From contig WHVD01000032.1 of the NCBI GenBank assembly GCA_015178975.1, forward strand, positions 310,001 through 374,000: DNA of 64,000 bases. Direction: 5' to 3'. The notes beneath the pieces were generated by a model. It did not search any database and was not told the origin of the DNA. It saw only the letters and a list, made by a program, of their open reading frames with translations. Positions 1 through 64,000 of this stretch are shown in pieces. Made by a program: the position numbers and the translations under genes. Source of the DNA: Hysterangium stoloniferum. Lineage: Eukaryota > Basidiomycota > Agaricomycetes > Hysterangiales > Hysterangiaceae. Each line of letters opens with the position of its first letter. The stretch's first letter is position 1.

Positions 1-492
1 TAACTCTTGGACTATTTCCTTTTCTCATAATCCCGCTCTCAGTTATTTCACGGCCTCTGAACAAATCATAACCTTCCTGTTCCTAGTCAAGCTTATTGTC
101 AATAATGTTTTCCACTCTTCTCCTAGTTAGTATTTTCTAGATGCTGAATACTTGTATATGAACCTGCTGTAGTCGTAGTTACTAGGCAATCAGAATATCG
201 ACTCAGAATACCCTCATACATCTCTAGAAGTCTTATACTAAGTATTCCGCCCTCCACCTTCCCATGCGCTCACCCACTCTCGGTCCCCGACCCCTTGGCC
301 CGACACTCGACTTATCCTTCAGTCCTGATCGGTAACTCACCGAGAGGTACTCGTCAGGACTAGTCTTCCCCTGTCCAAAATTTAAGGACACCCGACAGAT
401 ATTTGCAAGGGCACAGAATATAAGGTGAAGCCAAGTCCTTCCAATCGGTCCCCGTCAGCCTACCAACATTAGTCAGTTTTCAGCTCTTAACA
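1..492 (+). mobile_element. 3' part of a Ty3/Gypsy-type LTR (family LTR1), cut by the window edge
   Basis: This matches the second two-thirds of the complete LTR at 25194-25931 and the reverse complement of 60218-60956. It shares the block ending ...AAGCCAAGTCCTTC and the terminal CTCTTAACA. LTRs of this family start TGTTACGACC and end TTCTTAACA. The sequence right after it (493 onward) is the interior of a Tc1-like transposase on the minus strand, so this LTR, solo or part of a full element, inserted into that Tc1 copy. Its 5' end lies left of the window. Confidence 0.85.
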
Positions 493-1034
493 CTTCCTAT
501 GCTTCTTGCTAAGGAGGGGTTTTTTCTTCTTCATCACAGCCTTCATCCCAACCATCTTGAGATGATTTCACACAGTTTGGGTAGAAATGGACTGGGTAGA
601 AATGGACTGGTTGGTGAGATTCCTAAGGGCTTTGGTCACATCAACAGCAGTGTCAGCCTTCTCCCAGGGCTGATGAGACACTGTGCATAGTGAATGTTGG
701 TAGGGGAAAGCTTTGGGGATGACCACCAATGGACTTAGGGAGATGAGAAAAATGCTTAGAGTGAAGCTTCGAGACTGTGCCAATGCTATGACCAGTAGAA
801 ACTGCAATGTGGCTAGCTGAATGACCAGCATCAAGCAGTGAGAGGAGTCTCTTGTATATAAATATTTGTAATATTTCCATATTTGGAGCTTATGTAATGG
901 CACCATACTTCCATAATCTAGATATGATAGAGCATATTCACAAATATTCTTGATATTTTTGCATTTTTATTCTTTGAGCTATCAGGGATATAAGTCTGAA
1001 GTACAAAACATGCAAAGGGTTTTTTGAGTCACTG
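493..1034 (-). mobile_element. Tc1/mariner element, 5' part only, transposase broken
   Basis: On the minus strand the piece starts with a terminal repeat CAGTGACTCAAAAAA next to a TA (1035-1036), the target of Tc1/mariner elements. Reading inward, frames encode a helix-turn-helix like that of fungal Tc1 transposases (RLLSLLDAGHSASHIAVST, then GTVSKLHSKHFSHLPKS). The frame shifts near 650, and the sequence stops at 492 where an LTR has inserted. The DDE catalytic part is absent from the window. The element itself sits in the gag region of the Gypsy relic that begins at 1037. Confidence 0.8.
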
Positions 1035-1036
1035 TA

Positions 1037-3618
1037 TATCAGTATGAATGGATCAAAGTTTCAGATGGATGAGACAAAGGTACAATGGGTGGTGTTGTTC
1101 ACGAAGACTGGTTGAGCTGCCCTTTTTGCAAACCAGCTCATGAAACGGTGGAGTCAAGGAGAAATGGTGGTTTCATGGGAAATGGTGGTTTCATGGGAAA
1201 TGGTGGTTTCATGGGAAATGGTGGTTTCATGGGAAATGGTGGTTTCATGGGAAATGGTGGTTTCATGGGAAATGGTGGTTTCATGGGAAATGGTGGTTTC
1301 ATGGGAAATGGTGGTTTCATGGGAAATGGTGGTTTCATGGGAAATGGTGGTTTCATGGGAAATGGTGGTTTCATGGGAAATGGTGGTTTCATGGGAAACG
1401 GTGGTTTCATGGGAAATGGTGGTTTCATGGGAAACGGTGGTTTCATGGGAAACGGTGGTTTCATGGGAAACGGTGGTTTCATGGGAAATGGTGGTTTCAT
1501 GGGAAATGGTGGTTTCATGGGAAACGGTGGTTTCATGGGAAACCTTTGCACAGACCTTTGAACGCAAGTGTTTCCCAGCCGATGAAGCAGCTATGGCCCA
1601 TATCAAATTAGAACAACTTACCACCAAGCCCAAAGAACGGTCAATGAGTACACAGATGAGTTCCAAGAACTCATTGACCTTGCAGGTTACAAGGACCCTC
1701 TGGCCATTGTCATGAAGTACTGACATGGACTATTACTGAGCATCCAGGCCAAGGTTGCAACAATGGAAAACTGCCCGAAGGACAATGACAAACAGGGCTG
1801 GTACAATGCTGCCTCCCACTTCAACCAAAACTGAAATGAGAATGATATCTTTCACTCTGCAGGTGTCATGACACAACTGGTCTCACTGAAGCCCCCGATG
1901 CTCCCACGTGTTGTTCCCCCACATCCCCCATATCCTACACCAATACTGCCCCCCTCTAAACCAATTGATATAATGGATGTCAATGCAGTCACCAAGCTCA
2001 GGAAGGAATCCCTTCTACCCAGCTATACCTGGCTTTGGGATCACAACCCTGAGATCCATTGGCAGACACAAGAAGTCAAGATGACCTGTTTCACCCCACA
2101 CTGTAAAGAGTGTAAAATCTCAACCCTTCGGGAACATGAAGAGATTAGATGTTTACAAGCTTGTAGAGATGCCCCAGCCCCAGTCTTCACATATGAGGAA
2201 ACAGAAGAGCCAATTCCTGACTTACTACCTGATCAGTCTGATGAGGTTGAAGACCAAATTGATGACTCAATTGAAGATGGAGATTGGTTATTTGTCACAG
2301 TGCTGCACCCAGAGTTGACTCCAAGTCAGATTTGAGCATCTGCTACAGTGTCTCAGTGATTAGCAGAGGCTAGTGTAAGGTTCAACACACCGAGTCCAAA
2401 AGGTTTTCGAGATATTGTCCCTGAGTATCTCCACACCTTTGAAGATGTGTTCTCCAAGGAATCATTTGATTCACTACCTGATCGAAAACCTTGGGACCAT
2501 GCAATTGAATTAATCCCTGATGCAAAGTCAACCAATTGCAATGTCTACCCCATGTCCCTCAATGAGCAGACAGAGCTAGATATTTTTATTGCTGAAAACC
2601 TTGCAACTGGTCAGATATGTCCTTCTAAGTCACCCATGGCATCCCCTGTCCTCTTCATCAAGAAGAAGGATGGCTCCCTTCAACTCATACAAGACTATCA
2701 TACACTGAATGCCCAAACCATAAAAAATTGATATCCACTCCCACTCATTTCAGAACTGGTAAATCGGTTAAAAGGGGCACAGTATTTCATGAAGCTTGAT
2801 GTTAGATAAGGCTACAACAATGTTCACATTGAGGATGGGGATGAGTGGAAAGCTGCTTTCCAAACAAATAGAGGGTTGTTTGAACCCTTGGTCATGTTTT
2901 TTGGTCTCACTAACAGCCCGGCAACCTTTCAGACTATGATGAATGACATCTCCGAGGATTTAATTGCTGAAGTAGTTGTCTGTGTCTACCTGGAAGACAT
3001 CCTCATCTTTACCAAGACACTTGAGGAACATCGGCATGTCCTATTACTGGTTCTTGAGTGTCTTTGTGAGTATAAGCTCTACCTTAAGCCAGAGAAATGT
3101 GAGTTTGAAAAGACAAAGGTTGAATCCCTTGGCCTAGTCATCTCTGAAAACCAAGCAGAGATGGACCCAATCAAGGTGTCAGGTGTGTGTGATTGGCCCA
3201 CTCCTACTAGTTGGAAGGAGGTACAAGCCTTCCTTGGGTATACCAACTTCTATAGGCAATTCATATCAGACTTCTCCCACCATGCACGACCACTGTTTGA
3301 CCTCACAAAAAAGGAATCAACTTGGAGGTGGACCATGACAGAGGACAAGGCTTTCCTTCTCTTCAAGGATCTGGTTACAAATGCACCAATTCTGACAATG
3401 CCTGATGATTCAAAACCATTTTGCATTGAAGCTGACTCATCAGACTATGCCACTGGAGCAGTCCTCTCACAACAGCTGGATGATGCAAGTGGCATCCTGT
3501 TGCCTTTTACTCAAAGGCCTGTCAGCTATTGAATGCAATTATGAGATCCATGACAAAGAGATGCTTGCAGTGATTTGTGCCTTTGATTAGTGGAGACATT
3601 TCCTAGAAGGGGCATGAC
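1037..3618 (+). pseudogene. Ty3/Gypsy relic A, first part: gag to RNase H start
   Basis: Gag remains at about 1085-1860 in shifting frames (FPADEAAMAHIKLEQL; EYTDEFQELIDLAGYKDPLA). A linker follows (1868-2335), then reverse transcriptase from 2447 (VLFIKKKDGSLQLIQDYHT, FGLTNSPATFQTMMND, and VYLEDILIF where YxDD is usual, D to E) and the start of RNase H (FCIEADSSDYATGAVLSQQ). Stops interrupt it at places where the family has Arg or Trp, for example RYPLPLI became stop-YPLPLI, as expected from C-to-T decay of CGA. Protease is not recognisable. The coding line continues at 4336 after a solo LTR. It is not functional. Confidence 0.9.
1153..1542 (+). repeat. 18-bp minisatellite inside Gypsy gag, about 21 copies
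   Basis: The unit GGTGGTTTCATGGGAAAT is repeated head to tail without indels. The main variant is T versus C at the last base (AAAT/AAAC). The C variant is concentrated in the 3' third. Because 18 is divisible by three, the gag frame stays open and reads VVSWE(M/T) over and over, flanked by gag sequence (KRWSQGE before, TFAQTFERKCFP after). The array therefore looks like expansion of six gag codons rather than insertion of foreign DNA. The minus strand is also open, as an FPMKPP repeat, but that is a shadow. Confidence 0.95.
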
Positions 3619-4335
3619 TGTTATGACTGTGTCACAACCCAAATAACCAACAATGCTATCACCTCAAGTTATTGTCATGTCTTCATATTGGCCACTGTTG
3701 GTAAACCCAACACTGAAGTACACCCTCATGGCGATCACACCCACTATAGCCCCTGTCAAATTATACTTGTACTATCTGGTTATACTCTGACATGTCCCTT
3801 TATCCTTTGATGATCCATTTATTCTATGTCTCACCTATGCCCATATATACTATGGACTGTTTCCTTTTTTGTAGTTATCACCCTCAGTTATTCACAGCCT
3901 CTGACTTTATTGTAACCTTCCTGTTCTTGGTCAAGTTTATTTGTCATTGGGACATTTCCGTCCTTCCCTTAGTTAGTATTTTCTAGACGCCAATAACCTA
4001 TATATAAACCCACTGTAATTAGCTACTAAGCAATCAGAATACCAACTTAGATACACCTCTAGTCTCTGACTCTGCCATCCGATTTCACAACCTCCACATT
4101 CTGATGCCATCCGATTTCACGACCCAACCTACATTTACAACTTCAACCTCAACTCCAATATTCGTCACTTCAGTTTGCATATGGCTCAGTTTCCAATTGC
4201 TGAGTATTACCCTATACATTTGAAATTTAAGGACATTCAATGGTACCTTTGCGAGGGCACAGTACATAAGCTGAAGCCAAGTCCTTCTGTTTGGTCCCCA
4301 TCAGTTCCCCAAACCTCCTGTTCTAGTTCTTAACA
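3619..4335 (+). mobile_element. Solo LTR, family LTR1, inside Gypsy relic A RNase H
   Basis: The sequence runs from TGTTATGACTGTG to AGTTCTTAACA (717 bp). The 5-bp flanks are ATGAC on the left (3614-3618) and ACGAC on the right (4336-4340), a target-site duplication with one substitution. Removing it rejoins the RNase H reading frame (HFLEGA then HLVEVWTDHKPFE), which proves the insertion. The CpG sites kept in the 25194 copy are here TpG or CpA, so this copy is older or was methylated. Confidence 0.92.
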
Positions 4336-5382
4336 ACGACACTTGGTTGAGGTATGGACTGACCACAAACCCTTTGAGCACTTCATGTCCTTAAAAAAGC
4401 CAAATCAAAGACAGGCCCAATGGTCCATGTTCCTGGAATATTTTGATTTCCAACTGCACCACCAACCAGGACACTCTATGGGCAAAACTGATGCACTCTC
4501 TCGCTAGCCTGACCATGGTTCTGGTGAAGGTGACAACTCGGACATCACCCTACTTAAACCAGAGTTTTTTGCAATTTGAGCCATGGAGGGTGTGTCAATA
4601 TGTACATGGGCCAGAATGTGAATTCCTCACTGCTATTCACCAAGGAAATGAGAAGGGTGAACAGGAGGAAGCAGTGATCAAGGCAGTGAAGGAACTCCAA
4701 AAATCTGGTGGCTGATCCATCAGAATAATGGAATGGTCAGTGGAGGATGGACTGGTGTTGTATTGGGGTAAAATATATGTACCAACAGACCCAGAACTAA
4801 GGTGCAGGATTGTGGAACAGCATCATGACTCTTGGGTTGCTGGCCATGCAGGATGATGGAAGACCTTAGAGCTGGTAAGTCACAACAACTTCTGGTGGCC
4901 AGGCATATCACAATATATAGGGCAGTATGTCAAGACCTGTGACATGTGTATGTGCACCAAGTTCCAGCATCAAATGCTTATTGGTGAGTTACACCCAAAC
5001 ACCACACCAGAAGATCGATGGGATACAACCAGTGTTGACTTCATAGTTGACCTACCTGAATCCCAAGGGTATGATTTAGTTATGGTAATTGTAGATCTCA
5101 TGGCAAAGCATGGACACTTCCTGTCCACACACGAGACTGTTGACTCTGTTGGTGCAGCTCAGATCTTTTTCAAGGATGTGTGGAAGCATCATGGACTTCC
5201 ACAGCGAGTTATCTCAGTTTGCAGATCACAGTTTGCAAGCCAATTCACTTGGGAATTATACTGACTCCTTGGGATTCAACCAGCCTATTCCTATTCTACA
5301 GCCTACCACCCTCAGGCTGATCAGCAGACTGAATGAGTCAACCAATAGCTTGAGACATATATGCAGATTTTTGTGAATCAGC
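4336..5382 (+). pseudogene. Ty3/Gypsy relic A, second part: RNase H end and integrase
   Basis: RNase H resumes with VEVWTDHKPFEHFMSLKK and QLHHQPGHSMGKTDALSR. The zinc-binding N-terminus of integrase is scrambled by frameshifts. The integrase core is readable at 4944-5264 (DFIVDLPESQGYDLVMVIVD, then VWKHHGLPQRVIS). The second catalytic Asp, expected in a SDRGPQF-type motif, is replaced (SVCRSQFASQF). Homology stops near 5340-5380, where a piece of family LTR2 in the same orientation begins; this could be the element's own 3' LTR after an internal deletion. Confidence 0.85.
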
Positions 5383-5590
5383 GACCCATCTATTATGTGA
5401 CCTCTGACTCATCACCACCTGACCCCTTGACCACCAACTACTCCCAGACTCCCCAGGTTTCCCGTCCACCCATCTCAAATTGGACATCACAATCTCACAG
5501 GGCACAGCCTATAAGCTGAAGCCAAGTCCTACCAGCTTTCCCACAGGTTTCTCCGGAAACCCTCTGATAAGCTCCACACACTCTTTAACA
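5383..5590 (+). mobile_element. 3' end of an LTR of family LTR2
   Basis: It matches the last 200 bp of the complete LTR at 8924-9740: a CATCTATTATGTGACCTCTGAC block, CTATAAGCTGAAGCCAAGTCC, TTTCTCCGGAAACCCTC, and the end CTCTTTAACA. The 5' part is missing. The last 40 bp also match the start of the minus-strand copy at 58462. Copia sequence begins directly at 5591. Confidence 0.8.
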
Positions 5591-6297
5591 CTGACTTGGA
5601 TTACACAGTTAGGACAAGCTATCAACAACTCATTGGATCATTCATGTATGCCATGCTGGGAACAAGGCTGGATATATGCTATGCAGTCAATCAACTCTCA
5701 CAGTACAGTTCTAATCCTACTTCTGCTCACTTAAATGCCACTCAGCATACCCTACAGTATCTCACAATGACACAACAATGCACATTGACCTATGGAAGGA
5801 ATAATTCCACAGAACTGATTGGATACAGTGATTCCGATTGGGTGGGAGACAAGGACAATTGCCAATCAACAACAGGATATACTTTCATTCTCTCAGGGGG
5901 AGCAATAGCATGGGCCACACAAAGACAACAAACTGTTGCATTATCTTCAACCGAAGCAGAATATGTACATGGCCCTCACAGAATGCTCCAAACACACACA
6001 ATGGATCATATCTTTGCTTCAACAACTCTTCTTTGAAGTTGTCCTCCTATTAACCTTTTCAGTGATTCCCTTGGAGCTCGATCAATTGCCTCAAACAATG
6101 TTTATCACAAGAGAACAAAACATATTGATATCAAATATCATTACATCCATGAAAGGATCACTGATGGAACGATCAGTGTCAATGAAATAAATACCAAGGA
6201 CAATTTAGCCGATATCTTCACAAAGTCCTTACCACGAGAACAACATAACATTCCAACAATGCAGTTAGGATTAAATGATAATTCAACTGAGGGGGAG
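5591..6297 (+). pseudogene. Ty1/Copia pol 3' end (RNase H) with polypurine tract
   Basis: The frame from 5596 reads the Copia RNase H region: SYQQLIGSFMYAMLGTRLDI, then GYSDSDWVGDKDNCQSTTGY, then ALSSTEAEY. After a frameshift near 6036 it resumes with NNVYHKRTKHIDIKYHYI and NLADIFTKSLPREQHN. Only the C-terminal third of pol is left; the reverse transcriptase is absent. A purine tract (GAGGGGGAG, 6289-6297) lies directly before the LTR, as expected of a polypurine tract. The 5' border is a sharp junction with LTR2, so this is a truncated copy. Confidence 0.88.
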
Positions 6298-6525
6298 TGT
6301 TGTAATAAAGGGGACAATACCAGTTGAATTATCCCAGAAGAACAATAGGGACTTAAAACAACAAAGGGAACAACTACTGATCGAACCTATCACCATTCAC
6401 AGTATTATTTCACTCCCCTTACCCCTAACATCATTGAAATAAATCTCTCAAAAGACTTAAAAGTTGTCGTTCTTGTGGTATTATTCACCATTAGCGCTGT
6501 GGCATCAATACCAGTGTCCTGAACA
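6298..6525 (+). mobile_element. 3' LTR of the Copia relic
   Basis: It starts TGTTGTAATAAAGG directly after the polypurine tract and contains AATAAA-like signals (AAATAAATCTC). The end is placed at CCTGAACA because LTRs end in CA. A slightly different end is possible, since no second copy of this LTR lies in the window. Confidence 0.6.
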
Positions 6526-7430
6526 GAATGTTCATGACAGCTACTGTGAGTGCTACTTGATACTTTTCATGACTCTATGACCCCAATAATCCCAGTGCAA
6601 AAAGAAGTCGACACATGCTTTTTGTTATAAATTGTAGCATGTTATAGTTCTACCGTAAGTTATTCTCAATGCTATCTGAGTCTTCAAGTGCATATTGACT
6701 TTCCTCAAGAACACAGCCTGAACTTGAAGCTGGACTGTAATGGGAGCAGACTTGATGGTGGGCTTGGAACCAGGTGGGCCACCACTGAGTCTCAGAAGAT
6801 AAGGGGTGAAAGAGAGGGTACAATATTTTTCCGATCACTACTGTGTTTCAGCTCTATTATTTGTCATTAGGGGATTTAGTCTATTATTGCTGGCATAAAA
6901 GAGGCACCCCCCCACTGGATACAATACTCTTTTTTGAATTGGAGCCTAGTCCTACTCCATGCATTCCTGTTCATAAGAGGTCTAACTGAAGAATTATGCT
7001 ATTTCCAAAGCCGAACCTTACATGGACAACCTATGTTTCCAAATTGAGAAAATTTATGCTGCTGTTTTTAATTAATTGTATAGCCCATTGATATGAAATA
7101 TGTAATTCAGAATACTTCTGACATTGTCTGTTTGATGGTGTAATTATATTGAGCAACCTGGAAAGCCTGAGGGGTGTTTATGGAAACAAAATTGGAACAA
7201 GATAATGGATTGGACCCACTTAGTGTCCCAACTCCATGGGCCCTCAGCTCAATATTCTGTGGAGTTAACAATGTGGATATGTTGTACGTCTGAGTCACCT
7301 GCTTCTCAGTTACAGTTAACAGAATTTATAGATGACTCCTCCATTGCTATTAGCTTCAAGTTTGGTACAGATTGGAGACAACCAGAACTGGATATTTATA
7401 ACAACCAAATCCTATTATCAGTCTCCTACT
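6526..7430. other. Non-coding stretch with one diverged repeat module
   Basis: No gene is recognised. The piece at about 7196-7400 is a diverged copy of 13790-13980: both contain AGTGTCCC(A/G)ACTCC, CTCAATATTCTGT and GTACAGATTGGAGACA-like blocks. Its first 90 bp also recur at 57620-57668, at the 3' end of a Tc1 transposase relic. The minus strand of both long copies reads a short related peptide (ISTLL...QNIE...GVGTLS), which may be the last trace of a coding sequence. Confidence 0.5.
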
Positions 7431-7439
7431 ATTCTTTGT

Positions 7440-8490
7440 CTTTGTCTATGTTTGGGTGAGTGGACCCCTGGTGGACACAAATCCAGGGGCCACAGGCTCC
7501 ATTGCACAAAACATGCTGATGGGGACATGAGCGAGCCCCTACAGCATGCCAAACTAATAGTAAATACATGAAAAATCAATCTAAACTATGAGTTTTAGGG
7601 CAATAAAGGAGCAGGAAAGGGTGGGATGGTGGGGAAAAGAAAATTACTTAAGGAAAGCCTGAGCAATCCTTGAGGGCCAGCCACTCAGACGATGGTGGCA
7701 AGAGACAAAAAGTGGCGGGAGCTGACTCCACAATGGCGGAGCTTAAAAGGGGAAACATTCCCATTACAAAGAACATGTACTAATGGAACTAGTCTGCTCC
7801 ATCTTTGTCTTTTTCCATGTTTGGGTGAGTGGACCCCTGGTGGATATGAATCCAGGGGACACAGGCTCCATTGCATAAAACAAGCTGATGGGGACATGAG
7901 TGAGCCCAATGAAAGAATGGAGCAGAGGCACAGAGGGCCAGGAGCAAACATATCATGAATGTCACTAAAAGAATGTAGTTGAAGGATCCTGTCAGGATGA
8001 GGAGGGAGAAGACAGAGAAGCTGTGGCTTCAAAGAGCCACTGAATTGTCATAGGAACATAGGCTGCAAAGGACCGACACAGTTGGTGTAGTGTAGGATAG
8101 CCATTATGGTTCAATCATAGGAACATGCCAACAATGGGGTGATGAAGTCATAGTATAAGCCATTATGATTCAAATATCCAGGGTGGTTTTCAGAAAGGCA
8201 GGATGGACTTCAAAAGGGTGAAGGATACCTGTGCCACCCATTTTCTGAACCCACTGCTGGGAAGGACAAACCGACCCGTCTATTGACAGTGCCAAAGCTA
8301 GAGTGGTGTCCAGGTGGAGATTCCAAGGAAAAAGAAAATTACTCAAGGAAAGGCTGACCAATCCTTGAGGGCCAGCCACTCAGAAGATGGTGACAAGAGA
8401 GAAAAGGTGGGGGGAGCTGAGTCCATGATGGCAGAGCTTAAAAGGGGAAACATTCCTATTACAAAGAACACTAACAGAATTAGTCCATTC
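7440..8490 (+). repeat. Interleaved direct repeats (A-B-A-B) in decayed transposon DNA
   Basis: Unit A, around GTTTGGGTGAGTGGACCCC, occurs at about 7445-7545 and 7805-7905. Unit B, around AATCCTTGAGGGCCAGCCAC, occurs at about 7633-7790 and 8328-8480. The order A-B-A-B suggests tandem duplication of a roughly 360-bp segment followed by divergence or insertion in the second interval. The open frames (about 80 codons) across it are not like any known protein. It may be the untranslated leader of a Copia-type element. Confidence 0.6.
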
Positions 8491-8509
8491 CATCTCTGAG
8501 AACCAAAAT

Positions 8510-8765
8510 AGTATTGCTCTTCAATATAATCTACGGTCTGAGGTGCAATAACCTTGTAGGATTCGATTCCCATGCACTTATATTATAAGTCTACCCAAAG
8601 ATGTGGGCTACACATTATGCTCCCAGCAAGCTCCCTTCTGAATACAAAAGGATCCATGCCTCACTTCTCCTCTACCACTTCTAATACAAGCCGGAGGGAA
8701 GTACTAATAAAATTTTGGATGACTCAGATCTGAGTCTGGTTCAATGATATCAGAATCTGACTTTG
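8510..8765 (+). mobile_element. Possible Copia 5' LTR end with primer-binding site
   Basis: AATAAAATTTTGGATGACTC is followed by CTGGTTCA and then by TGATATCAGAATCTGAC at about 8745. The last piece resembles the initiator-Met tRNA primer-binding site (TGGTATCAGAGC-type) with two changes. The upstream border is not defined and no second LTR is seen. A tRNA-like B-box (GGATTCGATTCCC, about 8559) lies inside, so a SINE remnant is the alternative reading. Confidence 0.35.
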
Positions 8766-8923
8766 AGTTGAGATTTGGCACGAATCTTAACTTCTATCAC
8801 ACAGTCCTGTGGCACACTTCGACATAGAACAATCAATGGTGGATATCACCCTCCAGGTCTTGGGAAATAGTTGTCAATTTGTGAATACAGAAGATGTCGG
8901 TAGGGTGTCATTTCCCTAATTAT

Positions 8924-9740
8924 TGTTACGACCGGAATTCCCACCAGACTCCAGGCACTAACTTATATGCACCCACACCCTATACACACCAATTGTCAGT
9001 TTACCAGATTTCCTGCTGGACTCCATACATCAGACCTGTCCACGTTCACCTTTGGTTACTTCATGTATCAGTCACTGGAATACCCACCAGACTCTGTCCC
9101 TGTCTATCTGTGACCCCGTCCCACGCATCAGTCACTGGACCCCACTCAGAAAACCTGTCATCCCTCTAACTGAGCCCCGTTCCCATTATAGTCAAATGTC
9201 CTGTCATGATTCGGACTCCACTCCCGCTCCATTCCCATTATGGTTTTATGACCCATCACAATTCGGACTCCACTCTGTTCCATCCCATTCCTAACACCAA
9301 GTTTGGTGTTTATTTATCTCATTTTATGTTAGTTAGTTTAGTTTTCATTATTACTGGATTTGGTATGTTATTCATTCCACAGTCTATATAGTCTGGCAGA
9401 TGTTGTACATACAATCCAGTCAGAAAATCAGCTTAGATTCTCCCCAGTAATCTTAGTATATTTTCTGCTCTAAATTCCTCTTTGAAACACACCACTTTTA
9501 CTAGTCGGAGCCCACAGGCTCCGACACATCTATCACTCAACCTCTGACTTATCTGACTTATCTATCTCAACTCCCTGACCTCTCGACCCACAAACCCTGC
9601 CTGGACTCCCCAGGATTCCCATCTGCCCATTTGAAATTAGACAAGAAGATCTCACGAGGGTGTAGCCTATAAGCTGAAGCCAAGTCCTACTGGCTTTCCT
9701 GTGGGTTTCTCCGGAAACCCTCCATGTACGCACCTTAACA
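8924..9740 (+). mobile_element. Solo LTR, family LTR2, complete
   Basis: 817 bp from TGTTACGACCGG to GCACCTTAACA. The flanks are ATTAT (8919-8923) and ATTAC (9741-9745), a 5-bp target-site duplication with one change. No internal gag-pol is attached, so it is a solo LTR made by LTR-LTR recombination. It shares the AAGCTGAAGCCAAGTCCTAC block near its 3' end with LTR1, so the two families are related. Right of it lies the remnant of a UstYa-like gene. Confidence 0.9.
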
Positions 9741-10090
9741 ATTACCAGGATAGTTCCCTGTCCCTTCTTCATCTACATTTACAACCTGGCATGTGGATCC
9801 CAGAGTGCTTTTACACACTGGGGAGACTACTTGATACACCTACTCTACTCCCGAGGCAGACTGGGAGTTGCTGGCACTATATCCTAGTGGTGCAGGCACT
9901 TACCACTTGAAAAACACTGCAAACAACCGCTCCGTCCTTGTATCGGCTTTCCATCAACTTCACTGCGTCCAGACATTCACCAAGAAGCTTCTCAAAACTG
10001 ACAAGGATAATTGGTCACATATTCAGGATTGGCTCAATTTGTTATGCCAGATTATCTTATGTTGACCTGTTTTTACCCTTGAACCAGGGA
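9741..10090 (+). pseudogene. UstYa-like (DUF3328) protein, C-terminal remnant
   Basis: The frame at 9850-10065 reads ADWELLALYPSGAGTYHL, then SAFHQLHCVQTFTKKLL, then HIQDWLNLLCQIILC. After a stop it continues with FTLEPG. UstYa-family oxidases carry two HxxHC motifs: here the first (HQLHC) is intact, while the second (HxxHC...LRQ..LMC) has lost its central His-Cys pair. The family acts in cyclisation or oxidation of ribosomal peptides such as ustiloxin and cyclochlorotine in fungi. The N-terminal membrane anchor is missing, and an LTR sits directly upstream. It is a decayed gene, not a functional enzyme. Confidence 0.7.
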
Positions 10091-11393
10091 GCTTTGCAAA
10101 GAAAAACTTCACAATAAAAAGAAATGGCATGCTACATATTTGCTGGGATTGGAGTAATGTTTATTCGAGGTTGCTTGCTGATATGATGGATTGGGATAAA
10201 ATCAGAAACCAGGACTAGTTAATAAGAGCTAAAAATCCTTACTTCCATGAGAGGGATATTAGGGTTCTGAAAATGTAGGTTTGCATCAGCAATTTGGAAA
10301 AGATTTTTGGCAAGTTCTTCAGCTACATATATAACTACATATAAACTACCTAGACCATCTAAATAATATAGTGACAATCAGTCTATGATACTTGAACAGC
10401 ACCACTGAGCTATTCATGCTAGCATTGTGAAAGAAACTACTAGTAGCTGGGCTGACTATCAGGCATACAGGAGCTAGCAGTTTGGAATTCCATTTCCTCA
10501 CATCTATGCATGTATAAGTTTTGGACTCTATGTTGTTTACACTGTCTTTTAAAACTCTGGCTTTGGAATAGAGGTTCCATAATCAAGCTCAACTCATCAA
10601 TAAGGAATTGACATCGAGATGCATACTGTTACTGAAATCAGCAAAAAGGAGAAAGGACTCTATAGTGGAGATTATTTTAACTAATAATGAGAACTTCATT
10701 GGTTCTTTAGAAAATATTTCTGCTATAGTAGTGTCTGTATACTCACTCCCTGGGTAGGATCTATTTATTACTTATGTGCCAAATGTGCCTCACTGCAAGG
10801 AGTTAAAGGTTGGGCAGGATGTCCTATTGTAGCAACTTTTGAAATTAACTTGTCTATATTGTTCTTTCATAACTGACATAAAGTAAGACAGCCTTGAGCT
10901 ACTGGCAGTGTATGAACGTAAAGGGAACTAGTGAATTTTAAATGTCATAACAATGACATTTCCACACTTTTACTCAGAGCAATCTCTAAAATATGATTCA
11001 ATGTGGGTGATGTAAACAACTAGCAGCCTCCATTTGGAAACAATTTCAGTCAAACTCATCCAACTACAGTATCTCATTGATGATGCCAACTAACAGATAA
11101 AATCATGGCATTTTGTATATCTATGATTTCATAACTGGATATTAAAAATAGTATGAGTTGACTTATTGTAATATACAATCTACAAGTGGGTAATAGACTT
11201 GTAATAATAGTACTTGTTTGTCAATCAATGTGTCAGTTAGTGAATCACCTTCTGACATGATAGGTAGGGTGCTAGTTTAGGTGTACACTGGTTCTGGCAT
11301 GCATTAACCTCAGAAAACATGGTCCACAATTAGCATTCTCCTATGAAAAAGTGAAGAAATGGGTGAACCGCCCCTAGGAAAAGGGTGCTTTCA
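10091..11393. other. AT-rich intergenic DNA with a dispersed repeat
   Basis: No coding sequence is recognised. A segment at about 10760-10880 (ATCTATTTATTACTTATGTG ... AATTAACTTGTCTATA ... ACATAAAGTAAGA) has a second copy at about 22176-22330, so it belongs to an unidentified dispersed element. The rest shows no structure I can support. Confidence 0.5.
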
Positions 11394-12407
11394 TCACCAA
11401 TTCCAACACTGGATGACATCTTTCCTATCGTAAGAGAGGAGAAATTCGCCCCATGGAGTTTCTTCAGTCCCGAATTCGATGCGATCCTTTAGCTTAAAAC
11501 CTAGCTTTTCGTACCAAGCCACCTACAGTAAAGTTAATGCGGATGAAGCCATTTTAGGAAACATACTCTCACATTGCTTTCGTTCTGGGTGCCTAGGGCA
11601 GGTATAACACCATCTGCAGCTGCCTAAAGTAATTTGTAATTTATTAGTTCTTCAGGTGTCTGCCCGATAAGATAAACTCACAAGTTGGCATACTTCTTTA
11701 ACTATGGCGGAAGCATAACCGTTTCTTTGGTGAGAGGGATGAGTTACAATAAGATTCGCGAATCAGCTATTCTTGGTGACCTAACGGACGATTAGTACTA
11801 TAGAAGATCCATTCCAAAATACATTTACATTAGGGCCCATGCAGGCAGTAAGTGCCGCGTCGTGTCTGGGATAAAACTCATTGATGGAGTTAGTCAGCAA
11901 CAAATGCTCTTATCATCTGGTTCCTCACTCACCTCTTTCATCCACCAGTCTTGCGCTTCCGGAGATATAGCGTTGTAAAACTCTGTCCAAGAAAAATCCA
12001 AAAGTGTTCAGCTCGATGTTATTTACTGGTTTTGAATACTTACGAGTCCATCATCATCCTTCCTGGCTTAAACCAGATTCCTGTTGATACTATGTTGTCC
12101 GCGCCGTCACGTACAGTGAAGCTACCTTCAACAGCTCCCGCGCCTACCATCGATCGGAAGAGGAGCTCTCGAAGTGTTTCGTTGCCCCCAGTCATATTCT
12201 TGATACATATATCTGAAAAGCTTGTAATTACCTAACATGCTGACGATGTTTGATGTAAACGTACCTCCCTCGAAGGCGGCAAGAGCAACTGCTATTGCCT
12301 GCTTAATCTGCCTCTCTAATGGTAACGCAATCAAAGCCGGTGGTAACGCAAATGGTATGAAGGCTCATACCTGTTGGACTTTCAAGGAGCTCTACAGAGA
12401 TTGCCAT
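11394..12407 (-). pseudogene. GNAT-family N-acetyltransferase, probably disabled
   Basis: Reading leftward from an ATG at 12407, spliced exons give MAISVELLESPT|ERQIKQ, then AVALAAFEGDICIKNMTGGN, then ELLFRSMVGAGAVEGSFTV and STGIWFKPGR. Later come YNAISPEAQDWW, LIVTHPSHQRNGYASAIVKE and, at the end, AWYEKLGFKLKDRIEFGTE. QRNGYA fits the acetyl-CoA loop (Q/RxxGxA), and the C-terminal WYEKLGF is typical of GNAT enzymes. The first two introns (12316-12370; 12213-12264) have good borders. A TGA stands where the family usually has Trp just before FANLIVTHP, and the third intron does not restore the frame cleanly, so I call it a pseudogene. A splice variant I cannot see could rescue it. The substrate is unknown. 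Confidence 0.65.
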
Positions 12408-14421
12408 ATCTACTGGAGTATGAAAACAATGGGGAATGGGGCAACGAAGCGGGCGGTGATATACGCTGATTCGAGTTGGCCGGACACCAGACGGGACGAA
12501 AGGGTAGGTAGGTTTGCAACACTATGATTCAGGTGATGCCTGGTAGCAATGTAATCACAGAAGCTCCGATTTATATACCGGAAGATAGGAAGCTCAATGT
12601 CAGCCAGCCTGAGGATGACCGGGGCGTCGGTGCTCATGATATTCTGTCTTTTTTTTTGGCGTTTTATTTGAAAGGAAGCGGCGTGAGTCCCCGACTAGAC
12701 AGTACTTCTATCTATTTTTTTCGTCGGTAGCTCACATGTCCGAGTTTCTGCTTCTTAGTTCTATACATAGGTGAGAAGGTTTAAGGTTTCGGATCAGTGA
12801 GTCGAAACTTACGCCCTTTCATTTGTCTGGTTTTTCCATGTGGTCATCTCAGTTGAGCGGCTCTCCCGGCGTGGAGATTTTGACGCATCTGTTAACTTTT
12901 CGGCGAAAATATGACCAGACCTATAGAGGACGAGCGCAATACTGTCTGAGTGATATTGTTGGTTATAAACGCATAGGGAGGTCTCATGCGTAACTACAGG
13001 ATTATATACTCAGAAACGAGAGCGGTAATGAATGTGGGTCATAATGACTCTGGTCACCATACGACTCCGGCTGCTCGTTTTACCCAAAAATCTAACAGCA
13101 TCCATTTGATTCAATATCCACACAATCGAATCACAATCATGATTTCAGTGGGGTTTCAACGCCACAGAGTAGTGTAGAAATACCATTCAGCCATGTTTCT
13201 TTGCCAATATTTTATAGAAGTCTCGAAGAGAACAACAACAAGAAATGCCAAGAATTCTCCAGACACTTTCCAGATTGAACTACTTATATAATGTTTTGGG
13301 GCATTCGTGATGCCGGAATGTAGTGTGGACCACTTTGTCCATGAGGGATCTCCTTTATCCTTTGATAGTGGACTAAAAATATTACATCTTTGGGACATAT
13401 TCGGGCATTGAGAATGCTCCCGCAATGTAATCCTGGTGCCCCAGTCTTACGCACGGACCTTTAGTTTTAAGTGATTACATAATCACCGTGTTGTACGGTA
13501 TAAGTAGCCGGGAAGTTTTCAGGACCTTAGATCTTACCGTACGCTGCACTTGCCTGTATCTTGTTCTGCTCTGGACAATACACCGTGGTCCTGTCAACTT
13601 GTGTGACCACCAGTGATCCCAATTGACGACGGGATTACACGCAACCTCATATGGTTCAATTTGGAAAAAGTGTCCAGAAAGTTATTTAGAATATATTTAA
13701 AATTCGCCGTGCAACTTTAAAAAGTTGAATATTCTCAGCAAACCTTATGAATTCTAGAGCATATTCTGAATTCAAGAATATGAGCCTCGGCACTGTGAGA
13801 GTGGATACGCTGCTCAGTGTCCCGACTCCTTGCCCCCTGGGCTCAATATTCTGTAAAGTTAACAGCAACGTGGATATCTTGCATGTCTGAGTCAACTGCA
13901 TGCTTAACAGAACTTATAGGCGACTCCTTGATTGTCATTGACTTCAGATTTGATACAGATTGGAGACATCAAAGTACTGTCTTTATGATGTGTAGCAACT
14001 AAATTGAAATGGCATATTTAGATATGCTCAAGAGGCGGGTTTTGAGTGACTAGGGATATTCAAAGTAGCCGGCTGTTGACGCAGAGGCTGCCATCAACAG
14101 AGATAGGGAGACGGTGCCGAAATGGCACCTTTGAAGATCCCCCACGGGTTGCTGCGGAAGGTTACTGATGGAGAACACTAGCAGTTTGCCTGTTCGTCGC
14201 TGATGGATTCGTTACACACAAAATCAAATCCTTTCGAAATTAATCTGCGTAGTTGATAACCGATGGCAGCCATTCTATAAGCTTAAAGCAATCAGAAGAG
14301 TGACTCTGACCTATACATCCGGAAAGCAAAGAACAATCTCAGTTTTGTGTGGGTGTCACCGAAAGCTCTCTTTTTTTATAAAGCCAGAGTGACGAAAATA
14401 GAGTTCGCTCACGTCGCACTA
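12408..14421. other. Intergenic region with two repeat modules
   Basis: No gene is recognised; the open frames here are short and unlike known proteins. The piece at about 13433-13620 resembles 40912-41030 (shared CCTGGTGCCC, TTACATAATCA and ATACACCGTGGTCCT blocks). The piece at 13790-13980 resembles 7205-7395. Both are dispersed repeats of unknown class. Confidence 0.5.
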
Positions 14422-14894
14422 ATGGCAGTTGATGGATACTTTCTGCTACCGCAGAACGAGTGCGAAGTTGGCCATGAAAACAAGGAAGACGAACCGCGTG
14501 GGTAGTCGACAAGCTCTGCACAAACGAAGTTAATGGCTTTAAGCTGATCCTATCCAAAAAATAGCGGGTTGATTGTATGATATGGATCATTGTCGCCTGC
14601 TCTGTGCTTGACTTGGTGACTCTGGCATATATTTCCAGCGTTCCGGGTTTGAAGCCTCCGACTGCACTACCGTTCGACAAACTGCCGTTTTTGAGCTCAT
14701 ACTTACATATTGACGAGGTTTACGCCGCCGGAGGCATTAAACCCTCCCCACGAGAGCCTATTCTCAATATTCCCCATGTATTGGCACAGGTCGACTCCTC
14801 TGCGCCAACGAGTGTGCAATACCCCTATCCCAAGATGTTCTCCACACAGGGTGGCATGATTCCGTTCGATGAACGCCGCACCATTGTCACGTAT

Positions 14895-15108
14895 CCATCA
14901 GGGATTTGGGAATGTCCACACGCACTATGTAGACTCCCTAGCCTTCTTAGACTCCCTAGATCTATAGTAAGCTTTTATACCGACTAGTAAATGGGGATCT
15001 CGCTAAAGTAGGGTGTCTAGTCGAGTATAGGCGAGCTAGCTAGCACTCCTAGATGGCTCTAGACAATATAGACGGCATACTTACTGATCTTCCCACTTTC
15101 CTGATGTC
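14895..15108. mobile_element. Short inverted-repeat element 1 (CATCAGG-CCTGATG)
   Basis: About 210 bp beginning CATCAGGGATTTGGG and ending CACTTTCCTGATG, so the ends are inverted repeats of about 8 bp. A second copy with about 85-90 % identity by eye lies at 18643-18830. It interrupts the But2 gene at the border of an exon (TIVTYP) and the intron donor GTATGTTC. It has no coding capacity. Superfamily unknown; no clear target duplication. Confidence 0.7.
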
Positions 15109-15403
15109 AGGTATGTTCTCAATGATTCTCTTCTTCCCCGCAGCATTTCCTCTTCCGTCCCTGTTTTCAAGTGCTTTATATCATCATATCTCTCATAGAT
15201 ATCCACCGTCGCAGAATTTCACGTCTTGGATTATGGGATGGAAAATTGCAGCCTTTTTCTGACTATACCACCCGCAACAAACGACACGACTCCTTGGATT
15301 TCCTCATGAGGCAATTTTGTTTGACATGTGGATTTACCGTGGGATCAGTCTATCGATATGGGACGGCTTAATTGGAATACAAAACCACAGCAGGGATGGC
15401 ATC

Positions 15404-18400
15404 TGTTAAAATTCAATACCCATATTATTAGGGAGTCATGGATAAGTATAACAGACTGCCTGTAACTATACAGTAGTTGGCTCATTTATATACATTTTCT
15501 CAATTATGTAGGTGCTGGGGGAGTCGGGGTGAAATGCCCGAGAACAAAGGGCGGAAGAACCTTTATGTCTCAGCTCATATTGCCCCCTGATCGGGAAAAG
15601 TAGAACGGTGTTTTCTTCACCTTCCAACACTCCTCCTCACTGATGCTTTTCTACCGCTGTCTTATTGTAGACCAAGTAGTCTTCGTAGTCCCATGGATTG
15701 TGGACCTTCCAGGGCCTTTGTGAATATGTCGGTCATGGATGGTTTGCTGCAGTATATTGAGTGAGATGTGAATGTCGAAGGAAGTCGAGATAATGGAATG
15801 GATGATAATAAATTTGGGAAAATTGCCACCACACTTCGGAAAGTGAGATTGTGATACATAGGATCCAATGTGCTGCGAGGGTGGTTGTGATCGGAATTGA
15901 AAGTGAATTCGAGTCGTGAATGGTAGCTGGCCATGATCCACTTCGAACTCTCCAGTCCATTCTTTTTCGAAACTAGTAAGCCTGAATGCTGCCCCCCAAA
16001 AAAAAAAGATTTGATACGCCATGAAATAGTCGTGATAATAAAAGTCGAGTTTTTCCCTTTTTTATCTGCTTTGTCGGGTCACGAAAGGTGTAGTAGTCAT
16101 CGGCCAGACAAGCTTTCTGAGTCGCATAATGTAGGACTAGATTCTCCTCCTCAACTGGCATAGGCCTGTACGAACATCGACGTACTGTTAGACAATTGTA
16201 GAAATAAGTAGCAGTCGTCGGCCAGACAAGCTTGCTGAGTTGCACATGACAGGACTGAAATTCTCCTCCTCGAATCGCATAGCTTTGGTGCGCCGACGAG
16301 GGTACAAATTTTGAAGTGAATTTTGGGTCATATAATGTAGGTCCAAAATAAAGCTTTCTGGGTCGTATATCGTAGGTCCAAAATAGAGCTTGCTGGGTCG
16401 TATAACGTAGGTCCAAAATTCTCCTCCTTGGCCCGTGTAGGTCTTGTATAAGGACCGACGCATTGCTAGACAAGTAATAAAAAGTAGTAGATTATTGAGG
16501 GTATTCCAGAGTCGGATTTGGCCAGAAAAAAAATAATTGTGCTGTAAATTTTGTCCCCGAATTGGCCACTCAGAGGTGGGTGCGGTGGACTTGGAACAAG
16601 CAGTTCCATAAGATTCGAGTTATTGCCCTATGTTTCGTCACTGGCCAGACAGAGGTGGTCCCAGTCAACCTGGAACAGGCAGTTCCAAAAAAAAATAATC
16701 TGTGCCATAGATTTTGTCCCTAAAAGGTAGACTGTGGAACAGGCAGTTCCCAGAAAAGGTTTAATCTGTGCCATTATAAATGTGCTTGAGATACCTTATA
16801 AATGTGCCAATATTTTTGTCGCCAACAGCAGACATTGGAAAGAGGCGATCCGGAAAAAATGGTGCCGACGCAGAATGTACGGCGAAAATTGCGCTCAGAG
16901 GCGATATAAGATGATGGTGCGTATTAGCACACTAAAAATTTGCACAGAGGCGATAATGAAGTGACGTTTATCCATCGTAATGTTTGTAAAATTGCGCTCA
17001 GAGGCGATGTAAGATGATGGTGCGTATTGGCACACTAAAAATTCGCACAGAGGCGATAATAAAACGACGTTTATGCATCGTAATGTTGTGGGCAGTGTTT
17101 GAAATGGACGCTGTCGTGATAGCAGACATCCTTGCATCGCCGATTGGATAGGCCAGATAAGGTGACAAAGTTGAGCACGTTGAGCGCAGATGCTGTCAAA
17201 ACATGTGGTGACAATGAGACAATGAAGCGGATGCGACTACGTGCCAGGCTAAGAATAGTAAGTCCATGAACGGCTCAGGCTCCATGGTATGCTGAATAGA
17301 TGATTGCTGAGCGTTGTAACCTAAACAAAGGGGCGCCGCTTCCTTCCATGGTGCGGTGTTCTCTTCTCACTCCTCCTCACCGTGCTACTCTTCCTGTTGC
17401 CACCACAGCCATGCAAAGGGATGGATAAGATAAGTGTCGTGACCATTACATGATAGGAACCAATGCGATGGAGAGCGATTAGGGACAGTGCTGAGCTGAT
17501 AAGGATGGCTGACACGACTATGTGGTGTCTTGATGCTCAACACTCCTCCTCACACTGTCACGTGGTTTCGGAGATGTTACATATATGAGTTGTTGATCGT
17601 TGAACGGCGGCATCCAGTCCTCGAATCAATATGTCATCGAGAATGTTGAGCACAGATGCAATAGACGTGGTGGTGATGAGATAAATGAAGCGGACACAAT
17701 TACGCGCTAGAGTAGGTTGAGAGAGACATTGAAGGATGGCGGGTATGATGCACGCGCGACGAGTGCAGTGAAGGATGGATAGACACTATTGCGCAGCGAA
17801 CCTAAACAAAGGAGGGGCCACTTCTTTCCATAGTGCAGTGTTCTCTTCTCAATACTCCTCCTCACCGCTCTATTGTGCAGTGTCTTAACTCTCAATGCTC
17901 CCCCTCACCACTCTACTCCTCCTGTTACGTAGTTCCCTGCTGGAGACCTAAAAAGGAAACACGCAACTGAATAAATTGGGGTAACGTGAGACAAGATATG
18001 ATCGGTTCAAAAGAGAGATGGATGAGATAGGAGTGACGGCCAGCAAAGACAGGTGAGCGATGTGAGGTGAGTTGAGAAAGAGAAACGGATTCGGATAACC
18101 GATCACGACTGGTAATGACCGCTCAAAAAATAATGCAGGAAGGCGTAACGCAGATGGTTGAAAAGTTTGCATTGAATAGAATTATGGTAGATGTGATAAA
18201 TGGGTTTTCGAATGGTTATTGTTGGGATTAGTCCTGAATAATAAGCCCTAAAGAAAATATTGCGAAGAGCATTTCGAAGATGAATACAACCTGTGCAGAA
18301 AGTGGAAGGTGGGTCTGGAGACTTGAAAACACAATTGGACAGTGTTTTGAGACTTGGTTATACGGCGCGAGCCGGGGCCCATAACCTGTTAAAATTCAAT

Positions 18401-18612
18401 ACCCATATTATTAGGGAGTCATGGATAAGTATAACAGACTGCCTGTAACTATACAGTAGTTGCCTCATTTATATATGTTTTCTCAATTATGTAGGCGCTG
18501 GGGGAGTCGGGGTGAAATGCCCGAGAACAAAGGGTGGAAGAACCTTTATGTCTCAGCTCATATTGCCCCCTGATCGGGAAAAGTAGAACGGTGTTTTCTT
18601 CACCTTCCAACA
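15404..18612 (-). mobile_element. Copia-type LTR retrotransposon, non-autonomous, with both LTRs
   Basis: LTRs lie at 15404-15629 and 18387-18612 (226 bp each, about 98 % identical by eye; TGTTAAAATT to CTTCCAACA). A perfect 5-bp target duplication GCATC flanks it (15399-15403; 18613-18617). On the minus strand the 5' LTR is followed by GGTTATGGGCCCC (18374-18386), complementary to the anticodon arm of initiator Met tRNA, the half-tRNA primer known from Drosophila copia. The purine tract GTGAGGAGGAG (15630-15640) precedes the 3' LTR. Only a trace of pol is left beside it (CSKPSMTDIFTKALEGPQ). The remaining 2.7 kb has no open frame. It must have moved with proteins from another element. Confidence 0.9.
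16884..17084. repeat. Tandem duplication of about 98 bp inside the Copia element
   Basis: Two adjacent copies both contain GCGCTCAGAGGCGATRTAAG, ATGATGGTGCGTATTRGCAC and GCACAGAGGCGATAAT, with a handful of substitutions. The same internal region also has dispersed short motifs (CTCCTCCTCACC, GAACAGGCAGTTCC, GTCGGCCAGACAAGCTT) repeated at 16090-16760 and 17350-17930. It therefore behaves as non-coding filler rather than a gene. Confidence 0.75.
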
Positions 18613-18642
18613 GCATCTAGGAACATTCATTATGTTATTTGA

Positions 18643-18833
18643 CACATCAGGGATTTGGGAATGTCTACACCCATTATGTAGACTCCCTAGATCTATAGTA
18701 AGCTTTTATACTGACTAGTAAATAGGGATCTCGCGAAAGTAGTGTGTCTAGCCGAGCTAGCTAGCTTTAGACAATATAGACGGCATACTGACTGATTTTT
18801 CCACTTTCCTGATGTACGACACAGCAGATCCAG
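18643..18833. mobile_element. Short inverted-repeat element 2 (CATCAGG-CCTGATG)
   Basis: Second copy of the element at 14895-15108, somewhat shorter (about 190 bp), from CATCAGGGATTTGGG to CACTTTCCTGATG. It splits the But2 domain between ...MLFDT and ...QQIQAYSCK. Two copies of one element in one gene suggest either independent hits or local transposition. Confidence 0.7.
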
Positions 18834-18990
18834 GCGTACTCGTGCAAAATGGGTACTTATAAGAACTTCTAAATTTCATGCAGGACTGGTCCTTGTAATC
18901 TCCATGTCTTTGCTAGTGGGGTGTGGATGCGGTTGGTATGTCTTCCGTTCCTGTCGCTGGTTAGATTCACGTTGAATGTCGGCTTACAAT

Positions 18991-20180
18991 AATAATAAGG
19001 CCTCTACATGAAGCAATATCAGACGGTGTAAACTGGACTTCATTCTCTAATAATTCAGAGAATCATTTGGACAAGATGAATCCTCCTCATACTCGAGAAA
19101 TGCGCGAACGTATGGAAAGAGGCCGCCGACCCGACTTTGCGAAGGGTTGTGTCAGGTCTGGTCACATTTATTCTATCTTATTCTGAAAATCGTTCCACTT
19201 CAACACCAGCCACATATACAACGAGAAATGGAGACCTGATTGACTGATTATTATTTGTATTTCTCACTATGAGCAGCGGGCAGAATTGTCTATCATAGAG
19301 GATCCCAGGTCTGAGACCATGCGAACAGGCCAAAATTGTTTTAAATTGATGTTTCTTGACTATATCATGAATTAACATAAAATAATGAGAGTTTGGTTAT
19401 CAATAGCATTACAATCCATAAATATCAAGTGGATTTATCGAGACTGTTCTCGAGATATAACCGTTTGAGATTAGTGAAAACCATCGTATCATACATTAGG
19501 CCTCGGTAGACATTCCTGCTGTCCATGAGTTGTTGTCTTTGTGTGAGATTGAAGTCATAACCCGCGCACTGTCACGGTACCGATCCACAAGACTGCCGGT
19601 CGTGCATGGAAACCGGATGGGTTTCCGCTATTCAAAGTCTGACATGACATCATCTCAGCTGAATGACAGTGTCATAATAAAGATTCTTGCATGATCCTGT
19701 GACAGTTAAACGTACTAGTCCCGATTCGGCACTCCAATCACTCCACCGCCATCACCGCTGTATTTCCCCACAATATGATCTCCTCATGTATTTATCTTAT
19801 ATTTGGACATTCTCTGAGCTGCTAGAAGTCGGTGTAACTCTAGGTAAGCTGTAAGAAAGTATAGATCGGATGTTGAAGGGGTCTGATGGCATGCCAAGTT
19901 TGGCACTTAATCTGCCATGGTTGGTCTCTTGGGACCGATGATAGGAAAGTCGCTAATGTTCAGTGTCAGTCATAGGGGGTCGTCGGATGTGACGCTTACC
20001 ACAAAGAACTCGGAAGAACAGCATACAAATGATTATTCTATCTTTGGCTTAGAGCAATTGTTCCGTGACCCACAACTGGGGAAGCGGGAGTGGACTGAGA
20101 TGGATTGACCGATGGACACACTACTTTAAATACGACTATCGCAATATCCCCGTTGTAGTATATACCTCGAATTGCCTGCG
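18991..20180. other. Intergenic region upstream of the membrane-protein gene
   Basis: No gene is recognised. A short block near 19436-19462 (ATCGAGACTGTTCTCGAGAT) resembles 38527-38552 upstream of carboxylesterase A. A TTTAAATA box at about 20126, some 55 bp before the ATG of the next gene, could be its TATA element. Confidence 0.4.
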
Positions 20181-21417
20181 ATGTCGAGCGCGACCTCCAA
20201 TGCTACGCTCGGCGCGCCTTCCCTAGATATCGTCTTTGAGAGGTCAATGTTCTATGGTACCATATTTATGACATTATGCTACGGTATGGTAATTTAACTA
20301 GGGTATGCATATGTGCATATCTCAATCTCCCTTCACAGGTGTCTGTGTGTATATGTTCTGCCACTCCTTAAGTCTCTATTTCAACTTCAATGCAATGTTG
20401 CGCAAACAATATCGCCTTTACATTATCATCGGCACTGCATCTACTGCTCTCATCAGTGTCGCCGTGTTTTCCAATATAGTTCTCGTGCAGTTCATGTGGA
20501 TTGACCACCGAGACTTTGAAGGCGGACCTATGGGTTACTTGCTCGCGACTAGTTCCGCATGGTGGCAAGTTTTTGGTACAGCGGCTGACATGACTGCCAA
20601 TTTCATTGGAGATGGACTCTTGGTAAGAAATTTGAATTCACACTGCGACGTCTTCTAATTGTTTTCTATAGATATACCGCTGTTACATTATCTGGCATGG
20701 GAGCTGGCTAATTGTCATATTTCCCATAGTCATTTACCTAGCATCAATGGGTAAGTCCATTCTCATCACGCCATAGAATTCTCGTTGATCCAGCAACTTT
20801 CCCAGCCATGGCTTTGGTCACACTTGTGCAGAGCGCTAAACCGGGTGACTTTTTCACAGGGATGGCAGTCAACTTTGGAGTACCATGGGCAGTCCTCTCA
20901 GTCGCCCTGAATGTCTATGTTACAGTTGCAATCATAGTCCGTCTAATGGCAGCCAGACGGCGCCTCAAAGGTATCCTGTCAAAAGACGCGTTGTCTATTT
21001 ATACAGGTATCTCGGCGGTCCTCGTGGAATCTTGTCTACCATTCAGTGTACTTGGTATAGTTCTTGCCGTCACATATGGAAATGCTTTATCCGTAGCCTC
21101 TGCGTTCTTATTTATTTGGGGTGTGTTTCTTGTGAGTTTTATTATGTAAACCGGGCACCGTTAGGGTCTTCTAACAACGGATCTAGGCCCTTGCTCCTCA
21201 ATTCATTATTTTCCGAGTCATGAACGGCAAGTCATGGACTACTGATCTCGTGGCCCAGGCGACCGCTGGTCGCTCGAACACAAACACTTCCTTCGGCTTC
21301 CACACCGGTTCCATGCCGATATCGAATACAAACCTCAACTCGTCAATGACAGCATCAGGAATTGAGGTCGAGATGCATACCCCCACTGCAATCAACAACA
21401 AGGGCTCCATGGTTTGA
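20181..21417 (+). CDS. Agaricomycete multi-pass membrane protein, five exons, intact
   Basis: Model: 20181-20283, 20339-20622, 20672-20750, 20794-21131, 21187-21417. All introns are GT-AG and 43-55 bp long, and the exons sum to 1035 nt (344 residues) in one frame. It starts MSSATSNATLGAPSLDIVF. About seven hydrophobic segments follow, for example MFYGTIFMTLCYGVCVYMF, IIGTASTALISVAVFSNIV, YIIWHGSWLIVIFPIVIYL and AVLSVALNVYVTVAIIVRL. The conserved APQFIIFRV motif lies after the last helix, with a hydrophilic tail. This is a large, uncharacterised family in mushroom-forming fungi, sometimes called 7TM-like or integral membrane protein; ligand and role are unknown. It lies in the only transposon-free stretch left of the big inverted repeat. 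Confidence 0.85.
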
Positions 21418-21453
21418 AGATGGGGGTTATATTAACCAGGACTGAAGTTATTA

Positions 21454-22142
21454 CAGCTGTTCCGAGTACCTAAGGCGGAGTTCAGAATTTGAAAAAAATC
21501 CCACCACACACAAATTGTGCCATATCTCCAGAATGAGTGGCAATTAAGACATAATAACGTGTTATGTGTATGATATTGTATGGATCTATATATGTATGTA
21601 TATATTTGGCCTTATGACAGGCTATCTAATATTCAGTGAAATATCATTGCAATGGTTCCCCTTCATTCAATTCTCTCTATATTTGCATATAAGTTGGTGG
21701 AATTAATACTATTTATGGTATATAAACATCACCTGAGTTGTGAGGCCTAATACTACCTTTTGAACAAGTTATACTACTCACTATCAAGTGTGCATACAGT
21801 AAGTGGCATAACTTGTTCAAAGGGTGGTATTAAGCCTTACAGCTTAGGGAATATTCATACACAATATACTGTATAGTATTAGTCACACCAGCTTATATGC
21901 AAATCAAGGAATAATTGAATGAAGGGGAGCCATTGCACTGATATTTGACTGAATATAAAATAGCATCTCATAAGGCCAACTATGTATATACATAAATATA
22001 TAGACCTATACTATAGTACACACCCCAAATAATTTTGTCTTAATTGGGTCCCTTTCCTGAGATACAGCACAATTTGTCTGTGGGTTGAAAGTGGAATTTT
22101 TTTTAAAACTTTGAACTCCACCTTAGGTACTTGGAACAGCTG
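21454..22142. mobile_element. Fold-back element with CAGCTGTTCC ends, TA target
   Basis: 689 bp bounded by CAGCTGTTCCGAGTACCTA and its inverted form, with TA on both sides (21452-21453; 22143-22144). The two halves are imperfect reverse complements of each other over most of their length: left CATTGCAATGGTTCCCCTTC against right GAAGGGGAGCCATTGCACTG. The whole element can fold into one hairpin. It has no coding capacity. TA duplication and the CAG start point to the Tc1/mariner superfamily. It lies 37 bp after the stop of the membrane-protein gene, probably in its 3' UTR region. Confidence 0.85.
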
Positions 22143-22175
22143 TAAGCCCTTACTGCTATTGCAATGTTTATACAC

Positions 22176-22438
22176 ACTGGATCTATTTACTACTCAAGTG
22201 CCAAATGTGCTATGTGAGAAGGGTTTATCAGCATTGTGTATTGCAGTAAATTGTATAATTAACTTGTCTATAGTGTTTGTTGGAAACCACTAAGCCATTG
22301 TTGGCTTTGTGGTTTCCAACATAAAGTAAACTCCGATACTCTGAAGACCCCACAAGGTTGTGAGTTCAATCCCCACCCATACCAATAGTTTCAAGCCCAA
22401 AAAAAATAAGTGGCAAAAATAACTTATAAGTGGCATTA
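22176..22438. repeat. Dispersed repeat with hairpin and tRNA-like box
   Basis: The first part is shared with 10760-10880. It carries a strong hairpin at 22277-22320: GTTGGAAACCAC, then TAAGCC/GGCTTT around a short loop, then GTGGTTTCCAAC. This hairpin is absent from the 10.8-kb copy. Further on, GTTGTGAGTTCAATCCCCAC (about 22356) resembles a tRNA T-arm or Pol III B box, so a tRNA-derived SINE fragment is possible. A complete tRNA cannot be folded. Confidence 0.4.
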
Positions 22439-22800
22439 CAGCTGTTCCGGGTACCGATGGCAGAGTTCCAATTTCAATAAAATTCTGTTTTAGATTGTCA
22501 AACAAATAGCGCTGTATCTTGTGAACAGGGTGTGATTAAGACACAACAATTTGAGATATATATATAGTAGTATGGGGCATTGTGCCTATAACTTAAATGT
22601 AGCTTATTACATGGTATTTATAATTTACTCCCAAACCATTGCACTGGCTCTCCTGCCTCCATTTTGGCTTGGATGAGCCCAATGATTGCTGTACACAATA
22701 TTGTTTACTGCATATAGCTACTTAAAGAAGATGTAGGCTTAATACTTGCTCTATAATGAGGGGGGTTACTCTCTACATGCCAGTGGGACTCTTCTTAGAT
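22439..22800. mobile_element. One-ended fragment of the CAGCTGTTCC element family
   Basis: It starts CAGCTGTTCCGGGTACCGAT after a TA (22437-22438) and follows the 5' half layout of the family (GGCAGAGTTCCAATTTC, then TATGGGGCATTGTGCC). No matching inverted end is found downstream; the right border near 22800 is a guess. Confidence 0.55.
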
Positions 22801-23444
22801 TGCCTTATTTTAGCACATTTGTGCAGAGATAAATTTGTTGGAATTTGTGGTTCAGAACCCTAAGTACCCACATGTATCCATAATAGTCCCTATCCATGTT
22901 TGTGATTCTGTCCAGCATGTGGTCATCTGAGTTTGGTTACTTCTGGTAACCACTCTGTGTCTGTGTCTGAGTGGTGGTCTATTTGTCCACTAGGGTCACT
23001 ATTATGTGCCCCAATCCCCCTTCTATTCTATCCTTTTAATAAAATGGGGATACTATAATTAAATATTTAGCTAGCTTTGTACCTATAATTGAGATCTGTA
23101 TGTAGTTTTAAATGATATGTGTTGAGACAGATGCATCTTGCTAACTGAGTGGACCATCCATGTGCAGTTGTCACACTGTGACATGTCTTCACCCTGCAAA
23201 ATTCCTCATTTACACTCACATGAGTCAAAAGCAGATACCCATTGACTCGACTGGTCCTGCTACAGTGAAGAAATCGAGTCTGAAAAGGCAGCGTGATAGT
23301 GTGGACCCTAACAACATTATAGAGGGCTGTAGGTCTCATGCCCCTTCTGCTCAGGCTTCTCAAACAGATAGCAAGATGGATACCAACAAAAGGCCCCATA
23401 ATGTGAATACTAACTTAAGAAAATCTCCTATAGTTCTATTGTTG
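22801..23444. other. Unclassified DNA, possible start of a lost coding sequence
   Basis: Nothing certain. The plus frame at 23220-23420 reads a basic Ser/Lys-rich peptide (KKSSLKRQRDSVDPNNIIEG) that resembles the N-terminal tails found on basidiomycete transposon-encoded or DNA-associated proteins, but this is too little for a call. Confidence 0.25.
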
Positions 23445-23516
23445 TGTTATGACTGTGTCGCAACCCGATGGTCCCTGAGGTTATTGCCACCTATCGACAT
23501 TTCAAGTTAGCATTCA

Positions 23517-24576
23517 TGTTAAGTTTGTGAACAAAGCTCCATGGATAGTCCCGCGGAGGTTTCTCCAGTAACTATATTCCAAACACACTTTCTGGGTAAT
23601 AGTCCCACGGACTCCCCGGGTAATAGGTCCGGGGAGTTTCCGGGAATATTAGTAGTACAAGGAATTGTTGTATCAGAATAGTTACCAGAGAATGGGTACG
23701 ACTGAGATGGACTTGGCTTCAGCTTATAGGCTGCGCCCTCGTACACTCATTCGGGTGTCCATATTTCAAACTGACAGAATGCATGCAAGGAGATATAGAT
23801 TCCAGAGTTCCCGTGGGAGTTCCAGGAATCGAGTGTGCAGACAGACAAGAGGACTAGAGACTGGGATCGAAGGGAAACTTGTTCAAGGGTCAAACTTGTT
23901 CAGGGGAAAAATAGTTCGAGATTGAAACTGGATTCCAAGTACATGAATATAGCAGACTTATATAGACTGTGAAATGTAATAATACCAAATCTGGTATTAA
24001 TGAGAGGCAGAGCTATTAAACATAAAATGAAACAAGTAAATACTAAACTGGGAATTAGGGACGGAACGGAATGGGAGCAGAGAACGAATCATGACAGGTC
24101 ATTTAACCATAACTGGAGCGGGGCTCAGTTAGAGGGATTCCAGAAGTCCAGTCAGAGTCCGGTGACTTGGTGCACAAGATAGTGTCAGGTATAGACAGGT
24201 TTGATGTGCAGGAGGTCCGGTGGATTCCGGTGGGTTTTCCGATGACTGGTGTGTGAGACGAGAGACAGATCATAACAGGAACGGGGTTCTATGCTCTGTT
24301 AGAGGGGTTCCAGGAGTCCGGTGACTGGTACATAAGACACAGAGTGTCGGGTGTACATAGAGTGGAGTCCGGAGTCCGGTGGAGTCTGAGGACTGGTGTA
24401 TGAGACATAGAGGGTTAGGTGCAGACAGGTGGGGTTGGATAGAGAGTCAGGCATAAACGAGTTGATGTGCGGGCTCTGGTGGGAACTCCAGTTGTAACTG
24501 TAGAATATAGAGGGTCGGGAGCATGTAGGACAGGGTCCGGGGGCCGGGAGGCCGGCGGATTTTCCAGTTCCTGACA
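23517..24576 (-). mobile_element. Solo LTR of a third family (LTR3), 1060 bp, nested in LTR1
   Basis: The sequence runs from TGTTAAGTTTGTGAAC to CAGTTCCTGACA, with flanks ATTCA (23512-23516) and GTTCA (24577-24581), a 5-bp duplication with one change. On the minus strand it is distantly related to LTR2 over the GGGGCTCAGTTAGAGGGATT region and the TATAGGCTGCGCCCTCGT block, but it is 240 bp longer. Repeated GGAGTCCGGTGACTGGT-type motifs at 24110-24420 account for the extra length. Confidence 0.8.
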
Positions 24577-25193
24577 GTTCAAGTCATCACATTGGAAACC
24601 GTCGGACCCCCAATGCTGACGTATGCTTTCGTGGTGATCAAATTCCATTTGCGCCTCCATCAAAATATACTTGTACTATCTGATTAAACTCTGATAGGTC
24701 CCTTTTCATTATGATGATCCATTCTACTCTATGTTTCACATATGTCTATATATACTTGTAACCCTCGGACTATTTCCTTTTTTCATAATCCCACTCTCAG
24801 TTATTTCATGGCCTCTGAACTAATTGTAACCTTCCTGTTCCTAGTCAAGCTTATTTGTCAATAATGTTTTCTGCTCTTCTCCTAGTTAGTATTTTCTAGA
24901 TGCCGAATATTTGTATATGAACTGCTGTAGTTGTAGTTACTAGGCAATCAGAATATCAACTCAGAATACCCTCATACATCTCTAGAAGTCACATACTAAG
25001 TATTCCGCCCTCCACCTTCGCATGTGCTTGCCCACTCTCAGTCCCTGACCCCTTGGCCCGACACTCGACTTATCCTTCAGTCCCAATCAGTAACTCGCCA
25101 AGAGGTACTCATCAGGACTAGTCTTCACCCATCCGAAATTTAAGGACACCTGACAGATATTTGCAATGGTGCAGCACATAAGCTGAAGCCAAG

Positions 25194-25931
25194 TGTTACG
25201 ACCGTGTCGCAGCCATTCAGCCCCGAGGTTAGCGCCACCTATCGACGATTCAAGTTATCGCTCAAGTCACCACATCGGAAACCATCGCCCCCGATGCTGA
25301 CGTATGCTTTCGCGATGATCAAACTCCATTTACGCCCACGTCAAAATATACTCGTACTATCTGGTTAAACTTTTGATACATCCCTTTTATTATCATGATC
25401 TGTTCTATCCTATGTTTCACATATGTCTATATATACTTGTAACCCTCGAACTATTTCCTTTTCCCGTAATTCCACTCTTGGTTATCTCTTCAGCCTCCGA
25501 ACTAATCATAAACCTCCCGTTCCTAGTCAAGCTAATTATCAATACCTTGTTCCACTCTTCTCCTAGTTAGTATTTTCTAGACACCTGATACTTGTATATG
25601 AACCCGCTGTAGTTGTAGTTATTAGGCAATCAGAATATCAACTCAGAATACCCTCTTACACCTCTAGCAGTCTTGTACTAAGAATCCCCTCATCCACCTT
25701 CACGTGCGCTCGTCCACTCTCAGTCACCGACCCTTGGCCCAACACTCGACTTAACCTTCAGTCCCGATCGGTATCTCGCCGAAAGGAACTCGTTAGGATT
25801 AATCTTCGCCCGCCTGAAATTTAAGGACACTCAACGGACATTTGCGAGGGCGCAGCACATAAGCTGAAGCCAAGTCCTTCTGATCGGTCCCTGTCAGCCA
25901 ACCGACATCAGTTAGTTTTCAGTTCTTAACA
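25194..25931 (+). mobile_element. Solo LTR, family LTR1, youngest copy, nested in older LTR1
   Basis: 738 bp from TGTTACGACCGTGTCGCAGC to AGTTAGTTTTCAGTTCTTAACA-type end. It has a perfect 5-bp duplication CCAAG (25189-25193; 25932-25936). It inserted into another LTR1 copy within the conserved AAGCTGAAGCCAAGTCC block. It keeps CpG dinucleotides that the 23445 and 3619 copies have lost, in line with being the youngest. Confidence 0.92.
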
Positions 25932-25993
25932 CCAAGTCCTTCCAATCGGTCCCTGTCAGCCTACTGACATTAGTCAGTTTTCAGTTCTTAACA

Positions 25994-26424
25994 GTACAAC
26001 ATCTGCCAGACCATATAGACTGTGGAATGAATAACATACCAAATCCAGTAATAATGAAAATGAAACTAACAAACATAAAATGAGATAAGTAAACACCAAA
26101 CTTGGTGTTAGGAATGGGATGGAACAGAGTGGAGTCCAAATCGTGACAGATCATTTGACTATAATGGGAACAAGGCTCAGTTAGAGGGATGATGGGTTTT
26201 CTGAGTGGGGTCCAGTGACTGATGTGTGGGACAGAGTCGGACATAGACAGGGACAGAGTCCGGTGGGTATTCCAGTGACTGATACATGAAGTAACAAAGT
26301 CAAATGGGACAAGTCTGACATACAGAGTCCAGCGGGAATTCCGGTAAACTGACAATTGGTACGTATAGGGTGTGGGTGCATATAAGTTAGTGCCCGGAGT
26401 CCAGTGGGAATTCAAGTCATAACA
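25994..26424 (-). mobile_element. 5' half of an LTR2 copy, minus strand
   Basis: This is the reverse complement of the first 430 bp of LTR2. It ends at the true LTR terminus (CATAACA, matching TGTTA(C/T)G at 8924). The other half is missing, cut off at the LTR1 junction at 25993. Its terminus directly abuts the outer end of the left arm of the large inverted repeat at 26425. Confidence 0.85.
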
Positions 26425-27344
26425 CTGTGATCCATTATCTCAAGGAAGTCTTCCTTGAATTGTCCATGTGGATAAAACTTGAATTTATTTTTGTTCCATC
26501 ATACAAAACAAAACAGAGATTACATAGTATGGCAACACTTAGCTTTTGTCAGGGATGTGTTTGTGGATGCAAACATGGGGAGATTGGAAATCAGAGACTT
26601 TATAAATACATATCACCCACTAATTCAACCCTATTAATTCTACAATGAGGGTGATTGACCTAGAGAATAATATCAATAATATAATACAATCTGGTTGATT
26701 ATTTGGCTCCTTGAGTAAGTAAACATTACTTTGGTAATGATATTTACATAAAATGCATTTGAGTCTTGACATTTACTACTTCATTGCTCACATATATTGT
26801 TTCACATGAATTCTTTCAATCTTGAAAATGACGGTGAGCCCTAAAACAAACGAAGTATTTCAAGAACGTTGATCTCCACGTGAGATCTAGATGTGTACAA
26901 GTACAAATATATCCAGACTCGTTTGAGCTATGAGGTAAGCGTGTCCATCCGGCTGAAGGTCCAACAAGTTTCGGACGCGATGTGGATTATCGTGAGAACA
27001 AGGGCAGACCACAGAAGTTCGACACATTGGATCCCTCACGGCAGCCAATTTTGCGGCATTGCTCAAAGCTTGGTGTCTTCTTTCTCGTCCGAGGTCACGA
27101 TGTTGGACAACCAATATAACCATCTATCCGATGAAATTTCATCTTTGGAGTTATGGAAAAGATTTACGATCACACGTGCCCAAACCTTCGTTTCCGAAGA
27201 TTGCGACTGCGATACAGCCAATGTCCAATGTTGGCATGGGTCGCGGCGGACTTGTCCATCGATCACATAGAGAACGCTAATGAGGCATCAAGCGCCAATA
27301 CGGATATAATTAATCAAATCATAAAACAAAAATATCAGTCCTAT
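26425..27344. other. Left-arm sequence outside the zinc-finger gene
   Basis: This is 3' flank of the zinc-finger gene, mirrored at 52071-52993. Frames of up to 125 codons run through it on both strands in both arms, but none resembles a known protein and I do not call them genes. Confidence 0.5.
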
Positions 27345-29915
27345 TTATACAATCCCGCCGTCGTCCTCTTCATCAAGAGTACTCCGTTCCTCGAGCTCCT
27401 GCTCCTGTGCCTCCTCATCAAGGATAAAAATTCTATCCAATCGTGCAGGAGGAACATACCCGAGTTCTTTTGCTATCGTGAGGTATGCTCCAGATATGAG
27501 CTGCCGCCGTAGTTTCGCACATTTTTTGCAGTTCTGACACTGTGCATCGCCTGCCAGGCAGTTCTGGCACTCACCGCATCCCTCACAAACTCCACAGTAT
27601 GCAAGCAAGGAGCACTCGCGGCTATTCCTAATGTGGGTGCGGATTTGGTCCGCTCTTGACCACGTTTGATGGCAGGCAGGATTCGGACAGAAGTGTGTGA
27701 AATATTGCTCTGCAATCCGACGCTTGTGTTCTGTGGTGATAATGCGCCCATCGCAGAGCTTGATTGTATGATTTCTGATCGCTCGGAGCTCATCGCGAAC
27801 ATGGACCACCCAGTGTCGTAGGGCGTGGTCCAACACGGTCGCCAGACTACACACTGTCTTTCCACAGTGCATGTTCCCATAAGGACAAGGCACTTCGGAT
27901 GAAATTAGTCCGGTGTGAGTTGACGACCATGAAGAGGCGGGAGACGAGGAAGAGGGGGAGGGTTTAGGGGAATGTTTTAGTGCGATTCCCCGAGGACACT
28001 TGGGACCTAACAAGACCCGTTTGGCACGTTTATTGAGTGCCTTTTGTTTTTGTTGCGGTTTTGACCCATGTGGGCCAAAAACAAAAGCGTTAGCAGGCGG
28101 ATGCCCGCTAACTCGTTTTTTATTGCGGCTCCGGTTTCCGCAGACAGTAAAGCTTTTACTTTCTGTCCGTGGTTCAGAACCAATTACATGAAATCGCGGG
28201 TTGGCGGGTGCGCGCCTGAGTTTGTATTTTATTAGTATCTTGTTGTCAACAATCAATAAAATAATCCATACGTATGGGCCCCGTCAACCCAAGCGACGGC
28301 CGACGGCCAGTTTGGTGCCTGCTCTCTTGACACTTCCTGTGAATGAGTTGGAAATGATATCAAACTACACCACAAGTATCGGCATATTTATCGTGAAGCT
28401 CCAGTCAGACAACGTACTTGACAGAATGGCCTGTTTGTGTAAAGTCGGGAGCAGCAGCGGTATTGCTCCATGGATTCATGCATATGGAGGATGAATCAGA
28501 CGGCCTGGTGGTAGCTGACATAGTAGTTGTAGAATTGGAAAATCTAAATTTAAGCTGCGCCATCAGCGGTCCTTTGAGCTGAAATCAGGTCTCACATACC
28601 CGCCATTCCATCCACCAAGTGAATAATATGAGGGTATGCTCGTATTGCATTGGTATTGCTGCGGTAACCCTATTGGAAACGTGTTGGACGGTGCCCCCCG
28701 ACCACTTGGAAGCACCATGGGATCCGGGGACGGATCCCACTGTGAAGAATGAGATATCGCAGAATCCATCCGTGTACTCTGCGGGAAGCTACGTGTGTAA
28801 TAAGTAGTTAGATAAAATAACGATAACTAGAAGCCTCGGACTCACGATCCGTAGTCGGGCGTCGCATCCCACCTCGAAGAGGCGCTCGTGTTGGGGAAAT
28901 GGGATATCCATGAGTCCATGGAATTGCTATAAAACAATCGAGGGTCAGATCTTGTAATATGTCGTATCTGTGCCGATAAATTACCTCTGGTAACTATGTT
29001 CATTAATCCCTGGCAGTAGAGCTGAAAGCGGGGCCTCTGTGTTCCTCAACCACATTCGGGACCTGTCTTCGCTATCATGAAAATGTTGGTAGCAGGGCAG
29101 GTTGGGGCCTGAAGGAACAGGCTGGCCATAGCTATGAACATAATCGTGCGTTATATGTGGATAATTTCAAGACGTCGCATCAACCGAAAACTTACCCCGG
29201 ACCATGCCCACTGACCCCTGGCGGCGGGGCCGAAAACGATGCTATTATATCGTCCAACCTCATCCAGGACCCCTCTTCACTGCCCAAATCTCGGTTGTAC
29301 CCCGAGCCCAATGTTGAAGGAACGAGCCAATCGTTTGGGGATGCCAGTCCTGATAAATCAGGAGGGTAAACGAACTGGGGACGAGTGTCGCCAGTATCGA
29401 AGGTAGGGGCACCCAGCGGATACCTCTCATCAGGTAGTCCTTGTGAAAAAAACCATTGACAGGGATCTTCTTGCCCAAATCCATTCAGAGCTCCACCGTG
29501 GACGCCGGGAAAATGATTAAAATCGGGGTGTGCGGCATGGCTACAGGACGATTGACGAGATAGCCCCTGCCTAAATAGTCCAGAAAAATGAGAATTAATG
29601 AACATGCCGCGCAAGATCAACACAACTAACTCACAGGTCATATGAGTCGTAAGGAGAAAATCTCTGGTCAGGATAAGTGGCGTCTTCCCTAAAAAATGGT
29701 CACGTTAGAATGGTGGTGGAAATATCACATGAAGAAAAGACGAAATGTCGTTAAATAGGGCGTACATTATTGTGAAATTGAGAAGAACTGTTGATTCTAA
29801 GTTGTAGGTGACGAGTCTGTGGTTAAGGAAAAACTGGCTGAAGAAATGAGAGTTAGTGTGAGGTTATATACCCGCTTATCCGCATCAATAAACTCAAATT
29901 CAAGCTTCCCGCCAT
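27345..29915 (-). CDS. Zinc-finger protein, nine exons, left-arm copy
   Basis: This is the mirror copy of the gene at 49496-52070, with the same exon-intron layout. The ATG is at 29915 and the last exon is about 27345-28215. The first two-thirds of the protein is Ser/Pro/Gly/Gln-rich and low in structure (QGLSRQSSCSHAAHPDFNHF, DPSPDPMVLPSGRGAP). The C-terminal third has candidate zinc ligands: CPYGNMHC...HALRHWVVH, CPNPACHQTWSRADQIRTH and the Cys-rich run CGVCEGCGECQNCLAGDAQC. An acidic tail follows (LDEEDDGGIV at the end). Such a layout suits a DNA-binding regulator, but the family is not known to me. Differences from the right copy include E/D, V/L and synonymous changes, so both may be under constraint. 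Confidence 0.7.
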
Positions 29916-32832
29916 TGTCTTTGTTTTCCAATATCGCAAATGAAGAATCTACCCCTCGTGGATAACATGTGTTGGGTGCCAACTCAATTTCATTTCGGAA
30001 GCGGTCCTCTGCTGGTAACCCTTATTATCAATATGACCGGCTAGAGATGAGAAGGAGGAAGGAAGTGAGGTATTTAACAGGTAAGGAAAACAGCCTTCCC
30101 TTTGTTTTTCTTTGTATTAAATGGTGCAGCGCACAGCCACACTGCGTCAGCCACCGACAGGAGCTTGGATTGTTACACTACAGCTCTGACTTACAAAGAT
30201 ATCTTGTAGGTTAATTGTCAAACAAGATGGGAATAAACAATGAATACTCAATAATGCAAGTCGAACACCCGTGCGACAAGGCTAATAAACTGCCGTATCA
30301 AACTTCGGTCACAAGCATGAGAAAGTACACTCCCAGTTTGGAATCGTCGAATCCAAGTCATCGGATTGAAACTTCCATTCAACAACAGCCTTCCTCCACA
30401 CCAGTTTCACGACGTGGATAGGTTATTAAAAACCTCGTCTTCAGTCACATCTTAATCAAGCCTAGTCATTGTACAGTTCATCACCTCATACTGCATTCGA
30501 GACTCAGGACCATGAGAATCTGGAGAAGTTTACACTGAATAGGGTGTAAAGGATAGTCGACTATAAATACAACGAGTAAATGCCACTTCCAAATCTCATT
30601 GCTGTCCGCTCACAGATCTACGCTGGATCTTCACGGGGTGGCATCCATTATGGGCTTCAGAATGTATTGAAAGGACTATTATCGGATCGCCTATTATCAT
30701 CGCAGAAACAACGCATGTTTTGAGCGCTCATATTCCATGGTATGGTTACCCGAAGTGCCAATAATCATCTCAGTTTGTGTTTAGTAGCCATTTCCAATTG
30801 TTTTCTTAATGCTGCGGAAGAACAAACGGCGGATTAGTGTACAGAGTTTCAATCGCTCTCATCTCCTAAATGAAGGATTGAACATGTGTCACTTCATAAA
30901 ATTTGTGGAAAGGCTAGGTGAACCTACATTTGTCGAGCGAAGGAGTTCACTGCAGATACGTTACTTGTGCCTGTGGATAGCAGGATGGTGAACATAGCAA
31001 TGTCAGATGTGATCACGCAGAGGAACATTAGGTGGCTATTTTCTCCGGATATTATCCGCTCTGACGTGAGTCGACTCACTCAGAGTGACTCCAAACCTCA
31101 CCTTTAACACATATTTAATTGTTCAAATAGATGCCATTCTATGCAGTGCGAGATGAGAGATTGTGTTATTGTGATATTGCCAATGTGAACCGTGTGGCAA
31201 CAGTATCCGTGATCTTTGAATGGAAGATGTGAACAATAAATAAGGTTACAGCCCGTCAAAGAGATACTAATACAAACAGTCTCAGTTCCTCTTAATGGAA
31301 AATTGGAATGGTCAGATGAATCAGCCAGTGAGTTGGGTTATAGAGTAGTACACAGCATAGGTGTATCGCCGCGATGTTACCACACTGCTGGCACACGTGG
31401 TGGCCAACCTACTGCAGGCTTCGCCAAGGTTGCCACCCTAGGAAAACAGAGGTAAAGAAAGTAAATACCAGCAACAATGACCGTTGAGATGGTAAGGAAT
31501 TGAGCAGATGGTTCAAACGACCCTCACAATGAGTCACAGATATCCCATACTCCTTGATAAGAACCAAAACGCCAACATGTCTTTCATCTCCACGGTCACT
31601 CACAATATCTGTCGGTGATTTACATTCCCTAGCATTGAGCCTTATGCTATTCTTCCTCATCCCTTTTGCACTGAATCAATGGTTGATAAATATATATATA
31701 CCCTTACTGAAGTTTTCCTATTTCGTCTTCACATAGGCTGAATTCGGCGAAGAAAAGTCACATATTCACAATGAAAAGATTTGACGCCAATACTGGTCCC
31801 GCTGGCCTCAGGACCGAGCTCGAATGGCTCACGAAGGATGGTTTACTCAGTCCTTCAAGTGCTCAAACGATAGTTTAAGATTGCTACCCCTATGACTTGC
31901 CTGGGCATGGATAATATTATTGTCGATACCCAAGTCCTGTATCAATAGAGTTTCTGAGTCGAGACGCCTTAAATACCAGTATCCGTTTATGTGACCAAAA
32001 AATCTTCTGTCGGAAAATCTAATTTCTATCAGTATGGTCTCTATCCATCACAGAAGGTGCGGTCAGTTTTTTTATAATGTTCTCCATCCATACAGGGTAT
32101 CAGTGATATCAATCCTCTGATAGTTTTTTCTCCTTCGAGCTTCGTGGGGGCAGTGACAGCAACGAGCACTGTAGCAAGCGTAAGGTGAAATAAATTGATT
32201 CAAAGAAGAGAGGGATATAAACTACCGGCGTTGACTCCACGGAGTAGATTATGGCATACCTCTGCATTGCGTCTCCACGAGAATCCCCATCACTATCAGG
32301 AACTTGGACTGTCCCAACTTGAGGTGAAGTGTTGCTCTACGAACGGCTAACACAGTATAGGAGAGGAATTAACCAAGCAAAGACCAAACGGTGAATGGAG
32401 CGCACATACGGAATAGTAAATTTGTGAAACACATGCTGTTTCCTGCAGTGTTGCAGGTTTAGGCAAAATTCTATAAAAAGATGAAAATGGATCCCAGGTT
32501 TTGGTGTGATTGAATCCAAGTCAACCACACTCCTTGCTCAGCCACAACGTTCTGTCGGTTCCTGACCCTAGAGCATTAAACGTCTTGTTATCTATGGCCG
32601 CAAGATTGGTCCTTTTGCGAGTTCGATGCTTAGCATAACATGAGCTTTACTGACAACACCTTGATCAGCAAATAAGATGTAATTAGAATAGTCGACTTTG
32701 AGAAAAATAGATCCTCACCTTAAATTCTCACTCTCATTGACTGTCAGGCCGTAAGCAAGATTGTGGATACTAGTGCGGAAAATTTTGGAGAAAAGGTCTA
32801 GCTGGGGTCGCTCAGTGGCACCGCAAGACGAT
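29916..32832. other. Left-arm sequence upstream of the zinc-finger gene
   Basis: It is mirrored in the right arm at 46571-49495. It would contain the promoter of the zinc-finger gene. Frames such as 31409-31660 (minus, hydrophobic C-terminus VFTFFTSVFLGW) and 32337-32528 (minus) are conserved in both arms only because the arms are near-identical. No family is recognised. The region holds no transposon. Confidence 0.45.
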
Positions 32833-33024
32833 GCGGGTGTTCATCGCGAGCGATGTGAGCCGCAGATAAAATTATCAATATTCGTTGACATATCAGCGAG
32901 ACCCGGCTTTACATAGCGTTGTTTTATGGATGTTAAAAAGACCAGCTATTTGACCCAAACAAAATCCGCTATGATGTAGGTTAAATGGCGCAGAAATTTG
33001 TTAGGAAATCATGGGGTAGTTTTG

Positions 33025-33240
33025 TAGCTGTTTCGGGTACATAGTGCGGAGTTTTAAAATCAATGCTTTGGATGTCAAAAGTAATTGCCATATAACTCCA
33101 TAACAAGATGGAAATAACATATGATACTTTGTATTTAATATGTTTATACATGGGGCAATTATTGCTATGCAAAATGTGTGATAAACTATTATTTAAAATT
33201 TGGGCCTCTGTGCAACTCTTGGTCCGAATATTGGCCTTAA
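33025..33240. mobile_element. One-ended fragment of the CAGCTGTTCC fold-back family
   Basis: TAGCTGTTTCGGGTACATAG, then TGCGGAGTTTTAAAATCAAT, then TAACTCCATAACAAGATGG and ACATGGGGCAATTATTG follow, step by step, the left half of the element at 53518. The inverted right half is missing. It is the only transposon trace in the spacer of the large inverted repeat that I can identify. Confidence 0.7.
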
Positions 33241-33260
33241 GGGCTTATTTTATATAAGCT

Positions 33261-33319
33261 CCGCCAATCGGATCCTTAACCGATTTAAATCGATTAAGGA
33301 TCCAACATGTGATTGGCGG
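33261..33319. repeat. Near-perfect 59-bp palindrome
   Basis: The core GGATCCTTAACCGATTTAAATCGATTAAGGATCC-type palindrome (33270-33303) has one mismatched pair around a TTTAAA centre. The outer arms CCGCCAATC (33261-33269) and GATTGGCGG (33311-33319) extend it after a 7-bp offset. CCAAT-type boxes (ATTGG/CCAAT) lie in both outer arms. It stands 0.5 kb upstream of the next gene. It may be a cruciform-forming site or a tiny fold-back element. Confidence 0.7.
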
Positions 33320-33824
33320 GTTTAGAATCCAACGAACTTTTGGATCCTTAAAAGATGCTTTACCAATTTCAACTCTTATAACGATTCAATGGATGATTCT
33401 TGGAGTTTATATACTAAGGATCTTAACTTTTTTTTGGAGAGGGGGGTTATCCCGGTGTGGAGAGCAGCCAGTATAATGTGTTTGGGAACAATAGAAGATA
33501 CAACAGAAGAGAAATGTGGACTGTGCAAATCTCGATCAAGGTGGTACCAGGGAAAATTACTCTTTTGTGTGCTCCAAGAATAGATGTTGCGTGCGTGTAC
33601 TCAACAGCCCAGGCGGAGCCGAGTTCAACAACCTATGTATGTGTGGGCAAACCGGAAAGGCACTACGCCACGTGACATGTCCAAAGGTCACTGACTCAGC
33701 ACAACCGTGGGTGAGCGCCTAATGGCGGTCGTGTGTCGCCTCTTCTTTTATCGCCGCGACCACCCATCGACATTGGAACCCACGCGAAGCACACCGATAT
33801 CATCTATTCAGCTCATAAACCCCT

Positions 33825-34683
33825 ATGGCTCTCATTTCACAGGCTTTGGAACCTCATAAACAATGGAATTTCTCCGCGATCACTAACTACCGCGGTTCAG
33901 ATCGTGTGGCAGGTCGAAAGAGGAGTCGCGATGTAGATGATGAGAACGAGAACGAATCCATGTGTCATCATGAGAGCAATCTAAGAGGTTCCAGCAAGAA
34001 ATTTCGAGTAAAGGATGTGTTGGACGCGTCTTCATTAATGAGCGCGTTTGATGGGGCGTTTTCGCACCCAGAATCGGTTAAGGATGGCGTCCCTGTTCAG
34101 GACAATAATGCTATAACAGCAACCGCTACGGAGGCTCTAGAGGTCGCGAAAGTTATCGCGATCTTGCTTGATACCCTCGACAAGAAAAAGTCACAACAAT
34201 TGTTACCTTCACCCCAGGCGAGCCCTCATAGGCGCCTGCCTACATCTCCCCTTTCGGATTCGCCGTATAGGGCACCTTTTGTTAGGAAAGAGGTTGGAGG
34301 CGTATGCCGCGGTCGTGTGGAACCGGGATTGCAGAAGTGGTTGTTGCGCAAGAATCACATGGATGAGTGGGTCTATATTTTTTTTGCTTTTTGTATTATA
34401 TTCCAATCTTGCCCTATTTAGTATTCGGACCTCTTCACCATCATCCAAGTCCTCTGAATGGCTCGAGTCTTTTCATGAGATGGGCTGGGAAACGTTGCAC
34501 CCCTCGTGGGTGTCTCATTCGGATGATACTTTCACCGCACCCGATGACGCCTTCGATGACTGGATCGAGGTCGATGTGGACCGTGTCGCCTCGAACTCGC
34601 GAGCGGAAATTGACATTCCAGAGGCACAGAACAATGTATGGAATAGCGCAGAGGCACAAGGCCAATTCTTGGTGGCATTTTAG
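33825..34683 (+). CDS. Hypothetical basic nuclear-type protein, two exons
   Basis: Model: 33825-34370 and 34450-34683, with a 79-bp GT-AG intron; 780 nt, 259 residues. It starts MALISQALEPHKQWNFSAIT. It has a Lys/Arg cluster AGRKRSRD followed by an acidic stretch (DVDDENENESM) and SSKKFRVKD, which together look like a bipartite nuclear signal. A helical segment follows (ATATEALEVAKVIAILLDTL), then a Pro/Ser-rich part (SPQASPHRRLPTSPLSDSPY). Exon 2 is acidic with Trp (SSEWLESFHEMGWETLHP, DDWIEVDVDRVAS). No family is recognised. An alternative acceptor at 34421 would end the protein early. Confidence 0.55.
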
Positions 34684-35086
34684 GAATCGAGTACATGGAG
34701 TTGGATGGAGTCTTTGGTCATACCTTATCCCGTTATTTTTGTGATTGTCAAAATCTTTTCAAAGTTGTTTATCTATCTGTCTGTCTCCTACATCGATTAC
34801 ATCTATATGTGCAATATCATCGTTGTTCTGATCTTGTTTTGAACCCTATGACCATTTCCTAATGGTGGCCCATTGTCCATATCACACCGCAACGTGGGGC
34901 GGAGTCATTTTAAGCGTGACGCCCAAGTTAGTTATGTAAGCTGGCGGTTAATGAGTTACTTAACCCGTTTTGGAACTCTTCGACGTCCCTTTAACTTGCT
35001 TTGGAACGCGTGTTTTTGAAGCGAATAGTGTCAGAGAAGTCTCCTTCGACATTGTGCAACAGCTACTAACAATACTATAGACTTTC
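34684..35086. other. Intergenic region, likely beta-tubulin promoter
   Basis: The 400 bp contain CT-rich stretches (TCTATCTGTCTGTCTCC) and CAAC-type motifs near the tubulin ATG, which are common in fungal promoters. No transposon or RNA gene is seen. Confidence 0.4.
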
Positions 35087-37799
35087 ATGGCTCAGGAGAT
35101 AATAACAGTCCAAGTTGGACAGGTAAGTTAGGTCCATTAGAGTCTCGTGCCAAAACGGATCATTTTTACTTTTGCAGGCGGGAAATCAGGTCAGCGATCA
35201 CACCCCAGATAACAGTGATATCATTCCTTACATGTAACCTAGGTTGGAGAAGCCTTTTGGGAGATGATCCTTGCGGAACACGGGCTCGATGGCACGGGGG
35301 TGCGTTTCAATATTTGGAAATGGGGTCGTGTCTAAATTGTGACGATAGGGCTATATCGGCACAGATCCACAGCAGCTTTCAAGGGTTGGATATGTGCTAC
35401 TGGTTGCGTTGTTGACGTTTACTAAGAGCTTGTTCAGATTGGGGTGTACTTCACCGAAGTGAACTCGGAGCGGGCTGCGAAATACGTCCCTAGAAGCGTT
35501 CAGGTCGACTTGGAGACTGGCGTGCTGAACAGGGTTCGTCATAATTAAGCCGCGATTGAAAAAAAATCAATGTTAACGTGGTTTATGCTTCAGATTCGAT
35601 CTGGTCCCCATGGATCGCTCTTTCGACCAGATACCATGATCACAGCCGAATCTAGTATGAATTCCTGCACTCCAAGTTCGCTATTTCTTATAATGGCACT
35701 CTTTCTTCCTCAGGTGCTGGAAATAATTGGGCAAAAGGATGTATGTCTTTGTCACGTTCATTGGCAATTCAAACCACTGATCAGTTCCGCAGACTACACA
35801 GAGGGTTCGTTTTCCAACATTTGAATCGGGTTTTAGCCAGGAACAAGATTCAGTTTGCATGTAGGCGCAGAACTCATCGAGCAAATTCTCGTAAGTCCAT
35901 CTCCGTCTACCTGTCGACGTATTGTTTCTCAACGTACCTCCTTTCGTCTTCAGGAAGTTCTAAGGCACCAATCAGAAGCATGTGACGCCCTGCAAGGTTT
36001 TCAAATGCTGCATTCCCTTGGAGGTGGGACAGGATCTGGGCTTGGATCCCTGTTGTTATCGAAAATACGCGAAGTAAGTGCAAGGCCCGTTCAAGCTTTC
36101 AGCATGTATAACCGAACGATTATAAGGAATATCCTGACCGGATGCTCTCTACTTTCTCTGTTCTTCCGTCTCCGAAGGTACGTTCAAGACTAATGCTTGA
36201 CGTTGTTCATAATAACCGTCCTATCTAGGTCTCGGAGACAATCGTCGAGGTATGATATATGCTGCGTCATGCAGGATGTCTTGAACACAACTTCGTTATC
36301 CTTCAGCCATACAATGCCTTATTATCTATCCATCAACTGGTCGATAATAGCGACATGACGGTTTGTCTGGACAATGAAGCCTTGTAAGAACATGACCGTG
36401 GCCCCTTCCCGTATCTGACAACTCTTGGATAGGTATGACATCTGCGTCAAAACATTGAAGATTCCAAATCCTGCCTTTTCGCAACTTAACAAGGTGCGTC
36501 TGTCTATGTCGCCTGATATCGTTACCGACGACCGCAACTGCCATAGCTGATCTCTCAAGCCATCTGCGGAGTTAGTACGTCTCTGCGTTTCCCAGGACAA
36601 CTCAACGGGTAAGCCTCTTACTTCCACTTGAATTCATGGCTGAGATCTCCTTCCTGATGTCAGCAATCTCCGGAAGCTCTCTATGAATTTGGTCCCCTTC
36701 CCACGTGTGAGTGGACAGACTGCATAGCTTTTGCAAACGCCCTGAACACATCATCCCAGCTTCATTTCTTAGTTCCTTCTTCGACACCATTCTACGCCGA
36801 GTCGTCAAAGTCCTTCCAGGGCAACAATGTCGCTGAGCTCACTTCGTCGTATGTTGACCCGGCTTTGTGCCTTATATATCTCACTAATACATTCCTCGAC
36901 AGCCTGTTCGAGAAGAAGCATGCGCTTGTCGCCGTCGAGCCACGCTTTGGCAAATATCTGACTGCTGCTGTGATTTTCCGAGGAAATGTCTCTTCGAGAG
37001 ATGTACGTGATTACATGTAATCTCTTTGCATTGACTTACTTAATATCCATAGGCCGAGGTATGGACCAATCAGATATAATATGAATACGACTTGTTGAGA
37101 TGTCGTATGTAGACTTCGGTGAACCAACTTCATAACAAGAATTCTAGCATGTTTACCGAGTAAGAATGATTACGTAACCATAAATGAATCTCGCTAATAC
37201 CTTTGTTAGCTGGATTCCTGACAACATTTCACTGTCTTTGTGCAGTGTCCCACCCGTGGGTTTCAAACGAGTATGTTATCATCTCTATCCATCTGTTCAT
37301 TATACTATATATATTAATCTTCATTTCTAGTCTGCAACAGCTCTTGGCAATACCGTATGCCTTTCATTCCGCGCCGTGACTTCTTCATCTCACATTCAAA
37401 ATAGACTGCCATCCAAGATTTATTCAAGCGTAACATGGCACAGTTCTCCGCTATGTTCAAGCGCAAAGCTTTCTTGCATTGGTATGAAGGCGAAGGGATG
37501 GACCAGATGGAGTTTACGGAGGGTGAGTGGCCTGGCTCTTGTGACGGCAAAGTTGACGTCTTCTTTTTAGCTGAGAGTAACGTTCTCGATCTCATGTAAG
37601 TATGCTATAACTGCACCGGGAATCACATACTAATGATGGCATTCGCCTATAGCGCTGAATACCAGCAGGTACGCTTATTTGCAATAAAATATTACAGTCA
37701 ACCATCTGACGTCATCCATAGTATCAGGAAGCGACCCCCGAGGAGGAAGATGGCGAATACGAAGATGGAGACGCTGTTTCGGCAGTCCTCTCTCAATAA
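35087..37799 (+). CDS. Divergent beta-tubulin, intact, about two dozen small exons
   Basis: Exons joined across GT-AG introns give a protein of about 450 residues that aligns end to end with beta-tubulin: [50 protein letters not shown], the GTP-binding loop [80 protein letters not shown], and an acidic tail [11 protein letters not shown]. No frameshift or stop was found in the exons. Beta-tubulin polymerises with alpha-tubulin into microtubules. This copy is unusual: MREI is MAQEI, Cys12 is Ala, and the residues matching His6, Glu198 and Phe/Tyr200 are Thr, Met and Val. It is probably a second, fast-evolving paralogue rather than the housekeeping gene. Confidence 0.88.
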
Positions 37800-38601
37800 C
37801 ACGACGCTCAATTCCACTCGTTTTAAACCTCCTCTACGCAGTGTTCTGCTTTGTTCGATTAGAAAATGGACATCGCAAAAAAAAAAAAACTTAGTGCATC
37901 TCTAATTCATAAGGCTTCCCCCGGTAGTTGTTACTAATCAAATCTTAGTTGGAGCTCTCGATATAGTTTTGATATATGCTTTCAAATTTTACATGCTCAA
38001 TACAGATGGATCGAGCAGTCTATTTTTGCGAACTGGCGAACATATATATTTAGCTCTGAGTGCATCGAAAATGACTTTGACAAGTTCAGGAGGCCTGAGA
38101 TGCGGCATGCTGGTTACTAGAGTTGCTATATATAGAGAGCACCATTATCCGGTTTCCATGCCCAGAATTTGAGTCATTGACGTGAAGCCACTCTCAGGCA
38201 GCATGAACCGGAAGCTTTTGTCCTATCTAAACAAACAACCTTCACACACTGGTAAAAGCTAGTCACACAATTGCCGAATTGACCGGGTCGAGAACGCTGC
38301 CGGTCGTGTGCATGCGGTGGTGTGATGATGTGTGTCAAAAAGCCTCACCACTCCACCTGCCAGTACGGCTCAGGATTCGCCTAGTCCTGACATCAGGATT
38401 CTACAATGAGACCAATGGACGTGAACTCCAGACGGCGTCCTCACGGATTTCTATCATATGACTGAGCGACCTATGTTGCGGACATGGTCACCAAATTTGG
38501 CAGCCAACCTGCTTCATGCGCTACTTAATTATAGAGATTGTTCTGAGATATAACTCAGCAGTGGGAAATGGGAGCAGTTCACAAGACCTCTCCGGGATTA
38601 A
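37800..38601. other. Intergenic region between beta-tubulin and carboxylesterase A
   Basis: No gene is recognised. The last 80 bp are a diverged match to the sequence before carboxylesterase B (44215-44296), so the duplication includes at least part of the promoter. Confidence 0.4.
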
Positions 38602-40555
38602 ATGAAGGTCCTCGACACTCTCAGGCCGTTCATAACTCTCCTTTTAACAGCCTCTGCGACGCTCGCACAGGGCTTGACCGTTCAAACGCAGCAAGGAGCT
38701 GTAGCTGGAACTCTGGTCACTCCTAAAGTCCGACAATTCCTAGGGGTACCATTCGCAGTGGTAACAAGATGGGCAGCCCCTAAGATTCCCCCGACTCGAA
38801 ATACAACACTGCATGCGACAGCTTTCGGCGATTCTTGTATACAAGACCTCAGTGGAAGCCACGGCGAATTTTTGGATCTCATTGGTCTGGGGGACCAGAA
38901 AGTCACACAATCCGAGCATTGCCTTAGCCTGAATATCTGGGCTCCAAGTACGAACAGAAAACAGAGTACAGCTGTCATGATTTGGATATATGGAGGTGGC
39001 TTTGCCTTTGGAACCGTAAGAATACTTGTCTCGTGTTGACGATGCGAATCTTCCCGGCTGATGCCGTAGTTTTGATGTTTTTAGAGTAATACCATAATTT
39101 ACGAGGGACAGGAGCTGGTCGGTAATAATGACGATGTCCTTTTGGTGACCGTCAATTATCGAACCAATATATTCGGCTTCCCTGGTGCCCCTCAGCTTTC
39201 CGGCAAGGCGCAATCCCAAAATTTCGGGGCGCTGGATGTTGACGCAGCAATTCAATGGGTCCACGATAACATCGCCTCATTCGGAGGTAATCCCGCACGC
39301 GTCACGATATTTGGCCAGAGTGCCGGAAGTGGATTGGCTGCGGCATACACGTTCGCCAATCCGACGGACACAAGGGTTAAAGGTAAGACTTGTCACGGAT
39401 TTGCGACCTGTATCCAATCAATTGATTATCTACAGGCGTTATCCAGGAATCGGGCAGGTGAATCAATTAGTTCTTGGAATATGTACAATCTAGCAACTCA
39501 AATGAGTAAAGTTTGGCGGGATTGACCACAGCTTTAACAGCATTTGGCGGTCCCTTGGATCCCTCACAGTGGAATGGGGTCGCAGATGAAGTTGGTTGTG
39601 GTAGTTGTATGCTCTCTATCCGACTATGAAATAGTTTATCCACTTACAAATGCCCTATAGCCGCCACGGCAGCTCAATTGACATGTATGAAAGCTGTCTC
39701 CGCCACCGCCCTAGAAGCTGCGGTGGCTAAGACTGGTAATGGGTTTGTGCCCGTTCAGGATGGTTAGCCGTCAGCCACGATATGTATTATGGCCGTGTAC
39801 TGAGCGAATTAAAGGTATCACGTTCTTTTCAGATGCGACTGACAGATCTGCTGCGGGGAACTTCCTCCATGTGCCGTTGTTAGTGGGGAACACTAATCAA
39901 GAGGGAGATATTTTCGTCGTCGCCGTTGAACAATTAGATCTAGGCTTTGACCTTCCAGGATTGACCACTCTAGGAAGTGATGCTGTCACTAAGGTGCGTG
40001 GTGGATATTCACTGTCACAGTCTATTTGACACTATAATAATGAGCCACGTCCAGATTGTCTTTTCCTGTCCAGCAGGAACGACAGCAAAAGATCACGCAA
40101 AAGTTGCCCCAACTTGGAGATATCGATACGACGGTACTAGTCACATTCCCATCACTCGCTATAATTCCTAATGCAGATATATTATCCCAGCCGTCTTTCC
40201 CGACATCTCCAGTAGGTCAGACCTACGTTCCTTCCATGCCTCAGAACTCCCTATGGTCTTTGGAACCTATAATGCTTCACCATTCGGACCGCCGACCGCC
40301 GCTGAAATCCCGTTTTCGACATATGTCCAGGGAGCTTGGGTATCCTTCGCGCGGGATCCACAACATGGACTCGTGAACTATGGCTGGCCGCTATATAATC
40401 CCGATACAAACAGTCTTGCACTTCTCGGGTCGTCCGATAATCAGACTGGGGTGGTCTTCTCGAGTGGTTCTAGCTACGACTCGGACTGTGGCCTGAGTGA
40501 GTTCGCAGGTACTCTCGCTCTTGATGTGGTCAGTTTTTTGGGAAGTATCTTCTAG
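38602..40555 (+). CDS. Secreted type-B carboxylesterase/lipase, copy A, eight exons
   Basis: Model: 38602-39015, 39085-39382, 39436-39457, 39512-39600, 39661-39762, 39815-39993, 40055-40133, 40221-40555; 1518 nt, 505 residues. A signal peptide (MKVLDTLRPFITLLLTASAT, cleavage near LAQ) is followed by the alpha/beta hydrolase fold. The FLGVPFA start motif, the oxyanion-hole GGG of WIYGGGFAFGT, and the nucleophile in FGQSAGSG are present. The acid is likely Glu in GNTNQEGD, and the His lies in FHASELP. All three catalytic residues are therefore present. Cys pairs of the family (CIQD/EHCLS) are kept. The length is slightly short of the usual 540-560. It would hydrolyse esters outside the cell; the substrate cannot be told. 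It is one of three copies in 6 kb. Confidence 0.87.
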
Positions 40556-40868
40556 ATAGGGTCTATTTTATATTATTTTCCGGGCTTTGTACCTTGGATT
40601 TGACAGCAGCGCATCCTACGCAGTTCCATCAAATTACTGTGTAGTGTACCTAAGTATCTGAATGCCCCTTTTACATTGATGGGCAGGTGGGGAGTAAAAT
40701 ATCAAGAATGGACATCTCCGGTTCTCTAGGCCAATGAACAAGTGCAGATAACACTGAGTTTGCGTTACGTTAGGCTATTGTTCGGATTATTGATATTTGT
40801 GTTGCAAGCCGTTGAGACGCTCACGGCTGTGCTGTGTTTTTTGTGTTATATTATCATCAAGTGATGGA

Positions 40869-41829
40869 CAGTAGCTGAGTCACCAGTTGTATATGGTGGA
40901 CGCCGTAAGCCTGGTGCCCAGTCTTATGTGCGGACCTTTTACTTGTTACATAATCATCGTTTTTCCCCCCGTTCACTAGTTCATCGAGCGATACACCGTG
41001 GTCCTATCAACCTGTGTGGCCCACCCAGTAAGCCTATTTGATGATAGACTTTCAGACGCGCACAAACAACGTTAGTATTACTAAGTTACTGTAACGAACT
41101 ACACGGACCCGAAGCCAGGATGCTTAAGGCGGCCCGGCCCGAAGGATCACTAAATGTAAATAGTCCTTCGCCTAAGGGAAGATGTACGCTATCTCGAGAC
41201 AAGTGAGAGGAATAGGTGGGTGTGGCCTTCTCAGTCCAACATGGTCATTTAATAAACAACGTCAGAATTTATCTTTAGGCCGTCTTCACGTCTTCAGCTC
41301 TGCTGTGCTACGGTTCAACTTTTCTCAGCCACGAGGTTATTAATCTACTCGAATGTCAACTTGGCTCGACAGATGCCGTATTACATACTTAAGGCTTGAC
41401 AGAAACGCAGCAGCTCAAAATGCTGATCGCAGCGATGCCGAGGTCGATGTGCTCACTTCAACACCAGCGCTCACTGCTCACATATTCTGGTTGAAAGCGG
41501 GAAACCCCGATACTTCAAATATGAGGCGCAGAACAATTAGCAAGAAGTATTTAAATCTGGGACAAATCGTTACAGCTCATACCTGCTGGACTGTCCCCCC
41601 ATTGGTCATAACATTGCAAGATGAAACTATTGTTTTTCTGTTTGCTGGATTTATGTCGTTTGGCGTCGCACACGATGGGTTGAGGGTCAACACTCACAGG
41701 GTGCCGTCACTGGGAATTCAGCGTTCCAGAGCATTCGACAATTTCTTGATATTCCATTCGCGACAGCGAACAGATGGTAGCCGCCTCAATTCCCTGCTGC
41801 CAGGAGCGTGTCTTCTAACGTGACAACCT
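40869..41829. other. Spacer between carboxylesterase A and the esterase pseudogene
   Basis: The homology between copies A and B stops at 40868. The 40912-41030 stretch is a dispersed repeat also at 13433-13620. A frame at 41353-41823 (156 codons) is open but not recognised; its HTCWT peptide is probably chance. Confidence 0.45.
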
Positions 41830-42715
41830 CTGGCCACTACTGTGTCTAAGATATCAACGCTGTTACCTCGGAATTTTTTCAAGTTCATAGGGTTGGGAGA
41901 TCAGAGTGCTCAAGAGCCTGAGCATGGCCCAAGTGTCAACGTGTGGACACCAAGCACTGCTATGAACTGCCGTACAAACCTATTAGGTATACACAATACA
42001 CCACAGCTTGTTGACGTCGACCTTCCTCAGAACTTTTAGATGTCGACCTAGCTTTTCAATGGGTACATAACAAGATCGCAAAATTTGGTGGCGACCCAAA
42101 TCGAATCGTTCTTTTTTGCCAATCTGCAGGTAGCGGAATTATTGATGTCTACATCATCCTACAGATCAGATCATTAAATGTAGGATGGCATTTTTGAAAG
42201 CTTTGATATTGGTGCTAGCGATATTAGGCGTAATTGAATAGTTTGGAAGGTCTGTCGACAGGAGACTTATCAATATTCTTTACATTAACGACACCCAAAA
42301 ACACCATAGCAGGCCAATTCCCTGTGCTTCTTGCGCACGCACAGGCACTGGATCCGACTGCTTGGAACACAGAGCAGCGCTGTTGGGTGTGGAAATGGTA
42401 CGTTAACTATCGCGGCATATCGTTTCTAAAGGTCTCCATGCTCATTGGAAAGACTGCACAAGAAGACGATACTTTTATTGTTGGAGGAGAATTAGCAAGC
42501 TCATATTTCACGATCCCCGTTGTTCCACGAGTGGCTGCAGATGCTGCAACTTTGGTGAGAAAGACTTTCATAATATCAATTGATGGTCTTTAATATGTTG
42601 TTAGGTGGCAGTCGAATGCCCGGCCGTGACGACATCAAATGACCGTGTTTGAGGTCCCTATCTGGAGATATCAATATCGATGTGAATACTGTACGTTCCA
42701 TTGTGGTTCATGCAG
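41830..42715 (+). pseudogene. Carboxylesterase pseudogene, third copy
   Basis: Fragments in the right order match the neighbouring esterases. FKFIGLGDQSAQEPEHGPSV corresponds to LIGLGDQKVTQSEHCLS. AFQWVHNKIAKFGGDPNRIV and FCQSAGSG correspond to the nucleophile elbow. LKVSMLIGKTAQEDDTFIVG corresponds to LLVGNTNQEGDIFVV, and VECPAVTTSNDRV corresponds to FSCPAGTTAKDHA. The glycine before the nucleophile elbow is Cys, the start, oxyanion-hole and His exons are missing, and frameshifts separate the pieces. It is much more diverged from A and B than they are from each other. Confidence 0.8.
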
Positions 42716-42811
42716 ATATATGATTTTATACAGTGGATTTCTCCGATATATATATCGTCGCTTCGGCTTGTGGTTCTCCTAGAAGATGAATATCACGATA
42801 TCTGCCGTGTT

Positions 42812-43198
42812 TCAGAGTCTGCGCGTGACGAGAGTTGGATATTCTGCAATCGTCGGGTCGTACATCAGGTAGGGGGAGGCACCGCTTTCATTGTATTTAG
42901 CGGATATCGGTTCAGGTGCACCCACATGTGGTTGATACTTTTTCCCAGCAGGCTTTCGATGAACCCACTTAGTTCCCTTGGCCATGTTCGAGCGGACTTT
43001 GTCATAGGTAAACACCGCCAAAGGCTTGATGTCATCGTGCGTCTTCCATTTGGGCGGGTGCGTCCGCAGGACTCGGGCTCTGAGGCTGTCGTTCGTGATC
43101 CCATGTTGGAGGTGAAAGTCTTGCAGGTCCAGAGGTATGAGCATTCTGGCTATGTCTATGGCATCGATTTTCTCGGTCTCGACCGTGGGGTTCGTCAT
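42812..43198 (-). CDS. Unrecognised open frame, 128 codons
   Basis: The minus-strand frame starts MTNPTVETEKIDAIDIARML and is rich in charged residues (HPPKWKTHDDIKPLAVFTYD, KWVHRKPAGKKYQP). It has no intron, signal peptide or membrane segment. Its composition looks more protein-like than the other anonymous frames nearby, but I know no family for it. It could be an exon of a larger gene or chance. Confidence 0.25.
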   Translation of the reverse strand: MTNPTVETEKIDAIDIARMLIPLDLQDFHLQHGITNDSLRARVLRTHPPKWKTHDDIKPLAVFTYDKVRSNMAKGTKWVHRKPAGKKYQPHVGAPEPISAKYNESGASPYLMYDPTIAEYPTLVTRRL

Positions 43199-44296
43199 CG
43201 TCGCATCCTTAGACTGGGCTGGTGTTTCTTTGCTTGTTTTCTGTCATCGGAATCTCGCTCTGTTCTATGTTCATAACGTGGGGGTAGATATGATATTTGG
43301 GGGGTGGTTGTGGTCTTGTAACTCTTCTGAACCGCTCAGTAGTTTCATGGTTCTTCGGGGAGTGAACTGGTTGGAGGTTCTCGTTAAGTCAGGGCCTGGT
43401 TGTTATGTTGTCTATCTTAGGGCCGTTGTCTCGAGATTGAGTGAAAATGTCGTTGACGTGCATGGCATGGCCATTGTGTGATTTGATGGCATTTTATTTC
43501 ACTCTTTGGTTTCTAATAATTTTATTCAATGGGCTATTTGCTGTTACCCGGCTAGCCTACAGTGGGCCGCCGTTTATGTTGGCTGTCTTTATCTGGTTTA
43601 GGCGGCTAATTTGTTCGAGGTGGGGGCTGATGGGGATACAGTAGACTTGCTCATAACCCATAGCGCCGGGGAACCCCAATTTGGCCCAAATTGCTATGCA
43701 TAATGCATTGTGAGCTGGCAATATGGCAGGCAGGCGCCCAGTCGTTCTGACCCGAACCCTATGCATTATGCATTATGGGAAAGTTTACTGTATATGCTAT
43801 TCAACGATTTTCATACACAGCAAGAGATGGCTGCTGTCACTGAAGTGAACGACGAATAAAGTACCTATAATTCAACGGTGCATTGACTCGTCTGGTCAAG
43901 GGTTTTGTGTGCGGCCCAAGGTTTCTAAACGGCGTAGTGCCAGACTCCGCTGATCGTCCCCGACCTCGTCGGAGGGTGACATGTCTCCTGATATACGTGA
44001 AAAACTTCTTCGGGAGTACGTCCTTTTATGGTGGCTCATGATCTGTGAGTTCAGAAGGGAAGGCACTTTTCCCCAACTGCGTGGTATGTGTCATTATTCG
44101 GGGTAAGCCAAGAAGGATGAGGTATATAGCAGCCCAAACAGTTTTTCTCACCTGTTGTAGGCCCTAACGCCGTCATGATCGGGATCAAGAGCTTCCTATT
44201 TCACAGACTAAATCAATTATCGAAATCGAAGGTGTCCTAAGATATAAGTTGGCAATTGGGGAACACTTGCAACTTACCACACCTCTCTGGGACCAA
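43199..44296. other. Intergenic region upstream of carboxylesterase B
   Basis: No gene. It contains a direct/inverted cluster of ATGCATTATGCATTATG-type words near 43695-43780 (TATGCATAATGCATTG and CTATGCATTATGCATTA). The last 80 bp align loosely with the promoter of copy A. Confidence 0.4.
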
Positions 44297-46255
44297 ATGA
44301 AGGTCCTCGACAGTCTCAAGCCGTTCATAACTCTCCTTTTAACAACCTCAGTAACGCTCGCACAGGATGCCGGCTTGACCGTTCAAACGCAGCAAGGAGC
44401 TGTAGCTGGAACCCTTGTCACTCCTAAAGTCCGGCAATTCCTAGGGGTGCCATTCGCAGTGGTGACCAGATGGGAACCACCCGAAATTCCCCCGACTCGA
44501 AGTACAATACTACAGGCCACAGCTTTCGGCGATTCTTGTATACAAGACATCGATAAAAGTTCCGGCAAATTTTTGGATCTTAGTGGCCTAGGGGACCAGA
44601 AAGTCACAGAATCCGAGCAATGCCTTAGCCTGAATATTTGGGCTCCAAGTTCGGCCAGAAAACAGAGTACAGCTGTGATGATTTGGATATATGGAGGTGG
44701 CTATGCCTTTGGAACCGTAAGAATACTCATGTCGTGTTGACGATGCGAATGTTCGCGGCTGATGCCGGAGTTTGATATTTTTAGAGTAATACCATAATTT
44801 ACGACGGACAGGAGCTGGTCGGTAATAATGACGATGTCCTTTTGGTAACCGTCAATTACCGAACCAATATATTTGGCTTCCCTGGTGCCCCCCAGCTGTC
44901 CAGCAAGAAGCAATCGCAAAATTTCGGGGCGCTGGATGTTGATGCAGCAATTCAATGGGTTCACGATAACATCGCCTCATTCGGAGGTAATCCGGAACGC
45001 ATCACGATATTTGGCCAGAGTGCCGGAAGTGGATTGGCTGCGGCATATACATTTGCCAATCCGACGGACACAAGGGTGAAAGGAAAGACTTGTCACGGAT
45101 TTGCGACCTGTATCCAATCAATTGATTATCTACAGGTGTTATCCAAGAATCGGGCAGGTGAATCAATTAGTTCTTGGAATATGTACAATCCAGCAACTCA
45201 AATGAGTAAAGTTTGGCGGGATTGACCACAGCTTTAACAGCATTTGGCGGTCCCTTGGATCCCTCACAGTGGAATGGGGTCGCAGATGAAGTCGGTTGTG
45301 GTAGTTGTATGCTCTCTATCCGACTATGAAATAGTTTATCCACTTACAAATGCCCTATAGCCGCCACGGCAGCTCAATTGACATGTATGAAAGCTGTCTC
45401 CGCCACCGCCCTAGAAGCTGCGGTGGCTAAGACTGGTAATGGGTTTGAACCCGTTCAGGATGGTTAGCCGTCAGCCACGATATGTATTATGGCCGTGTAC
45501 TGAACGAATTAAAGGTATCACGTTCTTTTCAGATGCGACTGACAGATCTGCTGCGGGGAATTTCCTCCATGTGCCGTTGTTAGTGGGGAACACTAAACAA
45601 GAGGGAGATATTTTCGTCGTCGCCGTTGAACAACTGGATCTAGGCTTTGACATTCCAGGATTGACCACTCTAGGAAGTGATGCTGTCACTAAGGTGCGTA
45701 GTGGATATTCACTGTCACAGTCTATTTGACACTATAATAATGAGCCACGTCCAGGTTGTTTTTTCTTGTCCAGCAGGAACGACAGCAAAAGATCACGCAA
45801 AAGTTGCCCCAACTTGGAGATATCGATATGATGGTACTACTCACATTGCCATTTCTCGCTATAATACCTAATGCAGATATATTATCCCAGCCGTCTTTCC
45901 CGACATCTCCAGTAGGTCAGACCTACGTTCCTTCCATGCCTCGGAACTCCCTATCGTCTTTGGAACCTATAATCCTTCACCATTCGGACCGCCGACCGCC
46001 GCTGAAATCCCGTTTTCGACATATGTTCAAGGAGCTTGGGTATCCTTCGCGCGGGATCCACAACATGGACTCGTGAACTATGGCTGGCCGCTATATAATC
46101 CCGATACAAACAGTCTTGCACTTCTCGGGTCGTCCGATAATCAGACTGGGGTGGTCTTCTCGAGTGGTTCTAGCTACGACTCGGACTGTGGCCTGAGTGA
46201 GTTCGCAGGTACTCTCGCTCTTGATGTGGTCAGTTTTTTGGGAAGTATCTTCTAG
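44297..46255 (+). CDS. Secreted type-B carboxylesterase/lipase, copy B, eight exons
   Basis: Model: 44297-44716, 44785-45082, 45136-45157, 45212-45300, 45361-45462, 45515-45693, 45755-45833, 45921-46255; 1524 nt, 507 residues. The exon structure is that of copy A, shifted by exactly 5700 bp from exon 2 onward. It has two extra residues after the signal peptide (AQDAGLTV versus AQGLTV). Catalytic Ser (FGQSAGSG), Glu (GNTKQEGD) and His (FHASELP) are all kept. Exon 1 and intron 1 differ from copy A clearly more than exons 2-8 and the 3' flank do, where only scattered changes occur. The 3' flank stops being esterase-type at 46571, where the right arm of the inverted repeat begins. Confidence 0.87.
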
Positions 46256-46570
46256 ATAGGGTCTGCTTTACATTATTTTCCGGGCTTTGTACCTTGCATT
46301 TGACAGCAGCGCATCCTACGCATTTCCATCAAATTACTGTGCAGTGTACCTAAGTATCTGAATGCCCTTTTTACATTGATGGGCAGGTGGGGAGTAAAAT
46401 ATCAAGAATGGACATCTCCGGTTCTCTAGGCCAATGAACAAGTGCAGATAACACTGAGTTTGCGTTGCGTTAGGCTATTGTTCGGATTTATTGATATTTG
46501 TGTTGCAAGCCGTTGAGATGCTGACGGCTGTGCTGTGTTTTTTGTGTTATATTATATCATCAAGTGATGG

Positions 46571-49495
46571 ATCGTCTTGCGGTGCCACTGAGCGACCCCA
46601 GCTAGACCTTTTCTCCAAGTTTTTCCGCACTAGTATCCACAATCTTGCTTACAACCTGACAGTCAATGAGAGTGAGAATTTAAGGTGAGGATCTATTTTT
46701 CTCAAAGTCGACTATTCTAATTACATCTTATTTGCTGATCAAGGTGTTGTCAGTAAAGCTCATGTTATGCTAAGCATCGAACTCGCAAAAGGACCAATCT
46801 TGCGGCCACAAATAACAAGACGTTTAATGCTCTAGGGCCAGAAACCGACAGAACGTTGTGGCTGAGCAAGGAGTGTGGTTGACTTGGATTCAAGCACCCC
46901 AAAACCTGGGATCCATTTTCATCTTTTTATAGAATTTTGCCTAAACCTGCAACACTGCAGGAAACAGCATGTGTTTCACAAATTTACTATTCCGTATGTG
47001 CGCTCCATTCACCGTTTGGTCTTTGCTTGGTTAATTCCTCTCCTATACTGTGTTAGCCGTTCGTAGAGCAACACTTCACCTCAAGTTGGGACAGTCCAAG
47101 TTCCTGATAGTGATGGGGATTCTCGTGGAGACGCAATGCAGAGGTATGCCATAATCTACTACGTGGAGTCAACGCCGGTAATTTATATCCCTCTCTTCTT
47201 TGAATCAATTTATTTCACCTTACGCTTGCTACAGTGCTCGTTGCTGTCACTGCCCCCACGAAGCTCGAAGGAGAAAAAACTATCAGAGGATTGATATCAC
47301 AGATACCCTGTATGGATGGAGAACATTATAAGAAAACTGACCGCACCTTCTGTGATGGATAGAGACCATACTGATAGAAATTAGATTTTCCGACAGAAGA
47401 TTTTTTGGTCACATAAACGGATACTGATATTTAAGGCGTCTCGACTCAGAAACTTTATTGATACAGGACTTAGGTATCGACAATAATATTATCCATGCCC
47501 AGGCAAGTCATAGGGGTAGCAATCTTAAACCATCGTTTGAGCACTTGAAGGACTGAGTAAACCATCCTTCGTGAGCCATTCGAGCTCGGTCCTGAGGCCA
47601 GCGGGACCAGTATTGGCGTCAAATCTTTTCATTGTGAATATGTGACTTTTCTTCGCCGAATTCAGCCTATGTATGTGAAGACGAAATAGGAAAACTTCAG
47701 TAAGGGTATATATATATTTATCAACCATTGATTCAGTGCAAAAGGGATGAGGAAGGATAGCATAAGGCTCAATGCTAGTGAATGTAAACCACCGACAGAT
47801 ATTGTGAGTGACCGTGGAGATGCCAGACATGTTGGCGTTTTGGTTCTTATCAAGGAGTATGGGATATCTGGGACTCATTGTGAGGGTCGTTTGAACCATC
47901 TGCTCAATTCCTTACCATCTCAACGGTCATTGTTGCTGGTATTTACTTTCTTTACCTCTGTTTTCCTAGGGTGGCAACCTTGGCGAAGCCTGCAGTATTA
48001 CAGGTTGGCCACCACGTGTGCCAGCAGTGTGGTAACATCGCGGCGATACACCTATGCTGTGTACTACTCTATAACCCAACTCACTGGCTGATTCATCTGA
48101 CCATTCCAATTTTCCATTAAGAGGAACTGAGACTGTTTGTATTAGTATCTCTTTACGGGCTGTAACCTTGTTTATTGTTCACATCTTCCATTCAAAGATC
48201 ACGGATACTGTTGCCACACGGTTCACATTGGCAATATCACAATATCACAATCTCTCATCTCGCACTGCATAGAATGACATCTATTTGAACAATTAAATAT
48301 GTGTTAAAGGTGAGGTTTGGAGTCACTCTGAGTGAGTCGACTCACGTCAGAGCGGATAATATCCGGAGAAAATAGCCACCTAATGTTCCTCTGCGTGATC
48401 ACATCTGACATTGCTATGTTTACCATCCTGCTATCCACAGGCACAAGTAACGTATCTGCAGTGAACTCCTTCGCTCGACAAATGTAGGTTCACCTAGCCT
48501 TTCCACAAATTTTATGAAGTGACACATGTTCAATCCTTCATTTAGGAGATGAGAGCGATTGAAACTCTGTACACTAATACGTCGTTTGTTCTTCCGCAGC
48601 ATTAAGAAAACAATTGGAAATGGCTACTAAACACAAACTGAGATGATTATTGGCACTTCGGGTAACCATACCATGGAATATGAGCGCTCAAAACATGCGT
48701 TGTTTCTGCGATGATAATAGGCGATCCGATAATAGTCCTTTCAATACATTCTGAAGCCCATAACGGATGCCACCCCGTGAAGATCCAGCGTAGATCTGTG
48801 AGCGGACAGCAATGAGATTTGGAAGTGGCATTTACTCGTTGTATTTATAGTCGACTATCCTTTACACCCTATTCAGTGTAAACTTCTCCAGATTCTCATG
48901 GTCCTGAGTCTCGAATGCAGTATGAGGTGATGAACTGTACAATGACTAGGCTTGATTAAGATGTGACTGAAGACGAGGTTTTTAATAACCTATCCACGTC
49001 GTGAAACTGGTGTGGAGGAAGGCTGTTGTTCAATGGAAGTTTCAATCCGATGACTTGGATTCGACGATTCCAAACTGGGAGTGTACTTTCTCATGCTTGT
49101 GACCGAAGTTTGATACGGCAGTTTATTAGCCTTGTCGCACGGGTGTTCGACTTGCATTATTGAGTATTCATTGTTTATTCCCATCTTGTTTGACAATTAA
49201 CCTACAAGATATCTTTGTAAGTCAGAGCTGTAGTGTAACAATCCAAGCTCCTGTCGGTGGCTGACGCAGTGTGGCTGTGCGCTGCACCATTTAATACAAA
49301 GAAAAACAAAGGGAAGGCTGTTCTCCTTACCTGTTAAATACCTCACTTCCTTCCTCCTTCTCATCTCTAGCCGGTCATATTGATAATAAGGGTTACCAGC
49401 AGAGGACCGCTTCCGAAATGAAATTGAGTTGGCACCCAACACATGTTATCCACGAGGGTTAGATTCTTCATTTGCGATATTGGAAAACAAAGACA
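46571..49495. other. Right-arm sequence upstream of the zinc-finger gene
   Basis: Mirror of 29916-32832. No gene is recognised. It supplies the promoter region of the right-arm zinc-finger copy, nearly identical to that of the left copy. Confidence 0.45.
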
Positions 49496-52070
49496 ATGGC
49501 GGGAAGCTTGAATTTGAGTTTATTGATGCGGATAAGCGGGTATATAACCTCAGACTAACTCTCATTTCTTCAGCCAGTTTTTCCTTAACCACAGACTCGT
49601 CACCTACAACTTAGAATCAACAGTTCTTCTCAATTTCACAATAATGTACGCCCTATTTAACGACATTTCGTCTTTTCTTCATGTGATATTTCCACCACCA
49701 TTCTAACGTGACCATTTTTTAGGGAAGACGCCACTTATCCTGACCAGAGATTTTCTCCTTACGACTCATATGACCTGTGAGTTAGTTGTGTTGATCTTGC
49801 GCGGCATGCTCATTAATTCTCATTTTTCTGGACTATTTAGGCAGGGGCTATCTCGTCAATCGTCCTGTAGCCATGCCGCACACCCCGATTTTAATCATTT
49901 TCCCGGCGTCCACGGTGGAGCTCTGAATGGATTTGGGCAAGAAGATCCCTGTCAATGGTTTTGTTTACAAGGACTACCTGATGAGAGGTATCCGCTGGGT
50001 GCCCCTACCTTCGATACTGGCGACACTCGTCCCCAGTTCGTTTACCCTCCTGATTTATCAGGACTGGCATCCCCAAACGATTGGCTTGTTCCTTCAACAT
50101 TGGGCTCGGGGTCCAACCGAGATTTGGGCAGTGAAGAGGGGTCCTGGATGAGGTTGGACGATATAATAGCATCGTTTTCGGCCCCGCCGCCAGGGGTCAG
50201 TGGGCATGGTCCGGAGTAAGTTTTCGGTTGATGCGACGTCTTGCAATTATCCACATCTAACGCACGAGTATGTCATAGCTATGGCCAGCCTGTTACTTCA
50301 GGCCTCAACTTGCCCTGCTACCAACATTTTCATACTAGCGAAGACAGGTCCCGAATGTGGTTGAGGAACACAGAGGCCCCGCTTTCAGCTCTACTGCCAG
50401 GGATTAATGAACATAGTTACCAGAGGTAATTTATCGGCACAGATACGACATATTACAAGATCTGACCCTCGATTGTTTTATAGCAATTCCATGGACTCAT
50501 GGATATCCCATTTCCCCAACACGAGCTCTTCTTCGAGGTGGGATGCGACGCCCGACTACGGATCGTGAGTCCGAGGCTTCTAGTTATCGTTATTTTATCT
50601 AACTACTTATTACACATGTAGCTTCCCGCAGAGTACACGGATGGATTCTGTGAAATCTCATTCTTCACAGTGGGATCCGTCCCCGGATCCCATGGTGCTT
50701 CCAAGTGGTCGGGGGGCACCGTCCAACATGTTTCCAATAGGGATACCGCAGCAATCCCAATGCAATACGAGCATACCCTCATATTATTCAGTTGGTGGAT
50801 GGAATGGCGGGTATGTGAGATCTGATCTTAACTCAAAGGACCGCTGATGGCGCAGCTTAAATTTAGATTTTTCAATTCTACAACTGGTATGCCAGCTACC
50901 ACCAGGCCGTCTGATTCATCCGCAATATGCATGAATCCGTGGAGCAATACCGCTGCTGCTCCCGACTTTACACAAATAGGCCATTCTGTCAGGTACATTG
51001 TTTCTGACTGGAGCTTCACGATAAATATGCTGATACTTGTGGCGTAGTTTGATGTCATTTCCAACTCATTCACAGGAAGTGTCAAGAGATCAGGCACCAA
51101 ACTGTCCATCGGCCGTCGCTTGGGTTGACGGGGCGCACACGTATGGATTATTTTATTGATTGTTGACAACAAGTTACTAATAAAATACAAACTCAGGCGC
51201 GCACCCGCCAACCCGAATATTCATGAGATTGGTTCTGAACCACGGACAGAAAGTAAAAGCTTTACTGTCTGCGGAAACCGGAGCCCCAAGAAAGAACGAG
51301 TTAGCGGGCGTCCGCCCGCTAACGCTTTTGTTTTTGGCCCACATGGGTCAAAACCTCAACACGAAAAAAAGGCACTCAATAAACGTGCCAAACGAGTCTT
51401 GTTAGGATCCAAGTGTCCTCGGGGAATCGCACTAAAACATTCCCCTAAACCCTCCTCCTCTTCCTCGTCTCCCGCCTCCTCTTCATGGTCGTCAACTCAC
51501 AGCGGACTAATTTCATCCGAAGTGCCTTGTCCTTATGGGAACATGCACTGTGGAAAGACAGTGTGTAGTTTGGCGACCGTGTTGGACCACGCCCTACGAC
51601 ACTGGGTGGTCCATGTTCGCGATGAGCTGCGAGCGATCAGAAATCATACAATCAAGCTCTGCGATGGGCGCATTATCACCACAGAACACAAGCGTCGGAT
51701 AGCAGAGCAATATTTCACACACTTCTGTCCGAATCCTGCCTGCCATCAAACCTGGTCAAGAGCGGACCAAATCCGCACCCACATTAGGAATAGCCGCGAG
51801 TGCTCCTTGCTTGCATACTGTGGAGTTTGTGAAGGATGTGGTGAGTGCCAGAACTGCCTGGCAGGCGATGCACAGTGTCAGAACTGCAAAAAATGTGCGA
51901 AACTACGGCGGCAGCTCATATCTGGAGCATACCTCACGATAGCAAAAGAACTCGGGTATGTTCCTCCTGCACGATTGGATAGAATTTTTATCCTTGATGA
52001 GGAGGCACAGGAGCAGGAGCTCGAGGAACGGAGTACCCTTGATGAAGAGGACAACGGCGGGATTGTATAA
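49496..52070 (+). CDS. Zinc-finger protein, nine exons, right-arm copy
   Basis: Model: 49496-49539, 49723-49776, 49841-50215, 50279-50425, 50484-50564, 50622-50810, 50867-50992, 51087-51140, 51197-52070; 1944 nt, 647 residues. Every intron is GT-AG and every one is in phase 2, which supports the model. The first intron (183 bp) is the least sure, and another 5' exon is possible. The N-terminal two-thirds is Ser/Pro/Asn-rich. The C-terminal exon carries a basic stretch (NKRAKRVLLGSKCPRG), a Ser run, then candidate zinc sites (CPYGNMHC...HALRHWVVH; CPNPACHQTWSRADQIRTH; CGVCEGCGECQNC) and an acidic end. It is probably a nuclear regulator; target and family are unknown. Confidence 0.72.
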
Positions 52071-52993
52071 ATAGGACTGATATTTTTGTTTGATGATTTG
52101 ATTAATTATATCCGTATTGGCGCTTGAGGCCTCATTAGCGTTCTCTATATGATCGATGGACAAGTCCGCCGCGACCCATGCCAACATTGGACATTGGCTG
52201 TATCGCAGTCGCAATCTTCGGAAACGAAGGTTTGGGCACGTGTGATCGTAAATCTTTTCCATAACTCCAAAGATGAAATTTCATCGGATGGATGGTTATA
52301 TTGGTTGTCCAACATCGTGACCTCGGACGAGAAAGAAGACACCAAGCTTTGAGCAATGCCGCAAAATTGGCTGCCGTGAGGGATCCAATGTGTCGAACTT
52401 CTGTGGTCTGCCCTTGTTCTCCCGATAATCCACATCGCGTCCGAAACTTGTCGGACCTTCAGCCGGATGGACACGCTTACCTCACAGCTCAAATGAGTCT
52501 GGATATATTTGTACTTGTACACATCTAGATCTCACGTGGAGATCAACGTTCTTGAAATACTTCGTTTGTTTCAGGGCTCACCGTCATTTTCAAGATTGAA
52601 AGAATTCATGTGAAACAATATATGTGAGCAATGAAGTAGTAAATGTCAAGACTCAAATGCATTTTATGTAAATATCATTACTAAAGTAATTTTTACTTAC
52701 TCAAGGAGCCAAATAATCAACCAGATTGTATTATATTATTGATATTATTCTCTAGGTCAATCACCCTCATTGTAGAATTAATAGGGTTGAATTAGTGGGT
52801 GATATGTATTTATAAAGTCTCTGATTTCCAATCTCCCCATGTTTGCAACCTCCACAAACACATCCCTGACAAAACCTAAGTGTTGACATACTATGTAATC
52901 TCTGTTTTGTTTTGTATGATGGAACAGAAATAAATTCAAGTTTTATCCACATGGACAATTTGAGGAAGACTTCCTCGAGATAATGGATCACAG

Positions 52994-53454
52994 CAGAGGT
53001 GTCGGGAACACATTCCAGACCTTATGCAAGGCATAGACTGTGACTACTCTACAGAAATTGTTCATAGCAGTGCAAGGCTAGATGTATTGAAACAGTTGAA
53101 TAATGCTTTGCAGAACACCCTATGGGTGTATGATTGAAAGTAAACACTAATATATTCAACTGTAAAGACTTATTTGTGAGTGTATGATTGGAAAGTAAAC
53201 ACTAAGGAGATTTTCCCACACCCACAGCAGAGTATTCTACTGGGTGCTTATCTAAGCACATAGGACTTACCAAACTAAGTAACTCACTAAATACTGCACC
53301 TACAGTGCTGGGAAAAATACTACAAATATGAGAAAAATATAGAGAGAAATATAGGTAACATAATAGACTATATTAGAGCTGTAGTATCATACTCTAACAA
53401 GATGTTGTATGTAGAGTGATAAAGTTCTATTCAGCCAAATTTATGAGTCAGTTG
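52994..53454. other. AT-rich flank right of the inverted repeat
   Basis: No gene. A 26-bp unit (GTGTATGATTGAAAGTAAACACTAA and GTGTATGATTGGAAAGTAAACACTAA) occurs twice at about 53125 and 53178. Confidence 0.4.
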
Positions 53455-53517
53455 GGAGGATATCTGAAAACTATTAAGTATATTAATTAAATTTTAATAT
53501 ACTCTAAAGGTCATTTA

Positions 53518-54217
53518 CAGCTGTTCCGGGTACGTAGTGCGGAGTTTGAAAATCAATAAAAAAATTCCGCTTTGGTCCCAAAAATAAATTGCCATGTAAC
53601 TCCATAATGGGGAGGAAGTAAGATATAATACTTTGTATTCACCATATATATATATGGGGCAAGCTATTCCTAGACTCAGAATTTCTTATTTCCTCTTATT
53701 TAACATTTGAGCCTCTGTTAAAGAATCAGCTCCTCCACCACAATTACACACTTTTTCTGTTTGAAACTTGGGGGAGAATAATATTGTATATTATATATAA
53801 AAGTATAAACAAGAATGGATGCCTATACAGGACAGAATGTAGGGAAAGGCCAGACCTACACTAATACAGCATATAAGTGTCGCCATTCCCTACATTCCGT
53901 ACTTTATAAGTGTCCATTCTTATTTAGACTTTTATATATAATATGTATGTCATATTATTCTCCCCGGGTTTCAACCTAAACAAGTGTTCAATTGTGGTAG
54001 AGGAGCTGATTCTTTGACAGAGGTCTAAATTTTAAATAACAGGAAATAAGAAATTCTGATTATAGGAATAGCTTGCCCCATATATATATATGTTTAATAC
54101 AAATTATTATATCTTACTTCCTCTCTGTTATGGAGTTACAAGGCAATTTATTTTGGGGACTAAAGTGGAATTTATTTATTGATTTTCAAACTCTGCACTA
54201 TGTATCTGGCACAGCTG
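53518..54217. mobile_element. Fold-back element with CAGCTGTTCC ends, nested, TA target
   Basis: 700 bp, CAGCTGTTCCGGGTACGTAG at one end and its inverted form at the other, with TA on both sides (53516-53517; 54218-54219). The two halves are reverse complements over about 330 bp each: AGCTATTCCTA against TAGGAATAGCT, and CAAGAATGGATG near the centre. The uninterrupted copy at 58880-59553 shows the empty site with a single TA. This proves both the insertion and the TA duplication. It carries no gene, so it would depend on a Tc1/mariner-type transposase. Confidence 0.92.
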
Positions 54218-54309
54218 TAAACATCTGGGATGTAATTCAAACATAATTTGGGTTTTCAAACTTTGGAAATGTTTAAAACTTATTTGTACATATATTATGA
54301 AACAAAGCA

Positions 54310-54375
54310 TCTTTCAGGAGCTGAGTAGATTATGAAAGAGTTTAGTAGATTATGAAAGAGTTTAGTAGATTAAAA
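54310..54375. repeat. 22-bp tandem repeat
   Basis: GAGTTTAGTAGATTATGAAA is repeated about 2.5 times, inside the host element 53455-54867. The 58880 copy lacks the array, so it expanded after the two copies separated. Confidence 0.7.
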
Positions 54376-54867
54376 CATCAAAACTTTTAAAAAGTATATC
54401 CTTCTAAATGGTCCATTTCATGCATATGTATGTCATTGACACCTCTGAATAAATATGTATTACATCAGAATAGGACTGTCAATCTGAACAGGTTTCTACT
54501 TGATTCAACATATGTACCAAGAATATACATATAGGTGGTTTCACTTAAAGAAGAAAGTTATAGGATGAAAAATATCCAATGATATCTCACATATTTTACT
54601 AGGAAATAACTACAGTTTAGCTTTTAAGGAACAAAGTACCAACAAAAGTATTAGCAAGTATTTACATAACTTGGAAAACCATGTACAATAGGTTCTATTA
54701 ATTGACTCTGAATTGTGTAGGATGTAATATGGAAAATTGTTTCTCATGGTTGGTGGTTAACAATATAATGGTCTCAGAATATATACCACTATTTAAAGAT
54801 GAAGTTTTGTAGCAATATTGCTTTTATTAGTAAACATTTGATATTATAATGATTGCAGACAACATCC

Positions 54868-55388
54868 TTGGTTGCAGTCTTCTGTACTTCCTAATGACAA
54901 TTTTTTAGCAATAAAACCTCTGTTACCACACTGTCAACCTTCAAATCAAATCCACAGTTGGATGTCATGTATTTTTCTAGAATTCTTAAGTATTAGATAG
55001 ATATGCAAGCATTGATAATGCTAAAACTGAATGGGAACTCAACATACATACTTACTTGTATTAATGCTGCTATGGATAGTGCTCCTCATAGATGAGTGTA
55101 TTTTCCACTCATACTAGTTTTAATGTGAAAAGTGAGGATCCAATGCAAGGGGTTCAAAAGCCACAGACAGGATTCTGTTTGAACATGCACAAGGGCTGTT
55201 TTAACATGCAATGTATCTTGAGTAGAAATGCCTGCAATTGTCACTGTGAAAAGAGCCATTATATATTACATGTAGAATGTGTGTGAAGTTTGTTTGTTGT
55301 TAGTACGTTGGGATAATTGCATTTCCCATTTAAGCACCCCTTGGACTATTATGTGACATCAACACCCTGTTTGCTAAAAGTGCATCTC
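54868..55388. other. Anonymous DNA between two mobile elements
   Basis: No gene, RNA or repeat is recognised. A short open frame (55092-55286) is Cys/His-rich (NMHKGCFNMQCILSRNACNC) but has no family resemblance. Confidence 0.35.
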
Positions 55389-55786
55389 TGTTATGACCAG
55401 AAATCCCTCCAGACTCTGGGCACTAACTTACATGCACCTGCACCCTACATGCACCAATTATCAGTTTACTGGAATACCCACCAGACTCCAGACATCAGAC
55501 CTGTCCATGCTCAATCTTTGTCACTTCATGTACCAGTCACCGGAATACCCGCTGGACTCCACTCCTGTCTATCTCTGACCCTATCCCATGCACCAGTCAC
55601 TGGACCCCACTTGGAAAACCCGACAGCTCTCTAACTGAGCCCCATTCCCATTATGGTCAAATGACCTGTCATGATTCAGACTCTGCTCCCACCCCGTTCC
55701 TGTTATGGTTTAACAACCTGTCATGATTCAGACTCTGCTCTGCTCTGTTCCATTCCTAACACCAAGTTTGGTGTTTATCTAAGATA
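55389..55786 (+). mobile_element. 5' half of an LTR2 copy, cut by a Tc1 insertion
   Basis: It starts TGTTATGACCAGAAATCCC and follows LTR2 to CCAAGTTTGGTGTTTATCTA. It ends at the TA (55785-55786) in front of the Tc1 terminal repeat CAGTGGCTC. The rest of the LTR is not found after the Tc1 relic. Many CpG sites of the 8924 copy are TpG/CpA here. Confidence 0.85.
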
Positions 55787-56690
55787 CAGTGGCTCAAAAA
55801 ATCATTCCAATGTTTTGTTGTTTTGAAAAGATTGATTCACAATACAATACCAGACATCAGATAATTCTTAAAGAATTACCCAATATAGTATAGCATCTTA
55901 GCTTGAACTGGACACTTGACTTATGTAATTTGAATCCAAATTGGTGGAACAATAAATAAAACAAAATAATCATTCATTGGAACAATTTTTTGACTCTCTA
56001 TTATTTTGACAGAAAAGCTTCTATTTCAATAAAAATAGAAGTCTAATCCACTTGTGAGAATAATAAACATGTCATGTGACTTTGTTTACATCTGTTTGAC
56101 ATGTTGACAGTTGATTCAACCACTCCTTAGCCTTTACCACCACTATGAAAGCTATTTCTGCTACTCAGTGCTTTACTATTATCTTTCTTCTTCAAGAGGG
56201 GTATTCCTACACTCAAATCCAAACTAAAACTGGTTTAGGGAGGGCTACAATTAGCAGGATCAAGGCTGAAGTACTTGCAGATAAAGAAAACAACCCAGCT
56301 GGCTGCCCTTCTAAGCTTACTACTCATGACAAACAGTCAATTGTCCATCAAATTAGCTCTGGAAAACTTGACAATGCTGTTCAAGCTACCCAATTCATTA
56401 ATTCTGCCATCCCCAACTCTGTCACTCCCCAAACAGTCAGGAATGTACTCAAGAAAAATGCTTTTCACTCTGCAACAAAGAAGAAAGTGCTCATGTTGAA
56501 GAAGACCCATTGTCAGAAGTGACTTGAGTTTGCACAGTACCATGAAAAATGGACTGTGGAGGACTTCAAAAGGGGATACCTTTTGTTGCTGACAGGCTCT
56601 TGTATGAAAATCATGTACTATGTTGATGGTTTGCACTTGGTTATGTTTTTTCAGCATATTATGTGATCATGTCGTGCTAAAGTATAAGTC
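55787..56690 (+). mobile_element. Tc1/mariner element B with partial transposase
   Basis: The terminal repeat CAGTGGCTCAAAAAATC follows a TA. The frame at 56145-56522 encodes the paired helix-turn-helix N-terminus: MKAISATQCFTIIFLLQEGY, TGLGRATISRIKAEVLADKE, and HQISSGKLDNAVQATQFIN. A stop (TGA) replaces a residue after KKTHCQK; then LEFAQYHEKWTVEDFKRG continues in frame and homology ends near 56640. The DDE domain is gone. The 3' border is not defined. Confidence 0.75.
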
Positions 56691-56699
56691 AAAGGGCTC

Positions 56700-57668
56700 T
56701 CACAGCTAAGATTCTCCTAATTCCAACTATGCATCCCCTATCCCCTTTCCCCCAGCATGAGATCCTTTCTCTACTTGATGCTGGCTATTCTGCCAAATAT
56801 ATTTCAGTTGCTACTGGCTATGGCTTTGCTACTATCTCTAAACTTCACTTTGAATATGATTCCCACTTTTCTAAGGCCTCTGGTGGTTACCCTTTCAAAC
56901 TCTCTACAACCAACATCTGTTTTGCATGATGCCTTATCAGCTCTGGGAAGGTGGACACAGCTGTAGATGCAACAAAGGTACTGAACTATCACCAACCAGT
57001 TACTCCATCCTCAAACAGTGCATTGTGGACTCAAGGCAGCTGGGATGAAGCCTGTGGTCAAGGAGAATAGGCTTTTTCTTTCTAATAAGCATAGGAAGGA
57101 GAGGATGGACTTTGCTTTGGCACATCAGAATTGGACTGTAGAGGACTAGAAGAAGATGGTGTGGTCTGATGAGACAAAAATCTATAGGCTGGGGTCAGAT
57201 GGTAGGAAGTGGGTGTGGAAAAAGGCAGGGAAGGGCTTGAGTGACAGGCTGGTTGAGGGAACCTGAAATTTGGTGGTGAATCTTTGATGGTATGGGAGTG
57301 TATGCTGTGAAAGAGGGTTGGGTATGCATGCAAAATTGATGCAAGGATGGATAGGGATCTCTACATACAGATTATGGAGGATGACCTGCAACCCAGCTTT
57401 AGTGACTATGAAATCTGCAGCTTCCAGGAGGATAATGCCCCCAAGCACACCTGCAAGAAGGCCCAGAATTGGTTCCAATCAATGGTTTCAGGGTTCTCTC
57501 ATGGCCAGCAGTCTCCTGACCTGAATCCCATTGAACACTTATGGAATCACCTGAAGAGAAGATTGGCAGGGTATGAGAATGCACTCCAGGAGATGGAAGA
57601 GTTTTGGGAGAAGGAAATTGGAACAAGACAGTGGATTGGACCCACTTAGTGTCCCAACTCCATGGGCC
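56700..57668 (+). pseudogene. Tc1/mariner transposase C, nearly full length, broken
   Basis: The N-terminal HTH (HEILSLLDAGYSAKYISVAT) at 56729 is of the same type as the fragment at 653-880. Frameshifts and stops cover the middle. The C-terminal DDE part is readable from 57347: DRDLYIQIMEDDLQPSF, FQEDNAPKHTCKKAQNWF with the second Asp region, and SPDLNPIEHLWNHLKRRL with the third acidic position as Glu (DD34E type). The 3' end carries a 50-bp block also found at 7196 and 13790, then changes abruptly to Gypsy sequence at 57669. Confidence 0.8.
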
Positions 57669-58879
57669 CTCAGCTCAATATTCTGTGAGCCAGCTTGTGC
57701 TATAATCTCAAAAGGACCTAAGAATTTCTCAGCAAGTTTTTTGGAAGGTTGGGTAGTTCAGAAGAATTGAGCTTTTACAAAAACCTGGTCTCCAATCTTA
57801 AAGTTAGGAGGTGGAATTTGTTTTTCTCCACAGAATGTTGATAATGTTCCTGAGCAGAAGAAATAGCTTTCTGAAGTTCCTGGTGTAGCTCATCGAGGTG
57901 AGTAATAAATTCTTGAGCACAAATGGAAGCCAAATCTCATTTGGGATGTACTGTGAGATTAGGATTATTGTATCCTTTATTGGTGAAGAAGGGAGAGATG
58001 CCAGTAGTGGTGTTCGGAGAGTTATTATAAGCAAATTCCATGAGCAGAAGAAGGGATTTCCAGTTGTCTTGTTGGTAGTTGCAATAAATGTGGAGGTATT
58101 GTTCCATGGTTTGGTTGACATGTTCTGTTTGTCTGTCACCTTCCAGATTACAATATATCCCGAAGTGAAGTGTAATTTCATATTGAGAGCTTTTCCAAGG
58201 GCCTTGAAGAAATGGGAAACAAACTTGGAACCTCAATTGGAAGTTATGTGAGATGGAACACCATGTTTGGAAAGTATGTGAATGATAAAAAGTTCCACTA
58301 TGTAATTGCAAGGACATGATTGTATCATGAGTGGGTATGAAAATTCCTTGTTTCGAGAATCAGTCTACAACAACTAGAATGAATGTAAAGCCTTTGGAAG
58401 TTGGGAGTTGTTCAATAAAAAGTTGCTTGAGAAGGCTGTACAGCTTATGTCTCTGGGATTTTGTTAAGAGTTGTGTGTGGAGCTTATCAGAGGGTTTCCA
58501 GAGAAACCCACAGGAAAGCCAGTAGGACTTGGCTTCAGCTATAGGCTGTGCCCTCACGAGATCGTCTTGTCCAATTTCAAATAGGCAGATGGGAATCCCG
58601 GAAAGTCCAAAAGGGGTTTGTGGGTTGTGAGGTCAGGGAGTCGAGATAGATAAGTTGGAGGTTGAGTGATAGATGGGTCAGAGCCTGTGGGCTCTGATGA
58701 GGTAAAGTGGTGTGTTTCAAAGAGGAGTTTAGAGCAGAAAATATACTTGAGATTACTGGGGGGAATCTAAGCTGATTTTCTGACTGGATTGTACAGTATA
58801 TACAACATCTGCCAGACTATATAGACTGTGGAATGTATAACATACCAAATCCAGTAATAATGAAAACTAAACTAGCAAA

Positions 58880-59553
58880 GGAGGGTGTTTATAATTACTA
58901 TAATCTCAAATATTTACTAATAAAAGTCTTATTTTTACAAAACTCCATCTTTAAATAGTGATATCTATTCTGAAACAATTATGTATATTGTCAAAAAACA
59001 ATCATCAGAAATAGTTCTCCATATTACATTTTATACAACCCATAGCTATTTAATAAATTCCATATAATTTCCTTCCTTTTACAGATACCTACTAATACTT
59101 TTATTAGTACTTTGTTTTTTAAAAATTGTAATGTAGTTATTTCCATGTAAAATATGTAAAATATTATTGGAAATTTTTCATACCACAGCTGTCTTTATTA
59201 AGTAAAACCCTCTATATATTCTGGGTATGTTGAATCAAGTAGAAATCTGTTCAGATTGACAGATCCATTCCGAAGTAATACATATGTATTTAAAGGTGCC
59301 AATGATATACATATGCATGGAATGGACTATCGAAAGGTATCTATTTTTTAAAAGTATTAGTGTTTCAAACTACTAATTTTTTTTATTGTCTACTCGTGTC
59401 CGGAAAGATTCTTTAGTTTGTAATGTATGAGAGAGTATAAAACTTTTTGAAAGTTTTAAAAACCAAATTATGTTTGAATCACATCCCAGATGTTTAAATG
59501 ACCTTTAGAGTATATTAGAATTTGGTATACTTAATAGTTTTCAGATATCCTCC
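58880..59553. mobile_element. Second copy of the GGAGG-ended element, empty-site reference
   Basis: 674 bp, opposite orientation to 53455-54867. Ends GGAGGGTGTTT and CAGATATCCTCC. Target duplication AAA (58877-58879; 59554-59556). The LTR2 sequence becomes continuous after removal. It has a single TA at the site where the other copy carries the fold-back element. Confidence 0.85.
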
Positions 59554-59579
59554 AAATATGAAATGAGATAAGTAAACAC

Positions 59580-60047
59580 TGTCACGAATCGAGTTTTACT
59601 CAATAAAGTCGAATAAACAATTGAATAATATTCAACAATATCGAATAAAGATGTGTCATTCAACAAAGTATTAATTCACCTTGTTGATAAAGTGTGAGGC
59701 AAAGATAGGACACAGAGGCTCATGAATAATTAAGTTGAAGAAAGGCTCAGAAAAAGTTCGACAATTATATAATACAGTAATAATGTAATTATGATACAGG
59801 TTTTCTGACTGACTTCCTTTTTTCCTATCATTGCCCTTTTATACTGGATATCATTTACCTATGATGATAATATGATATCAAAGTGAAATTATCAATGATG
59901 TCAAACTGAGACAAGTCGAAGATACTCGAGATTGTCGAAGAATAGTCAAGTCGGAAGTTGAGTTGGAAAGTCAAAGGAATGTTGAAGGAATGTCGAAGAA
60001 ATATTAAATTGAATATTATCGAAAATTGAGTTTGTATGTTTGTGACA
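59580..60047. mobile_element. Solo LTR of a fourth family (LTR4)
   Basis: 468 bp from TGTCACGAATCGAG to ATGTTTGTGACA, with a perfect 5-bp duplication AACAC (59575-59579; 60048-60052). Only copy of this family in the window; orientation is uncertain because its ends are similar in both directions. Rich in TCGA/GTCGAA words. Confidence 0.88.
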
Positions 60048-60217
60048 AACACCAAACTTGGTGTTAGGAATGGGACGGAGTGGAGTGGAGTCTGAATTGT
60101 GACAGGTCATAAAACCATATTGGGAACAGGGCAGGAGTGGAGTCCAAATCATGACAGGTCCTTTGACCATAACAGGAATGGGGCTCAGTTAGAGAGCTGT
60201 TGGGTTTTCCGAGTGGG

Positions 60218-60956
60218 TGTTAAGAGCAGGAAACTGACTAAAGTTGGTGGGCTGACGGGGACCGATCAGAAGGACTTGGCTTCAGCTTATGTGCTGCACC
60301 CTCGCAGTTAACCGTCAGGTGTCCTTAAATTTTGGGTGGGTGAAGACTAGTCCTAATGATGACCTCAGCGAAACTACCGATCAGAAATGAGGGATAAGTT
60401 GAGTGTCGGGCCAAGGGGTTGGGGACCGAGAGTGGGCGAGGGCACGCAAAGGCAGATAGCAGAGTACTTAGTATGAGACTTCTATAGATGTAAGAGGGTA
60501 TTCTGAGTCGATATTCTGATTGCCTAGTAACTACAACTACGGCGGGTTCATATACAAGTATCAGGTGTCTAAAAACACTAACTAGGAGAAGAGTGGAAAG
60601 CGGTATTGACAAATAAGCTTGACTAGAAATGGGAAGGTTACGATTAGTTTGGAGGCCGTGAGATAACCAATAGTGGAATTACGAGAAAAGGAAATAGTCC
60701 GAGGGTTACAAGTATATATAGACATATGTGAAACATCGAGTAGAACAGATCATCATAATAAAAGGGACATATCAAAGTATAACCAGATAGTACGAGTATA
60801 TTTCAATGGGGGCATAAACGGAGTTTGACCACTGCGAAGGCATACGTCAGCATCGGGAAGCCAACAGTTTCCAATGTGAAGACTTGAATGATGACTTGAA
60901 TTGTCGATAGGAGGCAATAACCTCGGGGACCGTCAGGTTGTGACACAGTCGTAACA
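60218..60956 (-). mobile_element. Solo LTR1 nested in LTR2
   Basis: 739 bp, reverse complement of the LTR1 consensus (TGTTAAGAGCAGGAAACTG to CACAGTCGTAACA), with a perfect duplication GTGGG (60213-60217; 60957-60961). It keeps many CpG sites (CACTGCGAAGG, CCGAGGG), so it is relatively young. Confidence 0.92.
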
Positions 60957-63167
60957 GTGGGGTCCAGTGACTGGTGTGTGGGACAGGGTCGGAGATAGAC
61001 AGGAGTGGAGTCTGGCGGGTATTCCAGTGACTGGTACATGAAGTAATGAAGGTCGAGTGTGGACAGATCTGACGTATGGAGTCTGCCAGGTATTCCAGTA
61101 AACTGATAATTGGTGCGTATAGGGTGTGGGTGCATATAAGTTAGTGCCCAGAGTCTGGTGGGATTTCCCATTGTAACAGATTTAGGGCATAAGCAAGTGG
61201 TGCACAACTTACAGAACTGGGTTATGAATCTTGGAGGTTGGGCCAAGTATATTCTCTTCAGATTAAACCAAGAGTATTGTTAATGCCATAATGTCTGGAG
61301 ATTGGATGATCACATTTGAACTGAAGTATGTGGAGTCAGAGATTGTAGATATGTCCATTGAGATGGATGAAACCTTGAGAGTATTGGATGGTAGAGGGAA
61401 GTTGCTCAGATAGATGCAGAAGGTTGCTGTGTTTGTAAAAACCAGTTTCATGTTGTGTGGATTAACAACAGCATAGTTACTTTCCTCCTCTTTAGGATAG
61501 ACATTCTAACATTGAGTCATGGCATCCAGTTTTCCACCAAGATGTCCAGGTCAGAAATGGATAATCATGTTGAAAGTGGAAAGAAATTTGGACCAGCAGG
61601 CTTGCTATCAGGTCAAAAGTTTAGTGGTGGAAAAATACCCCAAATTTTTGTGATCAGTAATGATGTCAATGGGAGTTGTGGAACCTTTGAGATAGTACTG
61701 CCAATGTTTGAAAGCCTCGAAGATTGCCAAACGTTCCTTATCATGAACATCATAATTGAGTTTGGAAACTGAAAGCATCTGAGAAAGAAATGCAACCAGG
61801 TGAATGTCACTGTTAGAATCTTGAATGGAAAAAATTGCAGCAATTGCATAATTGGAAGCATTGGTTTCCACAATAATTGGAACATCAGGTTTCCAATGAG
61901 AAAGAATCAGAGCAGAAGTGAAGGCATTTTTTATAGTCTGAAAAGCAGAATGGCATTTGTCATCAAAAACCCATGGTTGAGATTTACAGGTAAGGCAAGT
62001 GAGCGGTATTGTAATATCCAAATAGTTCCAAATAAATTGATGGTAGAAATTTGCAAAACCTAAAAATGACTGGATATCCTTGACTTTCTGTGGTTCAGGC
62101 CAATCACAGATGGCTTGAACCTTAGTTTCATCCATACAGAGACCATCAGGTCTGATAATGAAACCTAAATATTCAATAGAATCCATGTCACAATAGCATT
62201 TTTTACCATTAGCAAAATGACCATTTTTTCAGAGTCTTCAGAAAACTTCACAGACCTGCTCATCATGAAGAGCAGGATCCTTGGAAAATACCAAAATGTC
62301 ATCCAAATAGACTATAACACATACATCGAGTATGTCGGAAAATATATCATTAACAAAATGTTGAAAAGTGGAAGGAGCATTGGTAAGGCTCAAAGGCATA
62401 ACCAACCATTCAAAGGATCCATAATGGGTCCAGAAAGCAGTCTTCCATTCACCACCTTTGGCAATTCAGACCAAATGATAGGCATGTTTAAGGTCTATTT
62501 TGGTGTAAATCTGAGCTTTCTGTGGGGCATTGAGTAAATTGGTAACAAGCAGAAGTGGATACTTGTCTTTCTGTGTTATGGAATTCAAACCTTGGAAATT
62601 GACACAGAGTTGAAGGGAACCATCCTTTTTTCTGATGAAAAGGATGGGCACTCCATACAAAGACTTTGAGGGATGGATAAAACCTATTGACAAATGTTCA
62701 TCCAAGAACTCCCAAATACATGAAAGTTCTGATTGGGACAATGGGTAAATAGGTCCTAAGGGTGGGTTTGAACTGGGCTCAATATCAATTTTTAAGTTGT
62801 AAGGCCTATGTGGTGTAAGCCAGCCAGCTTTCTGCTTACTGAAAATATCCACAAAATCATGGTATTTTTCGGGAACTCCTTCCAGGTTGACTTTTAGCTT
62901 GAATAATTCTGGAGTTCAAAACATCTAGATGCTTCATCAACTTTTAAGCTGATCGAAAAACACAATGATCCATCCAGTTTACTCACCCTAACAAATGCTA
63001 CAGCATTGGTAAGAGAGATTTTTGGAGGTTTGGAGGTTTTGGCAGAAGCTGGCAATACCATTGAGACCAAAGAGGCTCTGGCCAGATTAGATGCTGCAAG
63101 AGGAATGGAAGTGTCAGGAATCTGGAAATTAATACTGCCCAATACCCAGTCAATCAACAGATTATAC

Positions 63168-64000
63168 AGTGACTCACAAAAGTGTCCCAATGTTTTGGTA
63201 ATTCCAATTAAATGTTTTATAACTGATCAAATAAGTTTCCTAAAATAGTAAAGGAGGATGTCCATCCAAGCTTTCTCCTACTGACCAAAGGAGGATCATG
63301 TATCAAATCACCTCTTGCAAGCTACATAATGCTGTCCAGGCCACACACTACATTAATTCCATCAACCAACATCATGTCTCACCACACACAGTGATACTGT
63401 ATGGTTTCAAAGCTTTAGTCAAGGCAAAAAGGCCCTTGCTCAAGGCTCAACATAGAAAGGCCAGGTTAGGCTTTGCCCTCAAATACCAAACTAAACAGTG
63501 GATGACTGGAAGAGGGTATTGTAGTTTGATGAGATCAAAATCAATAAGATTGGGTCAGATGGACATTAATATGTATGGAAGAAAGCTGGAGAACCACTTT
63601 CTGATAGGACAACCCAATCTACTGTCAAGCATGGAGGTGGAAATATCATAGTCTGGGACTGTATGGGTTGGAATGGAGTGGGAAGGCTTGCGGAGATTTA
63701 AGGATGGATGGATTCTGCACAATATATGGAGATATTGGATCAGAATTTGTCCCAAGCATACATCTAAGATGGCACAAAAATGGCTGTCTGAAAATCAGAT
63801 TCAGGCATTAGACTGGCCAGCACAGTCTCCTGACCTCAATCCCATAGAACATTATTGGAATCACCTGAAGAAAGGTGGAGCAGAAGGTGAAAATAGAAAG
63901 AGATGGGTGGTGAAGGTCATTAGAGAGGATGTCATTGGAGAGAATGTCATTGGAGAGAATGTCATTGGAGAGAATGTCATTGGAGAGAATGTCTTGGAGA
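63168..64000 (+). pseudogene. Tc1/mariner element D with broken transposase, cut by window end
   Basis: The terminal repeat CAGTGACTCACAAAAGTGTC follows a TA (63166-63167) and lies in the protease region of Gypsy relic B. The transposase frame pieces read YQITSCKLHNAVQATHYINS, RKARLGFALKYQTKQWM, then CPKHTSKMAQKWLSENQI and DWPAQSPDLNPIEHYWNHLK, the DDE C-terminal end. The N-terminal HTH is deleted, and frameshifts break the middle. The 3' terminal repeat lies beyond the window. Confidence 0.8.
63911..64000 (+). repeat. 15-bp tandem repeat at the end of transposase D
   Basis: GTCATTGGAGAGAAT is repeated about five times (first unit variant GTCATTAGAGAGGAT) and reads VIGEN in the transposase frame. 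It continues to the window edge, so copy number is a minimum. Confidence 0.85.

Follow-up and report, generated by a model that had tools for sequence, protein, structure and literature searches.

Inverted duplications of the fold-back type, which enclose a single-copy spacer and show short inverted microhomology, have been described in humans, and the junctions simulated in the same account share 0-4 bp (PMC3907307, the part of the report drawn on here). Fold-back priming has been described in yeast (PMC10622511, in part). Inversions from staggered breaks are known in Drosophila, where the duplicated ends measure between a few hundred bp and 8 kb (PMC4965816, in part), and in Aspergillus duplicated genes with ectopic gene conversion occur within one chromosomal region (PMC12844118, in part). 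The locus presented here resembles the human cases, as far as that part of the report describes them, in its inverted copies, its kb-sized spacer and an abrupt join with short shared sequence; the human duplications, however, are large, lie near chromosome ends and were found in patients, whereas this one is internal, has arms of 6.4 kb and has diverged by 2.3% with age (PMC3907307). With the Drosophila inversions, in the part of that account used here, it shares a gene-sized piece doubled at the ends of a segment, there up to 8 kb, but here the spacer seems to keep the orientation of its neighbours (PMC4965816). With the Aspergillus case as there described it shares signs of conversion in homologous genes that lie on a single chromosome, although the genes are other ones and conversion is suggested here by patchy divergence only (PMC12844118). 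The layout is of a known kind, and the features that were checked have ordinary explanations. A literature search on the mechanism and on comparable cases, run without species or gene names, returned no title naming this locus and so says little.

The window, i.e., the whole stretch of 64,000 nucleotides that was analysed, corresponds to contig C246:310001-374000 in an assembly of 111.1 Mb and 554 contigs; its features are collected in Table 1. In self-comparison of the window the two arms were aligned over 6,425 columns at 97.743% identity, with 126 mismatches, 7 gap openings and 19 gap bases, a likeness far above chance level. The earlier note had placed the arms at 26425-32832 and, inverted, at 52993-46571, with a few percent difference and small indels, and this was reproduced exactly. 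Both arms carry a 68-bp dispersed repeat which the other arm copies among the matches listed skip; its insertion thus predates the duplication of the arms, or conversion carried it from one arm to the other.

Table 1. Features of the window, with positions counted from its first letter; C followed by a number denotes a contig.
Feature	Positions	Strand	Basis or measure
LTR-like repeat (presumed from its edges), begins TGTTATGAC, adjoins left arm	25994-26424	-	self-comparison, edges
Left arm	26425-32832	+	97.74% to 52993-46571 (minus), window self-comparison
Left zinc-finger-like gene, 9 exons, 645 aa	27345-29767	-	hand-built model
High-divergence block between arms	27925-28824		49/900 = about 5.4%, against about 1.4% elsewhere (77 differences)
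68-bp dispersed repeat, in both arms	31832-31899		genome search with arm (query 5408-5475)
Spacer	32833-46570		13,738 bp
Dispersed repeat in spacer, many genome copies, about 73-94%	32940-33457 (to about 33459)	+	genome search
Tubulin-like gene, approximate limits; of beta type by its best matches among solved structures	35000-37100	+	tubulin pieces
Esterase copy 1, COesterase pieces	38539-40868	+	self-comparison, Pfam
Region matching C246:375484-377675	41292-42751	+	genome search
Esterase copy 2, COesterase pieces; end = putative join to right arm	44233-46571	+	self-comparison, Pfam
Putative join (one shared base) between right arm and 3' flank of esterase 2	46570-46572		self-comparison, alignment
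Right arm, inverted	46571-52993	-	window self-comparison
Right zinc-finger-like gene, 646 aa, nine exons as on the left	49644-52070	+	left model transferred by alignment
Outer flank shared with other arm copies, part 1	52994-53085		about 89-90% including arm end, to C102, C124, C544
Stretch interrupting right outer flank, with repeats including self-complementary 53514-54221	53086-54867		self-comparison, copy comparison
Outer flank shared with other arm copies, part 2	54868-55388		genome search

A full nine-exon zinc-finger gene had been claimed for each arm, and a nine-exon gene, zinc-finger-like in its product, does fit both. In the left model the exons are 29767-29766, 29688-29635, 29570-29196, 29131-28985, 28926-28846, 28788-28600, 28543-28418, 28364-28272 and 28215-27345, with intron 1 splitting the start codon; all eight introns are GT..AG, and the model fits both arms with open frames of 645 and 646 aa. 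Neither the last-exon ORF nor the ORF at 29195-29704 matched a Pfam family at E values up to 1, and solved C2H2 fingers were matched weakly (best E 0.5 with the single sequence, 0.05 with a six-row profile). These weak matches and a pattern of cysteines and histidines are the whole basis of the zinc-finger label. A CXXC-like finger was also considered and was dropped, as it appeared at E about 1 only and was absent with the profile search. Over 641 codons the genes of the two arms differ by 0.048 at synonymous and 0.028 at nonsynonymous sites, a ratio of 0.58. The conserved C-terminal part looks to be under constraint, since codons 500-599 hold 4 synonymous and 0 nonsynonymous differences. When the same model was applied to nine other copies of the family, no early stop was seen in C113b and C1, and early stops were seen in the other seven (C102, C124, C113a, C35, C544, C246b and C246c), a count into which alignment slips may bring false stops and in which three of the seven copies are partial only. 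The best explanation is that each arm holds an intact-looking member of an expanding gene family, the pair as a pair having no special function.

With the arm as query against the genome (85 rows; best 40 of 83 candidates scored), at least ten other places with more than 1 kb at 87-94% were found, on C102, C113 (two), C1 (two), C124, C246 (two), C35 and C544. The arm thus belongs to a family copied as segments, and the idea of a two-copy repeat had to be given up. Shorter or more distant matches lie on C367 and at C246:189 kb, and the last-exon ORF matches at least 92 stretches, which are not to be read as genes, many of them on C2, C46, C128, C279, C367 and C246. Judged by their likeness some of the copies are recent: the two on C113 agree at 98.8% over 6.07 kb and are alike in more of their surroundings, a C113 and a C1 copy agree at 98.4% over 3.85 kb, and those on C102 and C124 at about 97% over 2.2 and 4.9 kb. 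The copies end at differing points, and their inner ends are not alike. Four further inverted pairs of the family were recorded, namely on C367 (38036-42978 with 66325-61368, 95.7%, arms of about 5 kb lying about 18 kb apart), on C46 (979047-983426 with 1032000-1027622, 98.0%, measured to the end of the stretch compared), on C2 (64501-68223 with 79409-75640, 96.5%) and on C246 (515001-518108 with 576430-573263, 94%). Direct pairs were recorded on C113, on C46 at 1027/1057 kb (97%), on C2 at 75/102 kb (97%), on C1 at 2409/2425 kb and on C246 at 518/524 kb (85-90% in longer pieces). The pairs looked at thus comprise five inverted, the one in the window included, and five direct, with no strong preference, in a set picked along the way and not an unbiased sample. 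Longer cross-contig matches between C46 and C2 are 85-96% alike. On C113, a part matching arm positions 6-167 lies reversed at 750985-751145, about 7 kb from the rest of its copy (758394 on), and this arrangement marks a small inversion, with one break falling within the family unit.

The genome comparison of the spacer scored the best 39 of 582 candidates, and its rows leave out the window itself. Among the matches listed, the only many-copy repeat is that at about 32940-33459, and the rest comprises the esterase region (C453 and C246:375-378 kb) and one 61-bp match; the spacer is thus poor in repeated DNA, in line with the earlier note. The same note had called its genes single-copy, and here the findings differ. 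Self-comparison showed the two esterase copies, 38539-40868 and 44233-46571, to be duplicates of 94.0% on the same strand, a duplication absent from the earlier note, and paralogues of this region lie on C453 (92%) and at C246:375484-377866. The genome has several tubulin loci, the tubulin-like gene among them, with tubulin-domain matches in nine rows on C533, C223, C1 and C246, and a second DNA-level copy of it was not seen among the matches listed (best 39 of 582 candidates). Nor did these matches (best 39 of 582) include a second copy of the whole spacer, although the esterase part does have paralogues. The esterase copies, too, are about 65% alike to the stretch C246:375484-377675, and in the region 41292-42751 neither of two ORFs scanned had a Pfam match. 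Pfam searches of 15 ORF pieces from the arm-spacer-arm unit, one of them repeated, in which short exons were partly covered, gave only esterase and tubulin above the cut-off, and no transposase or recombinase domain.

The four borders of the arms were inspected one by one. At the right inner border the two esterase copies cease to align at 40868/46571, the very point at which the arm begins; a single base is shared there, and on this alignment the border is a join. At the left inner border the last 287 arm bases (32546-32832) were found only in the two arms, among the sequence compared and the matches listed, so the inner end is not a terminus shared by the family. The repeat beyond it, 32940-33457, is common to C246:523111-523758 at 81%, the usual level for copies of that repeat; the left inner flank is thus not proven ancestral by this unremarkable match, and the direction of copying would rest mainly on the join. 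Neither outer border has an element terminus of its own. On the right, homology to C102, C124 and C544 crosses 52993 as far as 53085, breaks over 53086-54867 and restarts at 54868, so that the family has no common end at 52993. A genome search with 54868-55388 found C544, C113, C102, C124 and C1, and no second copy on C246 (8 rows with the window itself, 6/6 candidates scored). Position 26425 was tried as an element terminus, since the copies on C102, C124 and C544 begin near arm position 1, and was rejected, as their likeness to the right arm extends outside it. The left arm adjoins a separate multicopy repeat, 25994-26424, which we take to be LTR-like from its edges; stretches related to it lie at 8924-9408, 55389-55781 and 60956-61187. 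The repeat at the left arm and its relative in the right outer flank are only 78% alike, far below the arms, and so are probably separate insertions. As inspected by eye, a neighbouring repeat ends at 25993, at the edge of the left one, and so occupies the place where a target-site duplication of the LTR-like repeat would lie.

Both flanks had been described as dense in transposons, and their repeat density was borne out: 9,288 of the 11,007 bases of the right flank and 7,340 of the 26,424 of the left match 255.5 kb of other loci, which were chosen around arm copies and thereby favour the right flank. In addition, a genome search with 11001-24000 gave 197 matches, and reverse-transcriptase and RNase H domains were found at 2810-3529 and RNase H domains at 61611-62228. 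A 695-bp repeat at 21451-22145 is largely self-complementary (76% to its own reverse complement), and the matches listed in the genome search include 11 other nearly full-length copies at 90-93%, most of them matching on both strands. Another self-complementary repeat, of 708 bp (53514-54221, 84%), is 73-75% alike to 33026-33211 in the spacer, and head-to-tail repeats of about 95-97% likeness were seen by self-comparison at 1142-1543. The stretch 11001-22277 has a broken, mostly direct duplicate at C246:263209-269060, in pieces 83-95% alike. This duplicate at 263-269 kb was followed for 4 kb further as a clue to the ancestral context of the left flank, and gave no answer.

We consider it fairly probable that the repeat arose as an inverted segmental duplication into the esterase cluster, by break repair or template switching. 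A duplication by break repair or fold-back had been among the proposals of the earlier note, and it is the best fit to the spacer, of which the matches listed include no further whole copy, the abrupt one-base join and the other inverted and direct duplications of the family. What was copied from the left locus would have been a segment comprising the zinc-finger-like gene and the flank outside it, which on the right spans at least 46571-55388 if later insertions are discounted. This segment would have been joined, reversed, to the sequence 3' of esterase copy 2, so that the spacer came to lie between the arms. The one-base join may have formed through end joining, fold-back priming or replication template switching. 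Since fold-back in its simplest form gives a dicentric chromosome, an internal event of this kind would need a template switch or a second break. The join at 46571 cuts the esterase duplication, and the right arm was thus placed after, or during, that duplication. Beyond the right arm, the esterase-related match C246:375484-377866 lies on the same strand as the esterases of the spacer, which favours a reversed copy inserted into the array over an inversion of the spacer. Fold-back or template-switch repair would be expected to produce inverted copies separated by a spacer and a short run of shared bases where they are joined (PMC3907307, PMC10622511). With 0-4 bp shared in simulated junctions, however, the single shared base at 46571 is within chance. 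The left arm's own outer flank would then have been lost or replaced where the LTR-like repeat now adjoins, and this presumed loss speaks against the duplication in so far as it is an extra second step. Gene conversion between the arms may later have homogenised most of their length, leaving 27925-28824 more diverged.

The differences are spread unevenly along the arms: 49 fall in 27925-28824 and 77 over the remainder. Counted in steps of 300 bp, the block holds 19, 18 and 12 differences and each of the 19 other steps, the last being shorter, 1 to 7; the richest 900-bp window holds 50 of the 126, and the maximum in 5,000 shuffles was 37. Inside the block differences were found at 40 of 699 exon bases and 9 of 201 intron bases, outside it at 21 of 1,239 and 4 of 283, respectively, so the introns have diverged in the block too, which argues against protein selection as the sole cause. 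The synonymous differences (3.0 in codons 0-299, 12.7 in codons 300-499, 4.0 in codons 500-599 and 1.0 in the last 44) track the block only loosely, the 4.0 of codons 500-599 being mostly outside it, and codons 200-299 hold 1.0 synonymous against 11.0 nonsynonymous differences. Where the arms differ (126 sites), nine other copies mostly agree among themselves in matching one arm or the other, and the changes thus look private to the remaining arm. Conversion from a sampled paralogue into one arm was rejected, as there was no consistent donor at these sites among the nine copies, and a genome search with 51100-51600 for a donor of the block found nothing closer than the left arm. The patchy divergence, introns included, suggests gene conversion, and we prefer to read it as conversion between the arms outside the block, with the block as older divergence, a step weaker than the others in the argument. 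The block may instead stem from clustered mutation, from a donor that is now absent, or from selection that was positive or in part relaxed.

The chief rival of the inverted segmental duplication is an inversion by staggered breaks, in which the spacer was turned and the 6.4 kb between the breaks copied at both ends. It explains in one step why the old outer flank is kept at one arm only, as was found, but the spacer esterases share their strand with the related match beyond the right arm, and what formerly followed esterase 2 was not recognised near the left arm: 40869-41291, downstream of esterase 1, has elsewhere in the window only matches of 54 and 66 bp, at 13.4-13.6 kb. We hold this inversion to be rather unlikely. 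Alternatively, a tandem pair of the family might have been flipped when small inversions later affected a cluster rich in repeats, so that no copying in inverted orientation took place. That small inversions occur in the family is seen from the reversed C113 piece (arm positions 6-167, about 7 kb away), but a direct duplication is required here together with an inversion break exactly at the edge between arm and esterase, and we regard this course as improbable.

A further reading, to which we would give little credence, is that of an unnamed zinc-finger-like family whose units of about 5 kb are repeatedly mirror-paired around different gene islands, where recombination between arms could flip the islands and convert the genes and, in the extreme, the units drive their own copying. 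An artefact of the assembly, with two alleles or a chimeric read falsely joined, has a very slight chance. The C102 and C124 segments, about 97% alike, show that some copies in the assembly might be allelic, but the arms differ at 126 sites and by 7 gap openings, their four borders each have a different flank, both frames are open, the other long copies are at 87-94% and no third near-identical arm was seen among the matches listed; the earlier judgement that this is a true duplication and not a collapsed repeat is thus supported. That a large mobile unit with host genes as cargo ends in the two arms, as the earlier note had also considered, is the faintest prospect of all, for although the family has its other inverted pairs (C367 95.7%, C46 98.0%, C2 96.5%, C246:515-576 kb 94%), homology passes the right outer border, which is no terminus, the ends of the copies vary, direct pairs equal inverted ones among those looked at, and the spacer matches only the dispersed repeat and the esterase paralogues (matches listed; 255.5 kb), with no cargo match at another arm copy and none on C367, C46 or C2, the inside of the C367 pair being compared through the genome search among the matches listed.

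The mirror layout is explicable without a new mobile element. The locus offers a clean example of an inverted duplication: its join is precise, its arms have diverged unevenly, the genome is rich in repeats, and the gene family has at least four more inverted pairs. Such pairs would allow a comparison of how inverted pairs arise and of whether conversion acts on them, and one gene family with five mirror pairs merits study.
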